Shown here in pieces: positions 1 to 64,000 of a stretch of DNA of 64,000 nucleotides (positions are counted from its first letter, which is position 1; each line of letters begins with the position of its first letter). Location: the NCBI RefSeq assembly GCF_000203915.1, contig NC_008392.1:744001-808000 (forward strand), written 5' to 3'. This stretch comes from Burkholderia ambifaria AMMD (GTDB lineage: Bacteria > Pseudomonadota > Gammaproteobacteria > Burkholderiales > Burkholderiaceae). The notes below the pieces were generated by a model. It saw only the letters and a list, made by a program, of their open reading frames with translations. It was not told the DNA's origin and made no database searches. The position numbers and the translations under genes were made by a program.

Positions 1-2
1 TC

Positions 3-872
3 GGGCTGCTCGCCGGATGCGGCACCGCGATCGTCCGCTCGATGCTGTTCCACGGGATCTCCGATCACAACGAGATCGAGCGCCGTCTCGGCCTAGCGGT
101 GTACGCGACGGTCCCGATCAGCGACCATCAGCGCGACCTGGCCGAGGAGGCCGCGCGCAAGAGCGGCCACAGGTCGATCCTGTCGATCGACTTCCCGAAC
201 GAGCCGGCCGTCGAGTGCCTGCGCAGCCTGCGCACCGCATTGCAGTTCGCGATGCTCGAGGCGAAGAACAACGTCGTGCTGATCGCGGGTCCGGCGCCGG
301 GTGTCGGCAAGACCTTCCTCTCGTCGAACCTCGCCGTCGTGATGGCGAGCGCCGGCAAGCGCGTGCTGCTGATCGACGGCGACATTCGCAAGGGCCGGTT
401 GCACGACTATCTCGGCTTTCCGCGCGGCCGCGGCTTCACCGAGCTGATCGCCGGCAGCGCGCGCGTGGAGGACGTGATTCACCGCGAGGTGGTCGACGGT
501 CTCGACTTCATCTCGACCGGCACGATGCCGAAGAATCCCGCGGAACTGCTGCTGAACCGCAATCTCGCGACGCTGGTCGGCGATCTGTCGTCGCGCTATG
601 ACATCGTCGTGATCGACTCGGCGCCGGTGCTCGCGGTGCCCGATACCGGCATTCTCGGCGCGGTCGCCGGCACCGCGCTGCTCGTCACGATGGCAGGCAA
701 GACGAAGCTCGGCGAGATCGGCGAATCCGCGAAGCGCTTCGCGCAGAACGGCATCCGCCTGAACGGCGTGATCTTCAACGGTGTCAATCCGCGGCTCGGA
801 CAGTACGGGTACGGGTCGAAATATGGCGGTTACCGCTATGTCGCCTACGAATACGGGGCGCAAGATGCGTGA
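3..872 (+). CDS. Wzc/BceF-like polysaccharide tyrosine autokinase, C-terminal part
   Basis: This is the C-terminal part of an inner-membrane polysaccharide co-polymerase and BY-kinase, which controls chain length and export of Wzy-made exopolysaccharide. The reading frame is open from base 3, so the gene begins left of the window and the first ATG at 42 is internal. The visible part starts at the end of the last membrane segment (GLLAGCGTAIVRSML) and continues into the kinase domain. Walker A is GPAPGVGKT, Walker A' is VLLIDGDIRKG and Walker B is VVIDSAPV. The C-terminus carries a tyrosine cluster (YGYGSKYGGYRYVAYEYG), the usual autophosphorylation tail. It is followed 66 bases later by the flippase, which fits a Wzx/Wzy locus. 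The family call is firm; equivalence to BceF is only suggested. Confidence 0.93.
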   Translation, partial: GLLAGCGTAIVRSMLFHGISDHNEIERRLGLAVYATVPISDHQRDLAEEAARKSGHRSILSIDFPNEPAVECLRSLRTALQFAMLEAKNNVVLIAGPAPGVGKTFLSSNLAVVMASAGKRVLLIDGDIRKGRLHDYLGFPRGRGFTELIAGSARVEDVIHREVVDGLDFISTGTMPKNPAELLLNRNLATLVGDLSSRYDIVVIDSAPVLAVPDTGILGAVAGTALLVTMAGKTKLGEIGESAKRFAQNGIRLNGVIFNGVNPRLGQYGYGSKYGGYRYVAYEYGAQDA

Positions 873-938
873 TGCGCGCCGCGCCACCGCCGGCGGCCCG
901 GCCCGCGCATCCGCTCGCGCGCGGCGCACGGAGGCGAG

Positions 939-2171
939 ATGATCAATCCGCGGGATTCGATCGTGTCGCTCGCCGGCGTCGTGGTCGGCCAGATCGCGCT
1001 GTTCGTCTGCATCTTCGTGATCGGACGGCGCTTCGGGCCGGCGTCGCTCGGCCACTTCAACTACCTGCTCGCGCTGGCGACCTTCGCCGGCACGCTGCTC
1101 GCGTTCCGCTACGAACTCGCGTGCGTCGATGACGCGCCGGGCGAGTCGTTCAATGCGTTCGTCAACGTGACGGCGCTGAGCCTGGTCGTCGTCGCGGTGT
1201 TCGCCATCGTGATCGCCGTCGCCGGCCGCACGGATCTTTATCTGGTCGCCGTCTATGCGCTGGCATCGTTCGTGCAACTGGCCGCCGGATCGTATCTGAA
1301 CAGTCTCAGGCGCTACGGATGGATTGCGCTGTCGCGCGTGGTGGTCAACGGCGCGTTTCTCGCCGGCCTCGTGCTGTCGCTCGCATGCGCTGCGTGCGGC
1401 CAGGTCGACGTGTTCGCGCTGTACGCATGGGTGAGCGCCGCGGTCTCGATCGTGATGGCCGCGGCGATCCTGTTTTCCGGCTATCGGGCCGGGTATTCGT
1501 TCATGCTGTCCCGCCGATTCTTCGTCAGGAATCGCCGTTTCGCGCTGTATATCCTGCCGTCGACGCTGTGCGCGTCGGTGCTGACCTACGCGCTGTCGAT
1601 CGCGATTCCGCACTGGTTCGACGCGCAGAGCGCCGGCTACTTCGCCGCGGCTTACCGGCTCGGGTTCTTTCCGGTTTCGCTGATCGCGCAGAGCGTCGGC
1701 GGCGTGTTTCGCCGCGATGCGATCGGCGCGATGGCGCGACCGGATGCGGGCACGACGGTGCGGCGCGTGTACCGGACCTACGCGCGCGCACTCGCGGGCC
1801 TTGCTGCCGTGTACATGGCCGGTGGGCTGCTGCTGTTCGCGCCGCTCGTCAACCTGTTCTTCGGGGAAAGCTGGCGCGGCTCGGTCGGGTTCTATCACAG
1901 CCTGATGCCGCTGTTCGCGCTGCAGCTGCTCTATGTGCCGCTGTCGCAGATCTTCCTCGCGACCCGCGCGCAGCGCATCGATTTCCTGTTTCAGCTGACC
2001 TGTGGCGTCTGTCTTGCCGGTGCGCTGGGCATCGCGCGACTAATGAACCTGTCGGCCCCGACGAGCGTGCAGATCTTTTCGCTGACCGGCGCGGCGCTGA
2101 TGGCGGCCGGCATCGCGCTGACGTACCGGGTCCTCGAAACGAATCTGTCCCGATCCCGGGCGCTGGCGTGA
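939..2171 (+). CDS. Wzx-like oligosaccharide flippase
   Basis: This 410-residue protein is hydrophobic along its whole length, with about 12 predicted membrane segments, as in the polysaccharide transporter (PST/MOP) superfamily. Wzx proteins flip undecaprenyl-linked repeat units across the inner membrane. The N-terminus has the typical pattern of a short amphipathic start, a first helix (VVVGQIALFVCIFVIG), an RFGP turn and a second helix. The start at 939 is supported by GGAGG at 930-934. The gene lies directly after the Wzc-like kinase and before glycosyltransferase-type genes, so it is probably in the same operon. The membrane topology and context are clear, but substrate specificity cannot be read from the sequence. 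Confidence 0.85.
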   Translation: MINPRDSIVSLAGVVVGQIALFVCIFVIGRRFGPASLGHFNYLLALATFAGTLLAFRYELACVDDAPGESFNAFVNVTALSLVVVAVFAIVIAVAGRTDLYLVAVYALASFVQLAAGSYLNSLRRYGWIALSRVVVNGAFLAGLVLSLACAACGQVDVFALYAWVSAAVSIVMAAAILFSGYRAGYSFMLSRRFFVRNRRFALYILPSTLCASVLTYALSIAIPHWFDAQSAGYFAAAYRLGFFPVSLIAQSVGGVFRRDAIGAMARPDAGTTVRRVYRTYARALAGLAAVYMAGGLLLFAPLVNLFFGESWRGSVGFYHSLMPLFALQLLYVPLSQIFLATRAQRIDFLFQLTCGVCLAGALGIARLMNLSAPTSVQIFSLTGAALMAAGIALTYRVLETNLSRSRALA

Positions 2172-2199
2172 GAACGCCGATACGACGAACGAGCACACC

Positions 2200-3399
2200 A
2201 TGATCCTGATAGTCATCGATTCCCTCGAGCGCTACTACTTCGCCACCCGCCTGGTGAACGCGATCCGGCACGAGTACGAGTTCGCATTCCTGACGAGCGA
2301 GCCGGTTGCGCATCTCGGCCTGTTGCTGAGCGGCTACCGGTCGGTGTACCTGAACTGGCTGACGCCGATCGACGTGTCCGACGGCCAGCCGGTCGACCGC
2401 ACGCCGTACCAGCTGTCGATCGAAGTGCTGAACGGGCAGATGACCGAGGCCCGTGCGAAACGCGAGTCGGCGGCGATCTTCCAGATCGCGTCGGAAGCCC
2501 TGCGCGGCCTGCGGGTCGAGCAGTGCGTGATGTGGAACGGGCAGCAGCTGGTGTGCCGCGCGGTGCGTCAGGCCTGCGCGGTGAACGGCGTGGCGACCCG
2601 CTTCATCGAGATCTCGAACCTGCCGGGCAAGCTGTTCGTCGATTCGCTCGGCGTCAATGCGCTGTCGACGATCAGCCGCCATCCCGAGGTCATCGATCGG
2701 CTGCCGCTTCCCGACGAAGACACGCATGCGCGCTGGCTGTCGGCCTACGAACGCTACAAGCAGATGCCGCTGCCGCAGGCCAGGACGTCGTTCGCGCGCA
2801 AGGCGACGTCCGCGACCAACTACCTGCTGAAGGCGGTCAGCGGCGGCGTCGGCCGCCGGCGCCTGGCGAGCGTGCGCGCGCGCAACGGGATGCCCGCGCC
2901 ACGACAGGCCACCTATATGTCGGCCGACACGCTGGCGACCTGCCGCTATGTGTTCCTGCCGCTGCAAGTATCCGGCGACACGCAGATCAAGCTGCATTCG
3001 GACATCGGCAATCTCGACGCGATCCGCCATGCGTTCGAGTTCGCTGCGAACGAGAGCGCCGACCTGTTCGTGAAGCTGCATCCGGCCGAGACCGATGCGG
3101 CCGAGATCGACGCGATCGTGCGCCTGCAGGAGACCTATCACTTCGAGCTCATCACGTCGCCGACCACGGAGCTGCTCCGGCACGCGTATGCGGTCGTCAC
3201 GATCAATTCGACGGTCGGGCTCGAGGCGATGCTGTACGGCAAGCGCGTGGTGTCGCTCGGCCGCTGCTTCTACAAGGAATTCGACCGCGAGCGGCTGTTG
3301 AAGTACATCCATTCGTTCCTGGTCGACGGCATCGACTACTTTGGCGCCGCGCGCATTCCCGCCGATGCGGCCCGGCGTGTGTTCGCGAGGCGTCACTGA
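2200..3399 (+). CDS. KpsC/KpsS-type putative beta-Kdo transferase
   Basis: This 399-residue soluble protein resembles the capsule-synthesis family (Pfam Capsule_synth, PF05159), whose KpsC and KpsS members are beta-Kdo glycosyltransferases. The C-terminal half carries the pattern I associate with that family: PLQVSGDTQIKLHSD near residue 260, VKLHP near residue 295, and NSTVGLEAMLYGKRVVSLG with a following FY near residues 335-355. The N-terminal 200 residues are less familiar. The start at 2200 has no strong ribosome binding site. The gene ends one base before the acetyltransferase start. Four Kdo-synthesis genes downstream make Kdo addition the natural role. A different sugar or a polymer-modifying role remains possible. 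Confidence 0.72.
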   Translation: MILIVIDSLERYYFATRLVNAIRHEYEFAFLTSEPVAHLGLLLSGYRSVYLNWLTPIDVSDGQPVDRTPYQLSIEVLNGQMTEARAKRESAAIFQIASEALRGLRVEQCVMWNGQQLVCRAVRQACAVNGVATRFIEISNLPGKLFVDSLGVNALSTISRHPEVIDRLPLPDEDTHARWLSAYERYKQMPLPQARTSFARKATSATNYLLKAVSGGVGRRRLASVRARNGMPAPRQATYMSADTLATCRYVFLPLQVSGDTQIKLHSDIGNLDAIRHAFEFAANESADLFVKLHPAETDAAEIDAIVRLQETYHFELITSPTTELLRHAYAVVTINSTVGLEAMLYGKRVVSLGRCFYKEFDRERLLKYIHSFLVDGIDYFGAARIPADAARRVFARRH

Positions 3400-3400
3400 C

Positions 3401-3931
3401 ATGACCGTCACGTTGCGACAGACCGCCGAGGCGATCGCCGAAGACTGCCGCCGCAATGCGTTCATGAAGACGCGCGGCGTGGTGATCTTCTATCGCGTCG
3501 TGCATTACCTCGCCTGCCGGAGCCGGTTCACGCTGCTGGCCGGCGCGCCGCTCATCGTGCTCTACATCGTGCTGTGCGACTGGTTGATGGGCATCGAGAT
3601 TCCGGTGAAGACGAAGATCGGCAAGGGGCTCGCGATTTATCACGGCACGGGCCTCGTGATCAACGGCTACGCGGTGATCGGCGATTACTGCACGCTGCGG
3701 CACGGTGTGACCATCGGCAACACCATCCGGAAGGACGGCACGATCGGCGGCGTGCCGACGATCGGCGACCACGTCGAGTTCGGCGTGCACAGCGTCGTGC
3801 TCGGCGCGGTTCGCATCGGCGACCGCGCACGCATCGGCGCCGGGGCGGTGGTGTTGCGCGACGTACCCGACGGCCGCGTGGCCGTCGGCATTCCGGCGCG
3901 CATTCTCGACAACGGACAGGAGCCGACATGA
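3401..3931 (+). CDS. Serine-acetyltransferase-like LbH O-acetyltransferase
   Basis: This 176-residue protein has the left-handed beta-helix hexapeptide repeat of CysE-like acetyltransferases. It shows IYHGTGLVINGYAVIGDYC, then RHGVTIGN, then GVPTIGDHVEFGVHSVVLG and [19 protein letters not shown], ending in the usual VAVGIPARI. The N-terminal 60 residues include one hydrophobic stretch (LLAGAPLIVLYIVL), common in EPS-linked relatives. The start at 3401 is chosen over an in-frame ATG at 3341 inside the previous gene, because GAGG precedes it at 3387-3390. Within a polysaccharide operon it most likely O-acetylates a sugar of the repeat unit. A role in cysteine synthesis is less likely because the protein lacks the long CysE N-terminus. 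Confidence 0.85.
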   Translation: MTVTLRQTAEAIAEDCRRNAFMKTRGVVIFYRVVHYLACRSRFTLLAGAPLIVLYIVLCDWLMGIEIPVKTKIGKGLAIYHGTGLVINGYAVIGDYCTLRHGVTIGNTIRKDGTIGGVPTIGDHVEFGVHSVVLGAVRIGDRARIGAGAVVLRDVPDGRVAVGIPARILDNGQEPT

Positions 3932-4920
3932 AAGTGTTCATTCTGCATCCCGGCAAGGCGAACTATCCGGAGATCGCCGCCTACGGCCGCCGGCTGAGAA
4001 CGCACGGGTTCGAGGTGTTCGACGGCGATCTCGATGCGTATGCGCGGTTTCCCGATCGGGACGCCTGCATCCTGTGGTGCATCATGGGTTTCTATCACGC
4101 ACTGCCGCCCGCGCGGTTCGTGATTCATGACTATCGATCGCTGTCGGTGGGCCGGCTCGCGGCCGTGAAGGACCGCGTGAAGCGCGTGCTGAATGTGCGG
4201 CCCGACTTGCGGATCTTCCAGAACGAGCGGATGCGCGACGCGATGGCGTTCCGCGACGGCGTGCGCGCGTTGCTGCTGCCGATGGGCGTGCCGGACTGGA
4301 TCTTCGAGGCGGCCGACGCGCACGCCGATGGCGCCGCACGGGGCGGCGTCCATGCCGGCGCGAACGCCGGTGCAGCGCAGACGCCGTCCGGACGATTCTG
4401 CTATATCGGCGAGATGAGCCGCGAACGCGGCTTTCACAAGGTGCTGGCCGCCTACCGCGACGCGCGGCGCGACGAAGCGGACACGCTCGTGCTCGTCGGC
4501 AATCCGGAGCCCGAGATTCGCGCGGCGTTCGCCGATACGCCGGGCATCCGCTTCGTCGGCCGCGTGCCGCAGCCCGACGCGCTGCGGATCGTCCGCGACA
4601 GCGAATACGCGGTGTGCTTCTTCCCGTATCACCGGCCGCATTGCTTCCAGACGCCGACGAAGCTGCTCGAATACGCGTCGCTCGGCAAGAAGATCGTGTG
4701 CAACGACGCGCCGTCGAACGTGCGCACCGCGCACGAACTCGGCATCCAGTGCCACGTCACCGGTGCGGCGATCTTCGACGAACTGTTTCCGCTGTCGCGG
4801 ATTCGCGCGACGCATCCCGACCCGGCGGCGATGAAGTCCCTCGAATGGGGGCGCGTGATCGAGCGCTCGGGTGTGCTCGCGTATATCGATGCTGTCGCGG
4901 GGCGCGGGCCCCGTGTCTGA
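3928..4920 (+). CDS. Glycosyltransferase, GT4-like
   Basis: This 330-residue protein overlaps the acetyltransferase stop by ATGA, so the two genes are probably translationally coupled. The C-terminal half is GT-B like: GRFCYIGEMSRERGFHKVL opens the nucleotide-sugar domain, ADTLVLVGNPEP and IRFVGRVPQPD follow, and FQTPTKLLEYASLGKKIVC is the donor-binding loop with its conserved Glu. The N-terminal acceptor domain starts MKVFILHPGKANYPEI. Between the two halves, residues 130-155 form an alanine/glycine-rich low-complexity linker. It should add one sugar of the repeat unit on the cytoplasmic face of the membrane. The specific sugar is unknown; galactose would fit the Gal/Kdo polymer proposed for the locus. 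Confidence 0.82.
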   Translation: MKVFILHPGKANYPEIAAYGRRLRTHGFEVFDGDLDAYARFPDRDACILWCIMGFYHALPPARFVIHDYRSLSVGRLAAVKDRVKRVLNVRPDLRIFQNERMRDAMAFRDGVRALLLPMGVPDWIFEAADAHADGAARGGVHAGANAGAAQTPSGRFCYIGEMSRERGFHKVLAAYRDARRDEADTLVLVGNPEPEIRAAFADTPGIRFVGRVPQPDALRIVRDSEYAVCFFPYHRPHCFQTPTKLLEYASLGKKIVCNDAPSNVRTAHELGIQCHVTGAAIFDELFPLSRIRATHPDPAAMKSLEWGRVIERSGVLAYIDAVAGRGPRV

Positions 4921-4974
4921 CGACGTCATTCGCCGTCGGTGCGCGACGGCTCATTCCTCCTGGAGCGGATCCCG

Positions 4975-6057
4975 ATGAAGATCATCCACATAGTTGAATC
5001 CAGCGCGACGGGCACATTGTCGATGGTGTGCCTGATCGCGAACCGCCTGGCGCGCGAAGGGCACGACGTTCACGTCATCTACTCGGTGCGTCCGGATACG
5101 CCGCCCGCTCTTGCCGCGATGTTCGACACGCGCGTGTCGCTGCGCCACGTCCAGATGAAAGGCGCGGGCCTGTTGCGAATAGCGGGCCGGTTGCGCGCGA
5201 CGCTCAACGAAATTGGCCCGGACGTCGTGCACCTGCATTCGTCGTTCGCCGGCTTTCTCGGGCGGTTGTCGACGCTGTTCGCGTTGCCGAAGGCGGCGTT
5301 TTTCTATAGCCCGCACTGCATTTCGTTCATGCGTCGCGATATCTCGGGTGTGAAGCGCATGGCGTTCATCGGCCTCGAGTGGATCGCGTGCGTCCGGAAA
5401 TGCCTTTACGTCGCATGCTCGGAAAGCGAAGGCCACGCGATTCGCGCATGGCTTCGCCAGCCGGTGGTGGTGGTCGAGAATGCGGTGAGCGATACCCGGT
5501 CGCCCCAGCGTTCGGGCGACGCCGAACGGCTGGCGGACGGTCCGCCATGCGTGGTGACCGTCGGTGGTATCCGCGCGCAAAAGAATCCCGAGCTGTTCGC
5601 GCGGATCGCGCATGGCATGCGCGCGCGCGGCACCCGCTTCGTGTGGATCGGCGATGGCGACGCCGCAGAAAAGGCGCGGCTGGCCGAGGCCGGTGTCGAG
5701 GTCACCGGCTGGCTGCCGCGCGACGAGGTCGTGCGGCGGCTCGAGCGCGCGGACGTGTACCTGTCGACGTCGTCGTGGGAAGGCATGCCGGTGTCGGTCA
5801 TCGAGGCGATGCTGGCCGGCCGGCCCGTGATCGTGTCCGACTGCGCCGGCAACGTGGACGTCGTTCGCCATCTGCAGACCGGCCTGATCTATACGACGGC
5901 GTCAGACGCGATCGCGTGGCTCGAGCGCCTTGCAGGCGACGACGCACTGCGCCGGGAACTGGCCCGGCGGGCGAGCCGCGAGGCGCGGCAGCGCTTCGGC
6001 GAGGAGCGCTTGTTCGGAGAGCTCGCGCCGCTCTATGCTGCATCGGTAGCCCGCTGA
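4975..6057 (+). CDS. Glycosyltransferase, GT4 family
   Basis: This 360-residue GT-B glycosyltransferase has an N-terminal MKIIHIVESSATGTLSMV loop and a HLHSSFAGFLGRL segment. In the C-terminal domain it has VVTVGGIRAQKNPELFARI, FVWIGDGD, GWLPRDEV and the classical donor motif SSWEGMPVSVIEAMLAGRPV with the EX7E-type glutamates. I prefer the ATG at 4975, with GGAG at 4962-4965, over an upstream GTG at 4939. It is the last gene of the left transferase block. The next 110 bases lead into the tnpB element, which separates it from the Kdo genes. It is expected to extend the undecaprenyl-linked repeat unit; the sugar added is unknown. Confidence 0.88.
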   Translation: MKIIHIVESSATGTLSMVCLIANRLAREGHDVHVIYSVRPDTPPALAAMFDTRVSLRHVQMKGAGLLRIAGRLRATLNEIGPDVVHLHSSFAGFLGRLSTLFALPKAAFFYSPHCISFMRRDISGVKRMAFIGLEWIACVRKCLYVACSESEGHAIRAWLRQPVVVVENAVSDTRSPQRSGDAERLADGPPCVVTVGGIRAQKNPELFARIAHGMRARGTRFVWIGDGDAAEKARLAEAGVEVTGWLPRDEVVRRLERADVYLSTSSWEGMPVSVIEAMLAGRPVIVSDCAGNVDVVRHLQTGLIYTTASDAIAWLERLAGDDALRRELARRASREARQRFGEERLFGELAPLYAASVAR

Positions 6058-6160
6058 CGACAGCATCCGGCTGCGACCGACCGGCGCGATCGCGCGGCAT
6101 TTGCCGCGGCGCATCGCGCGCATTGCCGCCCCAATTTGGAGGAGAACCGTTTGACGTCCT

Positions 6161-6180
6161 CACCCGCCTAAAGGCAGGTG
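6161..6180 (-). repeat. Right-end-type hairpin overlapping the tnpB stop codon
   Basis: On the minus strand, CACCTGCC-TTTA-GGCGGGTG forms an 8-bp stem with one G.T pair and a 4-base loop. The tnpB stop codon (6168-6170) lies at the edge of this hairpin. Subterminal hairpins at the 3' end of tnpB are typical of IS200/IS605 right ends, and this is where the guide (omega/re) RNA is usually encoded. TTGAC occurs just outside, at 6151-6155. The element boundary itself is not proven. Confidence 0.55.
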
Positions 6181-7220
6181 ATTCCCACACCTGGCGATGC
6201 ACGTCCGCATCGGAGAATGTTCAGCGCAGCGTTGATATCACGATCATGCACGACACCACAGCCACTGCAGGCCCACTCTCTTACTCGCAGCCCCGCGATA
6301 CCTTTCGGCCGCGTCGTGCTGTCTTTCGATCCGCACGCCGAACAGGACTGGGTAGAACCGCTTTCGTCGACTTCCTCGAACGTGGCCCCGTGCGCCATCG
6401 CCTTGTAACGGAGCTTGTTTCGGAAGGACGACCAGGATGCGTCGTAGACGCTTTTCGCCATCCTGGTTCTGGCGAGCTTCGCGGCCGACACGTTGCCGAC
6501 CGCGAGGTAATCGAAGCGCCGCACCAGATCGAGGGCGAGCTTGTGCTGGAAATCGGCACGGGCATTCGCGACCTTGGCGTGCAACTTCGCGATATGCCGC
6601 TTGTGCTTTCGCGCCCGTTGCGCTTTCGCCAGTTTCTCCGCCGCGCGTCGGCCGAATCGGTCATTGGGCAGCTTCTCGCCCGTCGAAAGTGTGGCGAAGT
6701 CTTTCAGGCCGAGATCGATGCCAACACCGGAACGGACCGGGCGGGCCTGCACATCGGGCATCTCGATCACGATGTTCAGAAACCAGTTGCCACGTGCATC
6801 CTGCGCAAAGTTGGTCCCATCCTTGATCTTGCCTTCGGGAAGCGGGCGGCTATTGAATACGCGAAAGGTATTGCCGGCAAAGCGAAACGCATCGCCTTCG
6901 CGCTTCAGATCGCGCCCCTTCAGCGGCACCCAGCCCAGCGATTTCCTGCCGCGATAGCGCAGGTAGGGCCGACGGTGCTGACTGCGCGACTTCGCATATT
7001 GCTCGCACGTCGCGTTGATCGTGCCGGAGTGAATGCCCAATTCCTTGCTGCTCCCCGTCGTCAACACGTTCAGGTCGAAACCCGTCGGCCACTTCTTGCT
7101 CCACTTGAGCGCGTGCTTCTGCGTGTCATTGCAGAAGTTCCAGACGTAGTTCACCGCACGGCTCTGCTTGTTGAGCAGTCCGTTGAGCGACTTCACGCGG
7201 TAGCGGTAGACAAGAATCAT
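6168..7220 (-). CDS. tnpB: TnpB-like RNA-guided nuclease of an IS200/IS605-type element
   Basis: This 350-residue OrfB/TnpB-family protein has a RuvC-like fold. GIDLGLKDFATLS holds the first catalytic Asp (D169). The C-terminal zinc finger runs CSACG (around 293) to CSGCG (around 318), and VHDRDINAALNIL gives the third acidic site. The usual RuvC-II Glu is not visible at the expected place, where AVGNVS is found. Acidic residues occur instead in FEEVDES just before the zinc finger. No tnpA lies beside it, so movement would need a transposase supplied elsewhere. Composition matches neighbouring genes only partly. It interrupts the polysaccharide locus between a glycosyltransferase and kdsA. 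TnpB proteins cut DNA guided by RNA from the element's end; activity here is unknown. Confidence 0.9.
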   Translation of the reverse strand: MILVYRYRVKSLNGLLNKQSRAVNYVWNFCNDTQKHALKWSKKWPTGFDLNVLTTGSSKELGIHSGTINATCEQYAKSRSQHRRPYLRYRGRKSLGWVPLKGRDLKREGDAFRFAGNTFRVFNSRPLPEGKIKDGTNFAQDARGNWFLNIVIEMPDVQARPVRSGVGIDLGLKDFATLSTGEKLPNDRFGRRAAEKLAKAQRARKHKRHIAKLHAKVANARADFQHKLALDLVRRFDYLAVGNVSAAKLARTRMAKSVYDASWSSFRNKLRYKAMAHGATFEEVDESGSTQSCSACGSKDSTTRPKGIAGLRVREWACSGCGVVHDRDINAALNILRCGRASPGVGITCL

Positions 7221-7234
7221 GCCGGTGATCCTAA

Positions 7235-8725
<1,491 letters not shown>

Positions 8726-8742
<17 letters not shown>

Positions 8743-9529
8743 CGGGCGGACGGTGCGCGTCGTGATTCCGGCCCGGTACGGGTCGACCCGACTGCCGGGC
8801 AAGCCGCTCGTCGATCTGGACGGTGAACCGATGATCGTCCGCGTGCATGCGCGCGTGCGCCGCGCGCTGCCCGATGCCGACATCGTCGTCGCGATCGACG
8901 ATGCGCGCATTGCCGAGGTACTCGACGCGCGCGGGATCCGCTTCGCGATGACCGATACCGGTCATGCGTCCGGCACCGATCGCGCGGCGGAAGTCGCGCG
9001 CGTGTCCGGCTGGCCCGACACCGATGCGGTGCTCAACGTGCAGGGCGACGAACCGCTCGTGCCGACGGCGCTGCTGCAGGCATTCGCCGGCTTTTGCGGC
9101 GCGGCGCCGGACCTCGGTGTAGCGACGGTCGCCTGTCCGATCGACGAAGTCGCGCTGCTCGACGAGCCGGCCATCGTCAAGGTCGTCGTCGATCACCGTG
9201 GACGTGCGCTGTACTTCTCGCGCGCGGCGATTCCGTTCTGCCGCGACGGGCGGCCGGCGGACTCAGCCGGTTCGCACGGCCTGTTCCTGCGGCACATCGG
9301 CCTCTACGGCTACGCGAACGCGACCTTGCAGGCGCTGGCAAGCGCGGCGCCGTGCGAACTCGAGCAGCTGGAGAAGCTCGAGCAGTTGCGCGCGCTCTGG
9401 CTCGGCATGCCGATCGACGTGATGCGCTGGCCCGATGCGCCGCCTGCCGGCATCGATACGCCGGACGACGTCGCCCGTGTCGTCTCCCTTCTCAAACGAC
9501 AAACTCACGATGCGACAGAACCATATTGA
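8726..9529 (+). CDS. kdsB: CMP-Kdo synthetase (3-deoxy-manno-octulosonate cytidylyltransferase)
   Basis: This 267-residue nucleotidyltransferase activates Kdo with CTP to CMP-Kdo, the donor for Kdo transferases. Recognisable motifs are [31 protein letters not shown] (here [17 protein letters not shown]), NVQGDEPLV and the later HIGLYGYAN, with [10 protein letters not shown] near the end. The start overlaps kdsC, and the end overlaps kdsD by 20 bases. Its product is the expected substrate for the KpsC/KpsS-like protein at 2200-3399. Confidence 0.96.
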
Positions 9530-10442
9530 ATCCGCCCGGCAGGTCTTCGAGATCGAGTCGCGGGCATTGGCCGGCGTGGCCGCACGGCTCGACGCGAATT
9601 TCGAGGAAGCGGTGGAGATCGTCCTCGCGTCGAACGGCCGCGTCGTCGTGTGCGGCATGGGCAAGTCCGGCATCGTCGGCAGGAAGATCGCCGCGACTTT
9701 GTCGAGCACGGGCACGCCCGCCTTCTTCATGCATCCGGGCGAGGCCTATCACGGCGATCTCGGCATGGTGACGCCGGACGACGCGTTTCTCGCGATTTCG
9801 AATTCCGGAGAAACGGACGAGGTGATCAAGCTGATTCCGTTCCTGCGCAGCAACGGCAACGACCTGATCGCGCTGACCGGCAATCCTGCATCGACGCTCG
9901 CGCACGCCGCGAGGGTTCATCTCGACATCGGCGTCGAACGCGAGGCGTGCCCGCTGCAGCTCGCGCCGACCGCGTCGACGACGGCGACGCTCGCGATGGG
10001 CGATGCGCTGGCGGTCACACTGATGCGGGCGCGCGGCTTCCAGCCGGAACACTTCGCGCGCTTTCATCCGGGCGGCTCGCTCGGCCGCCGGCTGCTGTCC
10101 ACGGTCGACGACGAAATGGCGCGCCGGAACCTGCCGTTCGTGACGGAGGACACGTCGACGCTCGACGTGCTCGACGCGATGACGCGCGGGCGGCTCGGGC
10201 TCGCGATCGTGAAGCGCCACGCCGGCTGGGGCATCGTGACCGACGGCGACATTCGCCGCGCGATCGAGCGGCATGGCGACGGCGTATTGCGGCGCACAGC
10301 GGCCGACATGATGTCGATCGAGCCGTCGACGGTGCGGCCCGGCACCCGGGTCGAGGATGCGTTGCTGCTGATGCAGCAGCAGCGGATCGGCGCGTTGCTG
10401 GTGGTCGACGGCGGTGACGTCGTCGGTGTGTTCAAGAAGTAA
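9510..10442 (+). CDS. kdsD: D-arabinose 5-phosphate isomerase (KdsD/KpsF type)
   Basis: This 310-residue protein interconverts ribulose 5-phosphate and arabinose 5-phosphate, the first committed step to Kdo. It has an N-terminal SIS domain with [29 protein letters not shown] and [28 protein letters not shown] segment and [11 protein letters not shown] link to two C-terminal CBS motifs ([20 protein letters not shown] and [13 protein letters not shown]). The start at 9510 lies inside kdsB, while the longer in-frame ORF from 9435 would overlap too far. It is the last gene of the plus-strand Kdo run. The short 63-base gap to the convergent gene holds a hairpin. Confidence 0.95.
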
Positions 10443-10458
10443 CGCGTCTGCCGCTCCC

Positions 10459-10480
10459 GCCGCGTCGCTCCACACGCGGC
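10459..10480. terminator. Hairpin between convergent operons
   Basis: GCCGCGT (10459-10465) pairs with ACGCGGC (10474-10480) around an 8-base loop, in the short gap between kdsD and the convergent Asp-box gene. There is no following T-run on either strand, so it is only a candidate bidirectional terminator. Confidence 0.35.
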
Positions 10481-10504
10481 AGGCGCGGCCGATACCGGCG
10501 CGCG

Positions 10505-11707
10505 CTATTGCAGGCTTTGCGTCAGTGCACTGGACGAGGCGTCCTGGCGGAACCGGCGCACGCGCAGGAACGTGATGAAATTAGAGTCGTGCTGGCTTGC
10601 CGCCCCGCCTTCCGGGTCATCGAACGCGACGCGCAGCACCGCGACGAGGTCGTTGCCGTCGAATTGCCAATCGACGTACTGGAAGCCGTGCCGTTTCGTG
10701 TCGGCGTGTTGCAGCAGGACGCGCCGCGCGACCCACTGCCGCAGATCCGGCGATGACAGCAGCACCAGCGTATTGCGCACGCGCTCGAGGTTCATCCGCC
10801 CGATGCCTTTCGGCACCGCGTTGGTGATGGTCCAGTATTGATTCGACTGCGGGTCGAGGCGAATCGTGAACTTCTTGCCGGCGCCGGGCAGGTCGACGAA
10901 ATCGCGCGCCGGGTCGAACGACAGCGTGCGGCCGTCGTCGCTCGTCGTCACCAGCGCCGCTTTCTCGGGGCCGTTCGCCGCGTTCACGCGGAGCATGACG
11001 GCGGGCTCTGCGCCTGGTTTGGCGACCACGTTGCCTTCTTCCCAGGACTGGAAGTTGCCGTCGAGCCAGCGCTTGTCTGACGGCAGATGCGTGGATACGC
11101 GCCAGTTGCGTGCGTCGAGCAGGTCGCGATCGACGGGCGCGGACATCACCAGCGCGCGCAGGTCGTCGCCCTCGACGTTTTCATATGCGCGCCACACGCG
11201 TCCGCGATCGACGAGGACCGGCACCGGCCCGGTGATGAAGCGCCCCGGATAGGGTAACTGCCCGGTGGCCGCATCGACCGGCGTGGTCCACGACGCGCCG
11301 CCGTCGTCGGACCGGCGAATCGACGGCGTGCCCATCGAGCGGTTGGTGCCCATCAGGTAGAGCGCGCCGTTCAGCACGAACAGCGACGACCAGTATTGGT
11401 CCTGCACGTCGCCGAGCCTGGACCAGGTCGCGCCCTTGTCGTGCGACGTGAACACTAACACCCGGTTCTGCGCCGACGCGGCGCCGAACGTATCGAAGGT
11501 CGCGACGTAGTCGCCGTTCGGCAGCACGGCGAGCGACGGCGAGCCGAGGTACACGCGCGTGGCGGCCGGGCTGTGCGCAATCACTGCGCCGGGCGGCGCG
11601 GGGACGGCTTCCGCGTGGGCGGCCATCGACGCGCAGCCGATGCATAGCGCTGCGATGAGCGACCGTTTCAGCGCGCGCAACGTCGGCGCATGTCGGTGTG
11701 AGGTCAT
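10505..11707 (-). CDS. Secreted Asp-box (BNR) glycosidase-like protein, sialidase fold
   Basis: This 400-residue protein has an N-terminal signal peptide (ALKRSLIAALCIGCASMAAHA). Asp boxes of the S-x-D-x-G-x-x-W type mark beta-propeller sialidase folds: SHDKGATW (88-95), SDDGGASW (133-140) and a weaker SDDGRTLS (256-263). GSPSLAVLPNGDYVAT near residue 56 sits where sialidases have their RIP-type motif. The start overlaps the polymerase stop (ATGA), so the two are co-transcribed. Being periplasmic or secreted beside a Wzy polymerase, it may trim, release or degrade the polymer. Given the Kdo genes, a ulosonic-acid (Kdo) glycosidase is worth testing. The fold is well supported, the substrate is inference. 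Confidence 0.78.
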   Translation of the reverse strand: MTSHRHAPTLRALKRSLIAALCIGCASMAAHAEAVPAPPGAVIAHSPAATRVYLGSPSLAVLPNGDYVATFDTFGAASAQNRVLVFTSHDKGATWSRLGDVQDQYWSSLFVLNGALYLMGTNRSMGTPSIRRSDDGGASWTTPVDAATGQLPYPGRFITGPVPVLVDRGRVWRAYENVEGDDLRALVMSAPVDRDLLDARNWRVSTHLPSDKRWLDGNFQSWEEGNVVAKPGAEPAVMLRVNAANGPEKAALVTTSDDGRTLSFDPARDFVDLPGAGKKFTIRLDPQSNQYWTITNAVPKGIGRMNLERVRNTLVLLSSPDLRQWVARRVLLQHADTKRHGFQYVDWQFDGNDLVAVLRVAFDDPEGGAASQHDSNFITFLRVRRFRQDASSSALTQSLQ

Positions 11708-12897
11708 GTCAGGTGCGCGAGCGGCTTGCCGCCGCCCGTGTTGGGGAGGGGACGGGCGACCGTGCGCCGGTACGGCGCGTCCTGGTCGGCCAGCACGACG
11801 AACAGCAGGATGGTGAGCCAGAGCATGCCATAGAGCACGTGATACTTGAACAGCAGGATCGGCAGCAGATAGAGCAGATACTTGCGCCGGCCCTTGCGGC
11901 GGAACAGCATGGCGAGCGTACCGAAAAACACGACGAAACCGGCCACGCCCGCGGCGAACACGAGATAGATGTAGAACGAGCTGTCCCGCACCTGATAGCC
12001 GCGCAGGTGCGTTTTCCCGACGTTGTTGCGCTCGTCCCAGAACAGCCCGCCACCGAACACGCCGGCGACGACGTCGCGTTCGGACAACTCCGTCAGCACG
12101 AGCGTGCGGCTGCCGACCGCATCGTAGTCGACCGACTGGTTCACGCGCTGGTCGTACACGCTGTAGAGCCACGGCAGGCAGGCGAGCGCGACGACGATGA
12201 CGGCGATGCGGGTCCGCAGCCGCCCGCGCCCGGTGAGCACGTGCAGCCCGCACAGAGCCGCGCACACCGCCATCGATGCGACCGAGAAACTGAGCAGCGC
12301 GGTGGCGAACCCGACGACGGGCGCGAGCGTGATGCGCCGCTGCGACAGCAGCAGGACCACGGCGCTCGGGACGACCGTCATCGCATAGAACGACGGCTCG
12401 GAATACAGGCCCAGCGCGCGGATCGAGATCAGGCTGTCGGACAGCGCCTTGGTCGCGTACAGCGCTTCGGAGTCGGCTTCGCGCACGTAGCTGTCGAAGT
12501 CGACGAAGGTGCCGGTCCCGAGGTAGTAGACAAGCTGGAACGTGAAGAACGCGGCGTGGACGTAGATGAGCGTCTTGCACGCGGTGTCGAGCGAGTCGCG
12601 TGTGAGCACGCCGCCGGCAAACATCCAGTAGCACAGCGCGATATACGTCTGGATCAGCACGAACTTGATGAAGAAGTTCACGTAGAAATCGCCGAACGCG
12701 GACAGGATGAATGCGAGGCAGGTGCTGATCAGCCAGTACGTGCACACCGGAAACAGGTGCCGCTGCCGGTTCATCAGCGTCGGCGCGCGCAGAAAGGCGA
12801 GCGCGCAGAGCAGGAAGTACGCGGCGAAGGTCGCACGCACGCTGAACGCGTTGAGCGAGAAGAACAGTACGCTGGCTGAAAAGAGCAAGGTCGACAT
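11704..12897 (-). CDS. Wzy-like polysaccharide polymerase, integral membrane
   Basis: This 397-residue membrane protein has roughly 10-11 hydrophobic segments and a large hydrophilic stretch (about residues 265-320, with SRTLVLTELSERD and FWDERNN), as expected for the periplasmic loop of Wzy O-antigen/EPS polymerases. Such families are poorly conserved, so the call rests on topology and context: the locus has Wzc and Wzx but otherwise no polymerase. I use ATG at 12897 (MSTLLFSASVLFFSLNAF). The open frame extends to 13071, but the added residues are Arg/Ala-rich and not membrane-like. Downstream it overlaps the Asp-box gene. Confidence 0.75.
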   Translation of the reverse strand: MSTLLFSASVLFFSLNAFSVRATFAAYFLLCALAFLRAPTLMNRQRHLFPVCTYWLISTCLAFILSAFGDFYVNFFIKFVLIQTYIALCYWMFAGGVLTRDSLDTACKTLIYVHAAFFTFQLVYYLGTGTFVDFDSYVREADSEALYATKALSDSLISIRALGLYSEPSFYAMTVVPSAVVLLLSQRRITLAPVVGFATALLSFSVASMAVCAALCGLHVLTGRGRLRTRIAVIVVALACLPWLYSVYDQRVNQSVDYDAVGSRTLVLTELSERDVVAGVFGGGLFWDERNNVGKTHLRGYQVRDSSFYIYLVFAAGVAGFVVFFGTLAMLFRRKGRRKYLLYLLPILLFKYHVLYGMLWLTILLFVVLADQDAPYRRTVARPLPNTGGGKPLAHLT

Positions 12898-13152
12898 GCG
12901 TGCGCCTGATCGGAGATTCCGGATTCGCCGCGTGACGGCCATTCCGGCGTCGCGCGGCGAGATGCCGTGCGACGCGGGGCAAGCCGCCTGTCGGGCAGGA
13001 CCGGCTTGCGCGGCGGTTCGCACGCGGAACACGCGGCCGTCATGCGGGACGGATGCGATTCCGGCGATCAAGCATAGAGGGTTGGGCGGCCGGGCGAGCA
13101 GGGTTGTCCGATTGGCGCGGGGTTCTGTCTTTTTTCGACGGGGTCGGCGCAG

Positions 13153-13740
13153 TCACGGCTGCAGCGCGAACCGCCCGCACAAAAACGGCGAATACATCTC
13201 GATTGCCGCCTGAATCGGCGCATGACGGCCATACGCCACTGCCGACACGGCCAGGAGCGAGCCTGCGACGAGCGCACGATACCGCGCGTCGACGCGCGGC
13301 GCGCCATGCCGCCACACGAACGCCAGCGCGACCGCCGAGCCGACGAGCCAGCCGATGACGACTTCCGACGGCGTGTGCGCGTCGTCGAACACGCGTGCGA
13401 CGCCGATCAGCGCGCCGAGCGCGAGCCCGACCGACAGCGACGTGCGCGCCCGCAACTGCACGCCGCAGCCCAGCGCAAGCACGCATGCCATCGGCCAGAC
13501 CGCCGACGCGAGCATCGTGTGCCCGCTGATCACGCGGAAATCGATCGCACGGATCTGGATCCCGCAGCCGGCATACAGCATCTTGGTGGCGCCGACGAGC
13601 GCCATGCCGGCCGCGAGCATCAGCGCCCATGACGTCGCGAGATGCCGGCCGGCCGTCGAGCGCGTGAGCCAGACGATGCACACGACGGCTAGCGGCAACG
13701 TCAGCGCCGCGTCGCCGAGGTCGCTGACGGCGGTCCACAT
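13153..13740 (-). CDS. PAP2-superfamily membrane phosphatase
   Basis: This 195-residue protein has about six membrane segments and the PAP2 motifs SGHTML (motif 2) and RVFDDAHTPSEVVIGWLVG (motif 3, with the usual R, H and D residues). The first motif (KxxxxxxRP) is not obvious. Family members remove phosphate from lipid carriers; in a Wzy locus it could recycle undecaprenyl diphosphate. It lies between galU and the polymerase on the same strand. The start ATG at 13740 follows the galU stop by 25 bases. Confidence 0.82.
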   Translation of the reverse strand: MWTAVSDLGDAALTLPLAVVCIVWLTRSTAGRHLATSWALMLAAGMALVGATKMLYAGCGIQIRAIDFRVISGHTMLASAVWPMACVLALGCGVQLRARTSLSVGLALGALIGVARVFDDAHTPSEVVIGWLVGSAVALAFVWRHGAPRVDARYRALVAGSLLAVSAVAYGRHAPIQAAIEMYSPFLCGRFALQP

Positions 13741-13765
13741 GGTCGGGTTCGTGACGGCCGCCCGG

Positions 13766-14650
13766 TCAGGCGACCAGCAGCGCCGACATGCGCGTGGCCA
13801 GATAGCTTTCGAAATCCGCGGCCACTTCCGGATGCCGCAGCGCGAATTCGACCGTCGCCTTCAAATACCCGAGCTTGCTGCCGCAATCGAAGCGCGTGCC
13901 TTCGTAGCGATGGGCGAGCACCTGCTCGTCCGCGAGCAGCGATTGGATCGCGTCCGTCAACTGCAACTCGCCGCCGGCGCCGGGCCGCAGCGCGCGCAGA
14001 TGCTCGAACACCTTCGGCTTCAGCACGTAACGGCCCACCACGCCGAAATTCGACGGCGCCTTCGCCGGCTCCGGCTTCTCGACGATTCCCGACAGCTTGA
14101 ACAGGTTGTCCTCCCAGCGCTTGCCGGCGATCACACCGTACGACTTCGATGCGTCGGGCGCGATTTCCTCCACGCCGATCACCGACGCGTGATAGTGATC
14201 GAACACGTCGATCATCTGGCGCAGCACGGGCGTCGGACCGTCGAGCAGGTCGTCGGCGAGGATCACGGCGAACGGCTGGTTGCCGACCAGCTTCTCCGCG
14301 CACAGCACGGCATGGCCGAGCCCCAGTGCTTCGGCCTGGCGCACGTAGAAGCAGTCGACATGGCTCGGCTTGATGCCGCGAACCAGCGACAGCAGCTTCT
14401 CCTTGCCGCGCGCTTCGAGCTCCGCTTCGATCTCGTAGGATTTGTCGAAGTGATCCTCGATCGCGCGCTTGCTGCGGCCGGTCACGAAAATCATTTCGGT
14501 GATGCCGGCGTCGATGGCCTCCTCGACCGCATATTGAATCAGCGGCTTGTCCACGACCGGCAGCATTTCCTTGGGGCTGGCTTTGGTCGCGGGCAGAAAT
14601 CGTGTGCCGAGACCGGCAACCGGAAATACGGCTTTCGTCACTTTCAACAT
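13766..14650 (-). CDS. galU: UTP-glucose-1-phosphate uridylyltransferase
   Basis: This 294-residue enzyme makes UDP-glucose from glucose 1-phosphate, and so (via GalE) UDP-galactose. Signatures are [64 protein letters not shown] and [18 protein letters not shown]. Length and order of motifs are normal for bacterial GalU. It is the first gene of the minus-strand unit galU, PAP2, polymerase, Asp-box protein. It would supply precursor for the hexoses of the repeat unit. Confidence 0.97.
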
Positions 14651-15008
14651 GGCTGTGGGATTCCATCCGTTCAGGATCTGGCATCAACGATGCCGAGGAA
14701 AGGCGGCGACGCGTACATGCAATCCTCGTTCGCCGGTGCCGTATCGTTCGCGCAAACGCATTCGCGCGCCGTCCGAAAATCGTATGGGCGTTCCGGTATC
14801 GGGGGGTGACCGAATCTAGGCTGAATCCGACAGCGACGAATCGCGAATCGCGAATTGCACGCGCCGATTTCAAGAATGTCGGATGCCATCTAGGAATTGT
14901 CGGCATGACGCCGATCGCATGACATAGATTCAGGCATCCATTACTGGACGGCCGGTCACGGCGCCGCACGCGCGGCACGCACCAACCGCCGTCGGCTCGG
15001 GAGCGGTC
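14651..15008. other. Divergent intergenic region galU / flhD-like gene
   Basis: These 358 bases separate two divergent genes and should hold both promoters. Small overlapping repeats (CGAATCG twice near 14835) and a pair of related stretches (TCGGATGCCAT near 14879 and TCGGCATGACG near 14901) are visible. I see no clear -35/-10 pair and no convincing gene. Confidence 0.4.
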
Positions 15009-15242
15009 ATGACGGAACAGGGCGATATCTTCGATGCAATCGCGGAATTCAATCGCGCGTATCTCGTGCTGGCGCAGCGCATGCTGCGTATCGACTACGA
15101 GCAGGGCAAGCGGCAATTGGGCATTTCGGATGAAGTTGCCGCATCGATCGACGCGTTGACGCTGGATCAGATCGATGAACTCGCGCCCGGCGGCGAACTG
15201 GTGTGTGAATTCCGCCCCGAAAACGCGCCGGGCCGCGCGTGA
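15009..15242 (+). CDS. Short FlhD-like transcriptional regulator
   Basis: This 77-residue protein aligns over most of its length with the N-terminal two thirds of enterobacterial FlhD: FNRAYLVLAQRML matches INLSYLLLAQRLI, RQLGISDEVAASI matches FRLGINEEMATTL, and ALTLDQ plus LVCEFR match ALTLPQ plus LVCHFR. The conserved Cys is kept. FlhD is normally about 105-120 residues, so the C-terminal region is missing. The start has GGGAGCGG just upstream. No flhC is adjacent. FlhD works with FlhC to activate flagellar genes; this stand-alone short form may modulate that system or have another role. It lies next to an H-NS-like gene. Confidence 0.75.
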   Translation: MTEQGDIFDAIAEFNRAYLVLAQRMLRIDYEQGKRQLGISDEVAASIDALTLDQIDELAPGGELVCEFRPENAPGRA

Positions 15243-15290
15243 TCCGTCTTTACGGTTTTCCCGAATGGGCGTTCGTCTCACGGCCTTCAA

Positions 15291-15315
15291 GCGGATTGCC
15301 TCGCGGCAATCCCGC
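15291..15315 (+). terminator. Stem-loop between flhD-like and hns-like genes
   Basis: GGATTGCC pairs perfectly with GGCAATCC around a TCGC loop, extended by GC on both sides. A short TCTTTT run comes 13 bases later, so it is not a textbook terminator. It could end the flhD-like transcript or sit in the leader of the H-NS-like gene. Confidence 0.45.
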
Positions 15316-15360
15316 GCTCATTCGGTCTTTTATAACGTCATATCAATATAGAGGAATCGC

Positions 15361-15669
15361 ATGTCCGGTTATCGCGAATTGAAGGCGCAAGCCGATGAAT
15401 TGATGAGGCGCGTCGAGGAAGCGCGGCTCGCCGAACTCGACGCCGTCATCGAGGAGATTCGCAGTCGGGTCGCCGAATACGGCCTGACCGCCGGACAGAT
15501 CTTCGGCCGCCACGGCGGCACCGCGAAAGCGACGCCGCGCACGAGCGGATCGGCGCCCCGGTATCGCGATCCGAAAACTGGCGCAACTTGGAGCGGACGT
15601 GGCCGCGAGCCGCGCTGGATCAAAGGCGGCCGTCGCGAGCGGTTCCTGATCGAGCGCAATGCCGGTTGA
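15361..15669 (+). CDS. H-NS family nucleoid-associated protein
   Basis: This 102-residue protein has an N-terminal coiled coil (ELKAQADELMRRVEEARLAE) and the C-terminal DNA-binding signature of H-NS/BpH3-like proteins: RYRDPKTGATWSGRGREPRW. GAGGAA precedes the ATG by 5 bases, and TATAAC at 15331-15336 could serve as a -10 element. H-NS-like proteins bind curved AT-rich DNA and silence acquired genes. It is short but complete for this betaproteobacterial subfamily. Confidence 0.92.
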   Translation: MSGYRELKAQADELMRRVEEARLAELDAVIEEIRSRVAEYGLTAGQIFGRHGGTAKATPRTSGSAPRYRDPKTGATWSGRGREPRWIKGGRRERFLIERNAG

Positions 15670-15690
15670 TGTGAGCGGGTAACGGCTTGC

Positions 15691-16767
15691 TCATCGACTC
15701 GTACGTCGTCGATCGCGGCGCGCAGCCTGCTCGAGCAACGCCGCGAACGCCGCCTCATCCGCACGCAGCCCTCTCGGCGTGCGACGCACTTCCAGCGTCG
15801 CGAGCAACCCGGCCTCGAACGTATCGAGCACCACCGGATGGATGTAGCAGCGCCGGCACACGGCCGGCGTGTTGCGCAATACGTCGGCGACGGTCCGCAC
15901 CGTTTCGACGATCTGCTTGCGGGCATGCGTGACGCCCTGATGCGGGATGCGCCTCAACAGCGCAAGCGCCTGCACGCTGCCCGCCCACGTCCGGTAGTCC
16001 TTCGCGGTGAACTCCGCGCCCGCGGCGTCGCGCAGATAGTCGTTCACGTCGGACGAGCCGACGGAATGGCGCACGCCGTCGTCGTCCAGATACTGGAACA
16101 GCTCGTGCCCCGGCAGCTCCGCGCAGCGCCGCACGATCCGGCCGATGCGCGGGTCCTCGACGGTCACGTCGTGCTCGATGCCGCTCTTGCCCGTGAAGCG
16201 CAGGCGCACCTGTCCCGGCCGGATCGTCACGTGGCGCTTGCGCAGCGTCGTCAGCCCGTACGACGCGTTCTCGCGCGCATATTCGGCGTTGCCGATCCGC
16301 GCGAGCGTCGTGTCGAGCAGCCGCACGATCGTCGCGACGATCTTGTCGCGCGGCATCCCCGGTAGCGCGAGATCGCGGTCGACACGCGCGCGGATGCGCG
16401 GCAGCGCGCGGGCGAAGGCCGCCATCCGCGCGTACTTGTTCGCGTCGCGCGTCTCGCGCCACAGCGGGTGATAGCGATATTGCTTGCGTCCCCGCGCATC
16501 GCGGCCGGTCGCCTGCAAATGGCCGTTGGGGTCCGTGCAGATCCACACGTCGGTGTATGCGGGCGGAATCGCGAGCGCTTTGATGCGGGCGATTTCGTCG
16601 GCGTCGCGGATCCGTTCACCGTCCTTCGTGTAGTACGCAAAACCGTTGCGCAGCCGCCGGCGCGTGTAGCCGGGGCGGCGGTCGTCGACGTGACGGAGCC
16701 GCACGCTCGAACTCGCGACGGCTGCTGCAAGGGCTTCGGCGGCACCGCGGGGCGTAGGCTTCTTCAT
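15691..16767 (-). CDS. DNA topoisomerase IB, poxvirus/bacterial type
   Basis: This 358-residue enzyme relaxes supercoils by nicking and religating one strand through a 3'-phosphotyrosine. The N-terminal domain has RRRLRNGFAYYTKDG, IPPAYTDVWICTDPNGHLQA and GRKQYRYHPLWRE. The catalytic domain has LRKRHVTI, RFTGKSG, FTAKDYRTWAGS and the active-site tyrosine in CRRCYIHP. The start is uncertain: ATG at 16767 (MKKPTPRG) or ATG at 16782 (MPHCS); neither has a clear ribosome binding site. Such topoisomerases are widespread in Burkholderia and usually stand alone, as here. Confidence 0.94.
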   Translation of the reverse strand: MKKPTPRGAAEALAAAVASSSVRLRHVDDRRPGYTRRRLRNGFAYYTKDGERIRDADEIARIKALAIPPAYTDVWICTDPNGHLQATGRDARGRKQYRYHPLWRETRDANKYARMAAFARALPRIRARVDRDLALPGMPRDKIVATIVRLLDTTLARIGNAEYARENASYGLTTLRKRHVTIRPGQVRLRFTGKSGIEHDVTVEDPRIGRIVRRCAELPGHELFQYLDDDGVRHSVGSSDVNDYLRDAAGAEFTAKDYRTWAGSVQALALLRRIPHQGVTHARKQIVETVRTVADVLRNTPAVCRRCYIHPVVLDTFEAGLLATLEVRRTPRGLRADEAAFAALLEQAARRDRRRTSR

Positions 16768-17255
16768 GCTGCAATGCGGCAATCAAACGGAACGTCCACG
16801 CGCAGCGTGCTGCGTTCATGCATGGCGGGCATTGTTGTTCTCCTTGTTGCAGGCGGGCCGCCGCGAAGCGCGAGCGGGCCTGCCAGCGCGGCAGCAAGAT
16901 TCGTGCGCCGTGGGCGGATTGGCCGGCGAGCCGCCTTCGCGCGTCCCGCGCTGCCTGCACGATGCGACCGCCCACACGCGGGCTGACGCCATTCCCGCAC
17001 AACCCCGCCAGCAGCCCACCAACCGCTTAGGTGTTTATACGTATGCCGATACCGATATCGCTTCAATCCAAGATTTCATTGGAAGGTTATCGGACTTGTT
17101 CCTAGACTGATCCGGGGCATGCATACCGGGTTGGCGCGCAAGCGCAGACCGGGCGAGCCCGCACCGCATCCGCGCCACGCAGAATCAGAACAGCGCAGCA
17201 CAGCACCGCGCAACGCCGGCGCAGCGGCATACAACGACACCATCGGAGACGGACC
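16768..17255. other. Gene-free stretch upstream of ytfQ-like gene
   Basis: These 488 bases lie between the divergent topoisomerase gene and the sugar transporter operon. The left part is GC-rich and carries no convincing ORF. The right part, from about 17040, is AT-richer and holds the promoter-like signals listed separately. Confidence 0.5.
17067..17108 (+). promoter_or_regulatory. Candidate promoter and operator of the sugar ABC operon
   Basis: TTGGAA (17079-17084) and TAGACT (17103-17108) are 18 bases apart and could be -35 and -10. The inverted repeat TCCAA-N7-TTGGA (17067-17083) overlaps the -35 element, a position typical of a LacI-type operator. A wider pair CCGATA (17052) and TATCGG (17088) flanks it. 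The match to consensus is moderate only. Confidence 0.45.
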
Positions 17256-18218
17256 ATGACATTCATCAGGAAGCTGGCGGTCGGCGCAATCGTCGCCGCG
17301 GCGACGGTGCTGGCCACCGGCGCGCACGCGCAGCAAAAGCCGATCACGCTCGGGTTCTCGCAGGTCGGCGCGGAGAGCGCGTGGCGCACGGCGAACACCG
17401 TGTCGGTGAAGAGCGCGGCGAAGGACGCCGGCATCAACCTGAAATTCTCGGACGCGCAGCAGAAGCAGGAGAACCAGATCCGCGCGATCCGCTCGTTCAT
17501 CGCGCAGAAGGTCGACGTGATCGCGTTCTCGCCGGTCGTCGAGTCGGGTTGGGAGCCGGTGCTGACCGAAGCGAAGGCCGCGCATATCCCGGTGATCCTG
17601 ACCGATCGCGGCGTCGACGTGAAGGATCCTTCGCTGTACGTGACGATGATCGGCTCCGACTTCCTCGAGGAAGGGCGGCGCGCCGGCCACTGGATGGAAG
17701 AGCGCTACAAGAACGACGCGGGCCCGATCAACATCGTCGAGTTGCAGGGCACGGTCGGCTCCGCGCCGGCCAACGATCGCCGCGCGGGCCTGCTGGAAGT
17801 GATCAAGAGCAATCCTAAATTCAAGGTGATCGCGTCGCAAAGCGGCGACTTCACGCTCGCCGGCGGCAAGCAGGTGATGGAAGCGTTCGCGAAGACCTAC
17901 GGCAAGCAGATCAACGTCGTCTACGCGCACAACGACGACATGGCGCTCGGCGCGATCCAGGCGATGGAAGAAGCCGGCATCAAGCCCGGCAAGGACGTGA
18001 GCGTCGTGTCGTTCGATGCGACAAAGGGCGGCTTCCAGGCGATGGTCGCGGGCAAGATCAACGTCGACGTCGAATGCAGCCCGCTGCTCGGCCCGCAGCT
18101 GATGACGGCGGTGAAGGACGTGGTGGCCGGCAAGCAGCTGCCGAAGCGCATCGTCACGAACGAGACGGTGTTCCCGATGAACGTCGCGGCGCAGGTGCTG
18201 CCGACCCGCAAGTACTGA
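17256..18218 (+). CDS. ytfQ: Sugar ABC transporter periplasmic binding protein, YtfQ-like
   Basis: This 320-residue protein has a signal peptide (KLAVGAIVAAATVLATGAHA) and the periplasmic-binding-protein fold of the ribose/galactofuranose family. Motifs include ITLGFSQVGAESAWR, FIAQKVDVIAFSPVVESGW, ILTDRGVDV, SAPANDRRAGLLE and VYAHNDDMALGAIQAMEEAG. These are close to what I know of E. coli YtfQ, which binds galactofuranose. It is the first gene of a four-gene transporter operon. The ligand is inferred from the family; related hexoses are possible. Confidence 0.9.
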   Translation: MTFIRKLAVGAIVAAATVLATGAHAQQKPITLGFSQVGAESAWRTANTVSVKSAAKDAGINLKFSDAQQKQENQIRAIRSFIAQKVDVIAFSPVVESGWEPVLTEAKAAHIPVILTDRGVDVKDPSLYVTMIGSDFLEEGRRAGHWMEERYKNDAGPINIVELQGTVGSAPANDRRAGLLEVIKSNPKFKVIASQSGDFTLAGGKQVMEAFAKTYGKQINVVYAHNDDMALGAIQAMEEAGIKPGKDVSVVSFDATKGGFQAMVAGKINVDVECSPLLGPQLMTAVKDVVAGKQLPKRIVTNETVFPMNVAAQVLPTRKY

Positions 18219-18286
18219 TTCTTGACGGACGCGGGCGGCGGCGCGGCTGCCGCCGTCCGGCAACCGCTTCGAAGCGAGGGCGTTCC

Positions 18287-19801
18287 ATGACGAATCCGCC
18301 GGTGGTCGAGATGATCGGCATCGACAAGGCGTTTCCAGGTGTGCATGCGCTACAGCGCGTTAATTTCCGGCTGTTTCCGGGCGAGATCCATGCGCTGATG
18401 GGCCAGAACGGCGCGGGCAAGTCGACGCTGATCAACGTGCTGACCGGCGTGCATGCGCACGACGCGGGCGAGATTCACGTCGGCGGCGCGCCGGTGCGCT
18501 TCGCCGCGCCGCGCGAGGCCGAGGCGGCCGGGATCCAGACGCTGTACCAGGAAGTGAACCTGTGCGCGAACCTGTCGGTCGCCGAGAACATCTTCGCGGG
18601 CCGGCAGCCGATGCGGCGCGGCGCGATCGACTGGAAGACGATCCATGCGCGTGCGCGCGCGGCGCTCGCCGAGCTCGACCTGTCGCTCGACGTCACGCGC
18701 TCGCTCGACGCGTATCCGATCGCGGTGCAGCAGATGGTCGCGATCGCGCGGGCCGTGTCGGTGGACGCGCGCGTGCTGATTCTCGACGAGCCGACGTCGA
18801 GCCTCGACGACGGCGAGGTCGCGCGGCTCTTCGACGTACTGCGCCGGCTGAAGGCGTCGGGCATCGCGATCCTGTTCGTCACGCATTTTCTTGAACAAAC
18901 CTATGCGGTGTCCGACCGGATCACGGTGATGCGCAACGGCGAGCGTGAAGGCGAGTATCTCGCGCGCGACCTGCCGGTCGACAGCCTGGTCGCGAAGATG
19001 ACCGGCCGCGCGCCGATGTCCGGCACGCTGCAGGCGGGCGCGGCGGCCGTGCAGCGCGATGCCGGCGCGGCCGCGCCGTTCCTGTCGATGCAGCAGGTCG
19101 GTCGGCGCGGAATGATGAGCCCGCTCGATCTCGACGTGCGGCCCGGCGAAATCGTCGGGCTGGCCGGGCTGCTCGGCTCGGGGCGCACGGAAACCGCGCA
19201 GCTGGCATTTGCCGCGGAACGCACCGACACCGGTGCGATCGAGATCGACGGCGCGCGCACGCGGCTCGCGTCGCCGCACGACGCGGTGCGCCACGGCATC
19301 GCGTATTGCCCGGAGGATCGCAAGAAGGAGGGGATCGTCGCCGCGCTGTCGATCCGCGAGAACATCGTGCTCGCGCTGCAGGCGCGGCGCGGCTGGTGGC
19401 GGCTGATCAGCCGCGCGCGCCAGCGCGAGCTCGCCGATACCTACATCGCGCGGCTCGGCATCAAGGCGCGCGACGCGGAGCAGCCGATCGGGCTGCTGTC
19501 GGGCGGCAACCAGCAGAAGGTGCTGCTCGCGCGCTGGCTCGCGACGGAACCGAAGCTGCTGATTCTCGACGAGCCGACCCGCGGCATCGACGTCGCCGCG
19601 AAATTCGACATCATGGAGCGCGTGCTCGCGCTGTGCGCGCAGGGGCTCGCCATCCTGTTCATCTCGTCGGAGATCAGCGAAGTCGTGCGCGTGAGCCACC
19701 GGATCGCGGTGCTGCGCGACCGGCGCAAGGTCGCCGAACTGAGCGGCGCCGACGCATCCGAGGAACACGTGTACCAACTGATCGCGGGAGGCCGGTCATG
19801 A
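18287..19801 (+). CDS. ytfR: Sugar ABC transporter double ATPase, YtfR-like
   Basis: This 504-residue ATPase has two fused ABC domains. The first has Walker A GQNGAGKSTL near residue 40 and Walker B VLILDEPTSSLD near residue 165. The second has a degenerate P-loop (LAGLLGSGRTETAQ), signature LSGGNQQKVLLARWL and Walker B LLILDEPTRGIDV. This layout is standard for CUT2 sugar importers. ATG at 18287 is preceded by GAGGG. The stop overlaps the next gene by ATGA. It energises import through the two permeases that follow. Confidence 0.94.
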   Translation: MTNPPVVEMIGIDKAFPGVHALQRVNFRLFPGEIHALMGQNGAGKSTLINVLTGVHAHDAGEIHVGGAPVRFAAPREAEAAGIQTLYQEVNLCANLSVAENIFAGRQPMRRGAIDWKTIHARARAALAELDLSLDVTRSLDAYPIAVQQMVAIARAVSVDARVLILDEPTSSLDDGEVARLFDVLRRLKASGIAILFVTHFLEQTYAVSDRITVMRNGEREGEYLARDLPVDSLVAKMTGRAPMSGTLQAGAAAVQRDAGAAAPFLSMQQVGRRGMMSPLDLDVRPGEIVGLAGLLGSGRTETAQLAFAAERTDTGAIEIDGARTRLASPHDAVRHGIAYCPEDRKKEGIVAALSIRENIVLALQARRGWWRLISRARQRELADTYIARLGIKARDAEQPIGLLSGGNQQKVLLARWLATEPKLLILDEPTRGIDVAAKFDIMERVLALCAQGLAILFISSEISEVVRVSHRIAVLRDRRKVAELSGADASEEHVYQLIAGGRS

Positions 19802-20838
19802 TGCGGCTACGCACGTTGCTTCGCCATCCGCTCGTATGGCCGCTGTTGACGCTCGCGCTGCTGCTGGCGCTCGACGTCGCGCATCGGCCGGGCTTCCTGT
19901 CGATCTCGCTGCTCGACGGCCACCTGTTCGGCGCGCCGATCGACATCCTCAACCGCGCGGCGCCGCTCGTGATCGTGTCGCTCGGGATGACGCTCGTGAT
20001 CGCGACGCGCGGGATCGACATCTCGGTCGGCGCGATCGTCGCGATCGCCGGCGCGGCCGCGGCGATCGTGCTCGACGGCGACCCGTCGCGGCTCGGTATG
20101 GCGCTGGCCGCCGCGCTCGGCGTCGGTGTGCTCGCAGGTGCGTGGAACGGCGTGCTCGTCGCGTTCGTCGGGATGCAGCCGATCATCGCGACGCTGATCC
20201 TGATGGTCGCCGGACGCGGCATCGCGCAGTTGCTGACCGGCGGGCAGATCATCCCGATCGGCGCGCCCGGCTACCTGGAGATCGGCGGCGGCTATCTCGC
20301 GGCCGTGCCGTGCTCGGTGTGGATCGCGATCGCGACGATCGCGGCGACCGCGCTGCTGGTGAACCGCACGGCGCTCGGCCTGTTCATCCGCGCGATCGGC
20401 GTGAATCCGGTCGCGACGCGGCTCGTGGGGCTGCGCGCCGGCGCGGTCGTGTTCGGCGTGTATTTGTGTTCCGGCGTGATGTCGGCGCTCGCGGGCATCC
20501 TCGCCAGCTCGAACGTGCGCAGCGCCGACGGCAACAACGCGGGGCTGCTGCTCGAGCTCGACGCGATCCTCGCGGTGACGCTGGGCGGCACGTCGCTGCT
20601 CGGCGGCCGTTTCAGCCTCGCCGGCTCGGTGCTCGGCGCGCTGATCATCCAGACGCTCACCTACACGACCTATTCGATCGGCGTGCCGCCGGAGGCGACG
20701 CTCGTCGTGAAGGCGATCGTCGTGATCGTCGTGACGCTGATCCAGTCGGACGCGGCGCGCGCGCTGGTGCTGCGGCACGCGTCGCGGCTGCTGCCTTCCG
20801 CGCGTTCGCGCGCCACCACCGGAGCCACGCACCGATGA
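19798..20838 (+). CDS. ytfT: Sugar ABC transporter permease, YtfT-like
   Basis: This 346-residue membrane permease of the CUT2 (BPD_transp_2) type has about 8-10 membrane helices. It carries the conserved SLGMTLVIATRGIDISVGA near the start, GMQPIIATLILM in the middle and AILAVTLGGTSLLGGRFS near the end. Two tandem ATGs occur at 19798 and 19801, with GGGAGG at 19785-19790 favouring the first. The gene overlaps both neighbours by ATGA, indicating coupled translation. It pairs with the next permease as a heterodimer in YtfT/YjfF systems. Confidence 0.93.
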   Translation: MMRLRTLLRHPLVWPLLTLALLLALDVAHRPGFLSISLLDGHLFGAPIDILNRAAPLVIVSLGMTLVIATRGIDISVGAIVAIAGAAAAIVLDGDPSRLGMALAAALGVGVLAGAWNGVLVAFVGMQPIIATLILMVAGRGIAQLLTGGQIIPIGAPGYLEIGGGYLAAVPCSVWIAIATIAATALLVNRTALGLFIRAIGVNPVATRLVGLRAGAVVFGVYLCSGVMSALAGILASSNVRSADGNNAGLLLELDAILAVTLGGTSLLGGRFSLAGSVLGALIIQTLTYTTYSIGVPPEATLVVKAIVVIVVTLIQSDAARALVLRHASRLLPSARSRATTGATHR

Positions 20839-21923
20839 ACCGATTCCTCACCCGGCTCGCCGACCCGCGCACGCTGCCGATCGTCGTGACGATCGTGCTG
20901 TTCGCCGCGCTATTCGGCTTCGGATCCGTGATGTACACCGGCTTCTTCTCGATGCAGGTATTGACCGGACTGCTCGTCGACAACGCGTTCCTGCTGATCG
21001 TCGCGATCGGGATGACGTTCGTGATCGTGTCGGGCGGCATCGACCTGTCGGTCGGCTCGGTCGTTGCGCTGACAACGATCTTCTGCGCGGTCGGCGCCGA
21101 GCGGCTGCACTGGCCCGTATGGGCGATCGTGCCGCTCGTGCTCCTGTTCGGCGCGCTGTACGGCGCGGCGATGGGCGCGCTGATCCATTATTTCCGGCTG
21201 CAGCCGTTCATCGTCACGCTGGCCGGGATGTTTCTCGCGCGCGGCGCGTGCTTCCTGATCACGACGCAGTCGATCACGATCAACGAGCCGACGTTCCATG
21301 CGCTCGCGGGCATCAGCGTGCCGATCGGCGGCGGGACGCTGAGCGCGGGCGCGCTGATCGCGCTCGCGACGCTGACCGCGGCGATCTACGTCGCGCATTT
21401 CACGCGCTTCGGCCGCAACGTCTACGCGATCGGCGGCAACGAGCGCTCGGCGCTGCTGATGGGGCTGCCGGTCGCGCGCACGAAGGTCGGCGTGTATGCG
21501 CTGAGCGGCTTCTGTTCGGCGCTCGGCGGCGTGGTGTTCACGCTGTACGTGCTGTCCGGCTACGGGCTGCAGGCGCAGGGGATGGAGCTTGACGCGATCG
21601 CCGCGACGGTGATCGGCGGCACGCTGCTCACCGGCGGCGTGGGCTACGTGATCGGGTCGGTGTTCGGTGTCGGCATTCTCGGCACGATCCAGGTGCTGAT
21701 CACGTTCGACGGCACGCTGAGCTCGTGGTGGACGCGGATCGTGATCGGTGCGCTGCTGTGCGTGTTCTGCCTGCTGCAGCGAGTGATCGAGCGGCATGCG
21801 GCGCGGCGGCGTACCGGCGGCACCGGGCTCGATCCGAAACGCCGCAAGCGCGAGGCCGCGCAGGTCAGGCCGGCCGCGGCGGGCGACGACGCGGCGCTGG
21901 TGTCGACGATGCGGCGGTTGTAA
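20835..21923 (+). CDS. yjfF: Sugar ABC transporter permease, YjfF-like
   Basis: This 362-residue CUT2 permease has the hallmark IGMTFVIVSGGIDLSVGSV, LQPFIVTLAGMFLARG, and AIAATVIGGTLLTGGVG. The last 40 residues (after ERHAARRRTGG) are hydrophilic and basic, longer than usual for YjfF, and could be a species-specific tail. It is the last gene of the ytfQRT-yjfF-type operon. A hairpin follows before the convergent kinase gene. Confidence 0.92.
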   Translation: MNRFLTRLADPRTLPIVVTIVLFAALFGFGSVMYTGFFSMQVLTGLLVDNAFLLIVAIGMTFVIVSGGIDLSVGSVVALTTIFCAVGAERLHWPVWAIVPLVLLFGALYGAAMGALIHYFRLQPFIVTLAGMFLARGACFLITTQSITINEPTFHALAGISVPIGGGTLSAGALIALATLTAAIYVAHFTRFGRNVYAIGGNERSALLMGLPVARTKVGVYALSGFCSALGGVVFTLYVLSGYGLQAQGMELDAIAATVIGGTLLTGGVGYVIGSVFGVGILGTIQVLITFDGTLSSWWTRIVIGALLCVFCLLQRVIERHAARRRTGGTGLDPKRRKREAAQVRPAAAGDDAALVSTMRRL

Positions 21924-21936
21924 CGACCGTCGCGTC

Positions 21937-21960
21937 AGGTGCGATCGTCGGCACGCACCT
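21937..21960. terminator. Candidate terminator hairpin in convergent gap
   Basis: AGGTGCG (21937-21943) pairs with CGCACCT (21954-21960) around a 10-base loop, 14 bases after the yjfF-like stop and before the end of the convergent kinase gene. No T-run follows, so function is uncertain. Confidence 0.35.
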
Positions 21961-22010
21961 GCGCGGGAGTGCGCGGCCCGCTGTCACTGGCTTCATGAGC
22001 GGCGCGGCGA

Positions 22011-24359
22011 TCACGCCGACCTTGCCATGTCCGGCTCCGCATCGAACGACGCATCGGCGATACCCATCCGTTTCAGCGACTCGGCCAGCCGCTCGATCGC
22101 GTGCAGATCGAGCGCGTCGAGACGCTCGCGCATCGCCTGCACGAACGCGGCATGGCGCGGCGCATGCGCATGCTGGCCGAGCCATTCCTCGATATCGGTG
22201 AGGCGGCCTTCGCTGGCGAGCACGGCCAGCTCGTCGAGCGCATCCGGCGACGGGCAGCGCATCGCATGCGCGTCGCTCAGCGATTCGTCGGGTTCGACCG
22301 GCTCGGCCGGCCGCATCAGCGCCGACGCCGGGATCAGCGCATGCCCGATCGCCGGTGCGACGATCTGGAACGTGAACGACGTGCCGACGCCCGGCTGGCT
22401 CGTCACGGAGAGCTCGCCGTTCATCGCGCCGACGATCCGCTGCGCGATGAACAGCCCGAGCCCGGTTCCGCCATTCACCGCCTGAACCTGCTGGTACGCG
22501 CGGAAGATGTCGCTCGTCTTGCCGATGTCGATCCCGATCCCGGTATCGGCGACCTCGAACACGATGCGCCACGCATCCCCCTGCGGATACGCGCCGACCG
22601 ACAGCGTGACCGTGCCGTCGCGCGTGAACTTCGACGCATTCGACAGCAGGTTGAGCAGCACCTGCTGCAGCCGGATGCCGTCGATCGACAGCTTGCGCGG
22701 CAGCGGCGTCAGTGGCCGGTAGTCGAACCGGTTGTCCTGCTGCTGGCACAGCGCGAGCGCATAGTCGCCGATGTCGGTCAGCAGGCCGGGCAGGTCGGTC
22801 GCGTCCGGAGAGATGCCGAGCGGCTGCAGCTCGGACTTCGTGTACTGCAGCAACTCGTCGATCAGCGTGAGCTGGTAGCGGATGCTGCGGTCGATCGAGC
22901 GGATCAGCCGCGCCTGGCTGCGGGTCGCGCTTTGCAGCAGCAGCTTCGCGTAGCCATTGATCGTCGACAGCGGCGCGCGCAGGTCGTGGCTCACGTAGCC
23001 GAGCGTCTCGATCTTCTGCTGCATGTGCGTCCTCACCTGCTGCAGCGCATCGTTGAGCGCGACCGTGCGTTTCGCGACCTCGTCGCGCAGGCGATCCTGT
23101 TCGGTGAGCTGCCATTGCTCGAGCCGCTTGCGCGCCTCGGTGCGTTGCCGGCCGACGTGGTGGATCCACGCGGCCAGCACCAGCAGGTGCGTGGCGAGCC
23201 CGATGATCGCGACCACGGGATTCGGATGGATGTCGGATTTCAGCCAGAGCAGCCACGTCGGTATCGCATCGCGTCCGTCGAGCACGCGCACCAGCATGTT
23301 GAAGCTCGCGAACCCGACGGCGATCAACATCACGCGGGCGCTCGGCGTGCGCCGGATCGCGAAGGTCAGCGCGAGGCCGATGTTCACGACCGCCATCACG
23401 GTGTTCAACCGCAGGCAGAACCACGTGAAGGTGAGCAGGTCGCCGTACGCCGCGCCGGCCATGCCGATGCATTCGAGCGCGAAGAACGCGATGTAGACGG
23501 CACGCATCGGCATGCTGGCCTTCTCGCGGTGCGCGACCATCAGGATGAATGCGATGAAGCAGGCGACCGACAGATAGACGAAGATCACCTCGCCGCGTGC
23601 CGACCATTCGTACGCGCCGGGCCACAGATACATCACGGTATAGCCGCGGTACGTCGCTTCGAACAGCGTCGTGCTCAGCGCCAGCACGGCCAGCACGACG
23701 AACATGCCGCTGCGCGAAAAGAATCCGATCAGCAGCGCACACCAGACAAGTGCGAGCAGGCCGCCGAAGAAGCCGAAGTTCCACATCGCGGCGCGCAGTT
23801 CGTACGCGTGCCATGCGTTGGGCGTGAACACGGACGGCGCGAGCCGCATTTCCTTGCGCGACGTGATGCGGATCAGCACGGGCAACCGCTCGCCCGGGCG
23901 CAGTGTCGTGTCGAGCGTCGGATATCGGGAAGCAGGATGGTCCGCGTCGCCGCGGTCGGCCGGAAAGCGCGCGGCGAGCGTCCACGCGCCGCCGCGCTCG
24001 ACATAAAAGTCTGCATGGTCGAGACGTGCGTCGCGAATCGCCAGCACCAGCGGGCGCTCGACGCTGTCGTGATTGACCAGCGTCGCGGCGACCCACCATG
24101 CCGAGCGGGAAAACTCGATGTTGAACGACGGGCGTGCAGCGGACGCGGACGTGCCGGTTGGCGCAGCCGCGAGTCGCGCGGCGGCCTGATCGACGGACAT
24201 CGTCGCGCCCCGATCCTCGACGATCGACACCGCGTCCAGTTGTGCAGCGTTTTCCGTCGCTTCGGCGCGGTGGGTCGCGCACGCGATCAGCGCCACCGCG
24301 AGCAGCAGAAGGGTGTACCAGCCCGACGCGCGGCGCCTAGGCATCGCGCGGGTGATCAT
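22011..24359 (-). CDS. Membrane sensor histidine kinase with 7TMR-DISM input
   Basis: This 782-residue sensor kinase has a signal/anchor (residues 12-34), a periplasmic DISM-type domain (about 40-175), seven membrane helices (about 190-400), and a coiled coil. A HisKA domain follows with the phospho-acceptor His458 in GYVSHDLRAPLSTINGYAKLL, then HATPase motifs LLNLLSNASKFT, VADTGIGID and NGGTGLGLF. A tail of about 95 residues after the ATPase domain has no motif I recognise. DISM domains usually sense carbohydrates or small ligands. The start overlaps the upstream regulator gene by 23 bases, so the two form one operon and one two-component pair. Confidence 0.9.
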   Translation of the reverse strand: MITRAMPRRRASGWYTLLLLAVALIACATHRAEATENAAQLDAVSIVEDRGATMSVDQAAARLAAAPTGTSASAARPSFNIEFSRSAWWVAATLVNHDSVERPLVLAIRDARLDHADFYVERGGAWTLAARFPADRGDADHPASRYPTLDTTLRPGERLPVLIRITSRKEMRLAPSVFTPNAWHAYELRAAMWNFGFFGGLLALVWCALLIGFFSRSGMFVVLAVLALSTTLFEATYRGYTVMYLWPGAYEWSARGEVIFVYLSVACFIAFILMVAHREKASMPMRAVYIAFFALECIGMAGAAYGDLLTFTWFCLRLNTVMAVVNIGLALTFAIRRTPSARVMLIAVGFASFNMLVRVLDGRDAIPTWLLWLKSDIHPNPVVAIIGLATHLLVLAAWIHHVGRQRTEARKRLEQWQLTEQDRLRDEVAKRTVALNDALQQVRTHMQQKIETLGYVSHDLRAPLSTINGYAKLLLQSATRSQARLIRSIDRSIRYQLTLIDELLQYTKSELQPLGISPDATDLPGLLTDIGDYALALCQQQDNRFDYRPLTPLPRKLSIDGIRLQQVLLNLLSNASKFTRDGTVTLSVGAYPQGDAWRIVFEVADTGIGIDIGKTSDIFRAYQQVQAVNGGTGLGLFIAQRIVGAMNGELSVTSQPGVGTSFTFQIVAPAIGHALIPASALMRPAEPVEPDESLSDAHAMRCPSPDALDELAVLASEGRLTDIEEWLGQHAHAPRHAAFVQAMRERLDALDLHAIERLAESLKRMGIADASFDAEPDMARSA

Positions 24360-25227
24360 GCGTCGCGGGCAGTGCGTCGACCGCCGGACGCTGGCGCCGC
24401 CAGTCGGACGGCGTGATGCCGAACCGTTCGCGAAACGCCGTCGCGAAATTGCCTGGCGTCGAGAAGCCGATTTCCTCGGCGATGTCGCCTATCCCCATCG
24501 ACGTCTCCGCGAGAAAGTGCTTCGCGGCGCGCAGCCGTGTGTCGCGCAGGTATTCGAACACGGTCTGGCCGAGATGATCGCGGAACACGCGCGACAGTCG
24601 CTTTTCGTGCGTGCCGACCTGTCGCGCGAGTTCCTCGAGCGTCGGCGGATTGCGCAATTCGCGCAGCAGCACGTCGCTCGCCGCGCGCACCAGCGCGGCG
24701 TCCGGATGGTCGGGCAGCTCGGGCAGGTGCGCGAACGGCTGGCTGCGCCGCGCGCGCTTCAGATGATTGCGGATCCGCGCAATGACCTCGACCGGCTCGA
24801 ACGGCTTCACGATGTAGTCGAGCGCACCGGTTTCGAGCCCCGCGATGCGATCGTCGAGATCGGCGGCGGCGGTCAGGATGATGATGGGTATGTTCTGCGT
24901 CGACGGCGTCGACGCCAGCAGGCGGCACGCGGCGAAGCCGTCCATGCGCGGCATCCGGACATCCATCAGGATCAGGTCGGGCGCGACGGCCTGCGCGCGG
25001 TGATAGGCCTGCAGCCCGTCGAACGCGACACTGATCCGGCATCGCGCCGAACGCAGGATCTCCGTCAGGAGCCGCAGGTCGTTCGGTCGGTCGTCTACAA
25101 CGAGAATGTGTGCGCCAACGAGATCCGGCGTGGCGCGCGGCGACGCCGGACTGGACGAGCGGGATGACATGGTTGCGAACGCGTTGGGGAGGTAGGCCGG
25201 GGTCGGACTCGATGCATCTATGCGCAC
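24337..25227 (-). CDS. Response regulator, receiver plus AraC-type DNA-binding domain
   Basis: This 296-residue protein has an N-terminal receiver domain: HILVVDDRPND gives the acidic pocket, LILMDVRMPRMDG the phospho-acceptor Asp89, and GALDYIVKPF the Lys. A C-terminal AraC/XylS helix-turn-helix follows (FEYLRDTRLRAAKHFLAE ... IAEEIGFSTPGNFATAF). The GTG at 25227 gives the longest form. ATG at 25170 (MSSRSSSPA) may be the real start, as TATAAT on the minus strand (25247-25242) would leave almost no leader for the GTG. It is presumably phosphorylated by the kinase encoded next. The target genes are unknown; the neighbouring sugar operon or adhesin are candidates. Confidence 0.9.
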   Translation of the reverse strand: MRIDASSPTPAYLPNAFATMSSRSSSPASPRATPDLVGAHILVVDDRPNDLRLLTEILRSARCRISVAFDGLQAYHRAQAVAPDLILMDVRMPRMDGFAACRLLASTPSTQNIPIIILTAAADLDDRIAGLETGALDYIVKPFEPVEVIARIRNHLKRARRSQPFAHLPELPDHPDAALVRAASDVLLRELRNPPTLEELARQVGTHEKRLSRVFRDHLGQTVFEYLRDTRLRAAKHFLAETSMGIGDIAEEIGFSTPGNFATAFRERFGITPSDWRRQRPAVDALPATHDHPRDA

Positions 25228-26634
25228 GATTGTTGCAAAAAATTATATGACGACAATAGCGCCAGCGGTGGGGTTTCCGTGCGCCGCGTGTGGGCATGTT
25301 TGACAGTGCGCGCAACCTTCCTGGCGGCGCGTCCGCACCGCGAAAACGGGCTGGGAAAAAGTGCCGGGCCGGAAATTAAATACCGGTCGTTATTGCCGAT
25401 TTGAATCGGCGTAAATGGAATTGGCCCGAATGATGAATCGAGTTGAAATGTGTCGCGCAGGCAGCCTGTTTCGACGCGGATCGCGGTCATCAATTTCGTG
25501 TCCCCGTGATTAAGTTTTTATGGATCGCTGGTTAAAAATGCTTTCGCGTTTAAGTCGATCGGGATGCCGGAATGTATGAATGTAAATATCGTCCGGCCGG
25601 GAAAACAGTTTGTCCGCTCGGGAAAAGGTTCGAGCGCCGGAGTCCCGGCACACTAGGCCGAGGTGGCGGGATCGGTTGTTCGGCAGAACGGCGTTCCATG
25701 CGAATTTCATTTGTCGCGGCGGCATGTTTGAGTGCGCAATATTCAATGTGACATTGAGTGCTGACAATCTCAAATTCCGGGATTCCGGTGCTGCGACGAG
25801 AGTCGGCACGAGGGCAATGCAGGCTTCCCACCCTTCGAATTGGGTTGATATAAGAGATGAAGGGAATGGCGTAGAAGCTGATGAGAGTGTGACATACCAG
25901 GCAACAAGAAATAGTCAAAGAAAGTCAGTCGATTAATTCGATGCAGGGGTCGTCCGGCCTATCGTCGTTTTTTCCGGAAATCCGGAATCTCCGGCGCGCG
26001 CCTGGACGGAAAAGGGGTGAGTGGGTTCGCGTCGGCCGCCGGGCAGTTCGATCTTTCAGGCGGCGGTCGCGCGGGCGCGCTCTCGAATCAGGCGGCACAA
26101 AAACATGAATATGAAAGGCACGGCAGTTCACGGCACCGGTTCGCCCGAACCGGCGGCGGCTGTCAGCGTCCGCGGTCCGGCGGCGCATGCTTCATTCCCC
26201 GGGGCCGCACGACGTCATCCTCCTCCTGAATGACCCAGGACGGGCCGCCCGGTGCATTCGGCGCGGCTTTCGTCCACCGACGCTTCCTCATGAAATTCGA
26301 GTTCGCCGCCCATGGGCCGGCGCGACGGCGTGCGCACGCGTTTTTCCGCGCTGCGTCGCCCGGCATGCCGCCGCCTGATCGGCGAGCTCGACTTCCATGA
26401 TTCGATAACCCGCGATCGTCGCCGTGCATCGTGTCGTCCGACACGGACGGCGTGCGGTCGTGTGATCGCGACGTGTGTCGCGCGTGTCGTGCAGAGCCGT
26501 TGAGCAGTTCAGTTAGATATCCGAATCAAGTAGCGGGGCGTCGCGAGACGGGAGACAAAGAAGGTGGAGACGGTCAGCTCCCGGCCGCGTTCGCTGTTGC
26601 GTCATCCAGCACATGTGAACCGAGGGAAAACAAG
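25228..26634. other. 1.4-kb gene-poor, lower-GC region upstream of the adhesin
   Basis: This stretch is visibly lower in GC than its surroundings from about 25230 to 25950. It contains several open frames on both strands, none with a plausible start, codon bias or recognisable product. The right part returns to high GC. It probably contains the promoters of the divergent regulator gene and the adhesin. TATAAT on the minus strand at 25247-25242 is the only good promoter-like hexamer I noticed. Confidence 0.45.
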
Positions 26635-29600
26635 ATGAACAAGTCGTTCAAGTCGATCTGGAACGAAGCACTGGGGGCGTGGGTTGCGGCGTCCGAGCTC
26701 GATCGCGCGCGCGGCAAGCGCGTGGCGTCGTCGAGGAGCGCGGGCGAGCACGCTGCCCACGAAGGCGCCGCCGCGAGCATGGCAACGCCGCCTGGGCTGT
26801 CGCCCCGGCGACTGGTCATGATGATGGCCGCCGCGTACCTCGGACTGTTTCAGACGGGCGCCCACGCGCAGTATTCGGCCGGTGGCGGCTCCGCGACGGG
26901 CGGTGCCAGTTCGATCGCGGTCGGCAACGGTTCGCTTGCGACGCAGACGAATTCGACCGCGTTCGGCAATCTGTCGACGGCGGCGGGGGTGTCGTCTACG
27001 GCGATCGGCCCGGGTGCGCATGCGATGGCGGATGGCGGGACGGCCGTCGGTATCAACTCGCAGGCGACCGGCGTCAACAGTGTGGCGATGGGCGTGCAGG
27101 CGATCGGTTCAGGCGCTTTCGCGGTCGCGGTCGGCAACCTGTCGACCGCGACGCAAACCGGTTCGGTGGCGCTCGGTAGCGGTGCGGCGGCGACCGGCGT
27201 GTCCGCGATCGGGCTCGGCAACAATGCGTTCGCGTCGGGCCAGTACGCGGCGGCACTCGGGCTCGGGGCGAGCGCGGCAGGGGCGCAAAGCATCGCGCTC
27301 GGCTATGCGTCGCATGCCGACCTGACGGGCTCGGTCGCCCTCGGCAACCAGTCGACGGGTTCGGGGGCGGCCGCCGTTGCCGTGGGCAGCGGCGCGCTGG
27401 CTTCAGGCAATTCGGGCGTGGCAATGGGGGTGAACAGTGGCGCGAAGGGCACGTCGTCGATCGCCATCGGCTGGGGCGGCACCGCAGGCGTACCCGGCTC
27501 GGGCACGCAGTCGCTCGGCACCAGTTCGATCGCGCTGGGATCGAATACGACGGCCGGCGCCAACAACGCGGCCGCATTCGGCCTGAACGCGAATGCATCG
27601 GGCCTCAGTTCGATCGCGATGGGCGTGCAGTCGACCGCGACGCAGCAGTATGGCGTTGCGCTCGGCAACCTCGCGCTCGCGACCGGTATCTCGGCAAGTG
27701 CGCTGGGGCCGGGCGCGACGGCGTCGGCATTGAATTCGACGGCGGTCGGCATCAACAGCGTGGCGGCGGCGACCTCGACCGTCGCGATCGGCGACAGCAA
27801 CTCGGTCGCCGCGGGCGCAGGCGCCGGCTCGATCGCCGGCGGCAACTTGTCGAAGGTCCTGGGCGGCACCGGCGCCGTCGCGCTCGGCTTTGGCCAGACC
27901 GTCAGCGGCAACGGCGCGGTCGCGATCGGCGACCCGAGCACCGCGATCGGCACCGGCGCGGTCACGGCCGGTTCGAACAACACCGCGAACGGCGACGGCG
28001 CCGTGGCGATCGGCAACTCGAACATTGCGCAAGGCATCGGCTCCGTCGCGCTCGGCAATACGTCGACGGCGGCAGCGGCGGGCGCCGTGGCGTTCGGCGC
28101 GTCGGCCGTCGCGAACAATGCAAACGACGTCGCGCTCGGCTCCGGTTCGGTGACCGCCGCGCCGCATCCGACCGCCACGGGCACCATCGGCGGCGTCACG
28201 TATACGTTCAACGGCGTCAATCCGGTGAGCGTCGTCAGCGTCGGCGGAGTGGGAACCGAGCGCCAGATCACCAACGTCGCGGCCGGGCGGATCAGCCCGA
28301 CGAGTACCGATGCGATCAACGGCTCGCAGCTCGATGCGACGAACCAGGCGGTGACTTCGCTGTCGACGTCGACGTTGTCGAGCATCACGTCGTTGTCGAC
28401 TTCGACGTCGACCGGGATCGGTTCGTTGTCCACGGGCCTGAGCTCGACCAACAGTTCGGTGACGTCGCTGTCCACGGGCCTGAGCTCGACCAACAGCGCG
28501 GTGACGTCGCTGTCGACTTCGACGTCCACGGGCATCAGCTCGTTGTCGACCGGCTTGAGTTCGACGAACAGCGCGGTGACGTCGCTGTCCACTTCGACGT
28601 CGACCGGCATCGGTTCGCTGTCCACCGGCTTGAGCTCGACCAACAGCGCGATCACGTCGTTGTCGACGTCGACCTCGACGGGCCTCAGCTCGTTGTCCAC
28701 CGGCCTGAGTTCGACCAACAGCACGGTCACGTCGCTGTCCACGTCGACCTCAACGGGCCTCAGCTCGTTGTCCACCGGCCTGAGTTCGACCAACAGCACG
28801 GTCACGTCGCTGTCCACGTCGACCTCAACGGGCATCGGCTCGCTGTCCACTGGCCTGAGCGCGACGAACAGCAACCTCACGTCGCTGTCGACCGCCACGT
28901 CGACGGGCATCGGTTCGCTGTCGACGAGCCTCAGCTCGATCGTGAACAACAACACCAATCTCGGCAACAGCACGGCAGGCGCGATCGGCGGCGGCTCGAC
29001 CTACAACCCGACGACCGGCACGATTTCGGCGCCGTCGTATGTGACGTACAACAGCGACGGCTCGACCTCGATCAACAACAACGTCGGCTCCGTGGTCGAC
29101 AACATCAACGCGCACGGCATCAAGTATTTCCATGCGAACTCGACCGCGCCGGACAGCCAGGCGCTGGGCGTCGACAGCGTGGCGATCGGGCCGAACGCGA
29201 TCTCGCGCGTGGACGGCAGCATCGCGCTCGGTGCGGGCTCGGTGGCCGATCGCGCGACGACGCCGTCGTCGGGCATCATCCGCAACGGCACCGCGGCGAT
29301 CCCGTTCAACACGACGGACCAGACGTTGCTCGGCGCGGTGTCGGTGGGCGACACGACGAACCGCACGTATCGCCAGATCACCAACGTCGCGGACGGCACG
29401 GGGCAGCAGGACGCGGTGACGGTACGGCAGCTGACCGGCGCGTTGCAGTCGTTCGCGGTCACGGGCCAGAAGTACTTCCACGCGAATTCGACGGCCGGCG
29501 ACTCCCTCGCGGTCGGCGCGGAATCGGTCGCGGTCGGGCCGACGACGGTCGTGAACGGCGACAACGGCGTGGGCATCGGCAACGGCGCGATCGTCGACCA

Positions 29601-30696
29601 GACCGCACCCGGCGGCGTCGCGATCGGGCAGGCCGCGAGTTCCGCGCAGGCCGATGCGATCGCGCTCGGCAGCGGCGCGTCGGCCCTCGGCGCGCAGTCG
29701 GTCGCACAGGGTGCCAATGCGTCGGCGGTCAGCGTGGGCAGCGTCGCGCTCGGCTCGGGTGCGCACAGCACCGCGACCGATGCGCTCGCGCTCGGCGCCG
29801 GTGCGTCGGCGACGCTCGCGAACAGCGTCGCGCTGGGCGCCGGTTCGCTGACCACGGTCGGCGCGCTGACGAACTACGTCGCGTACGGCCTGAGCAGCCC
29901 GCAGTCGTCGGCCGGTGAAATCAATATCGGCAACCGGCAGATCACGGGCCTCGCCGCGGGCAAGAACGGCACGGACGCGGTGAACGTATCGCAGCTCGAC
30001 TCGGTCGCGAACCAGTTGACGACGCTGATCGATCAACGTACGACCAATCTCGGCGGGCAGTACACGACGAACCCGCCGGGCGGCAACGTGCCGCCGGGGG
30101 CGAGCGGTTCGAATTCGTCGGCGGGCGGCTCGGGGGCGGTCGCGTCGGGTTCGAACAGCACGGCGGTCGGCAACAGTTCGACGGCGTCCGGCAACGGCTC
30201 GACCGCGATCGGCGTCGGCTCGATCGCATCGGGCAACAACTCGACGGCGGTCGGCGCGGGCAGCAACGACGGCGGCCGCTCGAACGTCGTCGCGGTCGGC
30301 TCGGCGGATTCGCCGCGCCAGGTCGTCAACGTCGCGGCGGGTACGCAGGGCACCGATGCGGTGAACGTGAACCAGTTGAATGCGGTGTCGAACCAGTTCA
30401 CGCAGTCGCTGAACACGGTCAACAACCAGATCTCGCAGATGCAGCAGCAGATCCAGCAGACCGATTCGATGGCGCGTGAGGGGATCGCCGCGACGGCCGC
30501 GTTGGCGTCGATTCCGCACATGGACCGCGACTCGAACTTCGCGATGGGCGTCGGTACGGCGTCGTTCCAGGGTCAGAAGGCCATGGCCGTCGGTGTGCAG
30601 GCGCGCCTCACGGAGAACCTGAAGGCGACGCTGAACGGCGGCTTCGCCGGCAGCCAGCGCGTCGTCGGCGCGGGCGTGCTGTATCAGTGGAAGTAA
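26635..30696 (+). CDS. Trimeric autotransporter adhesin (YadA/BpaC-like)
   Basis: This 1353-residue surface adhesin begins with an extended signal peptide ([20 protein letters not shown]) and a later hydrophobic core ending in AHAQ. Residues about 90-510 are YadA-like head repeats of the AxAxGxxS type (for example [15 protein letters not shown]). A neck ([20 protein letters not shown]) leads to a Ser/Thr-rich repeat stalk (about 580-765). A second head/neck set follows, including two YFHANST segments. The YadA anchor is at the C-terminus ([19 protein letters not shown] ... VGAGVLYQW). GAGGG precedes the ATG. It should form a trimeric outer-membrane adhesin for host or surface attachment. Confidence 0.96.
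28384..28930 (+). repeat. 75-bp tandem repeats coding the adhesin stalk
   Basis: About six to seven units of 75 bp encode 25-residue repeats built from [20 protein letters not shown] and NSAVT. Two neighbouring units around 28697-28845 are essentially identical at the DNA level; others differ at a few positions. The array is in frame, so unit gain or loss would change stalk length without breaking the gene. Confidence 0.9.
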
Positions 30697-30707
30697 TCGC
30701 GCGCGGC

Positions 30708-30740
30708 GGTCCGTTCCGGCACGCGCTGCCGGAGCGGACC
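30708..30740 (+). terminator. Strong hairpin after the adhesin gene
   Basis: GGTCCGTTCCGGC pairs with GCCGGAGCGGACC (13 bp, one G.T pair) around a 7-base loop, 11 bases after the adhesin stop. It lacks a T-run, so it may be a weak terminator or an mRNA-stabilising structure between the adhesin and the lipoprotein gene. Confidence 0.55.
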
Positions 30741-30820
30741 ACGTCGAACGCAACCGCACGCGGATGCGGCGCGCCATCGCGCCGCACGCGCTGCGCCCAT
30801 CGCATTTTCGGAGTAACCAA

Positions 30821-31483
30821 GTGAAAAACATCCAACTTGCCCTGCTGGCGTCCGTCGTTTCCCTCGCTGCCTGTTCGAGCGCGTCGGGGCCGACTTACAA
30901 CGCATACGAATTGCAGTCCCGTGACGGCATCCGCACCTTCCGCGTCGACTGTCACGGCATCCTGTCGAGCGCGAAGACCTGCATGAAAGTCGCGACGCGC
31001 ATGTGCGGCAACGACGCCGTGCGCGTGGTCGATGCCACGACGCCGTATCGCGACGGCGCCGATCCGCACTCGATGGTGTTCCAGTGCGGCGCGGCCCCCG
31101 TGCCGGTCGCCGCGGCTGTCGCGCCGGCGCCCGCCGCGGTCGAGAAGGTGAGCCTCACCGGCGATGCCTATTTCGCGACCGACTCGGCCGTGCTGACGTC
31201 GGCGGCCACCGCCGCGCTCGATAAGCTGCTGAACCAGCAAGGCGACCGGCATTTCGCGCGCGTGGACGTGGACGGCTATACCGACGCGACCGGCTCGGCT
31301 GCGCACAATCAAGCGCTGTCGAAACGTCGGGCTGATGCCGTTGCGGCGTATCTGCGCGAACACGGACTGAAGGCGGATGCGTTTGCCGCGACCGGGCATG
31401 GAGAAGCCAATCCGGCGGCATCGAACGATACCGCCGAAGGGCGCGCGCGCAATCGCCGGGTGGAAATCTCGCTGCAGAAGTAA
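30821..31483 (+). CDS. OmpA-like peptidoglycan-associated lipoprotein
   Basis: This 220-residue protein has a lipoprotein signal peptide with lipobox LAAC near residue 18. A central domain of about 70 residues holds three further cysteines (CHG, TCM, MCG). An Ala/Val/Pro-rich linker leads to an OmpA C-terminal domain with FATDSAVLTSAA, VDGYTDATGSAAHNQALSKR and GEANPAASNDTAEGRARNRR. GTG at 30821, with GGAG upstream, is the best start. OmpA-like domains bind peptidoglycan. Its position just after the adhesin suggests it helps display or anchor the adhesin, which is inference. Confidence 0.9.
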   Translation: MKNIQLALLASVVSLAACSSASGPTYNAYELQSRDGIRTFRVDCHGILSSAKTCMKVATRMCGNDAVRVVDATTPYRDGADPHSMVFQCGAAPVPVAAAVAPAPAAVEKVSLTGDAYFATDSAVLTSAATAALDKLLNQQGDRHFARVDVDGYTDATGSAAHNQALSKRRADAVAAYLREHGLKADAFAATGHGEANPAASNDTAEGRARNRRVEISLQK

Positions 31484-31699
31484 GACGTGGCGACCGGGTC
31501 GCCGCACGCGTGGCCGTCGTAGGCGGACGGTTCGCGCGCGGCGGCGATGCCGTGCGCCGTGCCGCCGGATGCGCGACGTCGACGAAGGCAATGCGTCACG
31601 CGGCGCGTGCGCGGAGTCAGCGTTGTCGCATGGACGACGCTGCCGCACGGCGACTTGCGCGTCCGGCACGCAAGTCATTCGTCCGCGCAGAGCAGCCGA

Positions 31700-31888
31700 T
31701 CAGTGCCGGATCACGCACACGGCCACGATTTCATATCCGGGGTCGGCATGCGTATTTGCAGCTTTTTCGGCTTCCTCATACGAACCGAAGGACGTCGCAT
31801 CTTCAATCGCCGGGGCCATGCCGATATCGCCGTCCTCGGCAGTGCAGAGGAATTGCTCGCCGGTCTTCACGACGTACACGGACATCAT
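31700..31888 (-). CDS. Small conserved-looking protein, function unknown
   Basis: This 62-residue protein starts MMSVYVVKTGEQFL and ends GYEIVAVCVIRH. GGAGGG lies 5 bases before the first ATG (31888), which is a strong start signal and the reason for choosing this short form over the longer open frame. It contains an acidic middle (EDGDIG ... SYEEAEKAA). No membrane segment or known motif is visible. It is divergent from the gene at 31952, with about 60 bases between them for both promoters. Confidence 0.65.
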   Translation of the reverse strand: MMSVYVVKTGEQFLCTAEDGDIGMAPAIEDATSFGSYEEAEKAANTHADPGYEIVAVCVIRH

Positions 31889-31951
31889 GATTCCCTCCAG
31901 GGTTTGCAGGGGGAAATACCAGTCTAGCAGCCGGACGTGCACAATACCGGC

Positions 31952-32194
31952 ATGCGAACCCCCGACCTTGAATGTCTTGTCACCGTTACCATGCCCTTCG
32001 GAAAATACAAGGGCCGACTCCTGGCCGATCTGCCCGGCCCTTACCTCAACTGGCTGGCGCGCGAAGGATTCCCGCGCGGCGAACTCGGCCGCCAGCTCGC
32101 GCTGATGCACGAGATCGACCATAACGGTCTGAGGGAACTGCTGGCGCCCCTGCGCAAACCCGGCTATCCACCCGCCGATGCTGACATAAAATAA
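31952..32194 (+). CDS. DUF3820-like small protein
   Basis: This 80-residue protein has the pattern MPFGKYKGRLLADLPGPYLN followed by WL and a later LALMHEIDHNG. The MPFGKYKG and LPxxYLxWL motifs are those I associate with the DUF3820 family, often described as putative quorum-sensing or nuclease-associated small proteins, but no function is established. ATG at 31952 is preferred to GTG at 31937 because it fits the family N-terminus. The next gene downstream was separated from this one by the IS3-type insertion at 32244. Confidence 0.75.
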   Translation: MRTPDLECLVTVTMPFGKYKGRLLADLPGPYLNWLAREGFPRGELGRQLALMHEIDHNGLRELLAPLRKPGYPPADADIK

Positions 32195-32276
32195 CAAAAG
32201 GCTCTGTCGCGGATAAACCGCTGGCAAAAGAGGGGTGCCAACATGAACTGACCCCGCAAAGTTGGACAGTTGAAGG

Positions 32277-33113
32277 CTAGGCGCTCAAGGGCTGAGTTCT
32301 GTATTGCACGGGACTCAGCCCTTTCAATTTGAGCTTGATGCGTTCGTGGTTGTAGTAGTGGATGTAGTGATTGAGCGTGTCGCGCAAATGCTCCACGCAA
32401 GTGAAGCGATGTCCCTTGTAGCACTCGGACTTGAGCGTGCCGAAGAAGCTTTCCATCGCAGCATTATCGAGGCAGTTCCCCTTGCGGGACATGCTTTGAG
32501 TCAGTTTGCGCCGCTTCAGTTGCCGGCGAAACGCCGGCATTCGGTATTGCCAGCCTTGGTCCGAATGCAATAGCGGTCTGTCCGTGCGTTTGAGTTTGGT
32601 CAGCGCCTTCTTGAGCATGCCGCTGACCAACTCGAAGCTTGGGCGTCGATCCATCTGGTAAGCCACGATCTCGCCGTTGTACAGATCCATCACCGGCGAC
32701 AGGTACAGCTTCTGACCGCCGACGTTGAATTCCGTCACATCCGTCACCCACTTCTGATTGGCCTGTGCGGCACTAAACTGACGTTGCAGCAGGTTGGGTG
32801 CGGCTTTGCCGACTTCGCCTCGCCAGGAGCGGTATTTCTTCGGGCGCAGCAGGGATTTCAACTGCAATTGCTGCATCAGCCTCTGCACGGCCTTGTGGTT
32901 GACGAGATGCCCGGTTTGCCGAATCGCAGCCGTGACGCGTCGATAGCCGTAGCGGCCCTTGTGATGGTCGAACACCGCCCGGATCTTCGCCTTGAGATCG
33001 GCACGGCGATCGTCGACGCTCAGCGTCCCAAGCTGGTAATAGAACGTGCTACGCGCCAAGCCGGCCGCCTTCAGAAGTGCCGCTACCGGATGGTGCTGCC
33101 TAAGCTCGTGCAC
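32277..33113 (-). CDS. IS3-family transposase OrfB (DDE integrase domain)
   Basis: This 278-residue integrase-like transposase has an N-terminal HTH_21-type region (KIRAVFDHHKGRYGYRRV) and an rve catalytic core: WVTDVTEF (first Asp), DLYNGEIVAY (second Asp) and NAAMESFFGTLKSE (Glu). LLHSDQGWQYR is typical of IS3. A GTG at 33113 overlaps the orfA stop as TAGTG. In IS150-type elements the OrfAB fusion forms by -1 frameshifting at an A-rich run; orfA here ends in AAAAGAAAAAG, a suitable slip site. All key residues are intact, so the copy looks active. Confidence 0.95.
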   Translation of the reverse strand: MHELRQHHPVAALLKAAGLARSTFYYQLGTLSVDDRRADLKAKIRAVFDHHKGRYGYRRVTAAIRQTGHLVNHKAVQRLMQQLQLKSLLRPKKYRSWRGEVGKAAPNLLQRQFSAAQANQKWVTDVTEFNVGGQKLYLSPVMDLYNGEIVAYQMDRRPSFELVSGMLKKALTKLKRTDRPLLHSDQGWQYRMPAFRRQLKRRKLTQSMSRKGNCLDNAAMESFFGTLKSECYKGHRFTCVEHLRDTLNHYIHYYNHERIKLKLKGLSPVQYRTQPLSA

Positions 33114-33637
33114 TATTTGCGCTTTTTCTTTTGCGCTGCCTGCTTCTTCGCCAGCAGCGCATCGAGCTTTTTTAGGTAGGCCACCTCCGCACGCAAATAC
33201 TCGTTTTCCTTGAGCAATTCTTCGCGCGAGCGTTCATCCGGTGTGCCGGGTTCGGTGGGTTTGGGCGGAAGTGAAGTGGCCATCTTTCGGGGGCGCCCTC
33301 GTCGGCGAGGGGACAGTGCATCGATACCGCCCTCATGATACAGGCGCTCCCAGCCGGCTACGCAGCCCGCGCCGCGAATATCGAACAAGGCCGATACCTG
33401 GCCGTATGACAACTCGTCTCGCCACATGCGCTGCAGTACCGATAGCTTGAACTCAGCGTCGTAGCAAACGTGTTTCTTGCGTAACCCCGCGCTGCCATGC
33501 TCCCGATAGCTCGCCACCCAGCGCCCCACGACCGAGCGGCCCACTCTGTACCGATGCGCCAGCGATTCGATGCCGATTCCGCCGGCCAGATACTCGTCAA
33601 CGATGCGTTGCTTGAACTGCTCGTTGTACTTCGTCAT
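33113..33637 (-). CDS. IS3-family transposase OrfA (helix-turn-helix)
   Basis: This 174-residue protein contains two helix-turn-helix segments (IESLAHRYRVGRSVVGRWV and a second around LSYGQVSALFDI) and a C-terminal leucine-zipper-like helix (REELLKENEYLRAEVAYLKK), ending in a Lys-rich tail. This is the DNA-binding half of IS150-type transposases. The start is ATG at 33637 (MTKYNEQFKQRI); the open frame reaches further out into the terminal repeat. Confidence 0.92.
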   Translation of the reverse strand: MTKYNEQFKQRIVDEYLAGGIGIESLAHRYRVGRSVVGRWVASYREHGSAGLRKKHVCYDAEFKLSVLQRMWRDELSYGQVSALFDIRGAGCVAGWERLYHEGGIDALSPRRRGRPRKMATSLPPKPTEPGTPDERSREELLKENEYLRAEVAYLKKLDALLAKKQAAQKKKRK

Positions 33638-33690
33638 GAAAAACACCCCAAAGGTTGGACGGGTGTCCAACTTTTGGGGTGCAGTTCAAC

Positions 33691-34200
33691 ATGAGACGCC
33701 TTTATTTTCTCGTACCCGATACGCAGATGGCGAAGGCGATCGTCGATGACTTGCTGCGCGCCCGCATCATCTGGCGCCATATCCATGTTCTCGCCGATCA
33801 TAGCGTCACGCTTGATGAGTTGCCCGAAGCATCGCTGCTGCAAAGCAGCGATGTCGTGCACGCGCTCGAGCGGGGCGTCGCACTCGGCGGCGCGACAGGC
33901 GCGCTCATCGGTCTCGTCGCGCTCGTATTCCCTCCCGCGCAGCTCGTGATCGCGGGCGGTGCCGTCGTCGGATTGACGGTGGCGGGCGCGGGCTTCGGCG
34001 CGTGGACGGCCGCGATGATCGGCATTGCCGAGCCGAATGGGCGACTCGCGCGCTTTCGCGAGGCCATTCGGGAAGGCCAGATCCTGATCATGGCCGACGT
34101 GCCGCCGCTGCGAGAGGAGGAAATCTCGCAGATGGTCGCGCAGCATTTTCCCCAGGCGGACATGGAAGGCGGCGAGCCCACGACGCCGATCTTCCCCTGA
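33691..34200 (+). CDS. DUF1269-like membrane protein, leader replaced by IS3 insertion
   Basis: This 169-residue protein begins MRRLYFLVPDTQMAKAIVDD and has a glycine-rich double hydrophobic hairpin (ALGGATGALIGLVALVFP ... IAGGAVVGLTVAGAGFGAW) followed by an acidic tail. This layout fits DUF1269-type proteins. The IS3 element ends two bases before its ATG, so the original AGAGGGG ribosome site is now 1.4 kb away. GGGGTG inside the IS terminal repeat (33675-33680) could act as a weak substitute. The coding sequence itself is intact; expression is doubtful. Confidence 0.8.
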   Translation: MRRLYFLVPDTQMAKAIVDDLLRARIIWRHIHVLADHSVTLDELPEASLLQSSDVVHALERGVALGGATGALIGLVALVFPPAQLVIAGGAVVGLTVAGAGFGAWTAAMIGIAEPNGRLARFREAIREGQILIMADVPPLREEEISQMVAQHFPQADMEGGEPTTPIFP

Positions 34201-34466
34201 CACGCCAAAACCGGCACACGCGAACACCCGCGCTCATCGACGCGATTCGTCGGACGCATGTTCGCGTTGCCGCGACCGTGGGCGGCATTGCGTTGCGTTT
34301 CGACGCGGCTGCCCGTGGCGTTGCCGAATCGCGGGGCGAACGTGTTGCGATGCGCTGTGCCGGCTCGCGCCCGGCGATTTCGAATCGCACACGGCACATA
34401 CTTTTTGACGCGAACGGCGCGTTCTGAACCTGAGTGCTGAAGCTGAACCATCAGCAAGGAGGTCAT

Positions 34467-34982
34467 ATGGAACTGCACATGCAATCGCACCATTGGGAAC
34501 GGCGCACGCCGGACTGGGTCTCCGCCGCCGTGGCCGGCCTGGCGGGCGGTGCACTGGTGATCGCGCTGGAATTCTTCTGGTCGACGCTGGTGCTCCATGA
34601 AAGCCCGTGGCGACCGACCCACAAGATCGCCGCGATGGTGATGGGCCGCGGTGCGCTCAGCCAGTTGTCGCAATTCAACCTCGAAATCGTCGCGATGGCG
34701 TTGCTGCTGCACTACGTGCTCGGCGCGCTGATGGGGATGATGCTCGCCGCGATCATGGCGCCTTTCCGGTTCGATTCGAGCGTGGGCATGGAGGCGGTGA
34801 TCGGGCTGGCGTTCGGGCTCGTCGCGTACCTGTGGAACTTTTATGTGATGACGGCCGTGTTCCCGTGGTTCATCTCGGAGCGCGGTTCCGGCCCCTTGCT
34901 GGCGAACCTGCTGTTCGGCGTGGTGGCCGCCGTCGCTTATGGCCAGCTGGAGCGATGGCGCAGGCCGAGCAGGATTGAGTGA
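34467..34982 (+). CDS. Membrane protein of unknown function, four helices
   Basis: This 171-residue protein has four clear hydrophobic segments, including AAVAGLAGGALVIALEFFW, VAMALLLHYVLGALMGMMLA, AVIGLAFGLVAYLWNFYV and LLANLLFGVVAAVAYG. The start at 34467 has a perfect AAGGAGG at 34457-34462, and the open frame's earlier ATG at 34434 has none. I do not recognise a specific family. It is followed by a strong terminator and then by the oxidase operon, so a link to respiration is possible but unproven. Confidence 0.75.
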   Translation: MELHMQSHHWERRTPDWVSAAVAGLAGGALVIALEFFWSTLVLHESPWRPTHKIAAMVMGRGALSQLSQFNLEIVAMALLLHYVLGALMGMMLAAIMAPFRFDSSVGMEAVIGLAFGLVAYLWNFYVMTAVFPWFISERGSGPLLANLLFGVVAAVAYGQLERWRRPSRIE

Positions 34983-35016
34983 CGCGCCGGCGCTGAACCT
35001 CCGTCGGCCCCGCTAG

Positions 35017-35056
35017 ACGGCCGCGTCGGCAATCCGTGCCGGCGGCGGCCGTTTTT
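35017..35056 (+). terminator. Rho-independent terminator
   Basis: ACGGCCGC-GTCGGCA pairs with TGCCGGC-G-GCGGCCGT (one G.T pair, one bulge) around ATCCG and runs directly into TTTTT (35052-35056). It ends the transcript of the membrane-protein gene at 34467. The remaining bases to 35318 hold the presumed promoter of the oxidase operon; I see no gene there. Confidence 0.8.
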
Positions 35057-35318
35057 GCATCGCATCGCCGCATGCGACACCGCGGTTCGCGCGTTTCGTG
35101 CGCGACATCCGCGGTGTGCGTCTGCGCGTTTCGCCGTCTTGCACGATGCAGGGCAGAGGACTACCTTTTCTTAAGAGCCGTCCAGCGCGTCGCGAAGCGG
35201 CGCCGGCACAGGTGCCGGCGCGGACGATACGACGAACGCGAAATGCGCCGACGCGGCGCGACGACGCCAGCAGCGTCGTGCCGACGGCTCGGGTGCGTGA
35301 CACGCAGCGAGGCGGCCT

Positions 35319-36467
35319 ATGGCCCTTGCGATTGCTCTGGTCCTGATCATCGCAGTGGCGGTGGGGTTTCACTTTGCCAGCCCGTGGTGGATCACGCCGA
35401 TCGCGTCGAACTGGGTGCGCATGGACGACATGCTGACGATCACGCTCGTCATCACCGGCGCGTTCTTCATCGCGATCAACCTGTTCATCGTGCTCGCACT
35501 GCTGCGCTACCGCCATCGCAGCGGCCGTCGCGCGGCCTACGAGCCGCACAACAGGCGGCTCGAATGGTGGCTGATCGGCCTGACCTCGGTCGGCGTGGCC
35601 GCATTGCTGGCACCGGGGCTCTTCGTTTATGCGGACTACGTACGACCGCCGTCCAAGGTGCTGCAGATGGAAGTGCTCGGCCAGCAATGGCAATGGCGCT
35701 TCCGCTTCGCCGGACCCGCCGGCAAGCTGGGCACGACGGACGTGCGCTACATCAGCGACGCCAACCCGTTCGGCCTGAACCCCGGCGACCCCAACGGCCG
35801 CGACAACTATCTGATCGATTCATCCGAAGTGCACTTGCCGCTCAACCGGCCGGTGCAGGTGCTGGCACGGTCGCGCGACGTGCTGCACGACTTCTACGTG
35901 CCGCCGTTCCGCGCGCGGATGAACATGGTGCCCGGCATGGTGACCACCTTCTGGTTCACGCCGACCAAGGCCGGGCGTTACGACATCCTGTGCGCGCAGC
36001 TCTGCGGCATCGGGCATTCGAACATGCGCGGCGTGGTGGTGGTGGAAGACGAAGCGTCATTCTCGCGCTGGCTTGCGCGCCAGCCGACGTTCGCGCAGCG
36101 GCAGCAGGCGAACGTGCAGGCCGCGCCGGCCGCCGCGGGCGGCAGCGCCCAGGCGCTGGCCGACCAGGGCAAGGCGCTCGCGGCGGCCAAGGGCTGCATC
36201 GCGTGCCATACCGTGGACGGCACGCCGCGCGTGGGCCCCACGTGGAAGGGCCTGTACGGCAAGACCGAAACGATGGCCGACGGCAGCACCGCGAAGGTGG
36301 ACGACGCGTATCTGCGCGCGTTCATCACCAACCCGACGGCACGCGTCGTGAAGGGCTTCTCGCCGATCATGCCGCACTTCGACCTGAGCGATCAGGAACT
36401 GGCCGCACTGGTGGCCTATATCAAAGCGCAAGGCGGGCCGGACGCCAGCAGCGCGGCGCAGCGCTAG
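35319..36467 (+). CDS. ctaC: Cytochrome c oxidase subunit II with fused cytochrome c (caa3 type)
   Basis: This 382-residue protein has two membrane helices near the N-terminus and a CuA cupredoxin domain ending in CAQLCGIGHSNM, which gives the paired Cys, His and Met ligands. The QWQWRF aromatic patch is for electron entry. The C-terminal cytochrome c domain has heme site CIACH near residue 290 and a later MPHF methionine. Fusion of cytochrome c to subunit II defines caa3 oxidases. Electrons pass from the c domain to CuA and then to subunit I. GAGG precedes the ATG. It is the first gene of the oxidase operon. Confidence 0.95.
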   Translation: MALAIALVLIIAVAVGFHFASPWWITPIASNWVRMDDMLTITLVITGAFFIAINLFIVLALLRYRHRSGRRAAYEPHNRRLEWWLIGLTSVGVAALLAPGLFVYADYVRPPSKVLQMEVLGQQWQWRFRFAGPAGKLGTTDVRYISDANPFGLNPGDPNGRDNYLIDSSEVHLPLNRPVQVLARSRDVLHDFYVPPFRARMNMVPGMVTTFWFTPTKAGRYDILCAQLCGIGHSNMRGVVVVEDEASFSRWLARQPTFAQRQQANVQAAPAAAGGSAQALADQGKALAAAKGCIACHTVDGTPRVGPTWKGLYGKTETMADGSTAKVDDAYLRAFITNPTARVVKGFSPIMPHFDLSDQELAALVAYIKAQGGPDASSAAQR

Positions 36468-36480
36468 CGGAGCACACCCC

Positions 36481-38241
36481 ATGACTTACGCGCATTCCGA
36501 TCACGCCCCGCAGAGCTTCTGGACCCGCTACGTGTGGAGCCAGGACCACAAGGTCATCGCCGTGCAGTACGCGCTGACGGCCATCGCCATCGGCCTCGTC
36601 GGCCTGGTGCTGTCGAACCTGATGCGGCTGCAGCTCGGCTTCCCGGGCAAGTTCGCGTTCATCGACGCGAACCACTACTACCAGTTCGTCACGATGCACG
36701 GGATGATCATGGTGATCTACCTGCTGACGGCGGTGTTCCTCGGCGGCTTCGGTAACTACCTGATCCCGCTGATGCTGGGCGCGCGCGACATGGTGTTCCC
36801 GTTCCTCAACATGCTGAGCTACTGGGTCTATCTGCTCGCCGTGCTGGTGCTGACCGCGAGCTTCTTCGTGCCGGGCGGACCGACCGGCGCGGGCTGGACG
36901 CTGTATCCGCCGCAGGCGATCCTGCCGGGCACGCCGGGCGTCGAATGGGGCATCGTGCTGATGCTGGTGTCGCTCGCGATCTTCATCGTCGCGGCGACGA
37001 TGGGCGGCCTGAACTACGTGACCACCACGCTGCAGGCGCGCACGCGCGGCATGACGCTGATGCGCATGCCGCTCACGGTGTGGGGCATCTTCACCGCGAC
37101 CATCATGGCGCTGCTGGCGTTTCCGGCGCTGTTCGTGTCGGCGGTGATGATGCTGTTCGACAAGACGCTCGGCACCAGCTTCTTCGTGCCCGCCGTGGTG
37201 TCGATGGGGCAGACGCTCAACCATGCCGGCGGCAGCCCGCTGCTGTTCCAGCACCTGTTCTGGTTCTTCGGGCATCCGGAGGTCTACATCGTCGCGCTGC
37301 CGGCGTTCGGCATCGCGTCGGACCTCATCAGCACGCATGCGCGCAAGAGCATCTTCGGCTACCGGATGATGGTGTGGGCGATCGTCATGATCGGCGCGCT
37401 GAGCTTCGTGGTCTGGGCCCACCACATGTTCATCGCCGGCATGAATCCGTACTTCGGCTTCTTCTTCGCCACCACGACGCTGATCATCGCAGTGCCAACG
37501 GCGCTGAAGGTCTACAACTGGGTGCTGACGCTGTGGCGCGGCGATATCCACCTGACCGTGCCGATGCTGTTCGCGATCGGCTTCATCAGCACCTTCGTGC
37601 TCGGCGGGTTGACCGGGCTGTTCCTCGGCAACGTGAGCGTGGACATTCCGCTGTCGAACACGTACTTCGTGGTCGCGCACTTCCATATGGTGATGGCCGT
37701 GTCGCCGATCCTGGTGGTATTCGGCGGCCTCTACCACTGGTATCCGCTGGTGACGGGCCGCATGCTGAACGACACGCTCGGGCGCCTGCACTTCTGGTTC
37801 ACGTTCGTCGGCACCTATGCGATCTACTTCCCGATGCACTATCTCGGCGTGCTCGGCATGCCACGACGCTATTACGCGTATGAAGGCTACAGCTTCATTC
37901 CGCATTCGGCGCAGACGCTCAACGCGTTCATCACCGTCGTGGCGCTGATCGTCGGCGTGGCGCAGTTGCTGTTCCTGTTCAACCTCGCATGGAGCCTCGT
38001 GCACGGCAAGCGTGCCGACGGCAACCCGTGGCGGGCCACCACGCTGGAATGGCAGACGCCGCAATCACCGCCCGCGCACGGCAACTGGGGCGCGGCGCTG
38101 CCGGTCGTCTATCGCTGGGCATACGAATACAGTCCGGCGGGGCAGGAGGAAGACTTCGTCCCGCAGAACCGGCCGCCCGCGACGGCGCCCGAGACCGCGC
38201 CGGCCCGGCCGACGCTTCACTCCGACGAGGCACACGAATGA
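36481..38241 (+). CDS. ctaD: Cytochrome c oxidase subunit I
   Basis: This 586-residue, 12-helix heme-copper oxidase catalytic subunit reduces O2 to water and pumps protons. Ligand motifs seen are TMHGMIMVIY (low-spin heme His), FWFFGHPEVYIVALPAFG (CuB His and the cross-linked Tyr), WAHHMFIAG (two CuB His) and VVAHFHMVM (heme a3 and a His). Length and order are normal. It follows ctaC by 13 bases and overlaps the next gene by ATGA. Confidence 0.97.
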   Translation: MTYAHSDHAPQSFWTRYVWSQDHKVIAVQYALTAIAIGLVGLVLSNLMRLQLGFPGKFAFIDANHYYQFVTMHGMIMVIYLLTAVFLGGFGNYLIPLMLGARDMVFPFLNMLSYWVYLLAVLVLTASFFVPGGPTGAGWTLYPPQAILPGTPGVEWGIVLMLVSLAIFIVAATMGGLNYVTTTLQARTRGMTLMRMPLTVWGIFTATIMALLAFPALFVSAVMMLFDKTLGTSFFVPAVVSMGQTLNHAGGSPLLFQHLFWFFGHPEVYIVALPAFGIASDLISTHARKSIFGYRMMVWAIVMIGALSFVVWAHHMFIAGMNPYFGFFFATTTLIIAVPTALKVYNWVLTLWRGDIHLTVPMLFAIGFISTFVLGGLTGLFLGNVSVDIPLSNTYFVVAHFHMVMAVSPILVVFGGLYHWYPLVTGRMLNDTLGRLHFWFTFVGTYAIYFPMHYLGVLGMPRRYYAYEGYSFIPHSAQTLNAFITVVALIVGVAQLLFLFNLAWSLVHGKRADGNPWRATTLEWQTPQSPPAHGNWGAALPVVYRWAYEYSPAGQEEDFVPQNRPPATAPETAPARPTLHSDEAHE

Positions 38242-38849
38242 CCACGCTGCCGCGCCCCTTCGGTCCCGACGCGCAATCGGTCTTGCCGAATGCGGGTCGC
38301 ACGGGCCTGATCGTTTTCATGGCGGTGGCCACGACGTTGTTTTCCTTGCTGCTGCTCGCCTATGGGATGCGCATGCGCGAGCCCGACTGGCAGCCGATTC
38401 CGCATCCGGTGCTGCTGTGGTGGAACACCGGTGCGCTGGTGCTGGCCAGCATCGCGATGCAGCGCGCCCGGCGGATGACTTTGCACCGCGCGGCGTGGCT
38501 GGTATCCGGCGGCGTGCTGGCGGCGCTGTTCGTGATCGGGCAACTGACCGCGTGGCGCGTGCTGGCCGCCGCCGGGCAGACCGTCAACGTCAATCCTTCG
38601 AACAGCTTCCTGTACCTGCTCACCGGCCTGCACGGACTGCATGTGCTGGGCGGGCTGGTGGCCTGGGTCGTCACGATCGCGCTTGTGCGGCGCGCGGACC
38701 CATTCCGGGCCCAGCGCGCCATTGCGCTGTGTGCGACTTACTGGCATTTCCTGCTGGCTGTCTGGCTCGTGCTGCTGGCGGCGATGTGGTGGATGACCCC
38801 CGCGATCGTCGCCGCCATCTGCGGGCCGCTGTATGGAGCCGCGCCATGA
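38238..38849 (+). CDS. Cytochrome oxidase subunit III-like protein (first of two)
   Basis: This 203-residue protein has five membrane helices and resembles subunit III: LIVFMAVATTLFSLLLLAYG, FLYLLTGLHGLHVLGGLVAW and CATYWHFLLAVWLVLLAAMWW. The LHGLHVLGG and YWHF motifs are the ones shared by COX3-type proteins. It overlaps both neighbours by ATGA. The next gene is a second subunit-III-like protein, so this one may be an additional assembly or accessory subunit. It is shorter than the second copy. Confidence 0.85.
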   Translation: MTTLPRPFGPDAQSVLPNAGRTGLIVFMAVATTLFSLLLLAYGMRMREPDWQPIPHPVLLWWNTGALVLASIAMQRARRMTLHRAAWLVSGGVLAALFVIGQLTAWRVLAAAGQTVNVNPSNSFLYLLTGLHGLHVLGGLVAWVVTIALVRRADPFRAQRAIALCATYWHFLLAVWLVLLAAMWWMTPAIVAAICGPLYGAAP

Positions 38850-39568
38850 CCGTGCCCACGCTCCCCACCGAATCGTCTGTCGGCGAATCGGCCGACATCG
38901 CCCCCACCGACGTCGGGCCCGACGGCTGGCGCGGTATCGTCACCGACTGGGCGGGCGACCGCGAAGCCTTCAAGGTGCCGTGGGGCAAGGCGATGATGTG
39001 GATCTTCCTGCTGTCGGACACCTTCGTCTTCAGCAGCTTCCTGATCGGCTACATGTCGGTGCGCATCTCGACCACCGCGCCGTGGCCCGATACGTCCAAG
39101 GTATTCGGGCTCACGGTGGGCGGCGTGGACGTGCCGTTGCTGCTGATCGCGATCATGACGTTCATCCTGATCAGCAGCAGCGGCACGATGGCGATGGCCG
39201 TCAACTTCGGCTACCGGCGCAACGCCAAACGCGCCGCCGTGCTGTTGCTGGCGACCGCGCTGCTGGGCGCGGCCTTCGTGTCGATGCAGGCGCTGGAATG
39301 GACGAAGCTGATCGTCCATGAAGGTATCCGCCCGTGGGGCAACCCGCTGGGCGCGGCGCAGTTCGGCGCGTGCTTCTTCACGATCACCGGGTTCCACGGC
39401 TTTCACGTGACCTGCGGCGTGATCTACCTGCTGCTGATCGCACGCAAGGTGCTGCAACCGGGGTTCACCGAGCACGGCAACTTCCAGATCGTCGAGATTG
39501 CAGGCCTGTACTGGCACTTCGTCGACCTGGTGTGGGTGTTCATCTTCGCGCTGTTCTACTTGTGGTGA
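38846..39568 (+). CDS. ctaE: Cytochrome c oxidase subunit III
   Basis: This 240-residue subunit III has a hydrophilic N-terminus of about 50 residues and five membrane helices. It contains FLLSDTFVFSSFLIGYMSV, ITGFHGFHVTCGVIYLLLI and IAGLYWHFVDLVWVFIFALF, which are close to the COX3 signature. Subunit III stabilises the catalytic core and proton uptake. The start overlaps the previous gene by ATGA. Having two subunit-III-type genes in one oxidase operon is unusual. Confidence 0.93.
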   Translation: MTVPTLPTESSVGESADIAPTDVGPDGWRGIVTDWAGDREAFKVPWGKAMMWIFLLSDTFVFSSFLIGYMSVRISTTAPWPDTSKVFGLTVGGVDVPLLLIAIMTFILISSSGTMAMAVNFGYRRNAKRAAVLLLATALLGAAFVSMQALEWTKLIVHEGIRPWGNPLGAAQFGACFFTITGFHGFHVTCGVIYLLLIARKVLQPGFTEHGNFQIVEIAGLYWHFVDLVWVFIFALFYLW

Positions 39569-39576
39569 GGCAGGCC

Positions 39577-39918
39577 ATGGACCACACCGATTCCGCCGAT
39601 CGACCCGACGCCGCGCACGGCCAGCAGCATCCGATCGGCGTCTACCTGAAGATCTGGGGCCTGCTGTTCGTTCTGAGCACGTTGTCGTATCTGGTGGACT
39701 ACTTCCACGTGCAGGGCGTGCTGCGCTGGGTGCTGATCGTCGTGCTGATGATCGCGAAGGCCGGGCTGATCGTGTCGATCTTCATGCACATGATGTGGGA
39801 GCGGCTGGCGCTCGTGTACGCGATCCTGGTACCACCGCTATGCCTGCTGGTGCTCATGGTGCTGATGGCCGCCGAAGCGCATCACACGTTCGGCATGCGG
39901 GCACTCTTCTTTCACTGA
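39577..39918 (+). CDS. Cytochrome oxidase subunit IV-like protein
   Basis: This 113-residue protein has three membrane helices and a His-containing N-terminus, in the CtaF/CyoD-like subunit IV family: IGVYLKIWGLLFVLSTLSYL, VLIVVLMIAKAGLIVSIFMH and ALVYAILVPPLCLLVLMVLM. The KAGLIVxxFMH pattern is typical. GAGGCAGG lies upstream of the ATG at 39577. It closes the set of oxidase subunits and is followed by the HiPIP gene. Confidence 0.88.
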   Translation: MDHTDSADRPDAAHGQQHPIGVYLKIWGLLFVLSTLSYLVDYFHVQGVLRWVLIVVLMIAKAGLIVSIFMHMMWERLALVYAILVPPLCLLVLMVLMAAEAHHTFGMRALFFH

Positions 39919-39948
39919 TTCCCGGGCATCCGTTCGAGGGAGACTCTC

Positions 39949-40263
39949 ATGAAATTTTCACGCCGACGTTTCATTACAGCCACCACCGTGCTGGCTTCCG
40001 CGCTGGCCGTGGGCCGTCGCGCGGCGGCGGCGGATGCCGTTGTCGTGCAGGAATCCGATGCAAACGCGCAGGCGCTCGGCTACAAGACGGACGCGAGCCG
40101 GGTCGACCGTAAGAAATTCCCGAAATTTCAGCCGGGCGAGGCCTGTGCGAATTGCCAGTTCTACCAGGGCAAGGCCGATGCCGCGATGGCGCCGTGCGCC
40201 ATTTTCGGCGGCAAGCAGGTCAATGCGAAAGGCTGGTGCAGCGCCTATGCAAAAAAGGCGTAG
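39949..40263 (+). CDS. High-potential iron-sulfur protein (HiPIP)
   Basis: This 104-residue precursor begins with a twin-arginine-type signal (SRRRFITATTVLASALA), so it is probably exported folded with its 4Fe-4S cluster. Mature cysteines CANCQF, APCAIF and GWCSAYAKK give the four-Cys pattern of HiPIPs. HiPIPs carry single electrons in the periplasm and can donate directly to caa3-type oxidases, so its place at the end of the oxidase operon is meaningful. GGGAGA precedes the ATG. Confidence 0.95.
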   Translation: MKFSRRRFITATTVLASALAVGRRAAAADAVVVQESDANAQALGYKTDASRVDRKKFPKFQPGEACANCQFYQGKADAAMAPCAIFGGKQVNAKGWCSAYAKKA

Positions 40264-40387
40264 CGAGCAGGGATGCCCGCGCGGCGCACCGGAGCGAGCA
40301 CATACAATGTGAGCGTTCGTCGGCCTGCGCTTCGCCATGACCTGGGTGACGCGCGGGCCGCTCCGCCCGCGACCCGCCAAGGCCATC

Positions 40388-41302
40388 ATGGAAATCAAAT
40401 GGATCGAGGACTTCCTCGCGCTCGCTCAATATCAAAGCTTTTCCCGTGCGGCTGAATTTCGCAACGTCACGCAGTCGGGCTTCAGCCGTCGTATCCAGTC
40501 GCTCGAGCAGTGGATCGGCGCGGAGCTGATCGACCGCAGCAGCTTTCCGCCGGTGCTGACGCCGGCGGGCCGGCTGTTTCGCGAGACGGCCGAGGACGTG
40601 CTCAGCCGCCTGTTCGACACGCGGGCCATCATCCGCACCGAGCAACGGATTGCCGGCAAGAGCCTGCAGATCGCCGCGGGCCACACGATCGCGCTGAGTT
40701 TCCTGCCGGGCTGGCTCAAGGCGCTCGCCCCGCATTTTGGCGAAGTGCGGGCGCGCGTGATTCCGACCAACGTCCATGACTCGATCCTGATGCTCGTCAA
40801 CGGCAACTGCGAGCTGATGTTTGCCTATCACCATCCCGAGCTGCCGCTCCATCTCGACCCGGCGAAGTACGCGCACCTGACGGTCGGCCTCGACACGTTG
40901 ATGCCGGCATGCCGGCCGAACCGGCGCTCGGCCCCCGCGTTTCGCCTGCCCGGAACGAAGCAGACCCCGCTGCCGCTGATCTCCTATACGGAAACCAGCT
41001 ACTTCGGCCGGTGTCTCGCGCTGCTGCTCGGTCGCGCCCCCGATACGCCCGCGCTGCAACTGCATTACGAGTCGGACATGGCCGAGGTGCTGAAGAAACT
41101 CGTGATGGAAGGTGAGGGCATCGCGTGGCTGCCCCGCAGCGCCATCGCCGCCGAGCTGGCGGCCGGCGAACTCGTCCCGGCCGGGCCCGCGGCGTGGAAT
41201 CTCGAAGTCGAGCTGCGCGTGTATCGCGACGTGTCCAATCGCAGTGAATTCCTCGACACGCTGTGGCAGCACCTGCGCGAGGCGCCTTCCCGGCTCGGCT
41301 GA
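40388..41302 (+). CDS. LysR-family regulator, HypT-like N-terminus
   Basis: This 304-residue LysR-type regulator has the N-terminal winged helix MEIKWIEDFLALAQYQSFSR followed by AAEFRNVTQSGFSRRIQSLE. The QSGFSRRI form of the recognition helix is reminiscent of HypT/YjiE relatives. The C-terminal effector domain carries LVNGNCELMFAYHH and GEGIAWLPRSAIA. ATG at 40388 is chosen; the longer frame from 40337 adds basic residues only. A small hairpin (CGCGGGC/GCCCGCG) lies in the leader at 40352-40371. It probably controls the symporter and racemase genes immediately downstream. Confidence 0.9.
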   Translation: MEIKWIEDFLALAQYQSFSRAAEFRNVTQSGFSRRIQSLEQWIGAELIDRSSFPPVLTPAGRLFRETAEDVLSRLFDTRAIIRTEQRIAGKSLQIAAGHTIALSFLPGWLKALAPHFGEVRARVIPTNVHDSILMLVNGNCELMFAYHHPELPLHLDPAKYAHLTVGLDTLMPACRPNRRSAPAFRLPGTKQTPLPLISYTETSYFGRCLALLLGRAPDTPALQLHYESDMAEVLKKLVMEGEGIAWLPRSAIAAELAAGELVPAGPAAWNLEVELRVYRDVSNRSEFLDTLWQHLREAPSRLG

Positions 41303-41485
41303 GTCGGGGTTTTCCCGCCTTATGCGGCGCTCGCATACCGCCATGTTGCACCGGCATCACGGTTTTATCGACCGTCCCTACCATTCGTTCCAACGGCAAT
41401 CGTGACGCGTGACCGGCGTCGCGCGGCCTTCTTCGCAGCGCTCGTTCGCCTTCGGCGGCAGGGCGCCACCCAAGGACGAATGGAC

Positions 41486-42760
41486 ATGAAAAATCGCCTT
41501 ACCTTCAGCATTGCAGTCGGCATGATCCTCGGTGTCGTCGCCGGTTATGCGTGCCACACCCACATCACGGATCCGGCCACGCTCAAAACCGTCGCCGGCT
41601 ATTTCTCGATCGTCACCGACATCTTCCTGCGCCTGATCAAGATGATCATCGCGCCGCTGGTGTTCGTCACGCTCGTGTCCGGCCTGGCCGGCATGGACAG
41701 CGGCGAGGACGTCGGCCGCATCGGCCTGCGCTCGATCGGATGGTTCGTCTGCGCGTCGCTGATTTCGTTGAGCCTCGGCCTCGTCATGGCCAATGCGCTG
41801 CAGCCGGGCGCCGGCCTGAACCTCGTGGCATCCGCCGGCGAGGTCGGCACCGGCCTGAATACCGCCGCGCTGAACGCGCGGGACGTGATCACGCATGCAT
41901 TCCCGACCAGCCTGCTCGACGCGATGGCGCGCAACGACATCCTGCAGATCCTGGTGTTCTCGGTCTTTCTCGGCATCGGGCTGAGCGCGCTGAAGCACGA
42001 CAAGCGGGTCGGCGTCGTGATCCAGTCGATCGACGGCATGGTGCCGGTGATGCTGCGCCTGACCAACTACGTGATGCGCGCGGCGCCGCTCGGCGTATTC
42101 GGTGCGATCGCCGCGTCGGTCACGCTGCGCGGGCTCGACGTGATCTATACGTACGGCAAGCTGATCGGCGCGTTCTACCTCGGCTTGCTCGTCCTCTGGA
42201 CGTTGCTGATCGGCGCCGGCTACGTGTTTCTCGGGCGACGCGTCGGCAGCCTGCTGAAGGCCGTGCGCGAACCCGCGCTGATCGCCTTCTCGACCGCGAG
42301 CAGCGAGGCCGCCTATCCGCGCCTGACCGAGCAGCTCGAGCGGTTCGGCGTGGACAAGAAGGTGGTGGGCTTCACGCTGCCGCTCGGTTACGCGTTCAAT
42401 CTGGACGGTTCGATGATGTATCAGGCGTTTGCCGCGATCTTCATCGCGCAGGCGTTCGGCGTGCACATGCCGGTGTCGGAGCAGGTGTTCATGTTGCTGG
42501 TGCTGATGTTGAGCAGCAAGGGGATGGCGAGCGTGCCGCGCGGCTCGGTGGTCGTGGTCGCGGCGGTCGCGCCGATGTTCCATCTGCCGGTGGCCGGCGT
42601 CGCGATGATTCTCGCGATCGACCAGATTCTCGACATGGGCCGCACGATGACGAACGTGATCGGCAACAGCGTGGCGACGGCGGTGATCGCGAAGTGGGAG
42701 AGCCGGCGCGCGGCGAAGTCGCAAGCCGCCGCCGTATTCGATCAGCCGGAGAGTGCGTGA
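41486..42760 (+). CDS. Dicarboxylate/amino acid:cation symporter (DctA/GltP family)
   Basis: This 424-residue inner-membrane transporter of the DAACS family takes up C4-dicarboxylates, aspartate or glutamate with H+ or Na+. Signature regions are LIKMIIAPLVFVTLVSGLAG, AFSTASSEAAYPRL (the serine-rich hairpin), LPLGYAFNLDGSMMYQAF and LMLSSKGMASVPRGS, with MGRTMTNVIGNSVAT near the end. ATG at 41486 has AAGGA at suitable distance. It overlaps the racemase gene as TGATG, so uptake and racemisation of Asp/Glu-type substrates are likely coupled. Confidence 0.94.
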   Translation: MKNRLTFSIAVGMILGVVAGYACHTHITDPATLKTVAGYFSIVTDIFLRLIKMIIAPLVFVTLVSGLAGMDSGEDVGRIGLRSIGWFVCASLISLSLGLVMANALQPGAGLNLVASAGEVGTGLNTAALNARDVITHAFPTSLLDAMARNDILQILVFSVFLGIGLSALKHDKRVGVVIQSIDGMVPVMLRLTNYVMRAAPLGVFGAIAASVTLRGLDVIYTYGKLIGAFYLGLLVLWTLLIGAGYVFLGRRVGSLLKAVREPALIAFSTASSEAAYPRLTEQLERFGVDKKVVGFTLPLGYAFNLDGSMMYQAFAAIFIAQAFGVHMPVSEQVFMLLVLMLSSKGMASVPRGSVVVVAAVAPMFHLPVAGVAMILAIDQILDMGRTMTNVIGNSVATAVIAKWESRRAAKSQAAAVFDQPESA

Positions 42761-44214
42761 TGCTTACGGATCGCGTGACTGCGCGGCGCAAGTTCGGCGT
42801 GGTCGGCGGCCTCGGGCCGCTGGGCAGTGCCGACGTGTTCTTCAAGATGGTGAAGGCGACGCCTGCGTCGTCCGACGACGAGCACGTCGACATGATTTTC
42901 GAGCAATACCCGTTCAAGGGCGCGGGGTCGGGAAGTGCGGCGACCATCGAACGCAAGCTGTACGTGTTCGACCTGATCCGCGCGTTCGAGAAGCGGGGTG
43001 TGACGACGGTCGTGCTGCCGTGCTTTCTGAGCCACACGTTCATCGACGAGCTGAAGGCGAACACGCGCCTGCCGATCGTGGATATCGTCGAAGCGGTGCG
43101 CAGCCATGTGCGGCGCAAGTATCCCGACGCGACGCGCATCGGTGTGCTGGCGTCCGACTACGTGCGCGGCAAGCGACTCTTCGAAGCGTATTTCCCGACG
43201 CCGCAGTTCGAAGTCGTCCATCCGCGGCCGTGCGACGGGATCGATCTCGTGACGGAGGCCATCTACGGCGCCGACGGCATCAAGCGCGGCAATCTTCGTG
43301 GCCGTCCGGTCGAGCTGTTGCGTCGTGCGTGCGAGGACCTTGCCGATCAGGGCGTGCAGGTGATCGTTCCCGGCCTGACCGAGATCGCGCTGGTCGCCGA
43401 TGAAATCGGGCCGCAGCGCGTGCCGCTCGTGGATTCGAATCTCGCGTATGCGCAGTACGCGGTGACCGGGCAATCTGGTTGGCGCGCGGCAACGTTCAAG
43501 ATCGGCGTGGTCGGCGGCGTCGGCCCGGCGGCGACCGTCGATTTTCTGGACAAGATCGTGCGCAACACGCCGGCGTCGCGCGATCAGGACCATATCAAGC
43601 TATTGGTCGAACAGAATCCGCAGATTCCCGATCGAACCGAGAACCTGGTGGGCGCCGGCGCGGATCCGACGATCTCCTTGTACGCGACCTGCAAGAAACT
43701 CGAGGACGGCGATGCCGACATCATCGCGATTCCGTGCAACACCGCGCATGCGTTCGTCGAGCGGATTCAGCCTTGGCTCCGCATTCCGATCGTCAATATG
43801 CTGAGCGTCACGGTCGCCCACCTACGCGACACCTATCCTGCGCTGCAGGAGGTCGGCGTGCTGGCCACGTCCGGCACGATCGAAAGCGGGGTCTACCGGA
43901 AGGCGCTGGAATCGCAGGGACTCCGGCAAGTCGCGCCGGCGCCGGCGTTGCAGGCGCGCGTGATGGAAGCGATCTACGGCGCGCAGGGTGTCAAGGCCGG
44001 CTTCACGACCGGACAGTGCGAGGAAGATATCGGCGCGGCGATCGACGCGTTGATGGACGAAGGCGTGAGCGTGATCGTGCTCGGCTGTACCGAACTGCCG
44101 ATCCTGCTGCCGGGCGACGAATATGTCGGGCGGAACGGGCGCCGCGCGACGCTCGTCGATCCGACCGACGTGCTTGCGCGCACGTGCATTGCGCATGCAA
44201 TGGCGGCGAGGTAG
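42760..44214 (+). CDS. Double-domain aspartate/glutamate racemase
   Basis: This 484-residue protein is two Asp/Glu racemase domains in tandem (about 1-235 and 245-484), where usual family members have one domain of about 230-250 residues. Both start with a GVVGG motif (KFGVVGGLGPLGSADVF and KIGVVGGVGPAATVDFL). In the second domain both catalytic cysteines are present (IPCNTAHAF and VLGCTELPIL). In the first domain, the first Cys is present (VLPCFLSHTF) but the second motif reads VPGLTEIALV, without Cys. The first half is therefore probably not a standard racemase. It is co-transcribed with the symporter. Confidence 0.88.
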   Translation: MLTDRVTARRKFGVVGGLGPLGSADVFFKMVKATPASSDDEHVDMIFEQYPFKGAGSGSAATIERKLYVFDLIRAFEKRGVTTVVLPCFLSHTFIDELKANTRLPIVDIVEAVRSHVRRKYPDATRIGVLASDYVRGKRLFEAYFPTPQFEVVHPRPCDGIDLVTEAIYGADGIKRGNLRGRPVELLRRACEDLADQGVQVIVPGLTEIALVADEIGPQRVPLVDSNLAYAQYAVTGQSGWRAATFKIGVVGGVGPAATVDFLDKIVRNTPASRDQDHIKLLVEQNPQIPDRTENLVGAGADPTISLYATCKKLEDGDADIIAIPCNTAHAFVERIQPWLRIPIVNMLSVTVAHLRDTYPALQEVGVLATSGTIESGVYRKALESQGLRQVAPAPALQARVMEAIYGAQGVKAGFTTGQCEEDIGAAIDALMDEGVSVIVLGCTELPILLPGDEYVGRNGRRATLVDPTDVLARTCIAHAMAAR

Positions 44215-44399
44215 CACGCGCAGGTCCGTTCCAATGCGCGGCAACGCGTTCCGACGAACCGGATCGCGCAGAACCCGACCACCCCGCAGTCGCAGGTCGG
44301 CGAAGTGAGCGTCGCTACCAGATCACCGGCTCCAACCCGAGCACCCGTTACGATGTTCCTCACAAGCCGGACGGCGGACGACCGACTGGCGCGCGATAG

Positions 44400-44870
44400 T
44401 CAAACCGCCTGACCTTGCAGGTGTTCCGCTTCCTTGCTGCGCGCCGCCGCGGTCGTGGGCATGACGACCGCGGTACCTTCCACCACGATCAGCCCATTCA
44501 CTTCGCATCGGGTTTCCAGCACGACGCGCCGCCGGTTCGCGACGACCTCCTTGACGGTCACGGTCGCACAAACCGTTTCACCGAGCTTCACCGGGCGCCG
44601 GAATTGCAGATCCTGCGACAGATAGATCGAGCCGGGGCCGGGCAGGCGCATGGCAATGGCGGCCGATATCACGGACGCCGACAACATGCCGTGCGCGATG
44701 CGGCCGCCGAATCGTGTGCGACTGGCGTAGGCGTCATCGAGATGCACGGGATTCCGATCGCCGGAGGCGCTCGCGAACAGGAAGATGTCGCGCTCGGATA
44801 GCGTCTTCGTGAAGCTTGCGCTCATGCCGGGTATCAAGTCTTCGAGGTCGTATCCACCTTCGTCGTTCAT
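44400..44870 (-). CDS. MaoC-family (R)-enoyl-CoA hydratase-like protein
   Basis: This 156-residue hot-dog-fold protein has the MaoC signature: FASASGDRNPVHLDDAYA with its catalytic Asp/His pair, followed by RFGGRIAHGMLSASVISA. These proteins hydrate or dehydrate enoyl thioesters. The ATG at 44870 has AGGAG upstream; the longer frame to 44933 would overlap the upstream gene. It is downstream of the triple CMD-like gene on the same strand. In this acyl/polyketide locus it could process a beta-hydroxyacyl or enoyl thioester. Confidence 0.88.
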   Translation of the reverse strand: MNDEGGYDLEDLIPGMSASFTKTLSERDIFLFASASGDRNPVHLDDAYASRTRFGGRIAHGMLSASVISAAIAMRLPGPGSIYLSQDLQFRRPVKLGETVCATVTVKEVVANRRRVVLETRCEVNGLIVVEGTAVVMPTTAAARSKEAEHLQGQAV

Positions 44871-44929
44871 CGTCTGCTCCTGTGTCGTTCGTACTGCGTG
44901 GCGTTGACGGCATCGCGCGCCGTCATCTG

Positions 44930-46021
44930 TCATGCCGCCGCGTTCTCGTGCGTTGCAGCAGCGTGCAAATCCGTCGATGCGAACAACCGGTTTGCCTCTG
45001 CCAGTGCGGATTGCGTGGCGAGCACGCCCGCGTAGGGCAGTGCGCCGGTGATTGTGTTCACGATCTCGTGCCGAGATGCACCCAGCAAGCGCGCGTCGCG
45101 TATATGCATGACGAGCGCTTCGGTATCCGCATTTCGAGCGAGGCAGGTCAGGCAGGCGATGGCCGTCAGGTGCCGTGCCTTCGCGTGTTCGACTGAATCG
45201 ACGCTCGACGTCGACGCACCCGGCTGGTCGAGGTGCCGCGCGAGTTCGGGCGGAATGTCGGCGGCGTGCACCGGCGCTGCGTGCGCATATCGATCACGTT
45301 CCGTCCGGGCTTGTGTCGGGGCGACGTGGGCCTGCTCCGCGGCAGCGAATACGTCGAGCGCGATGCGCGACATGGAAAGTACGAGCGGCCAGCCGATATA
45401 GCCGGTGAGCTGAATCAGTACTTCGGTCAGCTCATGACGCGTCCAGCCGACATGCAGGCAAGCATTCAAGTGCTGCCGTACGGCCGCGTGCTGATTTTCG
45501 AGCGCGATGACGATGCCAAGCGTGGCGAGTTCGCGCTCCTTGGGTGTCAGTGCTTCGAGATGGTGTTGCCGCAGCTCACGCGTGCATGCGACCGCGGATG
45601 AGTAGGGCTCGAACGGATTCGCTGCCTGACCGATAGTGATGCCACGCGCGCGCAGCACCGTCACGACGTGTCGTACGCCGGCCATGGCCACCGGCACGCC
45701 CGCGTACTCGAGCGTCTGCAGGACCGTGGCGAGCACGGCCTCCGGCGCCCAGCCCGTATTCAACATGCCGGCCGCATGGTACTTGAGCGGGGAATCGGCA
45801 TTGCCCATCGTGGTCAGGACCGCGACGGTCACGAGCTCGCGATGCTTCAGCGACAGATTGGGCCGGGCGATGATATCCGCATAAGCGCCCTCGATCAGCA
45901 ATCGCTTGAAGTCGGGGTCGAGCGAATCAAGCGCTGCGCTGAGGTCCGAGAAACCCTCACTGCCGATTGCATGAATGACGGACATGCCAATCTTGTGCCG
46001 GGATATCGTTTTTGCGTGCAT
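44930..46021 (-). CDS. Protein with three carboxymuconolactone-decarboxylase-like repeats
   Basis: This 363-residue protein contains three AhpD/CMD-like segments, each with an acidic/basic helix start and a following H-rich helix: KHRELVTVAVLTTMG ... KYHAAGMLNTG (about 60-110), KERELATLGIVIALEN ... QHLNACLHVG (about 155-205), and KARHLTAIACLTCLA ... MHIRDARLLG (about 280-330). Single or double CMD domains are common; three in one chain are unusual. The CxxC of AhpD-type peroxidases is absent, so an antioxidant role is not indicated. The start at 46021 is chosen inside a slightly longer frame. It shares an operon with the MaoC gene and is divergent from the SDR at 46238. Confidence 0.75.
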   Translation of the reverse strand: MHAKTISRHKIGMSVIHAIGSEGFSDLSAALDSLDPDFKRLLIEGAYADIIARPNLSLKHRELVTVAVLTTMGNADSPLKYHAAGMLNTGWAPEAVLATVLQTLEYAGVPVAMAGVRHVVTVLRARGITIGQAANPFEPYSSAVACTRELRQHHLEALTPKERELATLGIVIALENQHAAVRQHLNACLHVGWTRHELTEVLIQLTGYIGWPLVLSMSRIALDVFAAAEQAHVAPTQARTERDRYAHAAPVHAADIPPELARHLDQPGASTSSVDSVEHAKARHLTAIACLTCLARNADTEALVMHIRDARLLGASRHEIVNTITGALPYAGVLATQSALAEANRLFASTDLHAAATHENAAA

Positions 46022-46237
46022 GGTGCACCAGCCTGGCAATTGCCGAAAATATCGATGGTGCCGATAATATTCGCCCGCCCGGGAAGTAATTCTGAACTTT
46101 TATGAACTGTCATGGATGGACGTTTTTTGACGTTTAGAATCCAGACCAATACGAGAACGCGAACGTTTTCATCCGAGCCGAATGAATCGTTCGATGGCGG
46201 CAGCGATCGGCCATATCAACGTAACCGGGAGAGCGCA

Positions 46238-46996
46238 GTGCTGAAGCTTCAAGACAAGGTGGCCCTCGTCACGGGCGGGAATTCGGGCATCGGCCGGACC
46301 ACGGCGCTGTTGTTTGCACGGGAAGGCGTGCGCGTCGCGATCGCATCGCGCCGCATCGACGAAGGCCTGGCCGTCGTCGAGGAAATTCGCAGCGCTGGCG
46401 GCGACGCGACGTTCGTGAAAACCGATGTTTCCAGGGCCGAGGATTGCGCGAATGCGGTCGCGCAGGCCGTAAAACAATTCGGCAGGCTGGATATTGCTTT
46501 CAATAACGCAGGCGTTGAAGCGTTCGGCAATGCCGTGGCCGATACCGACGAGGCGACCTGGGATTTTGTCGTGGACATCAATCTGAAAGGGGTGTTCCTT
46601 GCGATGAAATATGAAATTCCGGAATTGCTGAAAACCGGGGGCGGATCGATCATCAATATGTCATCGACCTATGGCCTGGTGGCATCGGCATTCGGCGGCT
46701 GCGCATATCACGCGTCGAAGGCAGGCATTCTCGGATTGACGAAAGCGGCCGCGCTCGAATACGCGAAGCAGAAAATCCGCGTCAATGCGATTTGTCCGGC
46801 ATTCGTCGCCACGGCGATGGTCGAAAAATTCCTAGACGAAACCCATATGACCGACCAGATCAAGAGCTTTCATCCGGTCGGCCGCCTGGGTACCGAAGAG
46901 GAGATCGCGCAGGCCGTCGTGTTCCTCGCGAGCGATGCGTCGTCGTTCATGACGGGCACCGCGCTTTCCGTGGACGGCGGCATGACCGCGGCTTGA
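46238..46996 (+). CDS. Short-chain dehydrogenase/reductase, first paralog
   Basis: This 252-residue classical SDR has the NAD(P)-binding motif TGGNSGIG, NNAG, a catalytic Ser in INMSS, and YHASK for the Tyr/Lys pair. It ends with FLASDASSFMTGTALSVDGG. It starts at GTG 46238 with GGGAGAG upstream; an earlier in-frame ATG at 46112 lacks such a signal. It is strikingly similar to the SDR at 53861-54619, with the same length and many identical stretches such as MKYEIPE and VRVNAICPAF-like segments. It probably reduces or oxidises a ketoacyl intermediate of the locus and heads the synthase operon. Confidence 0.92.
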   Translation: MLKLQDKVALVTGGNSGIGRTTALLFAREGVRVAIASRRIDEGLAVVEEIRSAGGDATFVKTDVSRAEDCANAVAQAVKQFGRLDIAFNNAGVEAFGNAVADTDEATWDFVVDINLKGVFLAMKYEIPELLKTGGGSIINMSSTYGLVASAFGGCAYHASKAGILGLTKAAALEYAKQKIRVNAICPAFVATAMVEKFLDETHMTDQIKSFHPVGRLGTEEEIAQAVVFLASDASSFMTGTALSVDGGMTAA

Positions 46997-47070
46997 CGCG
47001 CACGTCGTCTTCACGCATGTCGTAGCGCGAGCGCTACGGTCGATCAATCCGATTTCGTACGGATATAAAT

Positions 47071-48348
47071 ATGGATTCCGAACTGATGGAAGTGGTGGAG
47101 AAAACGGAGAACGGGCAACCGGAGCTGTTCGACATCGGTTGTGCCATCCCGTTGGGCGTCGTGCCGAGAACGATGCATGCGTGGACGATTCGCCGGGAGA
47201 ACCACGGGGAGCCGCAGCATGCATTCACGAAGGAAATCGTCGACGTGCCGACGCTCGGCCCGAACGACGTGCTGATTCTCGTCATGGCGGCCGGCGTCAA
47301 CTACAACGGCGTGTGGGCCGCCCTCGGCCAGCCGTTTTCCGTGCTCGACCTGCATGACGATCCCTATCACATCACGGGTTCGGACGCGTCCGGCATCGTC
47401 TGGGCCGTCGGCGCGAACGTGAAGAAATGGAAGGTGGGCGACGAGGTGGTCGCGCATTGCTCGCAGGTCGATGGCGACGACGAGGAATGCAACGGCGGCG
47501 ATCCGATGCTGTCGCCGTCACAGCGCATCTGGGGCTACGAAACCACCCACGGTTCGTTCGCGCAATTCGCATGCGTACAGGCCACGCAGCTGATGCCGCG
47601 CCCGAAGCACCTCACGTGGGCCGCAAGCGCGTGCTACACGCTCACGCTCGCCACCGCGTACCGGATGCTGTTCGGCCACAAGCCGCATGTGCTTTCGCCG
47701 GGGCAATCGGTGCTCGTGTGGGGCGCGGCGGGCGGCTTGGGAACGATGGCGATTCAGCTTGCGGCGCTGGCAGGCGCGCGGCCGGTCGCCGTGGTCTCCG
47801 ACGATTCGAAAGCTGAATTCGTCAAGCGCCTTGGCGCGGTGGGCGTGATCAACCGTTCGAATTTTTCATGCTGGGGCGCGCCGCCACCCGTCGATGCAAC
47901 GAACGAATACGCGGCCTATGTCGACGCCGTGAAGAAGTTCGGTAAGGCGATCTGGGACGCGCTCGGCGAAAGGCGCGACGTCGACATGGTGTTCGAACAC
48001 CCGGGCCGCAATACCTTCGCGCCGTCCTGTTACGTCGTGAAGCGCGGCGGCATGGTCGTCTTCTGCGCCGCCACGAGCGGCTACGACCTGACCTGCGATG
48101 CGCGCTACGTGTGGATGCGGCAAAAGCGGATCCAGGGCAGCCACTTCGCGAGTCTCAAGGAAGCCGCGCAGGCAAACCGGCTCGTGATGAGCGGCAAGAT
48201 CGACCCGTGCCTGTCGGAAGTGTTTCCGTGGAACCGCCTGCCGGATGCGCACGCGAAGATTCGCGCGAATCAGCATCTGCCCGGCAACATGGCCGTGCTG
48301 GTGCAGGCCAGCAGTCGCGACGATCTCGACGCGGCGCGTCGCCACTAG
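47071..48348 (+). CDS. ccr: Crotonyl-CoA carboxylase/reductase-like enzyme
   Basis: This 425-residue medium-chain reductase of the CCR family carries out NADPH-dependent reductive carboxylation of 2-enoyl-CoA to alkylmalonyl-CoA. Typical elements are AAGVNYNGVWAALGQP, ITGSDASGIVW, GYETTHGSFAQF, VWGAAGGLGTMAIQLA and VFEHPGRNTF, whose His belongs to the CO2-binding set of carboxylating members. YVWMRQKRIQGSHFA near the end is also typical. It lies directly before a modular synthase, a frequent arrangement for pathways using an unusual extender unit. Whether this one carboxylates or only reduces is not proven. Confidence 0.92.
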   Translation: MDSELMEVVEKTENGQPELFDIGCAIPLGVVPRTMHAWTIRRENHGEPQHAFTKEIVDVPTLGPNDVLILVMAAGVNYNGVWAALGQPFSVLDLHDDPYHITGSDASGIVWAVGANVKKWKVGDEVVAHCSQVDGDDEECNGGDPMLSPSQRIWGYETTHGSFAQFACVQATQLMPRPKHLTWAASACYTLTLATAYRMLFGHKPHVLSPGQSVLVWGAAGGLGTMAIQLAALAGARPVAVVSDDSKAEFVKRLGAVGVINRSNFSCWGAPPPVDATNEYAAYVDAVKKFGKAIWDALGERRDVDMVFEHPGRNTFAPSCYVVKRGGMVVFCAATSGYDLTCDARYVWMRQKRIQGSHFASLKEAAQANRLVMSGKIDPCLSEVFPWNRLPDAHAKIRANQHLPGNMAVLVQASSRDDLDAARRH

Positions 48349-48350
48349 CC

Positions 48351-51300
48351 ATGAAGCATTCTTCTTGCAGCGAGAACGGTATGGACAGGTCAACTACACA
48401 CGCGGAACGGATCGCCATCATCGGCATGTCGTGCCGCTTTCCGGGTGGCGCGTCCTGTGCGTCGAGCTATTGGACGCTTCTGAATTCCGGCCGTACGGCG
48501 ATTCGGGAAACCCCGCGCGAGCGGTTCGATATCGACGCGTTCTACTCGCCGGATCCCGCTGAACCCGGCACCACCTATTCGCGCGTGGCCGGCTACGTCG
48601 ACGATCCGTTCTGCTTCGACCGCGGGCTGTTCCGCACGTCGGCGGCCGAGGCGATCGAGATGGATCCGCAGCAGCGCTGGATGCTGGAACTGGCCTGGGA
48701 AGCGCTCGAGAACGCAGGGTTTGCGCCCGGTCAATTGCGCGGCAAGAATGTCGGCGTGTTCATGACGACCGGCGAAGCCGATTATGGCCGGCGTACCGTG
48801 TGGTCCGGCGATCCCGGAAAAATCACCACGTATTCGAAGCTCGGCAACCTGCGCGCAATGGCGCCCGGGCGCGTCGCGCACATCCTGGGCTTGAGCGGGC
48901 CCGCGATCTTCGTCGACACCACCTGCTCGTCGTCGCTCGTCGCGATCCATCTTGCCGCGCAGAGCCTTCAGGCCGGCGAGTGCGACGTGGCGATCGCGGG
49001 CGGTGTGAACCTGATCCTCGGGCCGGAGGAAACGATCGGCGTCGCGCGACTTCAGGCGATGTCCGTGTCCGGTCAGTGTCGCCCGTTCGACGCGAACGCC
49101 GACGGCTACATTCGCGGCGAAGGCGGTGGCGCGCTCGTCATGAAGCGGCTGGGCGACGCACGCACGCACGGTGATCGTATCGACGCGGTGCTGGTCGGTT
49201 CCGCCGTCAACAGCGACGGCGCGAGCAATGGCCTCACCGCGCCCAACGGCGCGGCGCAGGAAGCCGTGATTCGTCGCGCGATGGCGCGTGCGGGCGTGCG
49301 CCCGGAAGCGGTCGCCTACGTGGAAGCGCATGGCACGGGTACGGCACTGGGAGACCCGATCGAGCTTTCCGCGCTGCGCAACGTGTATGCGCGCGCCGTC
49401 ACGCGCGACAAGCCGATTCTCGTGGGCTCCGTGAAGTCGCAACTCGGACATCTGGAAGGTGCGGCGGGCATGGCGGGTTTCATCAAGGCGATGCTGATTC
49501 TGCGTCATCGCCAGGTGCCCGCACAGGTGAATTTCGCGACGCCGAATCCGCGCTTTCACTGGGAAGGCGCGCAACTCGAGATTCCGCGTGACGGCATGCC
49601 GCTGGGCGACGGCAATGCGTTCGTCGGCGTGAGTGGCTTCGGCATCACCGGCACCAACGTCCATATGATTCTCGCCGAGCCGGACGCGGCGCCGGATACC
49701 GCCGCGCAGGTCGCTCGCGAACGCGTGCTGACGCTGTCGGGACGCTCGCCGCAAGCGCGCCGGCGTGCCGCATCCGCGTGGCGCGCATGGCTCGCTGACA
49801 CCCCCGCGCCGATGCGCGATGCGTGCCACACGGCGAGCGTGCGGCGCGATCATTTCGATCATCGCGTCGCGCTGGTCGGGACGACGAAAGCGGATTTCGT
49901 TGCCGCACTCGATGCCTTTCTCGCCGAGGACCCGACGGGACACTGGCATGCCGGCGAGCAACCGCGCAAGCCGCGTCTCGCGTTTCTCATCCCCGGTCAA
50001 GGGGCATGGCAACCCGGTATCGGGCGCAATCTCTGCGAAGACAACGTCCTGTTCCGCAAACACGCGGATGCGTGTCTGGGCCAGCTCGACGCCGATACGG
50101 CACGCGAGGTGCTCGATGCGATCGTCGGCCGGACCGCCGAAGCGGTGCGCCATCATCCCGGGCAACTCGCGCATTTCGTCGTGTGCTATGCGCTGGCGCG
50201 TACCTGGATGGATCTCGGCGTGCAGCCCGATCTGCTGATCGGGCATTCGTTGGGTGAGCATGTAGCCGCCGTGATCGGCGGCGTGATGTCGGTCGCCGAG
50301 GGCCTGAAGGCGGTCGAAGCGCGCGGCCGCCTGTTCGATACGGCGACGCCGGCAGGCGCGATGCTCGCTGTCGCCGCGAGCGTGGATGAACTCGCCGCGC
50401 GCTTCGCGTTCGGCACGGACTTGTTCGTGGCAGGCATCAACGGGCCGGAGCAAACCGTCGTGAGCGGCACGCAGGCGGCGATCACGCGGGTTCAGGACGC
50501 GATGGTCGCGGCCGGCAAGCGTGTGTCGTTGCTCAAGACCTACGGCACGCCGGGCCATTCGCCGATGCTGCGTTCGATGCGCGAAGCGTTCCGGCAGGCA
50601 CTCGAACCGCTGACGCTGGCGGCGCCCGCGATCCCGATCGTCTCCACACTCACCGGCGCGCTCGCGACAGACGCGATCGCGAGTGTCGAGCATTGGCTGG
50701 ATCTCGTGGAGCAGCCGGTGCGCTTTCATGAAGCGTTGCTCGCGGCGTCCGACGGCAAGACGATCTTCGTCGAAGTGGGGCCCGGCGCGGCGCTGTCGAA
50801 GCTCGCGCGCGCGGCCGCGGGCGGCGACTGGCAATGTGCGGTCTCTTCGCTTGCCGATGGGCCGGACGGCGATGAAGAAACGGAGTCGACCGGCTTCGCG
50901 CATGCGTGCGCACGCCTCTACAGCATCGGGCAGAAGATTGCGTGGCGCAAACTCTACGGCAACGCGCCGCGGCCTGCCGAAGCGCCGGGCTATCCGTTCG
51001 AGCGCGATCGCTTCGAATTGCCGTTCCCGGAGCATGTGCTTGCGGCTTCCGCGCAAGGCGGTACGCAGCATCGGCGCGACATCGCGTCGGGCGAGGTGCC
51101 GCTGCAACACGCTTCGCACGTGGCGGAGATTGGCACTGACATCGCGAGCGTTGACGTTGAGCAACTGCTCGCGACACTCCGCACCATCGCGGCGGCCGTC
51201 ACGCCGGATAGCGTGACGCTGGCCGACGATCTTTCACTCGTCAGTCAGGGCCTCGATTCGTTGGCGTTGACGGAATTGCGCGTGCGCCTGCATCAGCACT

Positions 51301-52265
51301 TCGGCAGGATGCCGCCGATTTCCATGCTCGCACGCGGTGCATCGCTATCGACGCTGGCTCGGTGGTTCGGCGCATCGTCGGGCACTACACCGATTCAGGA
51401 ACCCGTATCGAGCGACACGCAGAAAGCGGCCGATGCACCGGGCGACCACGGATTGCTCGTCACGCTGCGCAATGGCGCGGGGCCGCTCGTCGCACTGGTG
51501 CATCCGGTGGGCGGCAACGTGCTCTGTTATCAGGATCTGGCCAACGGCTGGCCGGGCGATCCGACCATCGTCGCGATTCGCCATCCGTATGCGGACCAGG
51601 ACCGCCCGCCTGCGTATCTGTCGATCGCGCAATTGGCGTCGCGTTATCGCGCGGCGTTGCTTGCCGCACATGGCACGCTGCCCGATGTGCTCGGCGGCTG
51701 GTCGTTCGGCGGCATTGTCGCGCACGAAATGGCGGCGCAGTGGGAAGCGGAGGGCAGGACCGCGCCGCCGCTGGTGATCGTCGATACCCCGCTCCATGAA
51801 GGCGAATTCGCGACGCGGCTGCGCGCGCTTGCCGGCGATTTCGTCAATGAGGACGCCACGCAGGTCGTCGAAGCGTGGCTCGCCGATCCACGCTTCGACA
51901 CGATGCTCGATCGCGACTTCTACCTGGCTGACGTGCGGCGCCGCGCGCATCCCGCCACGTTCGCCCACATCTCGCGGCTGCATGCCGTGAGCGCGGTGGC
52001 GCTCGCGCGTCACCGGCCCCACCAGGTGCGCACGCGAATCGACTACGCGCTCGCCAATCGCAACGCGGGCGGCATGTCCGGTACGCAGGTGACGCAGTAT
52101 CTGCGGCGGCTCACGGGCGGCAGCGTCGCGGTGAGCGTGTTCGACGACGATCACAACTCGATCGTGCGTGAGCCCTCCGCGCGCCGCGTCGCGGCTTTCC
52201 TCGATGGCAGTCCGGACGCCACGCGTGTCGGGTTCGAGCCGCTTGCGCAGGAGACGCCCGCATAG
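48351..52265 (+). CDS. Single-module type I polyketide synthase, KS-AT-ACP-TE
   Basis: This 1304-residue synthase has a KS (about 20-445) with active-site Cys192 in TTCSSSL, His327 in EAHGTGT and His367 in KSQLGHLEG. The AT (about 540-850) has Ser633 in GHSLGEH and, at the specificity region, TPGHSP. The ACP (about 935-1000) has Ser970 in GLDSL. A type I thioesterase (about 1035-1290) has Ser1118 in GWSFGG and a late DDDH. No KR, DH, ER or methyltransferase domain is visible. The AT motif is not HAFH or YASH and resembles the xAGH/xPGH forms reported for larger extender units, which fits the CCR gene upstream. ATG 48351 or 48381 may be the start. Confidence 0.93.
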   Translation: MKHSSCSENGMDRSTTHAERIAIIGMSCRFPGGASCASSYWTLLNSGRTAIRETPRERFDIDAFYSPDPAEPGTTYSRVAGYVDDPFCFDRGLFRTSAAEAIEMDPQQRWMLELAWEALENAGFAPGQLRGKNVGVFMTTGEADYGRRTVWSGDPGKITTYSKLGNLRAMAPGRVAHILGLSGPAIFVDTTCSSSLVAIHLAAQSLQAGECDVAIAGGVNLILGPEETIGVARLQAMSVSGQCRPFDANADGYIRGEGGGALVMKRLGDARTHGDRIDAVLVGSAVNSDGASNGLTAPNGAAQEAVIRRAMARAGVRPEAVAYVEAHGTGTALGDPIELSALRNVYARAVTRDKPILVGSVKSQLGHLEGAAGMAGFIKAMLILRHRQVPAQVNFATPNPRFHWEGAQLEIPRDGMPLGDGNAFVGVSGFGITGTNVHMILAEPDAAPDTAAQVARERVLTLSGRSPQARRRAASAWRAWLADTPAPMRDACHTASVRRDHFDHRVALVGTTKADFVAALDAFLAEDPTGHWHAGEQPRKPRLAFLIPGQGAWQPGIGRNLCEDNVLFRKHADACLGQLDADTAREVLDAIVGRTAEAVRHHPGQLAHFVVCYALARTWMDLGVQPDLLIGHSLGEHVAAVIGGVMSVAEGLKAVEARGRLFDTATPAGAMLAVAASVDELAARFAFGTDLFVAGINGPEQTVVSGTQAAITRVQDAMVAAGKRVSLLKTYGTPGHSPMLRSMREAFRQALEPLTLAAPAIPIVSTLTGALATDAIASVEHWLDLVEQPVRFHEALLAASDGKTIFVEVGPGAALSKLARAAAGGDWQCAVSSLADGPDGDEETESTGFAHACARLYSIGQKIAWRKLYGNAPRPAEAPGYPFERDRFELPFPEHVLAASAQGGTQHRRDIASGEVPLQHASHVAEIGTDIASVDVEQLLATLRTIAAAVTPDSVTLADDLSLVSQGLDSLALTELRVRLHQHFGRMPPISMLARGASLSTLARWFGASSGTTPIQEPVSSDTQKAADAPGDHGLLVTLRNGAGPLVALVHPVGGNVLCYQDLANGWPGDPTIVAIRHPYADQDRPPAYLSIAQLASRYRAALLAAHGTLPDVLGGWSFGGIVAHEMAAQWEAEGRTAPPLVIVDTPLHEGEFATRLRALAGDFVNEDATQVVEAWLADPRFDTMLDRDFYLADVRRRAHPATFAHISRLHAVSAVALARHRPHQVRTRIDYALANRNAGGMSGTQVTQYLRRLTGGSVAVSVFDDDHNSIVREPSARRVAAFLDGSPDATRVGFEPLAQETPA

Positions 52266-52351
52266 GCTCGCGTGTTTCGATTCAACCGTACGACGCACGA
52301 CGCATCGTGCCGTGCCTTTCTTCGTCAATCCGACTTCAGGAAATCAATGCC

Positions 52352-52681
52352 ATGAGCGACCAACTTCAAGCCGCAACGTTGAACGGTTCCGCGGTGACCG
52401 CCCAGACCATTCTCGGCTGGATCCAGGAATGGGCCGAGGCCAACAATCTGCAGGTGCCGACCGATCTCGAACAGACCTTCGCCGACGCCGGCTTCGATTC
52501 CATGCATTCCGTGGAACTCGCGTTCTTTTTGGAGGAGCGGCTCAAGATCAAGATCGACGATACGGTGCTCTACGATTACCCGACGTTCATCGCGTTGGCC
52601 GAGCATCTCGTGTCGCTCACGCCCACGGGCACAGCCGCGGACACGGAAGCGGGCGAAGGAGCAAGCGCCGGAAACTGGTAA
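52352..52681 (+). CDS. Acyl carrier protein, first paralog
   Basis: This 109-residue free-standing ACP has the phosphopantetheine site in FADAGFDSMHSVELAFFLEE (Ser50). TVLYDYPTF follows, a pattern typical of polyketide or fatty acyl carriers. A Thr/Ala/Glu-rich tail of about 20 residues extends the C-terminus. AGG lies upstream of the ATG. It sits between the synthase and KASIII genes and is similar to the ACP at 60942-61232. It probably carries the starter or intermediate used by the KASIII enzyme. Confidence 0.92.
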   Translation: MSDQLQAATLNGSAVTAQTILGWIQEWAEANNLQVPTDLEQTFADAGFDSMHSVELAFFLEERLKIKIDDTVLYDYPTFIALAEHLVSLTPTGTAADTEAGEGASAGNW

Positions 52682-52750
52682 CTCGCGTGCGCCGGTTCAG
52701 CGCCTGTCGCGCGCCGGCGCGCCTCATCGATCTTCACCGGAGTACGGAAG

Positions 52751-53743
52751 ATGGCGGAAATCACCGGCGCGGGGAGCTGGACCTCGCGCGTCGTCGGCTG
52801 CGGCTCGGCACTGCCCGAGCGGCGCGTGACGAATCATGACATCGCCCGCATGGTCGATACCACGGACGAATGGATCACGCAGCGCACCGGCATCAAGGAG
52901 CGCCGTATCGCGGCGGACGGCGAGCACACGTCCGATCTCGCGATCGGCGCGGCTACCGCCGCGCTGAAGCAGGCCGGCATCAGCGGCGCCGATGTCGATC
53001 TGATCGTGCTTGCCACCTGCACGCCCGATCGCACGATGCCCGCGACGGCCGTGCGCGTGCAGGAGGCGATCGGCATGCAGGGCGGCGTGGCGTTCGACGT
53101 GCAGGCCGTGTGCTCGGGCTTCGTATTCGCGCTGTCGGTCGCGGACAACATGATCCGGCTGGGTCAGGCCCGCACCGCGATCGTGATCGGCGCGGAAACG
53201 ATGTCGCGCATCGTGGACTGGCAGGATCGCAATACCTGCGTGCTGTTCGGCGACGGTGCCGGCGCGGTGGTGCTGCGCGGTGAGCGATCCGACGGCGACA
53301 AGCCGCGCGGCGTCCTCTCCACACACCTGCATTCCGACGGCCGGCATCACGACAAGATTCATACGGACGGCGGCGTCTCGTCGACGCAAAGCGCGGGGAA
53401 GATGCATCTGGAAGGGCGCGAGGTATTCCTGCATGCGGTGGTCAATCTCGCCGAGGCGTCGCAGGAAGCGCTCGCGGCACACGGCCTGACCCGGGACGAT
53501 CTCGACTGGGTCGTGCCGCATCAGGCGAACCAGCGCATCGTGCAGACGCTCGGCATGAAGTTGAACCTGCCGATGGAAAAGGTCGTGCTCACCGTCGGCA
53601 AACACGGCAACACGTCGGCGGCGTCGATTCCGCTCGCGCTCAGCGAGGCGGTGTCCGATGGACGCATCAAGGAGAACGACCTCGTTCTGATGCCGGCGAT
53701 GGGATCGGGCTTTACGTGGGGGGCGGCGTTGATTCGCTGGTAG
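52751..53743 (+). CDS. KASIII (FabH-like) ketoacyl synthase, first paralog
   Basis: This 330-residue KASIII-fold enzyme has its nucleophile Cys121 in QAVCSGF, with His in PHQANQR and Asn in [10 protein letters not shown] completing the triad. GDGAGAVVL is also present. Such enzymes condense an acyl-CoA starter with a malonyl-type ACP, or in secondary pathways transfer acyl groups. It ends the synthase operon and is convergent with the second SDR. It is close in sequence throughout to the KASIII at 61349-62386, suggesting a duplication. Confidence 0.95.
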
Positions 53744-53813
53744 GGATTCACACGAAAAGCCGTCGATAGGTAAGGGATGGGCCGCTGGGCGACCTCCGAC
53801 GCGACGACGAACC

Positions 53814-53840
53814 GCCGCCGGCGCGTGACCGGACGGCGGC
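53814..53840. terminator. Candidate hairpin between convergent units
   Basis: GCCGCCG (53814-53820) pairs with CGGCGGC (53834-53840) around a 13-base loop in the 117-base gap between the KASIII gene and the convergent SDR gene. No T-run follows, so it is a tentative bidirectional terminator. Confidence 0.35.
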
Positions 53841-53860
53841 TCCGACGTTCGGATTCGCTT

Positions 53861-54619
53861 TCAGCCGGCGCCCATTCCGCCATCGATCGACAGCGTGGTG
53901 CCGGTGATGAAGGTCGACGCATCGCTTGCGAGAAAGACGACCGCTTCAGCCGTTTCCGCAAGCGTGCCCATCCTGCCGACCGGATGCAGTGCTGCCAGTT
54001 GGGCCGCCTGCTCCGGTTGTTCGAGAAACGCGCCGATCATGTCGGTTGCCACGAACGCGGGGCAGATCGCATTGACCCGCAGCTTTTCCTTTGCGTACTC
54101 GAGTGCCGCTGCCCGCGTAAGGCCGATGACCCCGTGCTTCGACGCATGATAGGAGCAGGCGCCGAATGCGGATCCCGCCAGGCCGTATGCGGACGACATG
54201 TTGATGATGGAGCCGCCGCCCGCCTTCAATATCTCGGGGATTTCGTATTTCATCGACAGGAACGTCCCCGTTAGGTTGACGTCGATAACGGTGCTCCACG
54301 CCTGTTCGTCGGTATCGGCTACCGGCCTCCCGAAGCTCGTGATGCCGGCATTGTTGAACGCGATATCGAGCTTGCCGAACGACGCGACCGTGCGCGCGAC
54401 CGCGGCAGCGCAATCCTCGGCTTGAGCGACGTCCGTCCGGACGAATATGGCTTCGCCACCGTGGTCGAGGATTTCCCGGACGACCTGCCGTCCTTCCTCT
54501 TCCCGCCGTGCCGCGATGGCGACCTTGGCGCCTTCCCTCGCGAACAGCATTGCGGTCGCCTTGCCGATTCCGGACGTTGCGCCCGTCACCAGCGCCACTT
54601 TATCGAATAGTCTCTCCAC
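53861..54619 (-). CDS. Short-chain dehydrogenase/reductase, second paralog
   Basis: This 252-residue classical SDR has TGATSGIG, NNAG, INMSS, YHASK and the ending FLASDASTFITGTTLSIDGG. GTG at 54619, with GAGGA 7 bases upstream, is chosen because it matches the start of its paralog at 46238; the open frame continues far upstream without family similarity. It is the last gene of the minus-strand unit that begins at 59404. Together with the other SDR, two near-identical reductases flank the synthase operon. Confidence 0.93.
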   Translation of the reverse strand: MERLFDKVALVTGATSGIGKATAMLFAREGAKVAIAARREEEGRQVVREILDHGGEAIFVRTDVAQAEDCAAAVARTVASFGKLDIAFNNAGITSFGRPVADTDEQAWSTVIDVNLTGTFLSMKYEIPEILKAGGGSIINMSSAYGLAGSAFGACSYHASKHGVIGLTRAAALEYAKEKLRVNAICPAFVATDMIGAFLEQPEQAAQLAALHPVGRMGTLAETAEAVVFLASDASTFITGTTLSIDGGMGAG

Positions 54620-54704
54620 GAAGGATTCCTCACTATGTGTTCGGTTTTCAGTTTCCGGACCGTCGCTGTTGCCGCCGACGATGCCGGTGAAACGGACTAC
54701 GATG

Positions 54705-56477
54705 TCACTCGCATGCCGCAAGCGGCTTCGCGCGACCGTAACGGATGGATGCGAGCAGCGCGGGCAAGCGCGGCCGCGTGATGATGCCCGCCACGCCTGC
54801 GTCGATGGCCGCCTCCACAGCCGGATCGTCGTCGGCAAAGATCGGGCCGCTGACCGTCGCGCCGGCGCGCAGCGCCGCGAGCGCGCGACGGAGTGCGCCG
54901 AGATCGGATAGGCCGGAGAAGTCCGCGTCGGCCGACGCGCCGGCGCCATCCTGACTCGCGTGAACGGCGACGGGCGCATGGGCCTCGGCGACGCGGCACA
55001 GGCGCTGCAGGACCGGATCGCTGTCCTCATCGGGAGCGACGACCGCCAGTTCGCCGTCGTAGACGAGGCCCGCGGCGCCGTCGACGGTGACGACGCGCCC
55101 GGCAAGCGCGGCCACGGCGCCTGCGCCACATCCCACCACACACGGACGCCCCAGGGCCCGGCCGACCACCGCGGCATGCGAAGTCGATCCGCCATTTTCG
55201 GTGACGACGGCGCGCGCGGCGATCATCCCGTGCAGATCGTCAGGGCTCGTGGCTGCGCGTACCAGTACGACGTCTTCGCCGAGCCTTGCGCGGCGTTCCG
55301 CTTCGTCCGGGTCCGTCACCACCACGCCGCGTCCGATGCCCGGTGACGCGCCTTCGCCATGCCGCAACGCGTGGCCGCGCGCGGCGGCACCATCGGCGAG
55401 GCGGGGGCGCAGACACGACCGGATCTGGTCGGGCGAAACACGGGAGAGCGCGATTGCGGGCGACACCAGACCCTCGTCGAGCATGTCGACCGCCATGCGA
55501 GCGGCGGCTTCGGGCGAGCGCTTTCCCGTTCGTGCCTGGAGGAGGAACAATTCCCCGCTTTCGATCGTGAACTCGATGTCCTGCATGTCGCCGTGCGCAT
55601 GCTCGAGCAATCTCGCGGCGGCAAGCAGCTTGTCGTATGCATCGGGCAACGTGTCGCGCATCGTATCGAGCGGATGCGGCGTTACCGTGCCGGAGACGAT
55701 GTCCTCGCCCTGCGCGCGGGGCAGGAACTCGCCATAAGGGACCGGCTCGCCCGTCAACGGGTTGCGGCTGAACAGCACGCCGGTCCCGGACCGGTCGTCG
55801 CGATTGCCGAATACCATCGCCTGTACCAGTACTGCCGTGCCGGCATCGTCCGGGATGCCGTGATGAGCACGATATCGTCGCGCACGCGGCGAGTTCCACG
55901 AGCGAAATACCGCGTGCACGGCCATCTCGAGCTGCGCGGAGGCGTCGTCCGGCACCGCGGCCCCGGCCGTGGCAAGCGCGTCGCGCCACGCCGCGGGATC
56001 GTCGCGTGCGGACGGTTCCAGCGGCGGCGCGTCGAGCACGACGCGACTGAACGAGTCAAGGAAGCGGCAATGGGTATCGCGCGCGAAGCGCTGGCTGCCG
56101 CATAACCGCGCAAGCAGGGGCTCCGTCGCGCTCGTGATACCGACATTCAGCACCGTATCCATCATGCCGGGCATCGAGACCGCCGCGCCGGAGCGCACCG
56201 ATATCAGCAGCGGAGCGGGACCGCCGCCGAAGGCTCGGCCCGTGCGTGCTTCCAGCCACGCGATGCCTGCCGCGATTTCTTGGTCAATGCCGCGTGGCGC
56301 GGCTTCATCGGACAGGTATGCATGGCACGCGCGAGTGGTCACGACGAACGCCGGCGGCACGTTCAGCCCCACGGCGGACATGTGCGCGATCGACCAGCCT
56401 TTCCCGCCAATCTGCTCTCTCGGCGGAAAATCGCCGCCGTCGAAACCCAGGACCCATGTTCCGAATGAGATGGCCAT
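54705..56477 (-). CDS. PPDK-like protein lacking the C-terminal PEP/pyruvate barrel
   Basis: This 590-residue protein corresponds to the first two functional parts of pyruvate phosphate dikinase. The ATP-grasp half contains GGKGWSIAHM, ISVRSGAAVSMPGMMDTVLN, GTGVLFSRNP and DIEFTIESGELFLLQARTGK. The swivelling domain has phospho-carrier His434 in NGGSTSHAAVVGRALGRPC. PPDK is normally about 870-900 residues; the C-terminal TIM barrel that binds PEP/pyruvate is absent, and the last 110 residues are not that barrel. It should therefore make a phospho-His from ATP and pass it to an unknown acceptor. AGGA precedes the ATG. Its neighbours are a free swivel protein and a large novel protein. Confidence 0.88.
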   Translation of the reverse strand: MAISFGTWVLGFDGGDFPPREQIGGKGWSIAHMSAVGLNVPPAFVVTTRACHAYLSDEAAPRGIDQEIAAGIAWLEARTGRAFGGGPAPLLISVRSGAAVSMPGMMDTVLNVGITSATEPLLARLCGSQRFARDTHCRFLDSFSRVVLDAPPLEPSARDDPAAWRDALATAGAAVPDDASAQLEMAVHAVFRSWNSPRARRYRAHHGIPDDAGTAVLVQAMVFGNRDDRSGTGVLFSRNPLTGEPVPYGEFLPRAQGEDIVSGTVTPHPLDTMRDTLPDAYDKLLAAARLLEHAHGDMQDIEFTIESGELFLLQARTGKRSPEAAARMAVDMLDEGLVSPAIALSRVSPDQIRSCLRPRLADGAAARGHALRHGEGASPGIGRGVVVTDPDEAERRARLGEDVVLVRAATSPDDLHGMIAARAVVTENGGSTSHAAVVGRALGRPCVVGCGAGAVAALAGRVVTVDGAAGLVYDGELAVVAPDEDSDPVLQRLCRVAEAHAPVAVHASQDGAGASADADFSGLSDLGALRRALAALRAGATVSGPIFADDDPAVEAAIDAGVAGIITRPRLPALLASIRYGRAKPLAACE

Positions 56478-56486
56478 GTGCGTGTC

Positions 56487-58667
56487 CTATTCGGTGCGTT
56501 GGCGGCCGACGATCCTGAGCAGATCCTCGTGCAACTGGAACCACACGGTGTGATAGCTATCGATGTTCGCGTCGCTTACCCACTGGATCGCGCCTGCGTC
56601 GATCTTCTCCAGCGCCTCTTGCAAGCGCGACCGGTAATTGTCGATGCGCGGCACCGCCTGCGCCAGACGCACCAGGATGTCGTCGACGCGATCGTGCAAC
56701 CCGCATAGCCTGTCGATCAGCGCAAAGTCGTGCTCGTGGTCCTGATGATCGTTGGCGATGCGCTGTCCGCCGAGCTCCACGGTTTGCCAATCGGTGATCA
56801 ACGCCTTCAACCGGCTGTTGATCCGCTCGAACGCTTCGTAGTGCGCGACGAACGTTTCGTCTGCGCATGCGTCTGCGTATTCGTTTGCATAGTGCGCGTC
56901 GAGCGCGATGCGTGCGAGCGGGCTCAGCACGAATCTGCCGTCGATCTCGATCGCGCGTCCGCCGACCGTGGCGGTGTTCAGCACGGCAAGCGTCTGCTCC
57001 GCGCCCAAGCCGGACAGTGCCTCGATGTCGGCGGGGAGCGCATTCGGCTTCAATGCCAGGCAACGGAGTACCGAATACAAGGCATTCGTGAGTGCGGCGC
57101 GCCGATCGAGCGAATGGGTGGCGGCGCGCTCGTGCAGGTGCCGCGAATGACGCCGTTCGTGCCGGTACAGCGCATCGGCCTGCGGCGTGTCGCGATGGTA
57201 TGCGACCCAGGTCTCGCACAGATAGCGAAAGCGCGCGGAGCTGGCTGCAGGCTCGTGCGTGCGAGCCGCTGCGTTGTAATCCGCCACGCTGAGTATGCCT
57301 CGTGTCGTCAGGTAGCGGTCGGTCTTCGCGGCGAGATGCGATGTACCGCGTCGAAGTCCGCCTGTCGACGCGGCGAAGTCGCGGTTTTCGACAACGGAGC
57401 AGGGCAGCGGTGTCATCATCCGTGCCGGGCGATCGGCATGCTGCATCATCACGAACGGCGACGCCTGCTGGCTCGGCATGGACATCGCGCCCACCAGTTC
57501 GCCGAGCACGCATTCGGCGAATTCGTCATTGAGTAGCGGCCGGAAGCGTTCGGCGCGCGGATCGATCGTAAACCAGTCGTCGGACTCGAAGACGCCGGCA
57601 ACATGCGCGAGATTTCTCATCGCCGAGTTGTAGACGAGCGCGCCGGCGTCGAGCAGCTGGTCGCGCGACCAGCCGGCAATGCGCGTCCAGAGCTTCGTCA
57701 TTGCGTCGCGGATCCGGTCCGTGAGATCACGGAAAATCGACGTCAGTTCGTCGGCCGATGCCATGCCCACCGGTATGAAGCCATCCGACAGCGGATCGGA
57801 CGTGTAGAGCCCGACGCCGGTGATCATGTCGGACGTGAATTCGGGGGTGCTTTCGAAACTGCCCCAATCATCGACGATGTCGAAATGGCAGCCTCGCGTC
57901 GCGAGCGTCACGGTCAGATTGTTGTACGGCATGTTGGCGGCAACACCATCGAGCCACGGCAGCCCACCTTCGCCGAGGTCCATGAAATCGCGCACCAGCA
58001 TCTGCTGCGCATCGTCGATGCGGTACGGCCCCGAGTTGTGCAGGTTGATCCGGCTTTCGCACGCCGCGACGAAACAGTACTGCGAGGCCGTCGCCATGAA
58101 GTTGTGAGCCGCGTCGTGAAGCGCATCGCCGGGTCGGCACGGGTAGAGATCGGCCGCGAACACCTCGAGCGTGCGGTCCGGAAGAATCTGAGAACGGTGC
58201 CCGTATTCTCGGCTGCTCAAGCGGTTGTCGTTGCGGCGCCATGCGAGCTGGAAACGCCGCCAGAAGTCGAGAAGATAGACGACGTCCTGCGCGGCGTCCT
58301 GTGGCCGCAGCATGCCCATCGACAGCAGCCATTCACGGCCGAGCAGGTAATGCGTGGGCAGCAGCCAGCCCATCTGCGCACTCTGGAGCTTGATGCCGAG
58401 ATTGCGCGCACGGTCGGCGATGTCTTCGGCCTTCATGCTCGTCTCGATCTTGCGCAGCAGCGCAGGCATTTTGTAGAAGGCGTTCAGTAATGCAAACAGG
58501 CTGCACGCGGAGAGCGGAAACAGCGACGAGCGCTGCACGGTACGCGTGACCGCCAGCCAGTGCGTTTCGTCGCCCCACTGCTGGATCGCATGGTTGGCCT
58601 CGAGTATTTGCAGATAGGTCAGGTCGGAACCGACGTTGACATGGGAGTGGTCGTGGGGGGCGTTCAT
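56487..58667 (-). CDS. 726-residue protein of unknown function linked to the PPDK-like gene
   Basis: I do not recognise the N-terminal 540 residues, which are mostly helical, rich in Arg, His, Trp and Asp, and contain LHDAAHNFMATASQYC, DMITGVGLYTSDPLSDGF and WTRIAGWSRDQLLDAG. The last 180 residues look like a winged-helix segment (RAALTNALYSVLRCLAL ... GRFVLSPLARIAL), then FERINSRLKALITDWQTVE and a final SYHTVWFQLHEDLLRIVG. From memory, this C-terminal pattern occurs in short proteins near truncated PPDK genes of actinobacteria. No signal peptide or membrane segment is seen. Its start overlaps the swivel gene stop by ATGA, and the PPDK-like gene follows 9 bases later. It may be the missing acceptor or catalytic partner of the phospho-His chain. 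Confidence 0.8.
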   Translation of the reverse strand: MNAPHDHSHVNVGSDLTYLQILEANHAIQQWGDETHWLAVTRTVQRSSLFPLSACSLFALLNAFYKMPALLRKIETSMKAEDIADRARNLGIKLQSAQMGWLLPTHYLLGREWLLSMGMLRPQDAAQDVVYLLDFWRRFQLAWRRNDNRLSSREYGHRSQILPDRTLEVFAADLYPCRPGDALHDAAHNFMATASQYCFVAACESRINLHNSGPYRIDDAQQMLVRDFMDLGEGGLPWLDGVAANMPYNNLTVTLATRGCHFDIVDDWGSFESTPEFTSDMITGVGLYTSDPLSDGFIPVGMASADELTSIFRDLTDRIRDAMTKLWTRIAGWSRDQLLDAGALVYNSAMRNLAHVAGVFESDDWFTIDPRAERFRPLLNDEFAECVLGELVGAMSMPSQQASPFVMMQHADRPARMMTPLPCSVVENRDFAASTGGLRRGTSHLAAKTDRYLTTRGILSVADYNAAARTHEPAASSARFRYLCETWVAYHRDTPQADALYRHERRHSRHLHERAATHSLDRRAALTNALYSVLRCLALKPNALPADIEALSGLGAEQTLAVLNTATVGGRAIEIDGRFVLSPLARIALDAHYANEYADACADETFVAHYEAFERINSRLKALITDWQTVELGGQRIANDHQDHEHDFALIDRLCGLHDRVDDILVRLAQAVPRIDNYRSRLQEALEKIDAGAIQWVSDANIDSYHTVWFQLHEDLLRIVGRQRTE

Positions 58668-59404
58668 CGCGCGAATCTCCAGATGCGGGCCGTGCTTTCT
58701 CGTCCTGCCTGATAGTCCTGCGCGGTTTTCGCGGCCGCGCTCGCTTCGATTTCGATCCGGTCGCCGTCGCGAATGCCGCTGATGCGCGCATTCATCAGGC
58801 AGGGGATGCCGTACTCGCGGGCCAGGATGCCCAGATGCGAGCGAACGGTGCCGCTCGCGCAAATGATGCCCTTGAACCGGTCGATGATGGGTGCTGTGAG
58901 CGTGCAGCCGCTGTCGTCGATGATCGCGATCGTGTCGGGCGGCACACCGTTCTGCATGTACCGGATCACCTGATCGCTGGTGCGGACGTAGCGTGCAACC
59001 CCGTCGACATCTGCCGCATGCCGGACGACGTTGTCGCCGGTGCCGCGCTGCTCGCGGCCATTCGCGTCGATCGATCCCGTGATGGCGTCGTGGTGCTCGA
59101 AACTGAACGCGGATACGTCCACGCCCAGGCCCGTGGCATCCTTGTAGGCATCGGGTCGTTCGCGCAGCGAGACCAGCGAGGTCGACGTAAACCGATAGCC
59201 CGTTGCAAGCGCCTGCTGTTCGATGCGCTCGATATCCTGTCGGGTAATCAACGCATCGGCGCTTCCAAATACGAACGACGTCCAGTCTTCGCCGCTCTGC
59301 GCGAACTGACGGCGCACCAGCGCACGGACCATGCCGTTGACCGCTTCGGCGAGAAGCGATGCAGGCGTCCCTCCGTACCAATTCTTCGCGGGAAATTTTT
59401 TCAT
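58664..59404 (-). CDS. Stand-alone PEP-utiliser-type swivelling domain protein
   Basis: The C-terminal 100 residues of this 246-residue protein match the mobile phospho-His domain of PEP-utilising enzymes: GIICASGTVRSHLGILAREY with His190, then GIPCLMNARISGIRDGD. The first 140 residues are not recognised (KNWYGGTPASLLAEAVNG ... RYVRTSDQVIRYMQNG). ATG at 59404 is preferred to a TTG at 59425. It is the first gene of the minus-strand unit and overlaps the 726-residue gene by ATGA. The unit thus encodes two separate swivel domains, this one and that of the PPDK-like protein. A role as phosphate or acyl shuttle for the novel protein is inference. Confidence 0.8.
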   Translation of the reverse strand: MKKFPAKNWYGGTPASLLAEAVNGMVRALVRRQFAQSGEDWTSFVFGSADALITRQDIERIEQQALATGYRFTSTSLVSLRERPDAYKDATGLGVDVSAFSFEHHDAITGSIDANGREQRGTGDNVVRHAADVDGVARYVRTSDQVIRYMQNGVPPDTIAIIDDSGCTLTAPIIDRFKGIICASGTVRSHLGILAREYGIPCLMNARISGIRDGDRIEIEASAAAKTAQDYQAGRESTARIWRFAR

Positions 59405-59769
59405 TATCAGTCTCGACTTTTCCAATGCACGATCGCGTTAAGAAAAAGGAGCCGTCGTTTGGTCAACTACGACGAATTACGGGCGTATTGGACGAGTATT
59501 TTCGAACTCGCTCATGGATTGCCGCAGCGTAGACGCATGTCGCGTGAAAATCTTTGAACGATTGTGAAGCGATGCCGACGCGATGCCATTCAGATCGAAT
59601 CGGTCACAAATGTTGACTTTCGGGATGCAGGTGGCCGTCCTATGCTGAACGCTCCCGATCAACACGTGCCGGGAATCCACCACGTCGGTCGAGGACTGGC
59701 CGCGCGGTTTTGGCAGGCATTCCACCGTTTCCCCGCTTCACCTGAACGTCATGCTCTTTTGGAGATTCG
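59405..59769. other. Divergent promoter region of the two right-hand units
   Basis: These 365 bases separate the minus-strand unit starting at 59404 from the plus-strand unit starting at 59770, so both promoters should lie here. The left half is AT-richer (for example TTAAGAAAAAGG near 59433). TTGACT at 59612-59617 resembles a -35 element, but the nearest -10-like hexamer (TATGCT, 59641) is 23 bases away, too far for sigma70. I see no ORF and no clear lux-type palindrome. Confidence 0.45.
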
Positions 59770-60732
59770 ATGATATTGCCGGAGGACGTAAGGTTTCATA
59801 CACCCGTCGACGTTTCGTACGACTGGGCGGAGACGAATTTTTTCTCGGTCTATGTGCCGGAGGCCAACATTACGGCCTGGGTGTACACGATAGCGAGGCC
59901 GGGCATAGGCGCCTTCGTGGCCGACGTGTCGATGATCGACAGCCTGGGAAGGACGTCGCTCGAGGCGCTGTATGTCGATTTTCAGCAGCATCTGCCGATG
60001 CCGGAACGCCTTGAGCACTACGAGCTGCCCAATGGCCTCAGCGTTCGAACGATGAACGAGCCGCGCGATTACCAGGTCGACTACGTCGGCGTGGACGGCA
60101 CCGAGCTGCATTGGACCGTGCGGGGCCTGATGGAGCCGTACGACATTCACGACAAGTCGATGGATCCGCTGGCTTGCGCGGATGTCGACACGACCGGCTT
60201 CGGCGCCGCGTACGCGAATCATTTCGACATGACGGTGCACGTCACAGGCACGCTGAAAGTACGCGGACGTATTCATGAAGTGGATTGCGTATCGACCATG
60301 GACCACAGCTGGGGGCCGCGTAACGAGCGCGGGTTGCGCCCGATGGGCTGGGTGAATGCCAGCTTCTCCCGATCGCTCGCGTTCCAGACGATCTGGACCT
60401 TCGAGCCGTTCGCGGACGGTTGGCATCAATTCAAGCTCGCTCACGGCTACGCATTCGTCGACGGGAAAGTGCGCGGGCTCGTATCCGGACGCCAGCGGGC
60501 GGTTCGGCGCGGCGCGTTTCCGTTCAGTTACGAGCAGGTGCTCGTCGATGTCGACGAGGTCGAACACCATTTGCTCGGCGTCCCGGTTGCACAGCATCCA
60601 TGGGCTTGCTACAGCAACACCATGCCCGTGCTGTCGATGATGCGCTGGTTCTACAAAGGCCAGGAGGGATATGGACAGGCTCAGGAGAATTGGCCGCTCG
60701 ACAAGTTTACGGGGCTGGGAATCCGGTCATGA
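59770..60732 (+). CDS. Hydroxyneurosporene-synthase/AttH-like protein
   Basis: This 320-residue soluble protein is made mostly of beta strands. GRIHEVDCVSTMDHSWGPR, with its DHSWGPR motif near residue 180, and the surrounding pattern recall proteins related to hydroxyneurosporene synthase/AttH (lipocalin-like, now several DUFs such as DUF7064/7065). GGAG at 59760-59764 supports the ATG at 59770. Members act on hydrophobic substrates as hydratases or cyclases or have no known activity, so a precise reaction is not assigned. It heads a unit with an ACP, KASIII and an oxidoreductase. Confidence 0.72.
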   Translation: MILPEDVRFHTPVDVSYDWAETNFFSVYVPEANITAWVYTIARPGIGAFVADVSMIDSLGRTSLEALYVDFQQHLPMPERLEHYELPNGLSVRTMNEPRDYQVDYVGVDGTELHWTVRGLMEPYDIHDKSMDPLACADVDTTGFGAAYANHFDMTVHVTGTLKVRGRIHEVDCVSTMDHSWGPRNERGLRPMGWVNASFSRSLAFQTIWTFEPFADGWHQFKLAHGYAFVDGKVRGLVSGRQRAVRRGAFPFSYEQVLVDVDEVEHHLLGVPVAQHPWACYSNTMPVLSMMRWFYKGQEGYGQAQENWPLDKFTGLGIRS

Positions 60733-60941
60733 CGGCAAGGCCGTCGACATGCGCGCAGCTCGCGGAAAACGTTCATGCGAGGGAGCGCCATGCTCGCGCT
60801 TGCGGTACTTTCAGCAGTGACAATCGTTCACTTTCAACGGGACATGCTGAACCTATGATGTTCTCGAAGCAGTCGGAAAGTAACCTCGACATTTCACCGT
60901 GTCTGAACAACATGCTCTTCAACCGTATCGGGAGTAGTGCC

Positions 60942-61232
60942 ATGACGACTCAAACCCTTGCGCCGAATTCGAATGCCGTTCCACAACCGGACCGTGCGTC
61001 GATCACGACCGACGATATCCTCGCCGCGATCAAGACGTGGATGCGCGAACAGAATCTCGGCGAGCCGTCCGATCTGAACGCAACCTTCTCCGATTCCGGT
61101 TTCGACTCGCTGGATTCCGTCCAGCTGTCTTTTTTTCTCCAGGACGAGTTTGGCGTTCAGATCGACGAGACCGTGCTGTACAACTATCCGACGTTTGCAA
61201 CACTGATCGACTACGTGAAGGCCCGGCTCTGA
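60942..61232 (+). CDS. Acyl carrier protein, second paralog
   Basis: This 96-residue ACP has the attachment site Ser56 in FSDSGFDSLDSVQLSFFL and the TVLYNYPTF stretch also found in the ACP at 52352. GGGAG precedes the ATG at 60942. The gap of 209 bases to the previous gene holds no other gene and may contain an extra promoter. Its close resemblance to the first ACP and its place before the second KASIII suggest that an ACP-KASIII pair was duplicated as a unit. Confidence 0.93.
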   Translation: MTTQTLAPNSNAVPQPDRASITTDDILAAIKTWMREQNLGEPSDLNATFSDSGFDSLDSVQLSFFLQDEFGVQIDETVLYNYPTFATLIDYVKARL

Positions 61233-61348
61233 GCGCGCTCGCGCACAGGTGAATGAAAGTACGACCGGGAAGGCCTTGATCGTCGTCTGGCCGAACGGTC
61301 TGCGGCGGCCAGTCATCTGAACGCAATGCATAGCAGGACCGAATCGAC

Positions 61349-62386
61349 ATGATCGAAAGTTCTCCTCAAGATAGTGAGCGCGGTGCGCGTCACACATCTA
61401 CTCGCCTGAACGCACCGTTTCGCTCTTGCGTAATCGGTTGCGGCTCCGCTCTGCCGGAGCGGCGTGTGACGAACGATGAACTGGCACGGACGGTGGATAC
61501 GTCCGACGAGTGGATCGTCAGGCGTTCAGGCATCCGCGAACGAAGGATCGCGGCGGCGCACGAGAAAACCTCGGATTTCGCGATTGCCGCAGCCCGCCGT
61601 GCGCTGGAGCGGGCCGATCTGACCGGCGCCGATCTCGACCTGCTCATCGTCGCGACGACCACCGCCGATCAGACGGTGCCATCGACCGCCGCGCGCGTGC
61701 AGGCCGCGATCGGAATGCATCAAGGCGCCGCTTTCGATGTGAATGCGGCCTGTTCGGGGTTCGTGTACGCCCTTTCGGTGGCAGACAGCATGATGCGGCT
61801 CGGGCAAGTCGGTACCGCTCTGGTGATCGGCGCGGAAACGCTGTCGCGCATCGTCGACTGGACCGAACGTGAGAGTTGCGTACTGTTCGGCGACGGTGCC
61901 GGCGCCGTGATCCTGCGGGCCGAGCCCAGTGACGGCAGCACGAACCAGCGTGGTGTGCTCTCCACGCACCTGCATTCGGACGGACGGCATCAGGACAAGA
62001 TTCGCACGGATGGAGGCGTGTCGTCGACCGGGACGGTCGGCAAGGTGCGCCTCGAAGGGCGCGAGGTGTTCCTGCATGCCGTCATGAATCTCACTGCCGT
62101 GGCGGACGAGGCACTCGCCGCGACCGGCTTGTCGCGCGATGACGTCGACTGGCTGGTCCCGCATCAGGCCAACCAGCGCATCGTCGAAACCGTGGGACAG
62201 CAACTGCACATTCCGGCCGAGAAGACCGTGCTGACCGTCGATCGCCATGCCAATACCTCCGCGGCGTCGATCCCGCTTGCGCTGGATGCGGCGGTGACGG
62301 ACGGACGTGTGAAGGAGGGCGACCTCGTGCTGCTCGCATCGATGGGTGGCGGCTTTACGTGGGGATCGGCATTGCTGCGCTGGTAA
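61349..62386 (+). CDS. KASIII (FabH-like) ketoacyl synthase, second paralog
   Basis: This 345-residue KASIII enzyme has nucleophile Cys135 in NAACSGF, His in PHQANQR and Asn in [10 protein letters not shown]. It is similar along its full length to the KASIII at 52751-53743 but has about 15 extra N-terminal residues. AGGA lies upstream of the ATG. Two KASIII enzymes in one locus could use different starters or form a heteromeric enzyme. It follows the second ACP. Confidence 0.95.
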
Positions 62387-62468
62387 TCGAAGGGCGCAGC
62401 TGACGGCGCCCCGCATGCAAGCCGCGATAGCCGGCCTCATCCCGACCCCGACGAGCAAGGATTCGACC

Positions 62469-64000
62469 ATGACGCTACGCAACGTCTCGCTGGCCGACAA
62501 ATACGCGTTGAGCGAGGATCGCATTTTCATCTCGGGTGCACAGGCCGTCGTACGCATGCTGTTGATGCAGCGCGAGCGCGATCGGCAAGCCGGGCTGAAT
62601 ACGGGCGGTTTCGTGTCCGGCTATCGCGGCTCGCCGCTGGGCGGACTCGACCATCAGCTCTGGAAAGCCGGCAACGCGCTGGCCGCGGCCGATATCGTGT
62701 TCCAGCCGGGCCTCAACGAGGAATTGGCCGCCGCCGCGGTGTGGGGTTCGCAGCAGGCCGAGATGCTCGGTGAAGGCCGACGCGATGGTGTCTTCGCGCT
62801 CTGGTACGGCAAGGGACCGGGCGTCGATCGGGCCGGGGACGTCTTTCGCCACGCCAATCTCGCGGGCTCATCGAAGCATGGCGGTGCGCTGGCGCTGATG
62901 GGCGACGACCATCTCGCCGAATCGTCGAGCGCGGCGCATGCCAGCGAATTTGCTTTCGCGGATGCCATGATTCCGATCCTGAATCCGGCCGGCGTGCAGG
63001 AGATCATCGAATACGGGCTGCTTGGCTACGCGTTATCGCGCTATGCGGGCACCTGGGTGGCCATCAAGTGCGTGAAGGACAACATCGAATCGACCGCGTC
63101 GGTGGACCTGTCGACGAGCCGGATCGATATCGTCGTGCCGGATCTGGTGTTGCCGCCGGGCGGATTGAACATCCGCCGGGAGGTCGATGCGCTCGGGCAG
63201 GAGGAGCGCATGCTCGTCCACAAGCGTCGCGCGGCCGCCGCCTTCGTCCACGCCAATCGCCTGAATCGAATCGTGTTCACGGGCGGCCCGCGCGCCCGGC
63301 TCGGCATCGTCACGACCGGCAAGAGCCATCTGGATACGCTGCAGGCGTTGCGCGATCTCGGAATCGACGCCGCGCGTGCCAACGCGCTGGGCTTGCGGCT
63401 GTTCAAGATCGGCTGCCCGTGGCCGCTGGACCATGCGCACGTCGCCGAGTTCGTGCAGGGGCTCGAATGCGTCGTCGTGGTCGAGGAGAAGCGGGCGCTC
63501 ATCGAAACCCAGCTGCGCGAGCAGCTGTATGGCACACGTCATTGCATGGCGATCGTCGGCAAGCACGACGAGCAGGGGCGAGTGCTGTTTCCGCCGACCG
63601 GTGCGCTGGATTCGAACCTGATCGGCATCGCGTTGGGTGAACGCATTCTGGCGTTGTTCGGGCCGTCGGAAACGATTGCCGCGCGGTTGGCGAGATTGCG
63701 CGACGCGTGGGCGGCGCAGCTTGGCGCCAAGACGCTCGCCGCGCGCGTGCCGCACTTCTGCCCCGGCTGCCCGCACAATTCGTCGACCCGGCTTCCCGAG
63801 GGCTCGATCGCAGGTGGTGGAATCGGTTGCCATTTCATGGCGATGTGGATGGATCGCGGGACCATCGGCTTCACCGCGATGGGCGTGGAGGGTGCGCAGT
63901 GGATCGGGCAGGCCCCGTTCTCGCGGCGCGACCATTTCTTCCAGAATCTCGGGGACGGCACCTACAATCATTCGGGATCGCTGGCGCTGCGATTCGCGCT
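62469..64000 (+). CDS. Indolepyruvate ferredoxin oxidoreductase-like protein, 5' part
   Basis: The reading frame stays open from ATG 62469 to the end of the window (about 510 residues). The protein matches the large fused IorA/IorB-type enzymes of betaproteobacteria, which are about 1150 residues and convert aryl- or branched-chain 2-oxo acids to acyl-CoA. Visible features are FVSGYRGSPLGGLDHQLWKA (N-terminal TPP-enzyme pyrimidine domain), GKGPGVDRAGDVFRHAN, and FCPGCPHNSSTR followed by GIGCHFMAMWMD of the TPP-binding domain. The gene is the fourth of its unit. It could supply an acyl-CoA starter from a keto acid; that role is inference. The 3' end lies outside the window. Confidence 0.9.
   Translation, partial: MTLRNVSLADKYALSEDRIFISGAQAVVRMLLMQRERDRQAGLNTGGFVSGYRGSPLGGLDHQLWKAGNALAAADIVFQPGLNEELAAAAVWGSQQAEMLGEGRRDGVFALWYGKGPGVDRAGDVFRHANLAGSSKHGGALALMGDDHLAESSSAAHASEFAFADAMIPILNPAGVQEIIEYGLLGYALSRYAGTWVAIKCVKDNIESTASVDLSTSRIDIVVPDLVLPPGGLNIRREVDALGQEERMLVHKRRAAAAFVHANRLNRIVFTGGPRARLGIVTTGKSHLDTLQALRDLGIDAARANALGLRLFKIGCPWPLDHAHVAEFVQGLECVVVVEEKRALIETQLREQLYGTRHCMAIVGKHDEQGRVLFPPTGALDSNLIGIALGERILALFGPSETIAARLARLRDAWAAQLGAKTLAARVPHFCPGCPHNSSTRLPEGSIAGGGIGCHFMAMWMDRGTIGFTAMGVEGAQWIGQAPFSRRDHFFQNLGDGTYNHSGSLALRFA

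Follow-up and report, generated by a model that had tools for sequence, protein, structure and literature searches.

The locus at the right-hand end of the window (the whole 64,000-nucleotide stretch of Burkholderia ambifaria AMMD DNA analyzed here) is a composite of a seven-gene core and an added 19.7-kb block (block 2). It extends 9.5 kb beyond the window, to about window coordinate 73487, and this outer part encodes a second KS-AT-ACP-TE synthase, an acyl-CoA-oxidase-like (ACOX-like) protein, and a Rieske oxygenase. The locus is thus a natural-product cluster with a second line added at one gene junction, and sister genomes show that junction empty. On balance, we lean toward a polyketide synthase (PKS) that carries out one condensation and is supplied by a crotonyl-CoA carboxylase/reductase (CCR), joined by an acquired second line with a split dikinase of the pyruvate, phosphate dikinase (PPDK) type that would phosphorylate a small-molecule hydroxyl or enol.

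All of the genes named in an earlier note on this DNA were recovered as open frames matching their families, as was the described layout of two divergent pairs and a convergent junction (divergent at 45985/46238 and 59404/59770, convergent at 53743/53861). Gene starts are the calls made in the present analysis. Because Pfam E-values reach 4e-81 and the core gene order is also seen in other genomes, chance is not an issue for the gene assignments. The paired sets are diverged paralogues, with identities of 55% for the PKSs, 69% for the KASs, 67% for the SDRs, and 46% for the ACPs. Plasmids, GTDB contigs, and genomes supplied the homologues; no relatives were confirmed in the viral contigs searched. 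The core and block 2 were found together in one genome only among those searched, and no characterized natural-product cluster matching the locus was among the literature matches listed.

The core and its relatives

The seven core genes are as follows.

44400..44870, (-), MaoC-like dehydratase; PF01575 2e-23
44930..45985, (-), triple carboxymuconolactone-decarboxylase-like (CMD) protein; PF02627, 3 stretches
46238..46996, (+), SDR1, FabG-like reductase; PF13561 6e-68
47071..48348, (+), CCR; TIGR01751 575 bits, cut-off 379
48381..52265, (+), PKS1, KS-AT-ACP-TE; Pfam domains
52352..52681, (+), ACP1; PF00550 6e-11
52751..53743, (+), KASIII-1, FabH-like; PRK09352 440 bits

This order (MaoC, CMD / SDR1, CCR, PKS1, ACP1, KASIII-1) recurs in synteny in B. 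arboris and in 3 (G020, G021, and G026) of 64 other genomes from the genus, so that the CCR, one-module synthase, ACP, KASIII, SDR, MaoC, and CMD genes that the earlier note had placed in one cluster do form a conserved block. Orthologues are 83 to 87% identical for MaoC in these four genomes, 64 to 69% for CMD, 85 to 87% for SDR1, 91 to 94% for CCR, 79 to 81% for PKS1, and 88 to 91% for KASIII-1 (three genomes). In all four relatives, the KASIII gene is followed directly by an EAL gene and then by a histidine kinase gene. The dikinase protein and the AttH-like protein are absent from the three same-genus core-bearing genomes.

A CCR adjoins the PKS in all five distinct loci compared (window, G020, G021, G026/B. 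arboris, and G057). A TIGR01751 CCR next to a cis-AT synthase, the arrangement by which a CCR-supplied type I PKS was recognized, is what the window locus contains. The motifs of KS, AT, ACP, and TE are all present in PKS1. At the HAFH/YASH site of the AT, all seven synthases compared carry TPGH (two of the seven are identical); this motif goes unmentioned in the available text of a review of AT motifs. Being neither HAFH nor YASH, it is compatible with an unusual extender and is no proof of one.

The junction and the added block

It is at the convergent junction that the core and block 2 meet. DNA homology with the relatives stops at, or at most about 10 bp from, the KASIII-1 stop codon, and it resumes 20 to 60 bp inside the 3' end of the EAL gene, at 73505-73544. 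The block edges share only one 10-mer, and none of the block genes encodes an integrase or transposase. Block 2 may have been lost in the relatives rather than gained here. Its features, the last three beyond the window, are listed below.

53744..53860, no strand, convergent junction and left edge of the 19.7-kb block, which core-bearing relatives lack
53861..54619, (-), SDR2; PF13561 4e-67
54705..56477, (-), short PPDK, 590 aa, ATP-grasp and own swivel; PRK05878 798 bits, cut-off 456
56487-58667, (-), 726-aa protein, fusion of an N-part and a C-part
56487..57092, (-), P726C, C-terminal part of the 726-aa protein; MarR-like wHTH and helical part
57123..58667, (-), P726N, N-terminal part of the 726-aa protein; AF2 pLDDT 87.7
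58664..59404, (-), free phospho-His swivel protein; PF00391 1.7e-9
59770..60732, (+), AttH-like protein; DUF7065 above and DUF7064 below the Pfam cut-off
60855..61232, (+), ACP2; PF00550 3e-12; start uncertain
61349..62386, (+), KASIII-2; PF08541 3e-37; 69% to KASIII-1
62415..65972, (+), indolepyruvate-ferredoxin-oxidoreductase-like enzyme (IOR), 1185 aa, running past the window end at 64000; PRK13029 1906 bits
66131-67879, (-), ACOX-like protein
68344-72255, (+), PKS2, second KS-AT-ACP-TE
72309-73487, (+), Rieske oxygenase

The synthase line of block 2 (the PKS2 line) is nearer to a standalone cluster in G057 (SDR, MaoC, PKS, CCR / AMP-ligase-ACP, ACOX-like, transporter-like), with identities of 62% for the PKS, 68% for the SDR (SDR2 is 67% identical to SDR1), and 62% for ACOX. 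Unlike block 2, the G057 locus has a CCR, a MaoC, and an AMP-ligase-ACP fusion of its own, and the dikinase parts, AttH, IOR, and Rieske oxygenase are unmatched there in 40 kb. When 369 genomes of the class were searched for the ACOX-like protein at E<=1e-30, the one match was the window's own genome. A plasmid of B. plantarii gave a 60% match; no PKS, KAS, or dikinase is annotated in its 31.9-kb neighborhood.

Pks13 systems have a part list much like the AMP-ligase-ACP, KS-AT-ACP-TE, and SDR of G057. The pairing in G057 of the AMP-ligase-ACP (read as a fatty-acyl-AMP ligase) with KS-AT-ACP-TE, SDR, and CCR would suit a mycolate-like lipid, whereby two medium or long acyl chains are condensed to alpha-alkyl-beta-hydroxy acids, CCR replaces acyl-CoA carboxylase, and the kinase set modifies the lipid head. 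The window locus shares the KS-AT-ACP-TE and the separate reductase with the Pks13 type. However, it has CCR and not acyl-CoA carboxylase, and KASIII-ACP and not an AMP ligase, the AMP-ligase-ACP being found in the G057 relative only. Moreover, among solved structures PKS1 scores best against CurL (606 bits), with the Pks13 chains at about 396. We therefore regard a mycolate-like product as quite unlikely.

Since neither a CCR nor a MaoC gene is part of block 2, the two halves of the locus may still cooperate; adjacency to the core and these two missing genes are what suggest it.

The putative split dikinase

The earlier note described the PPDK as truncated. Instead, it fits the short-PPDK model PRK05878 nearly end to end, the match spanning residues 2-583. 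At E<=0.01, its Pfam content is PF01326 and PF00391 only, with no C-terminal PEP/pyruvate barrel matched, and it carries the phospho-His motif GGSTSHAA. The free swivel protein has S-H-L-G at the phospho-His site, so that both window swivels retain the histidine. ATP-grasp and swivel domains are shared with pyruvate, phosphate dikinase, and that is the database name of the short PPDK, as expected if a central-metabolism pyruvate/PEP enzyme were located here by chance. Such an origin is highly improbable: the barrel domain is unmatched, a stronger PPDK_N protein is encoded elsewhere in the genome (421 bits, 858-aa frame), and the short PPDK gene travels with genes for accessory parts, namely, the swivel, N, and C parts.

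The 726-residue protein, presented in the earlier note as novel, indeed matched nothing in Pfam or NCBIfam; it is, however, a fusion of two conserved and usually separate proteins. P726C (AF2 pLDDT 95.4) gave a partial wHTH match only in a fold search (best E, 0.019). P726N, which in relatives is a separate gene of about 515 aa, is a candidate substrate-binding component. It had no match to solved structures at E<=0.001, and its profile had none to three HpeH-like proteins, a comparison in which the swivel control was itself weak (E 0.0008, probability 25%). Because neither search gave a match, the substrate-binding role is proposed by analogy only. The lack of a solved look-alike does not amount to a new fold.

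We confirmed the N-part in 134 loci and inspected 80 loci for all four parts. Swivel, N, C, and short PPDK were all seen in 58 of these 80; for the 39 loci of at least 20 kb, the figure was 37. P726C was present in 60 of 80, fused to N in one (L041) and otherwise separate. Among 91 loci, the fusions were N+C (window and L041), swivel+N (five), swivel+N+C (one), and PPDK+C (two). Proteins annotated as "pyruvate, phosphate dikinase," "PEP-utilizing enzyme," "hypothetical protein," and "MarR family transcriptional regulator" thus seem to belong to a single enzyme set that is conserved and whose parts can be fused, of which P726N, with its confident model and no solved look-alike found in searches, is likely the substrate-binding part. 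All 78 swivel relatives selected for a length above 110 and more than 40% identity have the S-H-L phospho-His motif. Of 63 short-PPDK relatives longer than 450 aa, nine gave no match to the His motif pattern.

The co-occurrence across genomes that the earlier note named as supporting evidence holds for the swivel, 726-residue, and PPDK-like proteins and fails for the synthase. PKS, KAS, ACP, IOR, ACOX, Rieske, and AttH proteins of the window kind were matched in 0 of the 80 fetched stretches (E<=1e-8). With the dikinase protein also missing from the three core genomes, the view that the synthase and the kinase set are one conserved unit is not supported. Of the 39 long loci, 36 contain a match to biotin carboxylase, 37 to carboxyltransferase, 35 to CoA ligase, 35 to thiolase, and nine to a phosphatase; no phosphatase was recognized in block 2. 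The 485-aa proteins beside the G194 dikinase, considered as UbiD carboxylases, were assigned by Pfam/NCBIfam to PYC/OADA-type carboxyltransferases.

HpeHI, AcvAB, CreHI, and PpsAB are two-component small-molecule dikinases, and the Hpe/Acv catabolism of aryl ketones begins with phosphorylation of the substrate by such a swivel-His enzyme (PMC12167813, PMC9618137). Enzymes of the HpeHI kind convert ATP to AMP while phosphorylating a phenolic compound, and their substrate domain is homologous to that of rifampin phosphotransferase (PMC12167813, PMC9618137). As in HpeHI, ATP-grasp and swivel-His lie on separate proteins, with the swivel histidine conserved in the window set; HpeHI adjoins HpeCBA, and relatives of the window set adjoin biotin-dependent carboxylase genes. 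Unlike in HpeHI, the window ATP-grasp protein bears its own swivel in addition to the free one, the swivel and N-part are separate proteins instead of one, and the N and wHTH parts have no detected relation to HpeH-like proteins. The context is a PKS, and the biotin carrier, biotin carboxylase, and carboxyltransferase of the Hpe/Acv/Xcc carboxylation pathway, found in most long relatives, are not among the genes of the window locus. By analogy with HpeHI (PMC12167813), the phosphoryl chemistry suggested in the earlier note is plausible for the conserved set. No biochemical description of a four-part, two-swivel PPDK-type dikinase was found in the literature searched.

Could the dikinase, AttH, IOR, and Rieske genes be an aromatic or terpenoid catabolic island that merely neighbors the PKS cluster, with no cooperation? 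In other bacteria, the dikinase sits in catabolic-looking operons; AttH (Methylibium) or AttH and Rieske-type genes (Diaphorobacter) lie near dikinase parts on plasmids, and core-bearing relatives have no dikinase. However, the genes for ACP2, KASIII-2, PKS2, and SDR2 alternate with those of the dikinase in one block, SDR2 shares a run of same-strand genes with the dikinase and lies 85 bp from it, and the block has none of the biotin carboxylase, carboxyltransferase, CoA ligase, and thiolase genes of the catabolic operons. We doubt this explanation, while giving it real weight. The presence of the dikinase in a PKS block without carboxylase genes separates the kinase step from carboxylation, and the kinase's own function is therefore testable.

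Proposed working of the locus

Under the favored reading, a CCR-supplied synthase with an acquired second line, we infer the following order of reactions. The core would perform one Claisen condensation. KASIII-1, ACP1, SDR1, and MaoC would prepare an acyl chain, CCR would convert an enoyl-CoA to an alkylmalonyl-CoA by reductive carboxylation, and PKS1 would join starter and alkylmalonyl extender, its TE releasing an alpha-branched beta-oxo or beta-hydroxy acid or lactone. The second line (SDR2, ACP2, KASIII-2, and PKS2) would borrow CCR and MaoC from the core. The IOR-like enzyme, converting a 2-oxoacid to an acyl-CoA, is a likely starter source, and the ACOX-like protein, as a desaturase, and the Rieske oxygenase may tailor the product. 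The short PPDK would phosphorylate its swivel histidine from ATP; the N-part of the 726-aa protein would hold a hydroxyl or enol to which the phosphate then passes, probably via the free swivel protein, and the AttH-like protein may act on the phosphorylated product. Relatives of the AttH-like protein adjoin either dikinase parts or genes with a phosphotransferase annotation.

This arrangement points to the recruitment of a kinase from catabolism for the synthesis of a natural product. A more specific version, which we consider unlikely, is that a four-part, two-swivel dikinase from aryl-ketone catabolism phosphorylates a hydroxyl or enol of the polyketide or its starter, the phosphate moving from ATP through the PPDK histidine and then the free swivel histidine, and the AttH-like protein then using the phosphate as a leaving group. 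Such a kinase-lyase pair would serve dehydration or cyclization.

Layout of the cluster

The window covers positions 744001-808000 of a 1.28-Mb replicon within a 7.53-Mb genome of four contigs. The polyketide-type locus described in an earlier note is real, and every gene named there was confirmed by ORF calling, Pfam and NCBIfam. The features follow in order, with numbering continued past 64000.

41480-44214: SDF symporter, then two-domain Asp/Glu racemase; left neighbours of the cluster
Minus strand: MaoC and CMD (triple carboxymuconolactone-decarboxylase-like)
Plus strand: SDR1, CCR, PKS1 (KS-AT-ACP-TE synthase), ACP1 and KAS1 (KASIII-1)
Minus strand: SDR2, short PPDK, 726-residue protein (P726) and free swivel
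Plus strand: AttH-like protein, ACP2, KAS2 (KASIII-2) and IOR (indolepyruvate-ferredoxin-oxidoreductase-like)
Beyond the window: ACOX-like (minus), PKS2 (second KS-AT-ACP-TE synthase) and Rieske (plus)
73484-77080: EAL protein (fetched stretch L006:17484-18284), then a protein with a CHASE2 domain, taken to be a histidine kinase (from L006:18969 onward); right neighbours
77172-82630 (L006/L007): two glycosyltransferase-like genes and a condensation-like protein, 4-9 kb right of the cluster

Intergenic gaps inside strand runs are at most 122 bp, and 4-bp overlaps occur in two gene pairs, P726/swivel and Rieske/EAL. One of the glycosyltransferase-like genes was tested with Pfam, the other being assigned by reading, as was the condensation-like protein; these neighbours might decorate a product.

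A conserved core and a block absent from its relatives

A search of 199 other genomes found orthologues of KAS1 (88-91% identity) in three, G020, G021 and G026, which belong to the same genus as the window genome. The next-best matches among those listed reached at most 58%, the window's own KAS2 aside. A PKS1 relative of 80% identity is present in B. arboris, and the G026 synthase is identical to that of the B. arboris record. The G020, G021, G026 and B. arboris loci preserve the core order MaoC-CMD / SDR-CCR-PKS-ACP-KAS, with EAL after KAS and a histidine kinase after EAL.

Homology between the window DNA and the relatives' loci runs to the KAS1 stop codon (plus about 10 bp against G020) and resumes at 73505-73544, 20-60 bp inside the 3' end of EAL. 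Thus, about 19.7 kb (block 2, SDR2 to Rieske) are present here and absent from the relatives' loci. The dikinase protein was matched in 5 of the 199 other genomes at E<=1e-3 and the AttH-like protein in 3 of 199 at the threshold used; at these thresholds, neither had a match in G020, G021, G026 or a further genome of the genus, G057. Since block 2 is absent from all core-bearing relatives and differs in kinship, we favor its gain in the window genome over its loss in the relatives.

In G026 and B. arboris, the symporter/racemase pair is found at the opposite side, about 10 kb past the histidine kinase, and this flank has therefore been rearranged. Relatives of the kinase adjoin the core in G020, G021, G026 and B. 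arboris (69-82%) as well as a related locus in G057 (51%). Because they recur at related loci, the CHASE2-bearing sensor kinase may control this cluster family.

The four-part putative dikinase and its genomic company

P726 divides into an N part (residues 1-515) and a C part (about 526-726), which are separate genes in Rhodococcus, Novosphingobium and genome G194, adjoining genes for a swivel protein and for a short PPDK. Scanning GTDB contigs with an alignment of N parts yielded 134 confirmed loci, the best 80 of which were examined. All four dikinase parts lay inside the fetched stretch at 58 of these 80 loci, and at 37 of the 39 spanning at least 20 kb; of the 22 loci without all four in the stretch, 20 were shorter than 20 kb. 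Natural fusions tie the parts together. N and C are fused in the window and in stretch L041, and further fusions among 91 loci examined were swivel+N (five), swivel+N+C (one) and PPDK+C (two). The N parts of swivel fusions are distant (24-29%). At L024:9861-12209 and L025:8228-10567, a short PPDK is fused to a MarR-like P726C part, and for the partner beside the L024 fusion, models of RedH/PigC and rifampin phosphotransferase gave matches over their C-terminal half; we read both as the same ATP part with a different substrate part.

Both window swivels (free swivel and short PPDK) keep the histidine. Among relatives, every one of the 78 selected free swivels has S-H-L, and of the 63 short PPDKs longer than 450 residues, 54 show the GGxTSHAA pattern and nine do not. 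As Pfam matched no PEP/pyruvate barrel in the window's short PPDK, its database name (pyruvate, phosphate dikinase) is probably wrong as to function. If the ppdK of M. tuberculosis is of this short kind, its reading as a gluconeogenesis gene may deserve a fresh look. That interpretation was offered for the underrepresentation of ppdK mutants during growth on cholesterol (PMC3182942).

A tree built from 82 N sequences joins the window first with Croceicoccus ponticola as its sister (100/97) and next with Sphingobium estronivorans (99/91), a placement made less sure by the window's long branch (0.66). Three metagenome bins titled Klebsiella pneumoniae (L036, L037 and L047) have N proteins that group with uncultured Gammaproteobacteria, and are probably mislabelled.

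Across the 39 loci that span 20 kb or more, matches anywhere in the stretch were found for biotin carrier (37), biotin carboxylase (36), carboxyltransferase (37), CoA ligase (35) and thiolase (35). Such surroundings resemble the Hpe and Acv pathways, where 4-hydroxyacetophenone or acetovanillone is phosphorylated by a dikinase; the biotin enzyme of Hpe accepts for carboxylation only what has been phosphorylated (PMC9618137, PMC12167813, PMC13101465). By analogy, the PPDK-type set may carry out the same phosphorylation step. No paper on a PPDK-type set of this make-up was found in the literature searched. The parts of the locus are of known kinds; what is new is a variation on them, both in the gene combination and in a PPDK-type dikinase made of four parts.

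The window's PKS, KAS, ACP, IOR, ACOX, Rieske, AttH, MaoC and CMD matched in none of the 80 dikinase stretches at E<=1e-8, and CCR matched weakly in nine (at most 77 bits). At 1e-6, a KAS label fell on two loci and a PKS label on three; all five proteins, of 380-412 residues, were read as thiolases. The C. ponticola stretch (14.8 kb) has no carboxylase, ligase or thiolase match and only a phosphatase-like one (27%). Carboxylase-type genes, judged by gene size and order, are present at the S. estronivorans locus.

AttH relatives adjoin dikinase parts in genome G116, Paraburkholderia PGU19 and Methylibium (37-38%; PPDK not seen in the Methylibium stretch examined) and in Diaphorobacter (24%; N part not recognised), and genes annotated as phosphotransferases on two Rhodococcus plasmids (60%). 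Since its relatives lie near kinases of two kinds, the AttH-like protein may act on phosphorylated compounds. Stretches with either arrangement are L124, L125, L026, L135, L018 and L019.

The second synthase line and proposed chemistry

PKS1 and PKS2 share 55% identity, against 79-81% between PKS1 and its orthologues. PKS2 is 62% identical (63% by a second tool) to the synthase of the standalone G057 locus, found in 1 of 64 other genomes of the genus. There, SDR (68% to SDR2), MaoC, PKS and CCR are divergent from AMP-ligase-ACP and ACOX-like (62%) genes. SDR, PKS and ACOX genes of the G057 kind are found in block 2, whereas CCR and MaoC are missing from it. It is as if block 2 draws on the core's CCR and MaoC, and mainly because it has neither of its own we infer that core and block cooperate. 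The genome has three further IOR copies, with which the one in block 2 shares 48-52% identity. On a Streptomyces violaceusniger plasmid (L134), the neighbours of an ACOX-like relative (33%) are KASIII, SDRs and an AfsA-type hotdog gene, so that the setting resembles that of a signalling lactone.

CCR adjoins PKS in all five distinct loci read, and all 7 synthases compared have TPGH at the AT site; for these reasons, CCR would likely supply an alkylmalonyl extender. Domain content makes one condensation followed by TE release likely. IOR could plausibly provide an acyl-CoA starter for the second synthase line, and phosphorylation of a hydroxyl or enol by the dikinase would be fairly likely as chemistry; action of AttH on the phosphate ester is speculative. 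Among solved structures, CurL is the best relative of PKS1 and Pks13 scores lower, so the likeness of the PKS1 system to Pks13 is one of logic only.
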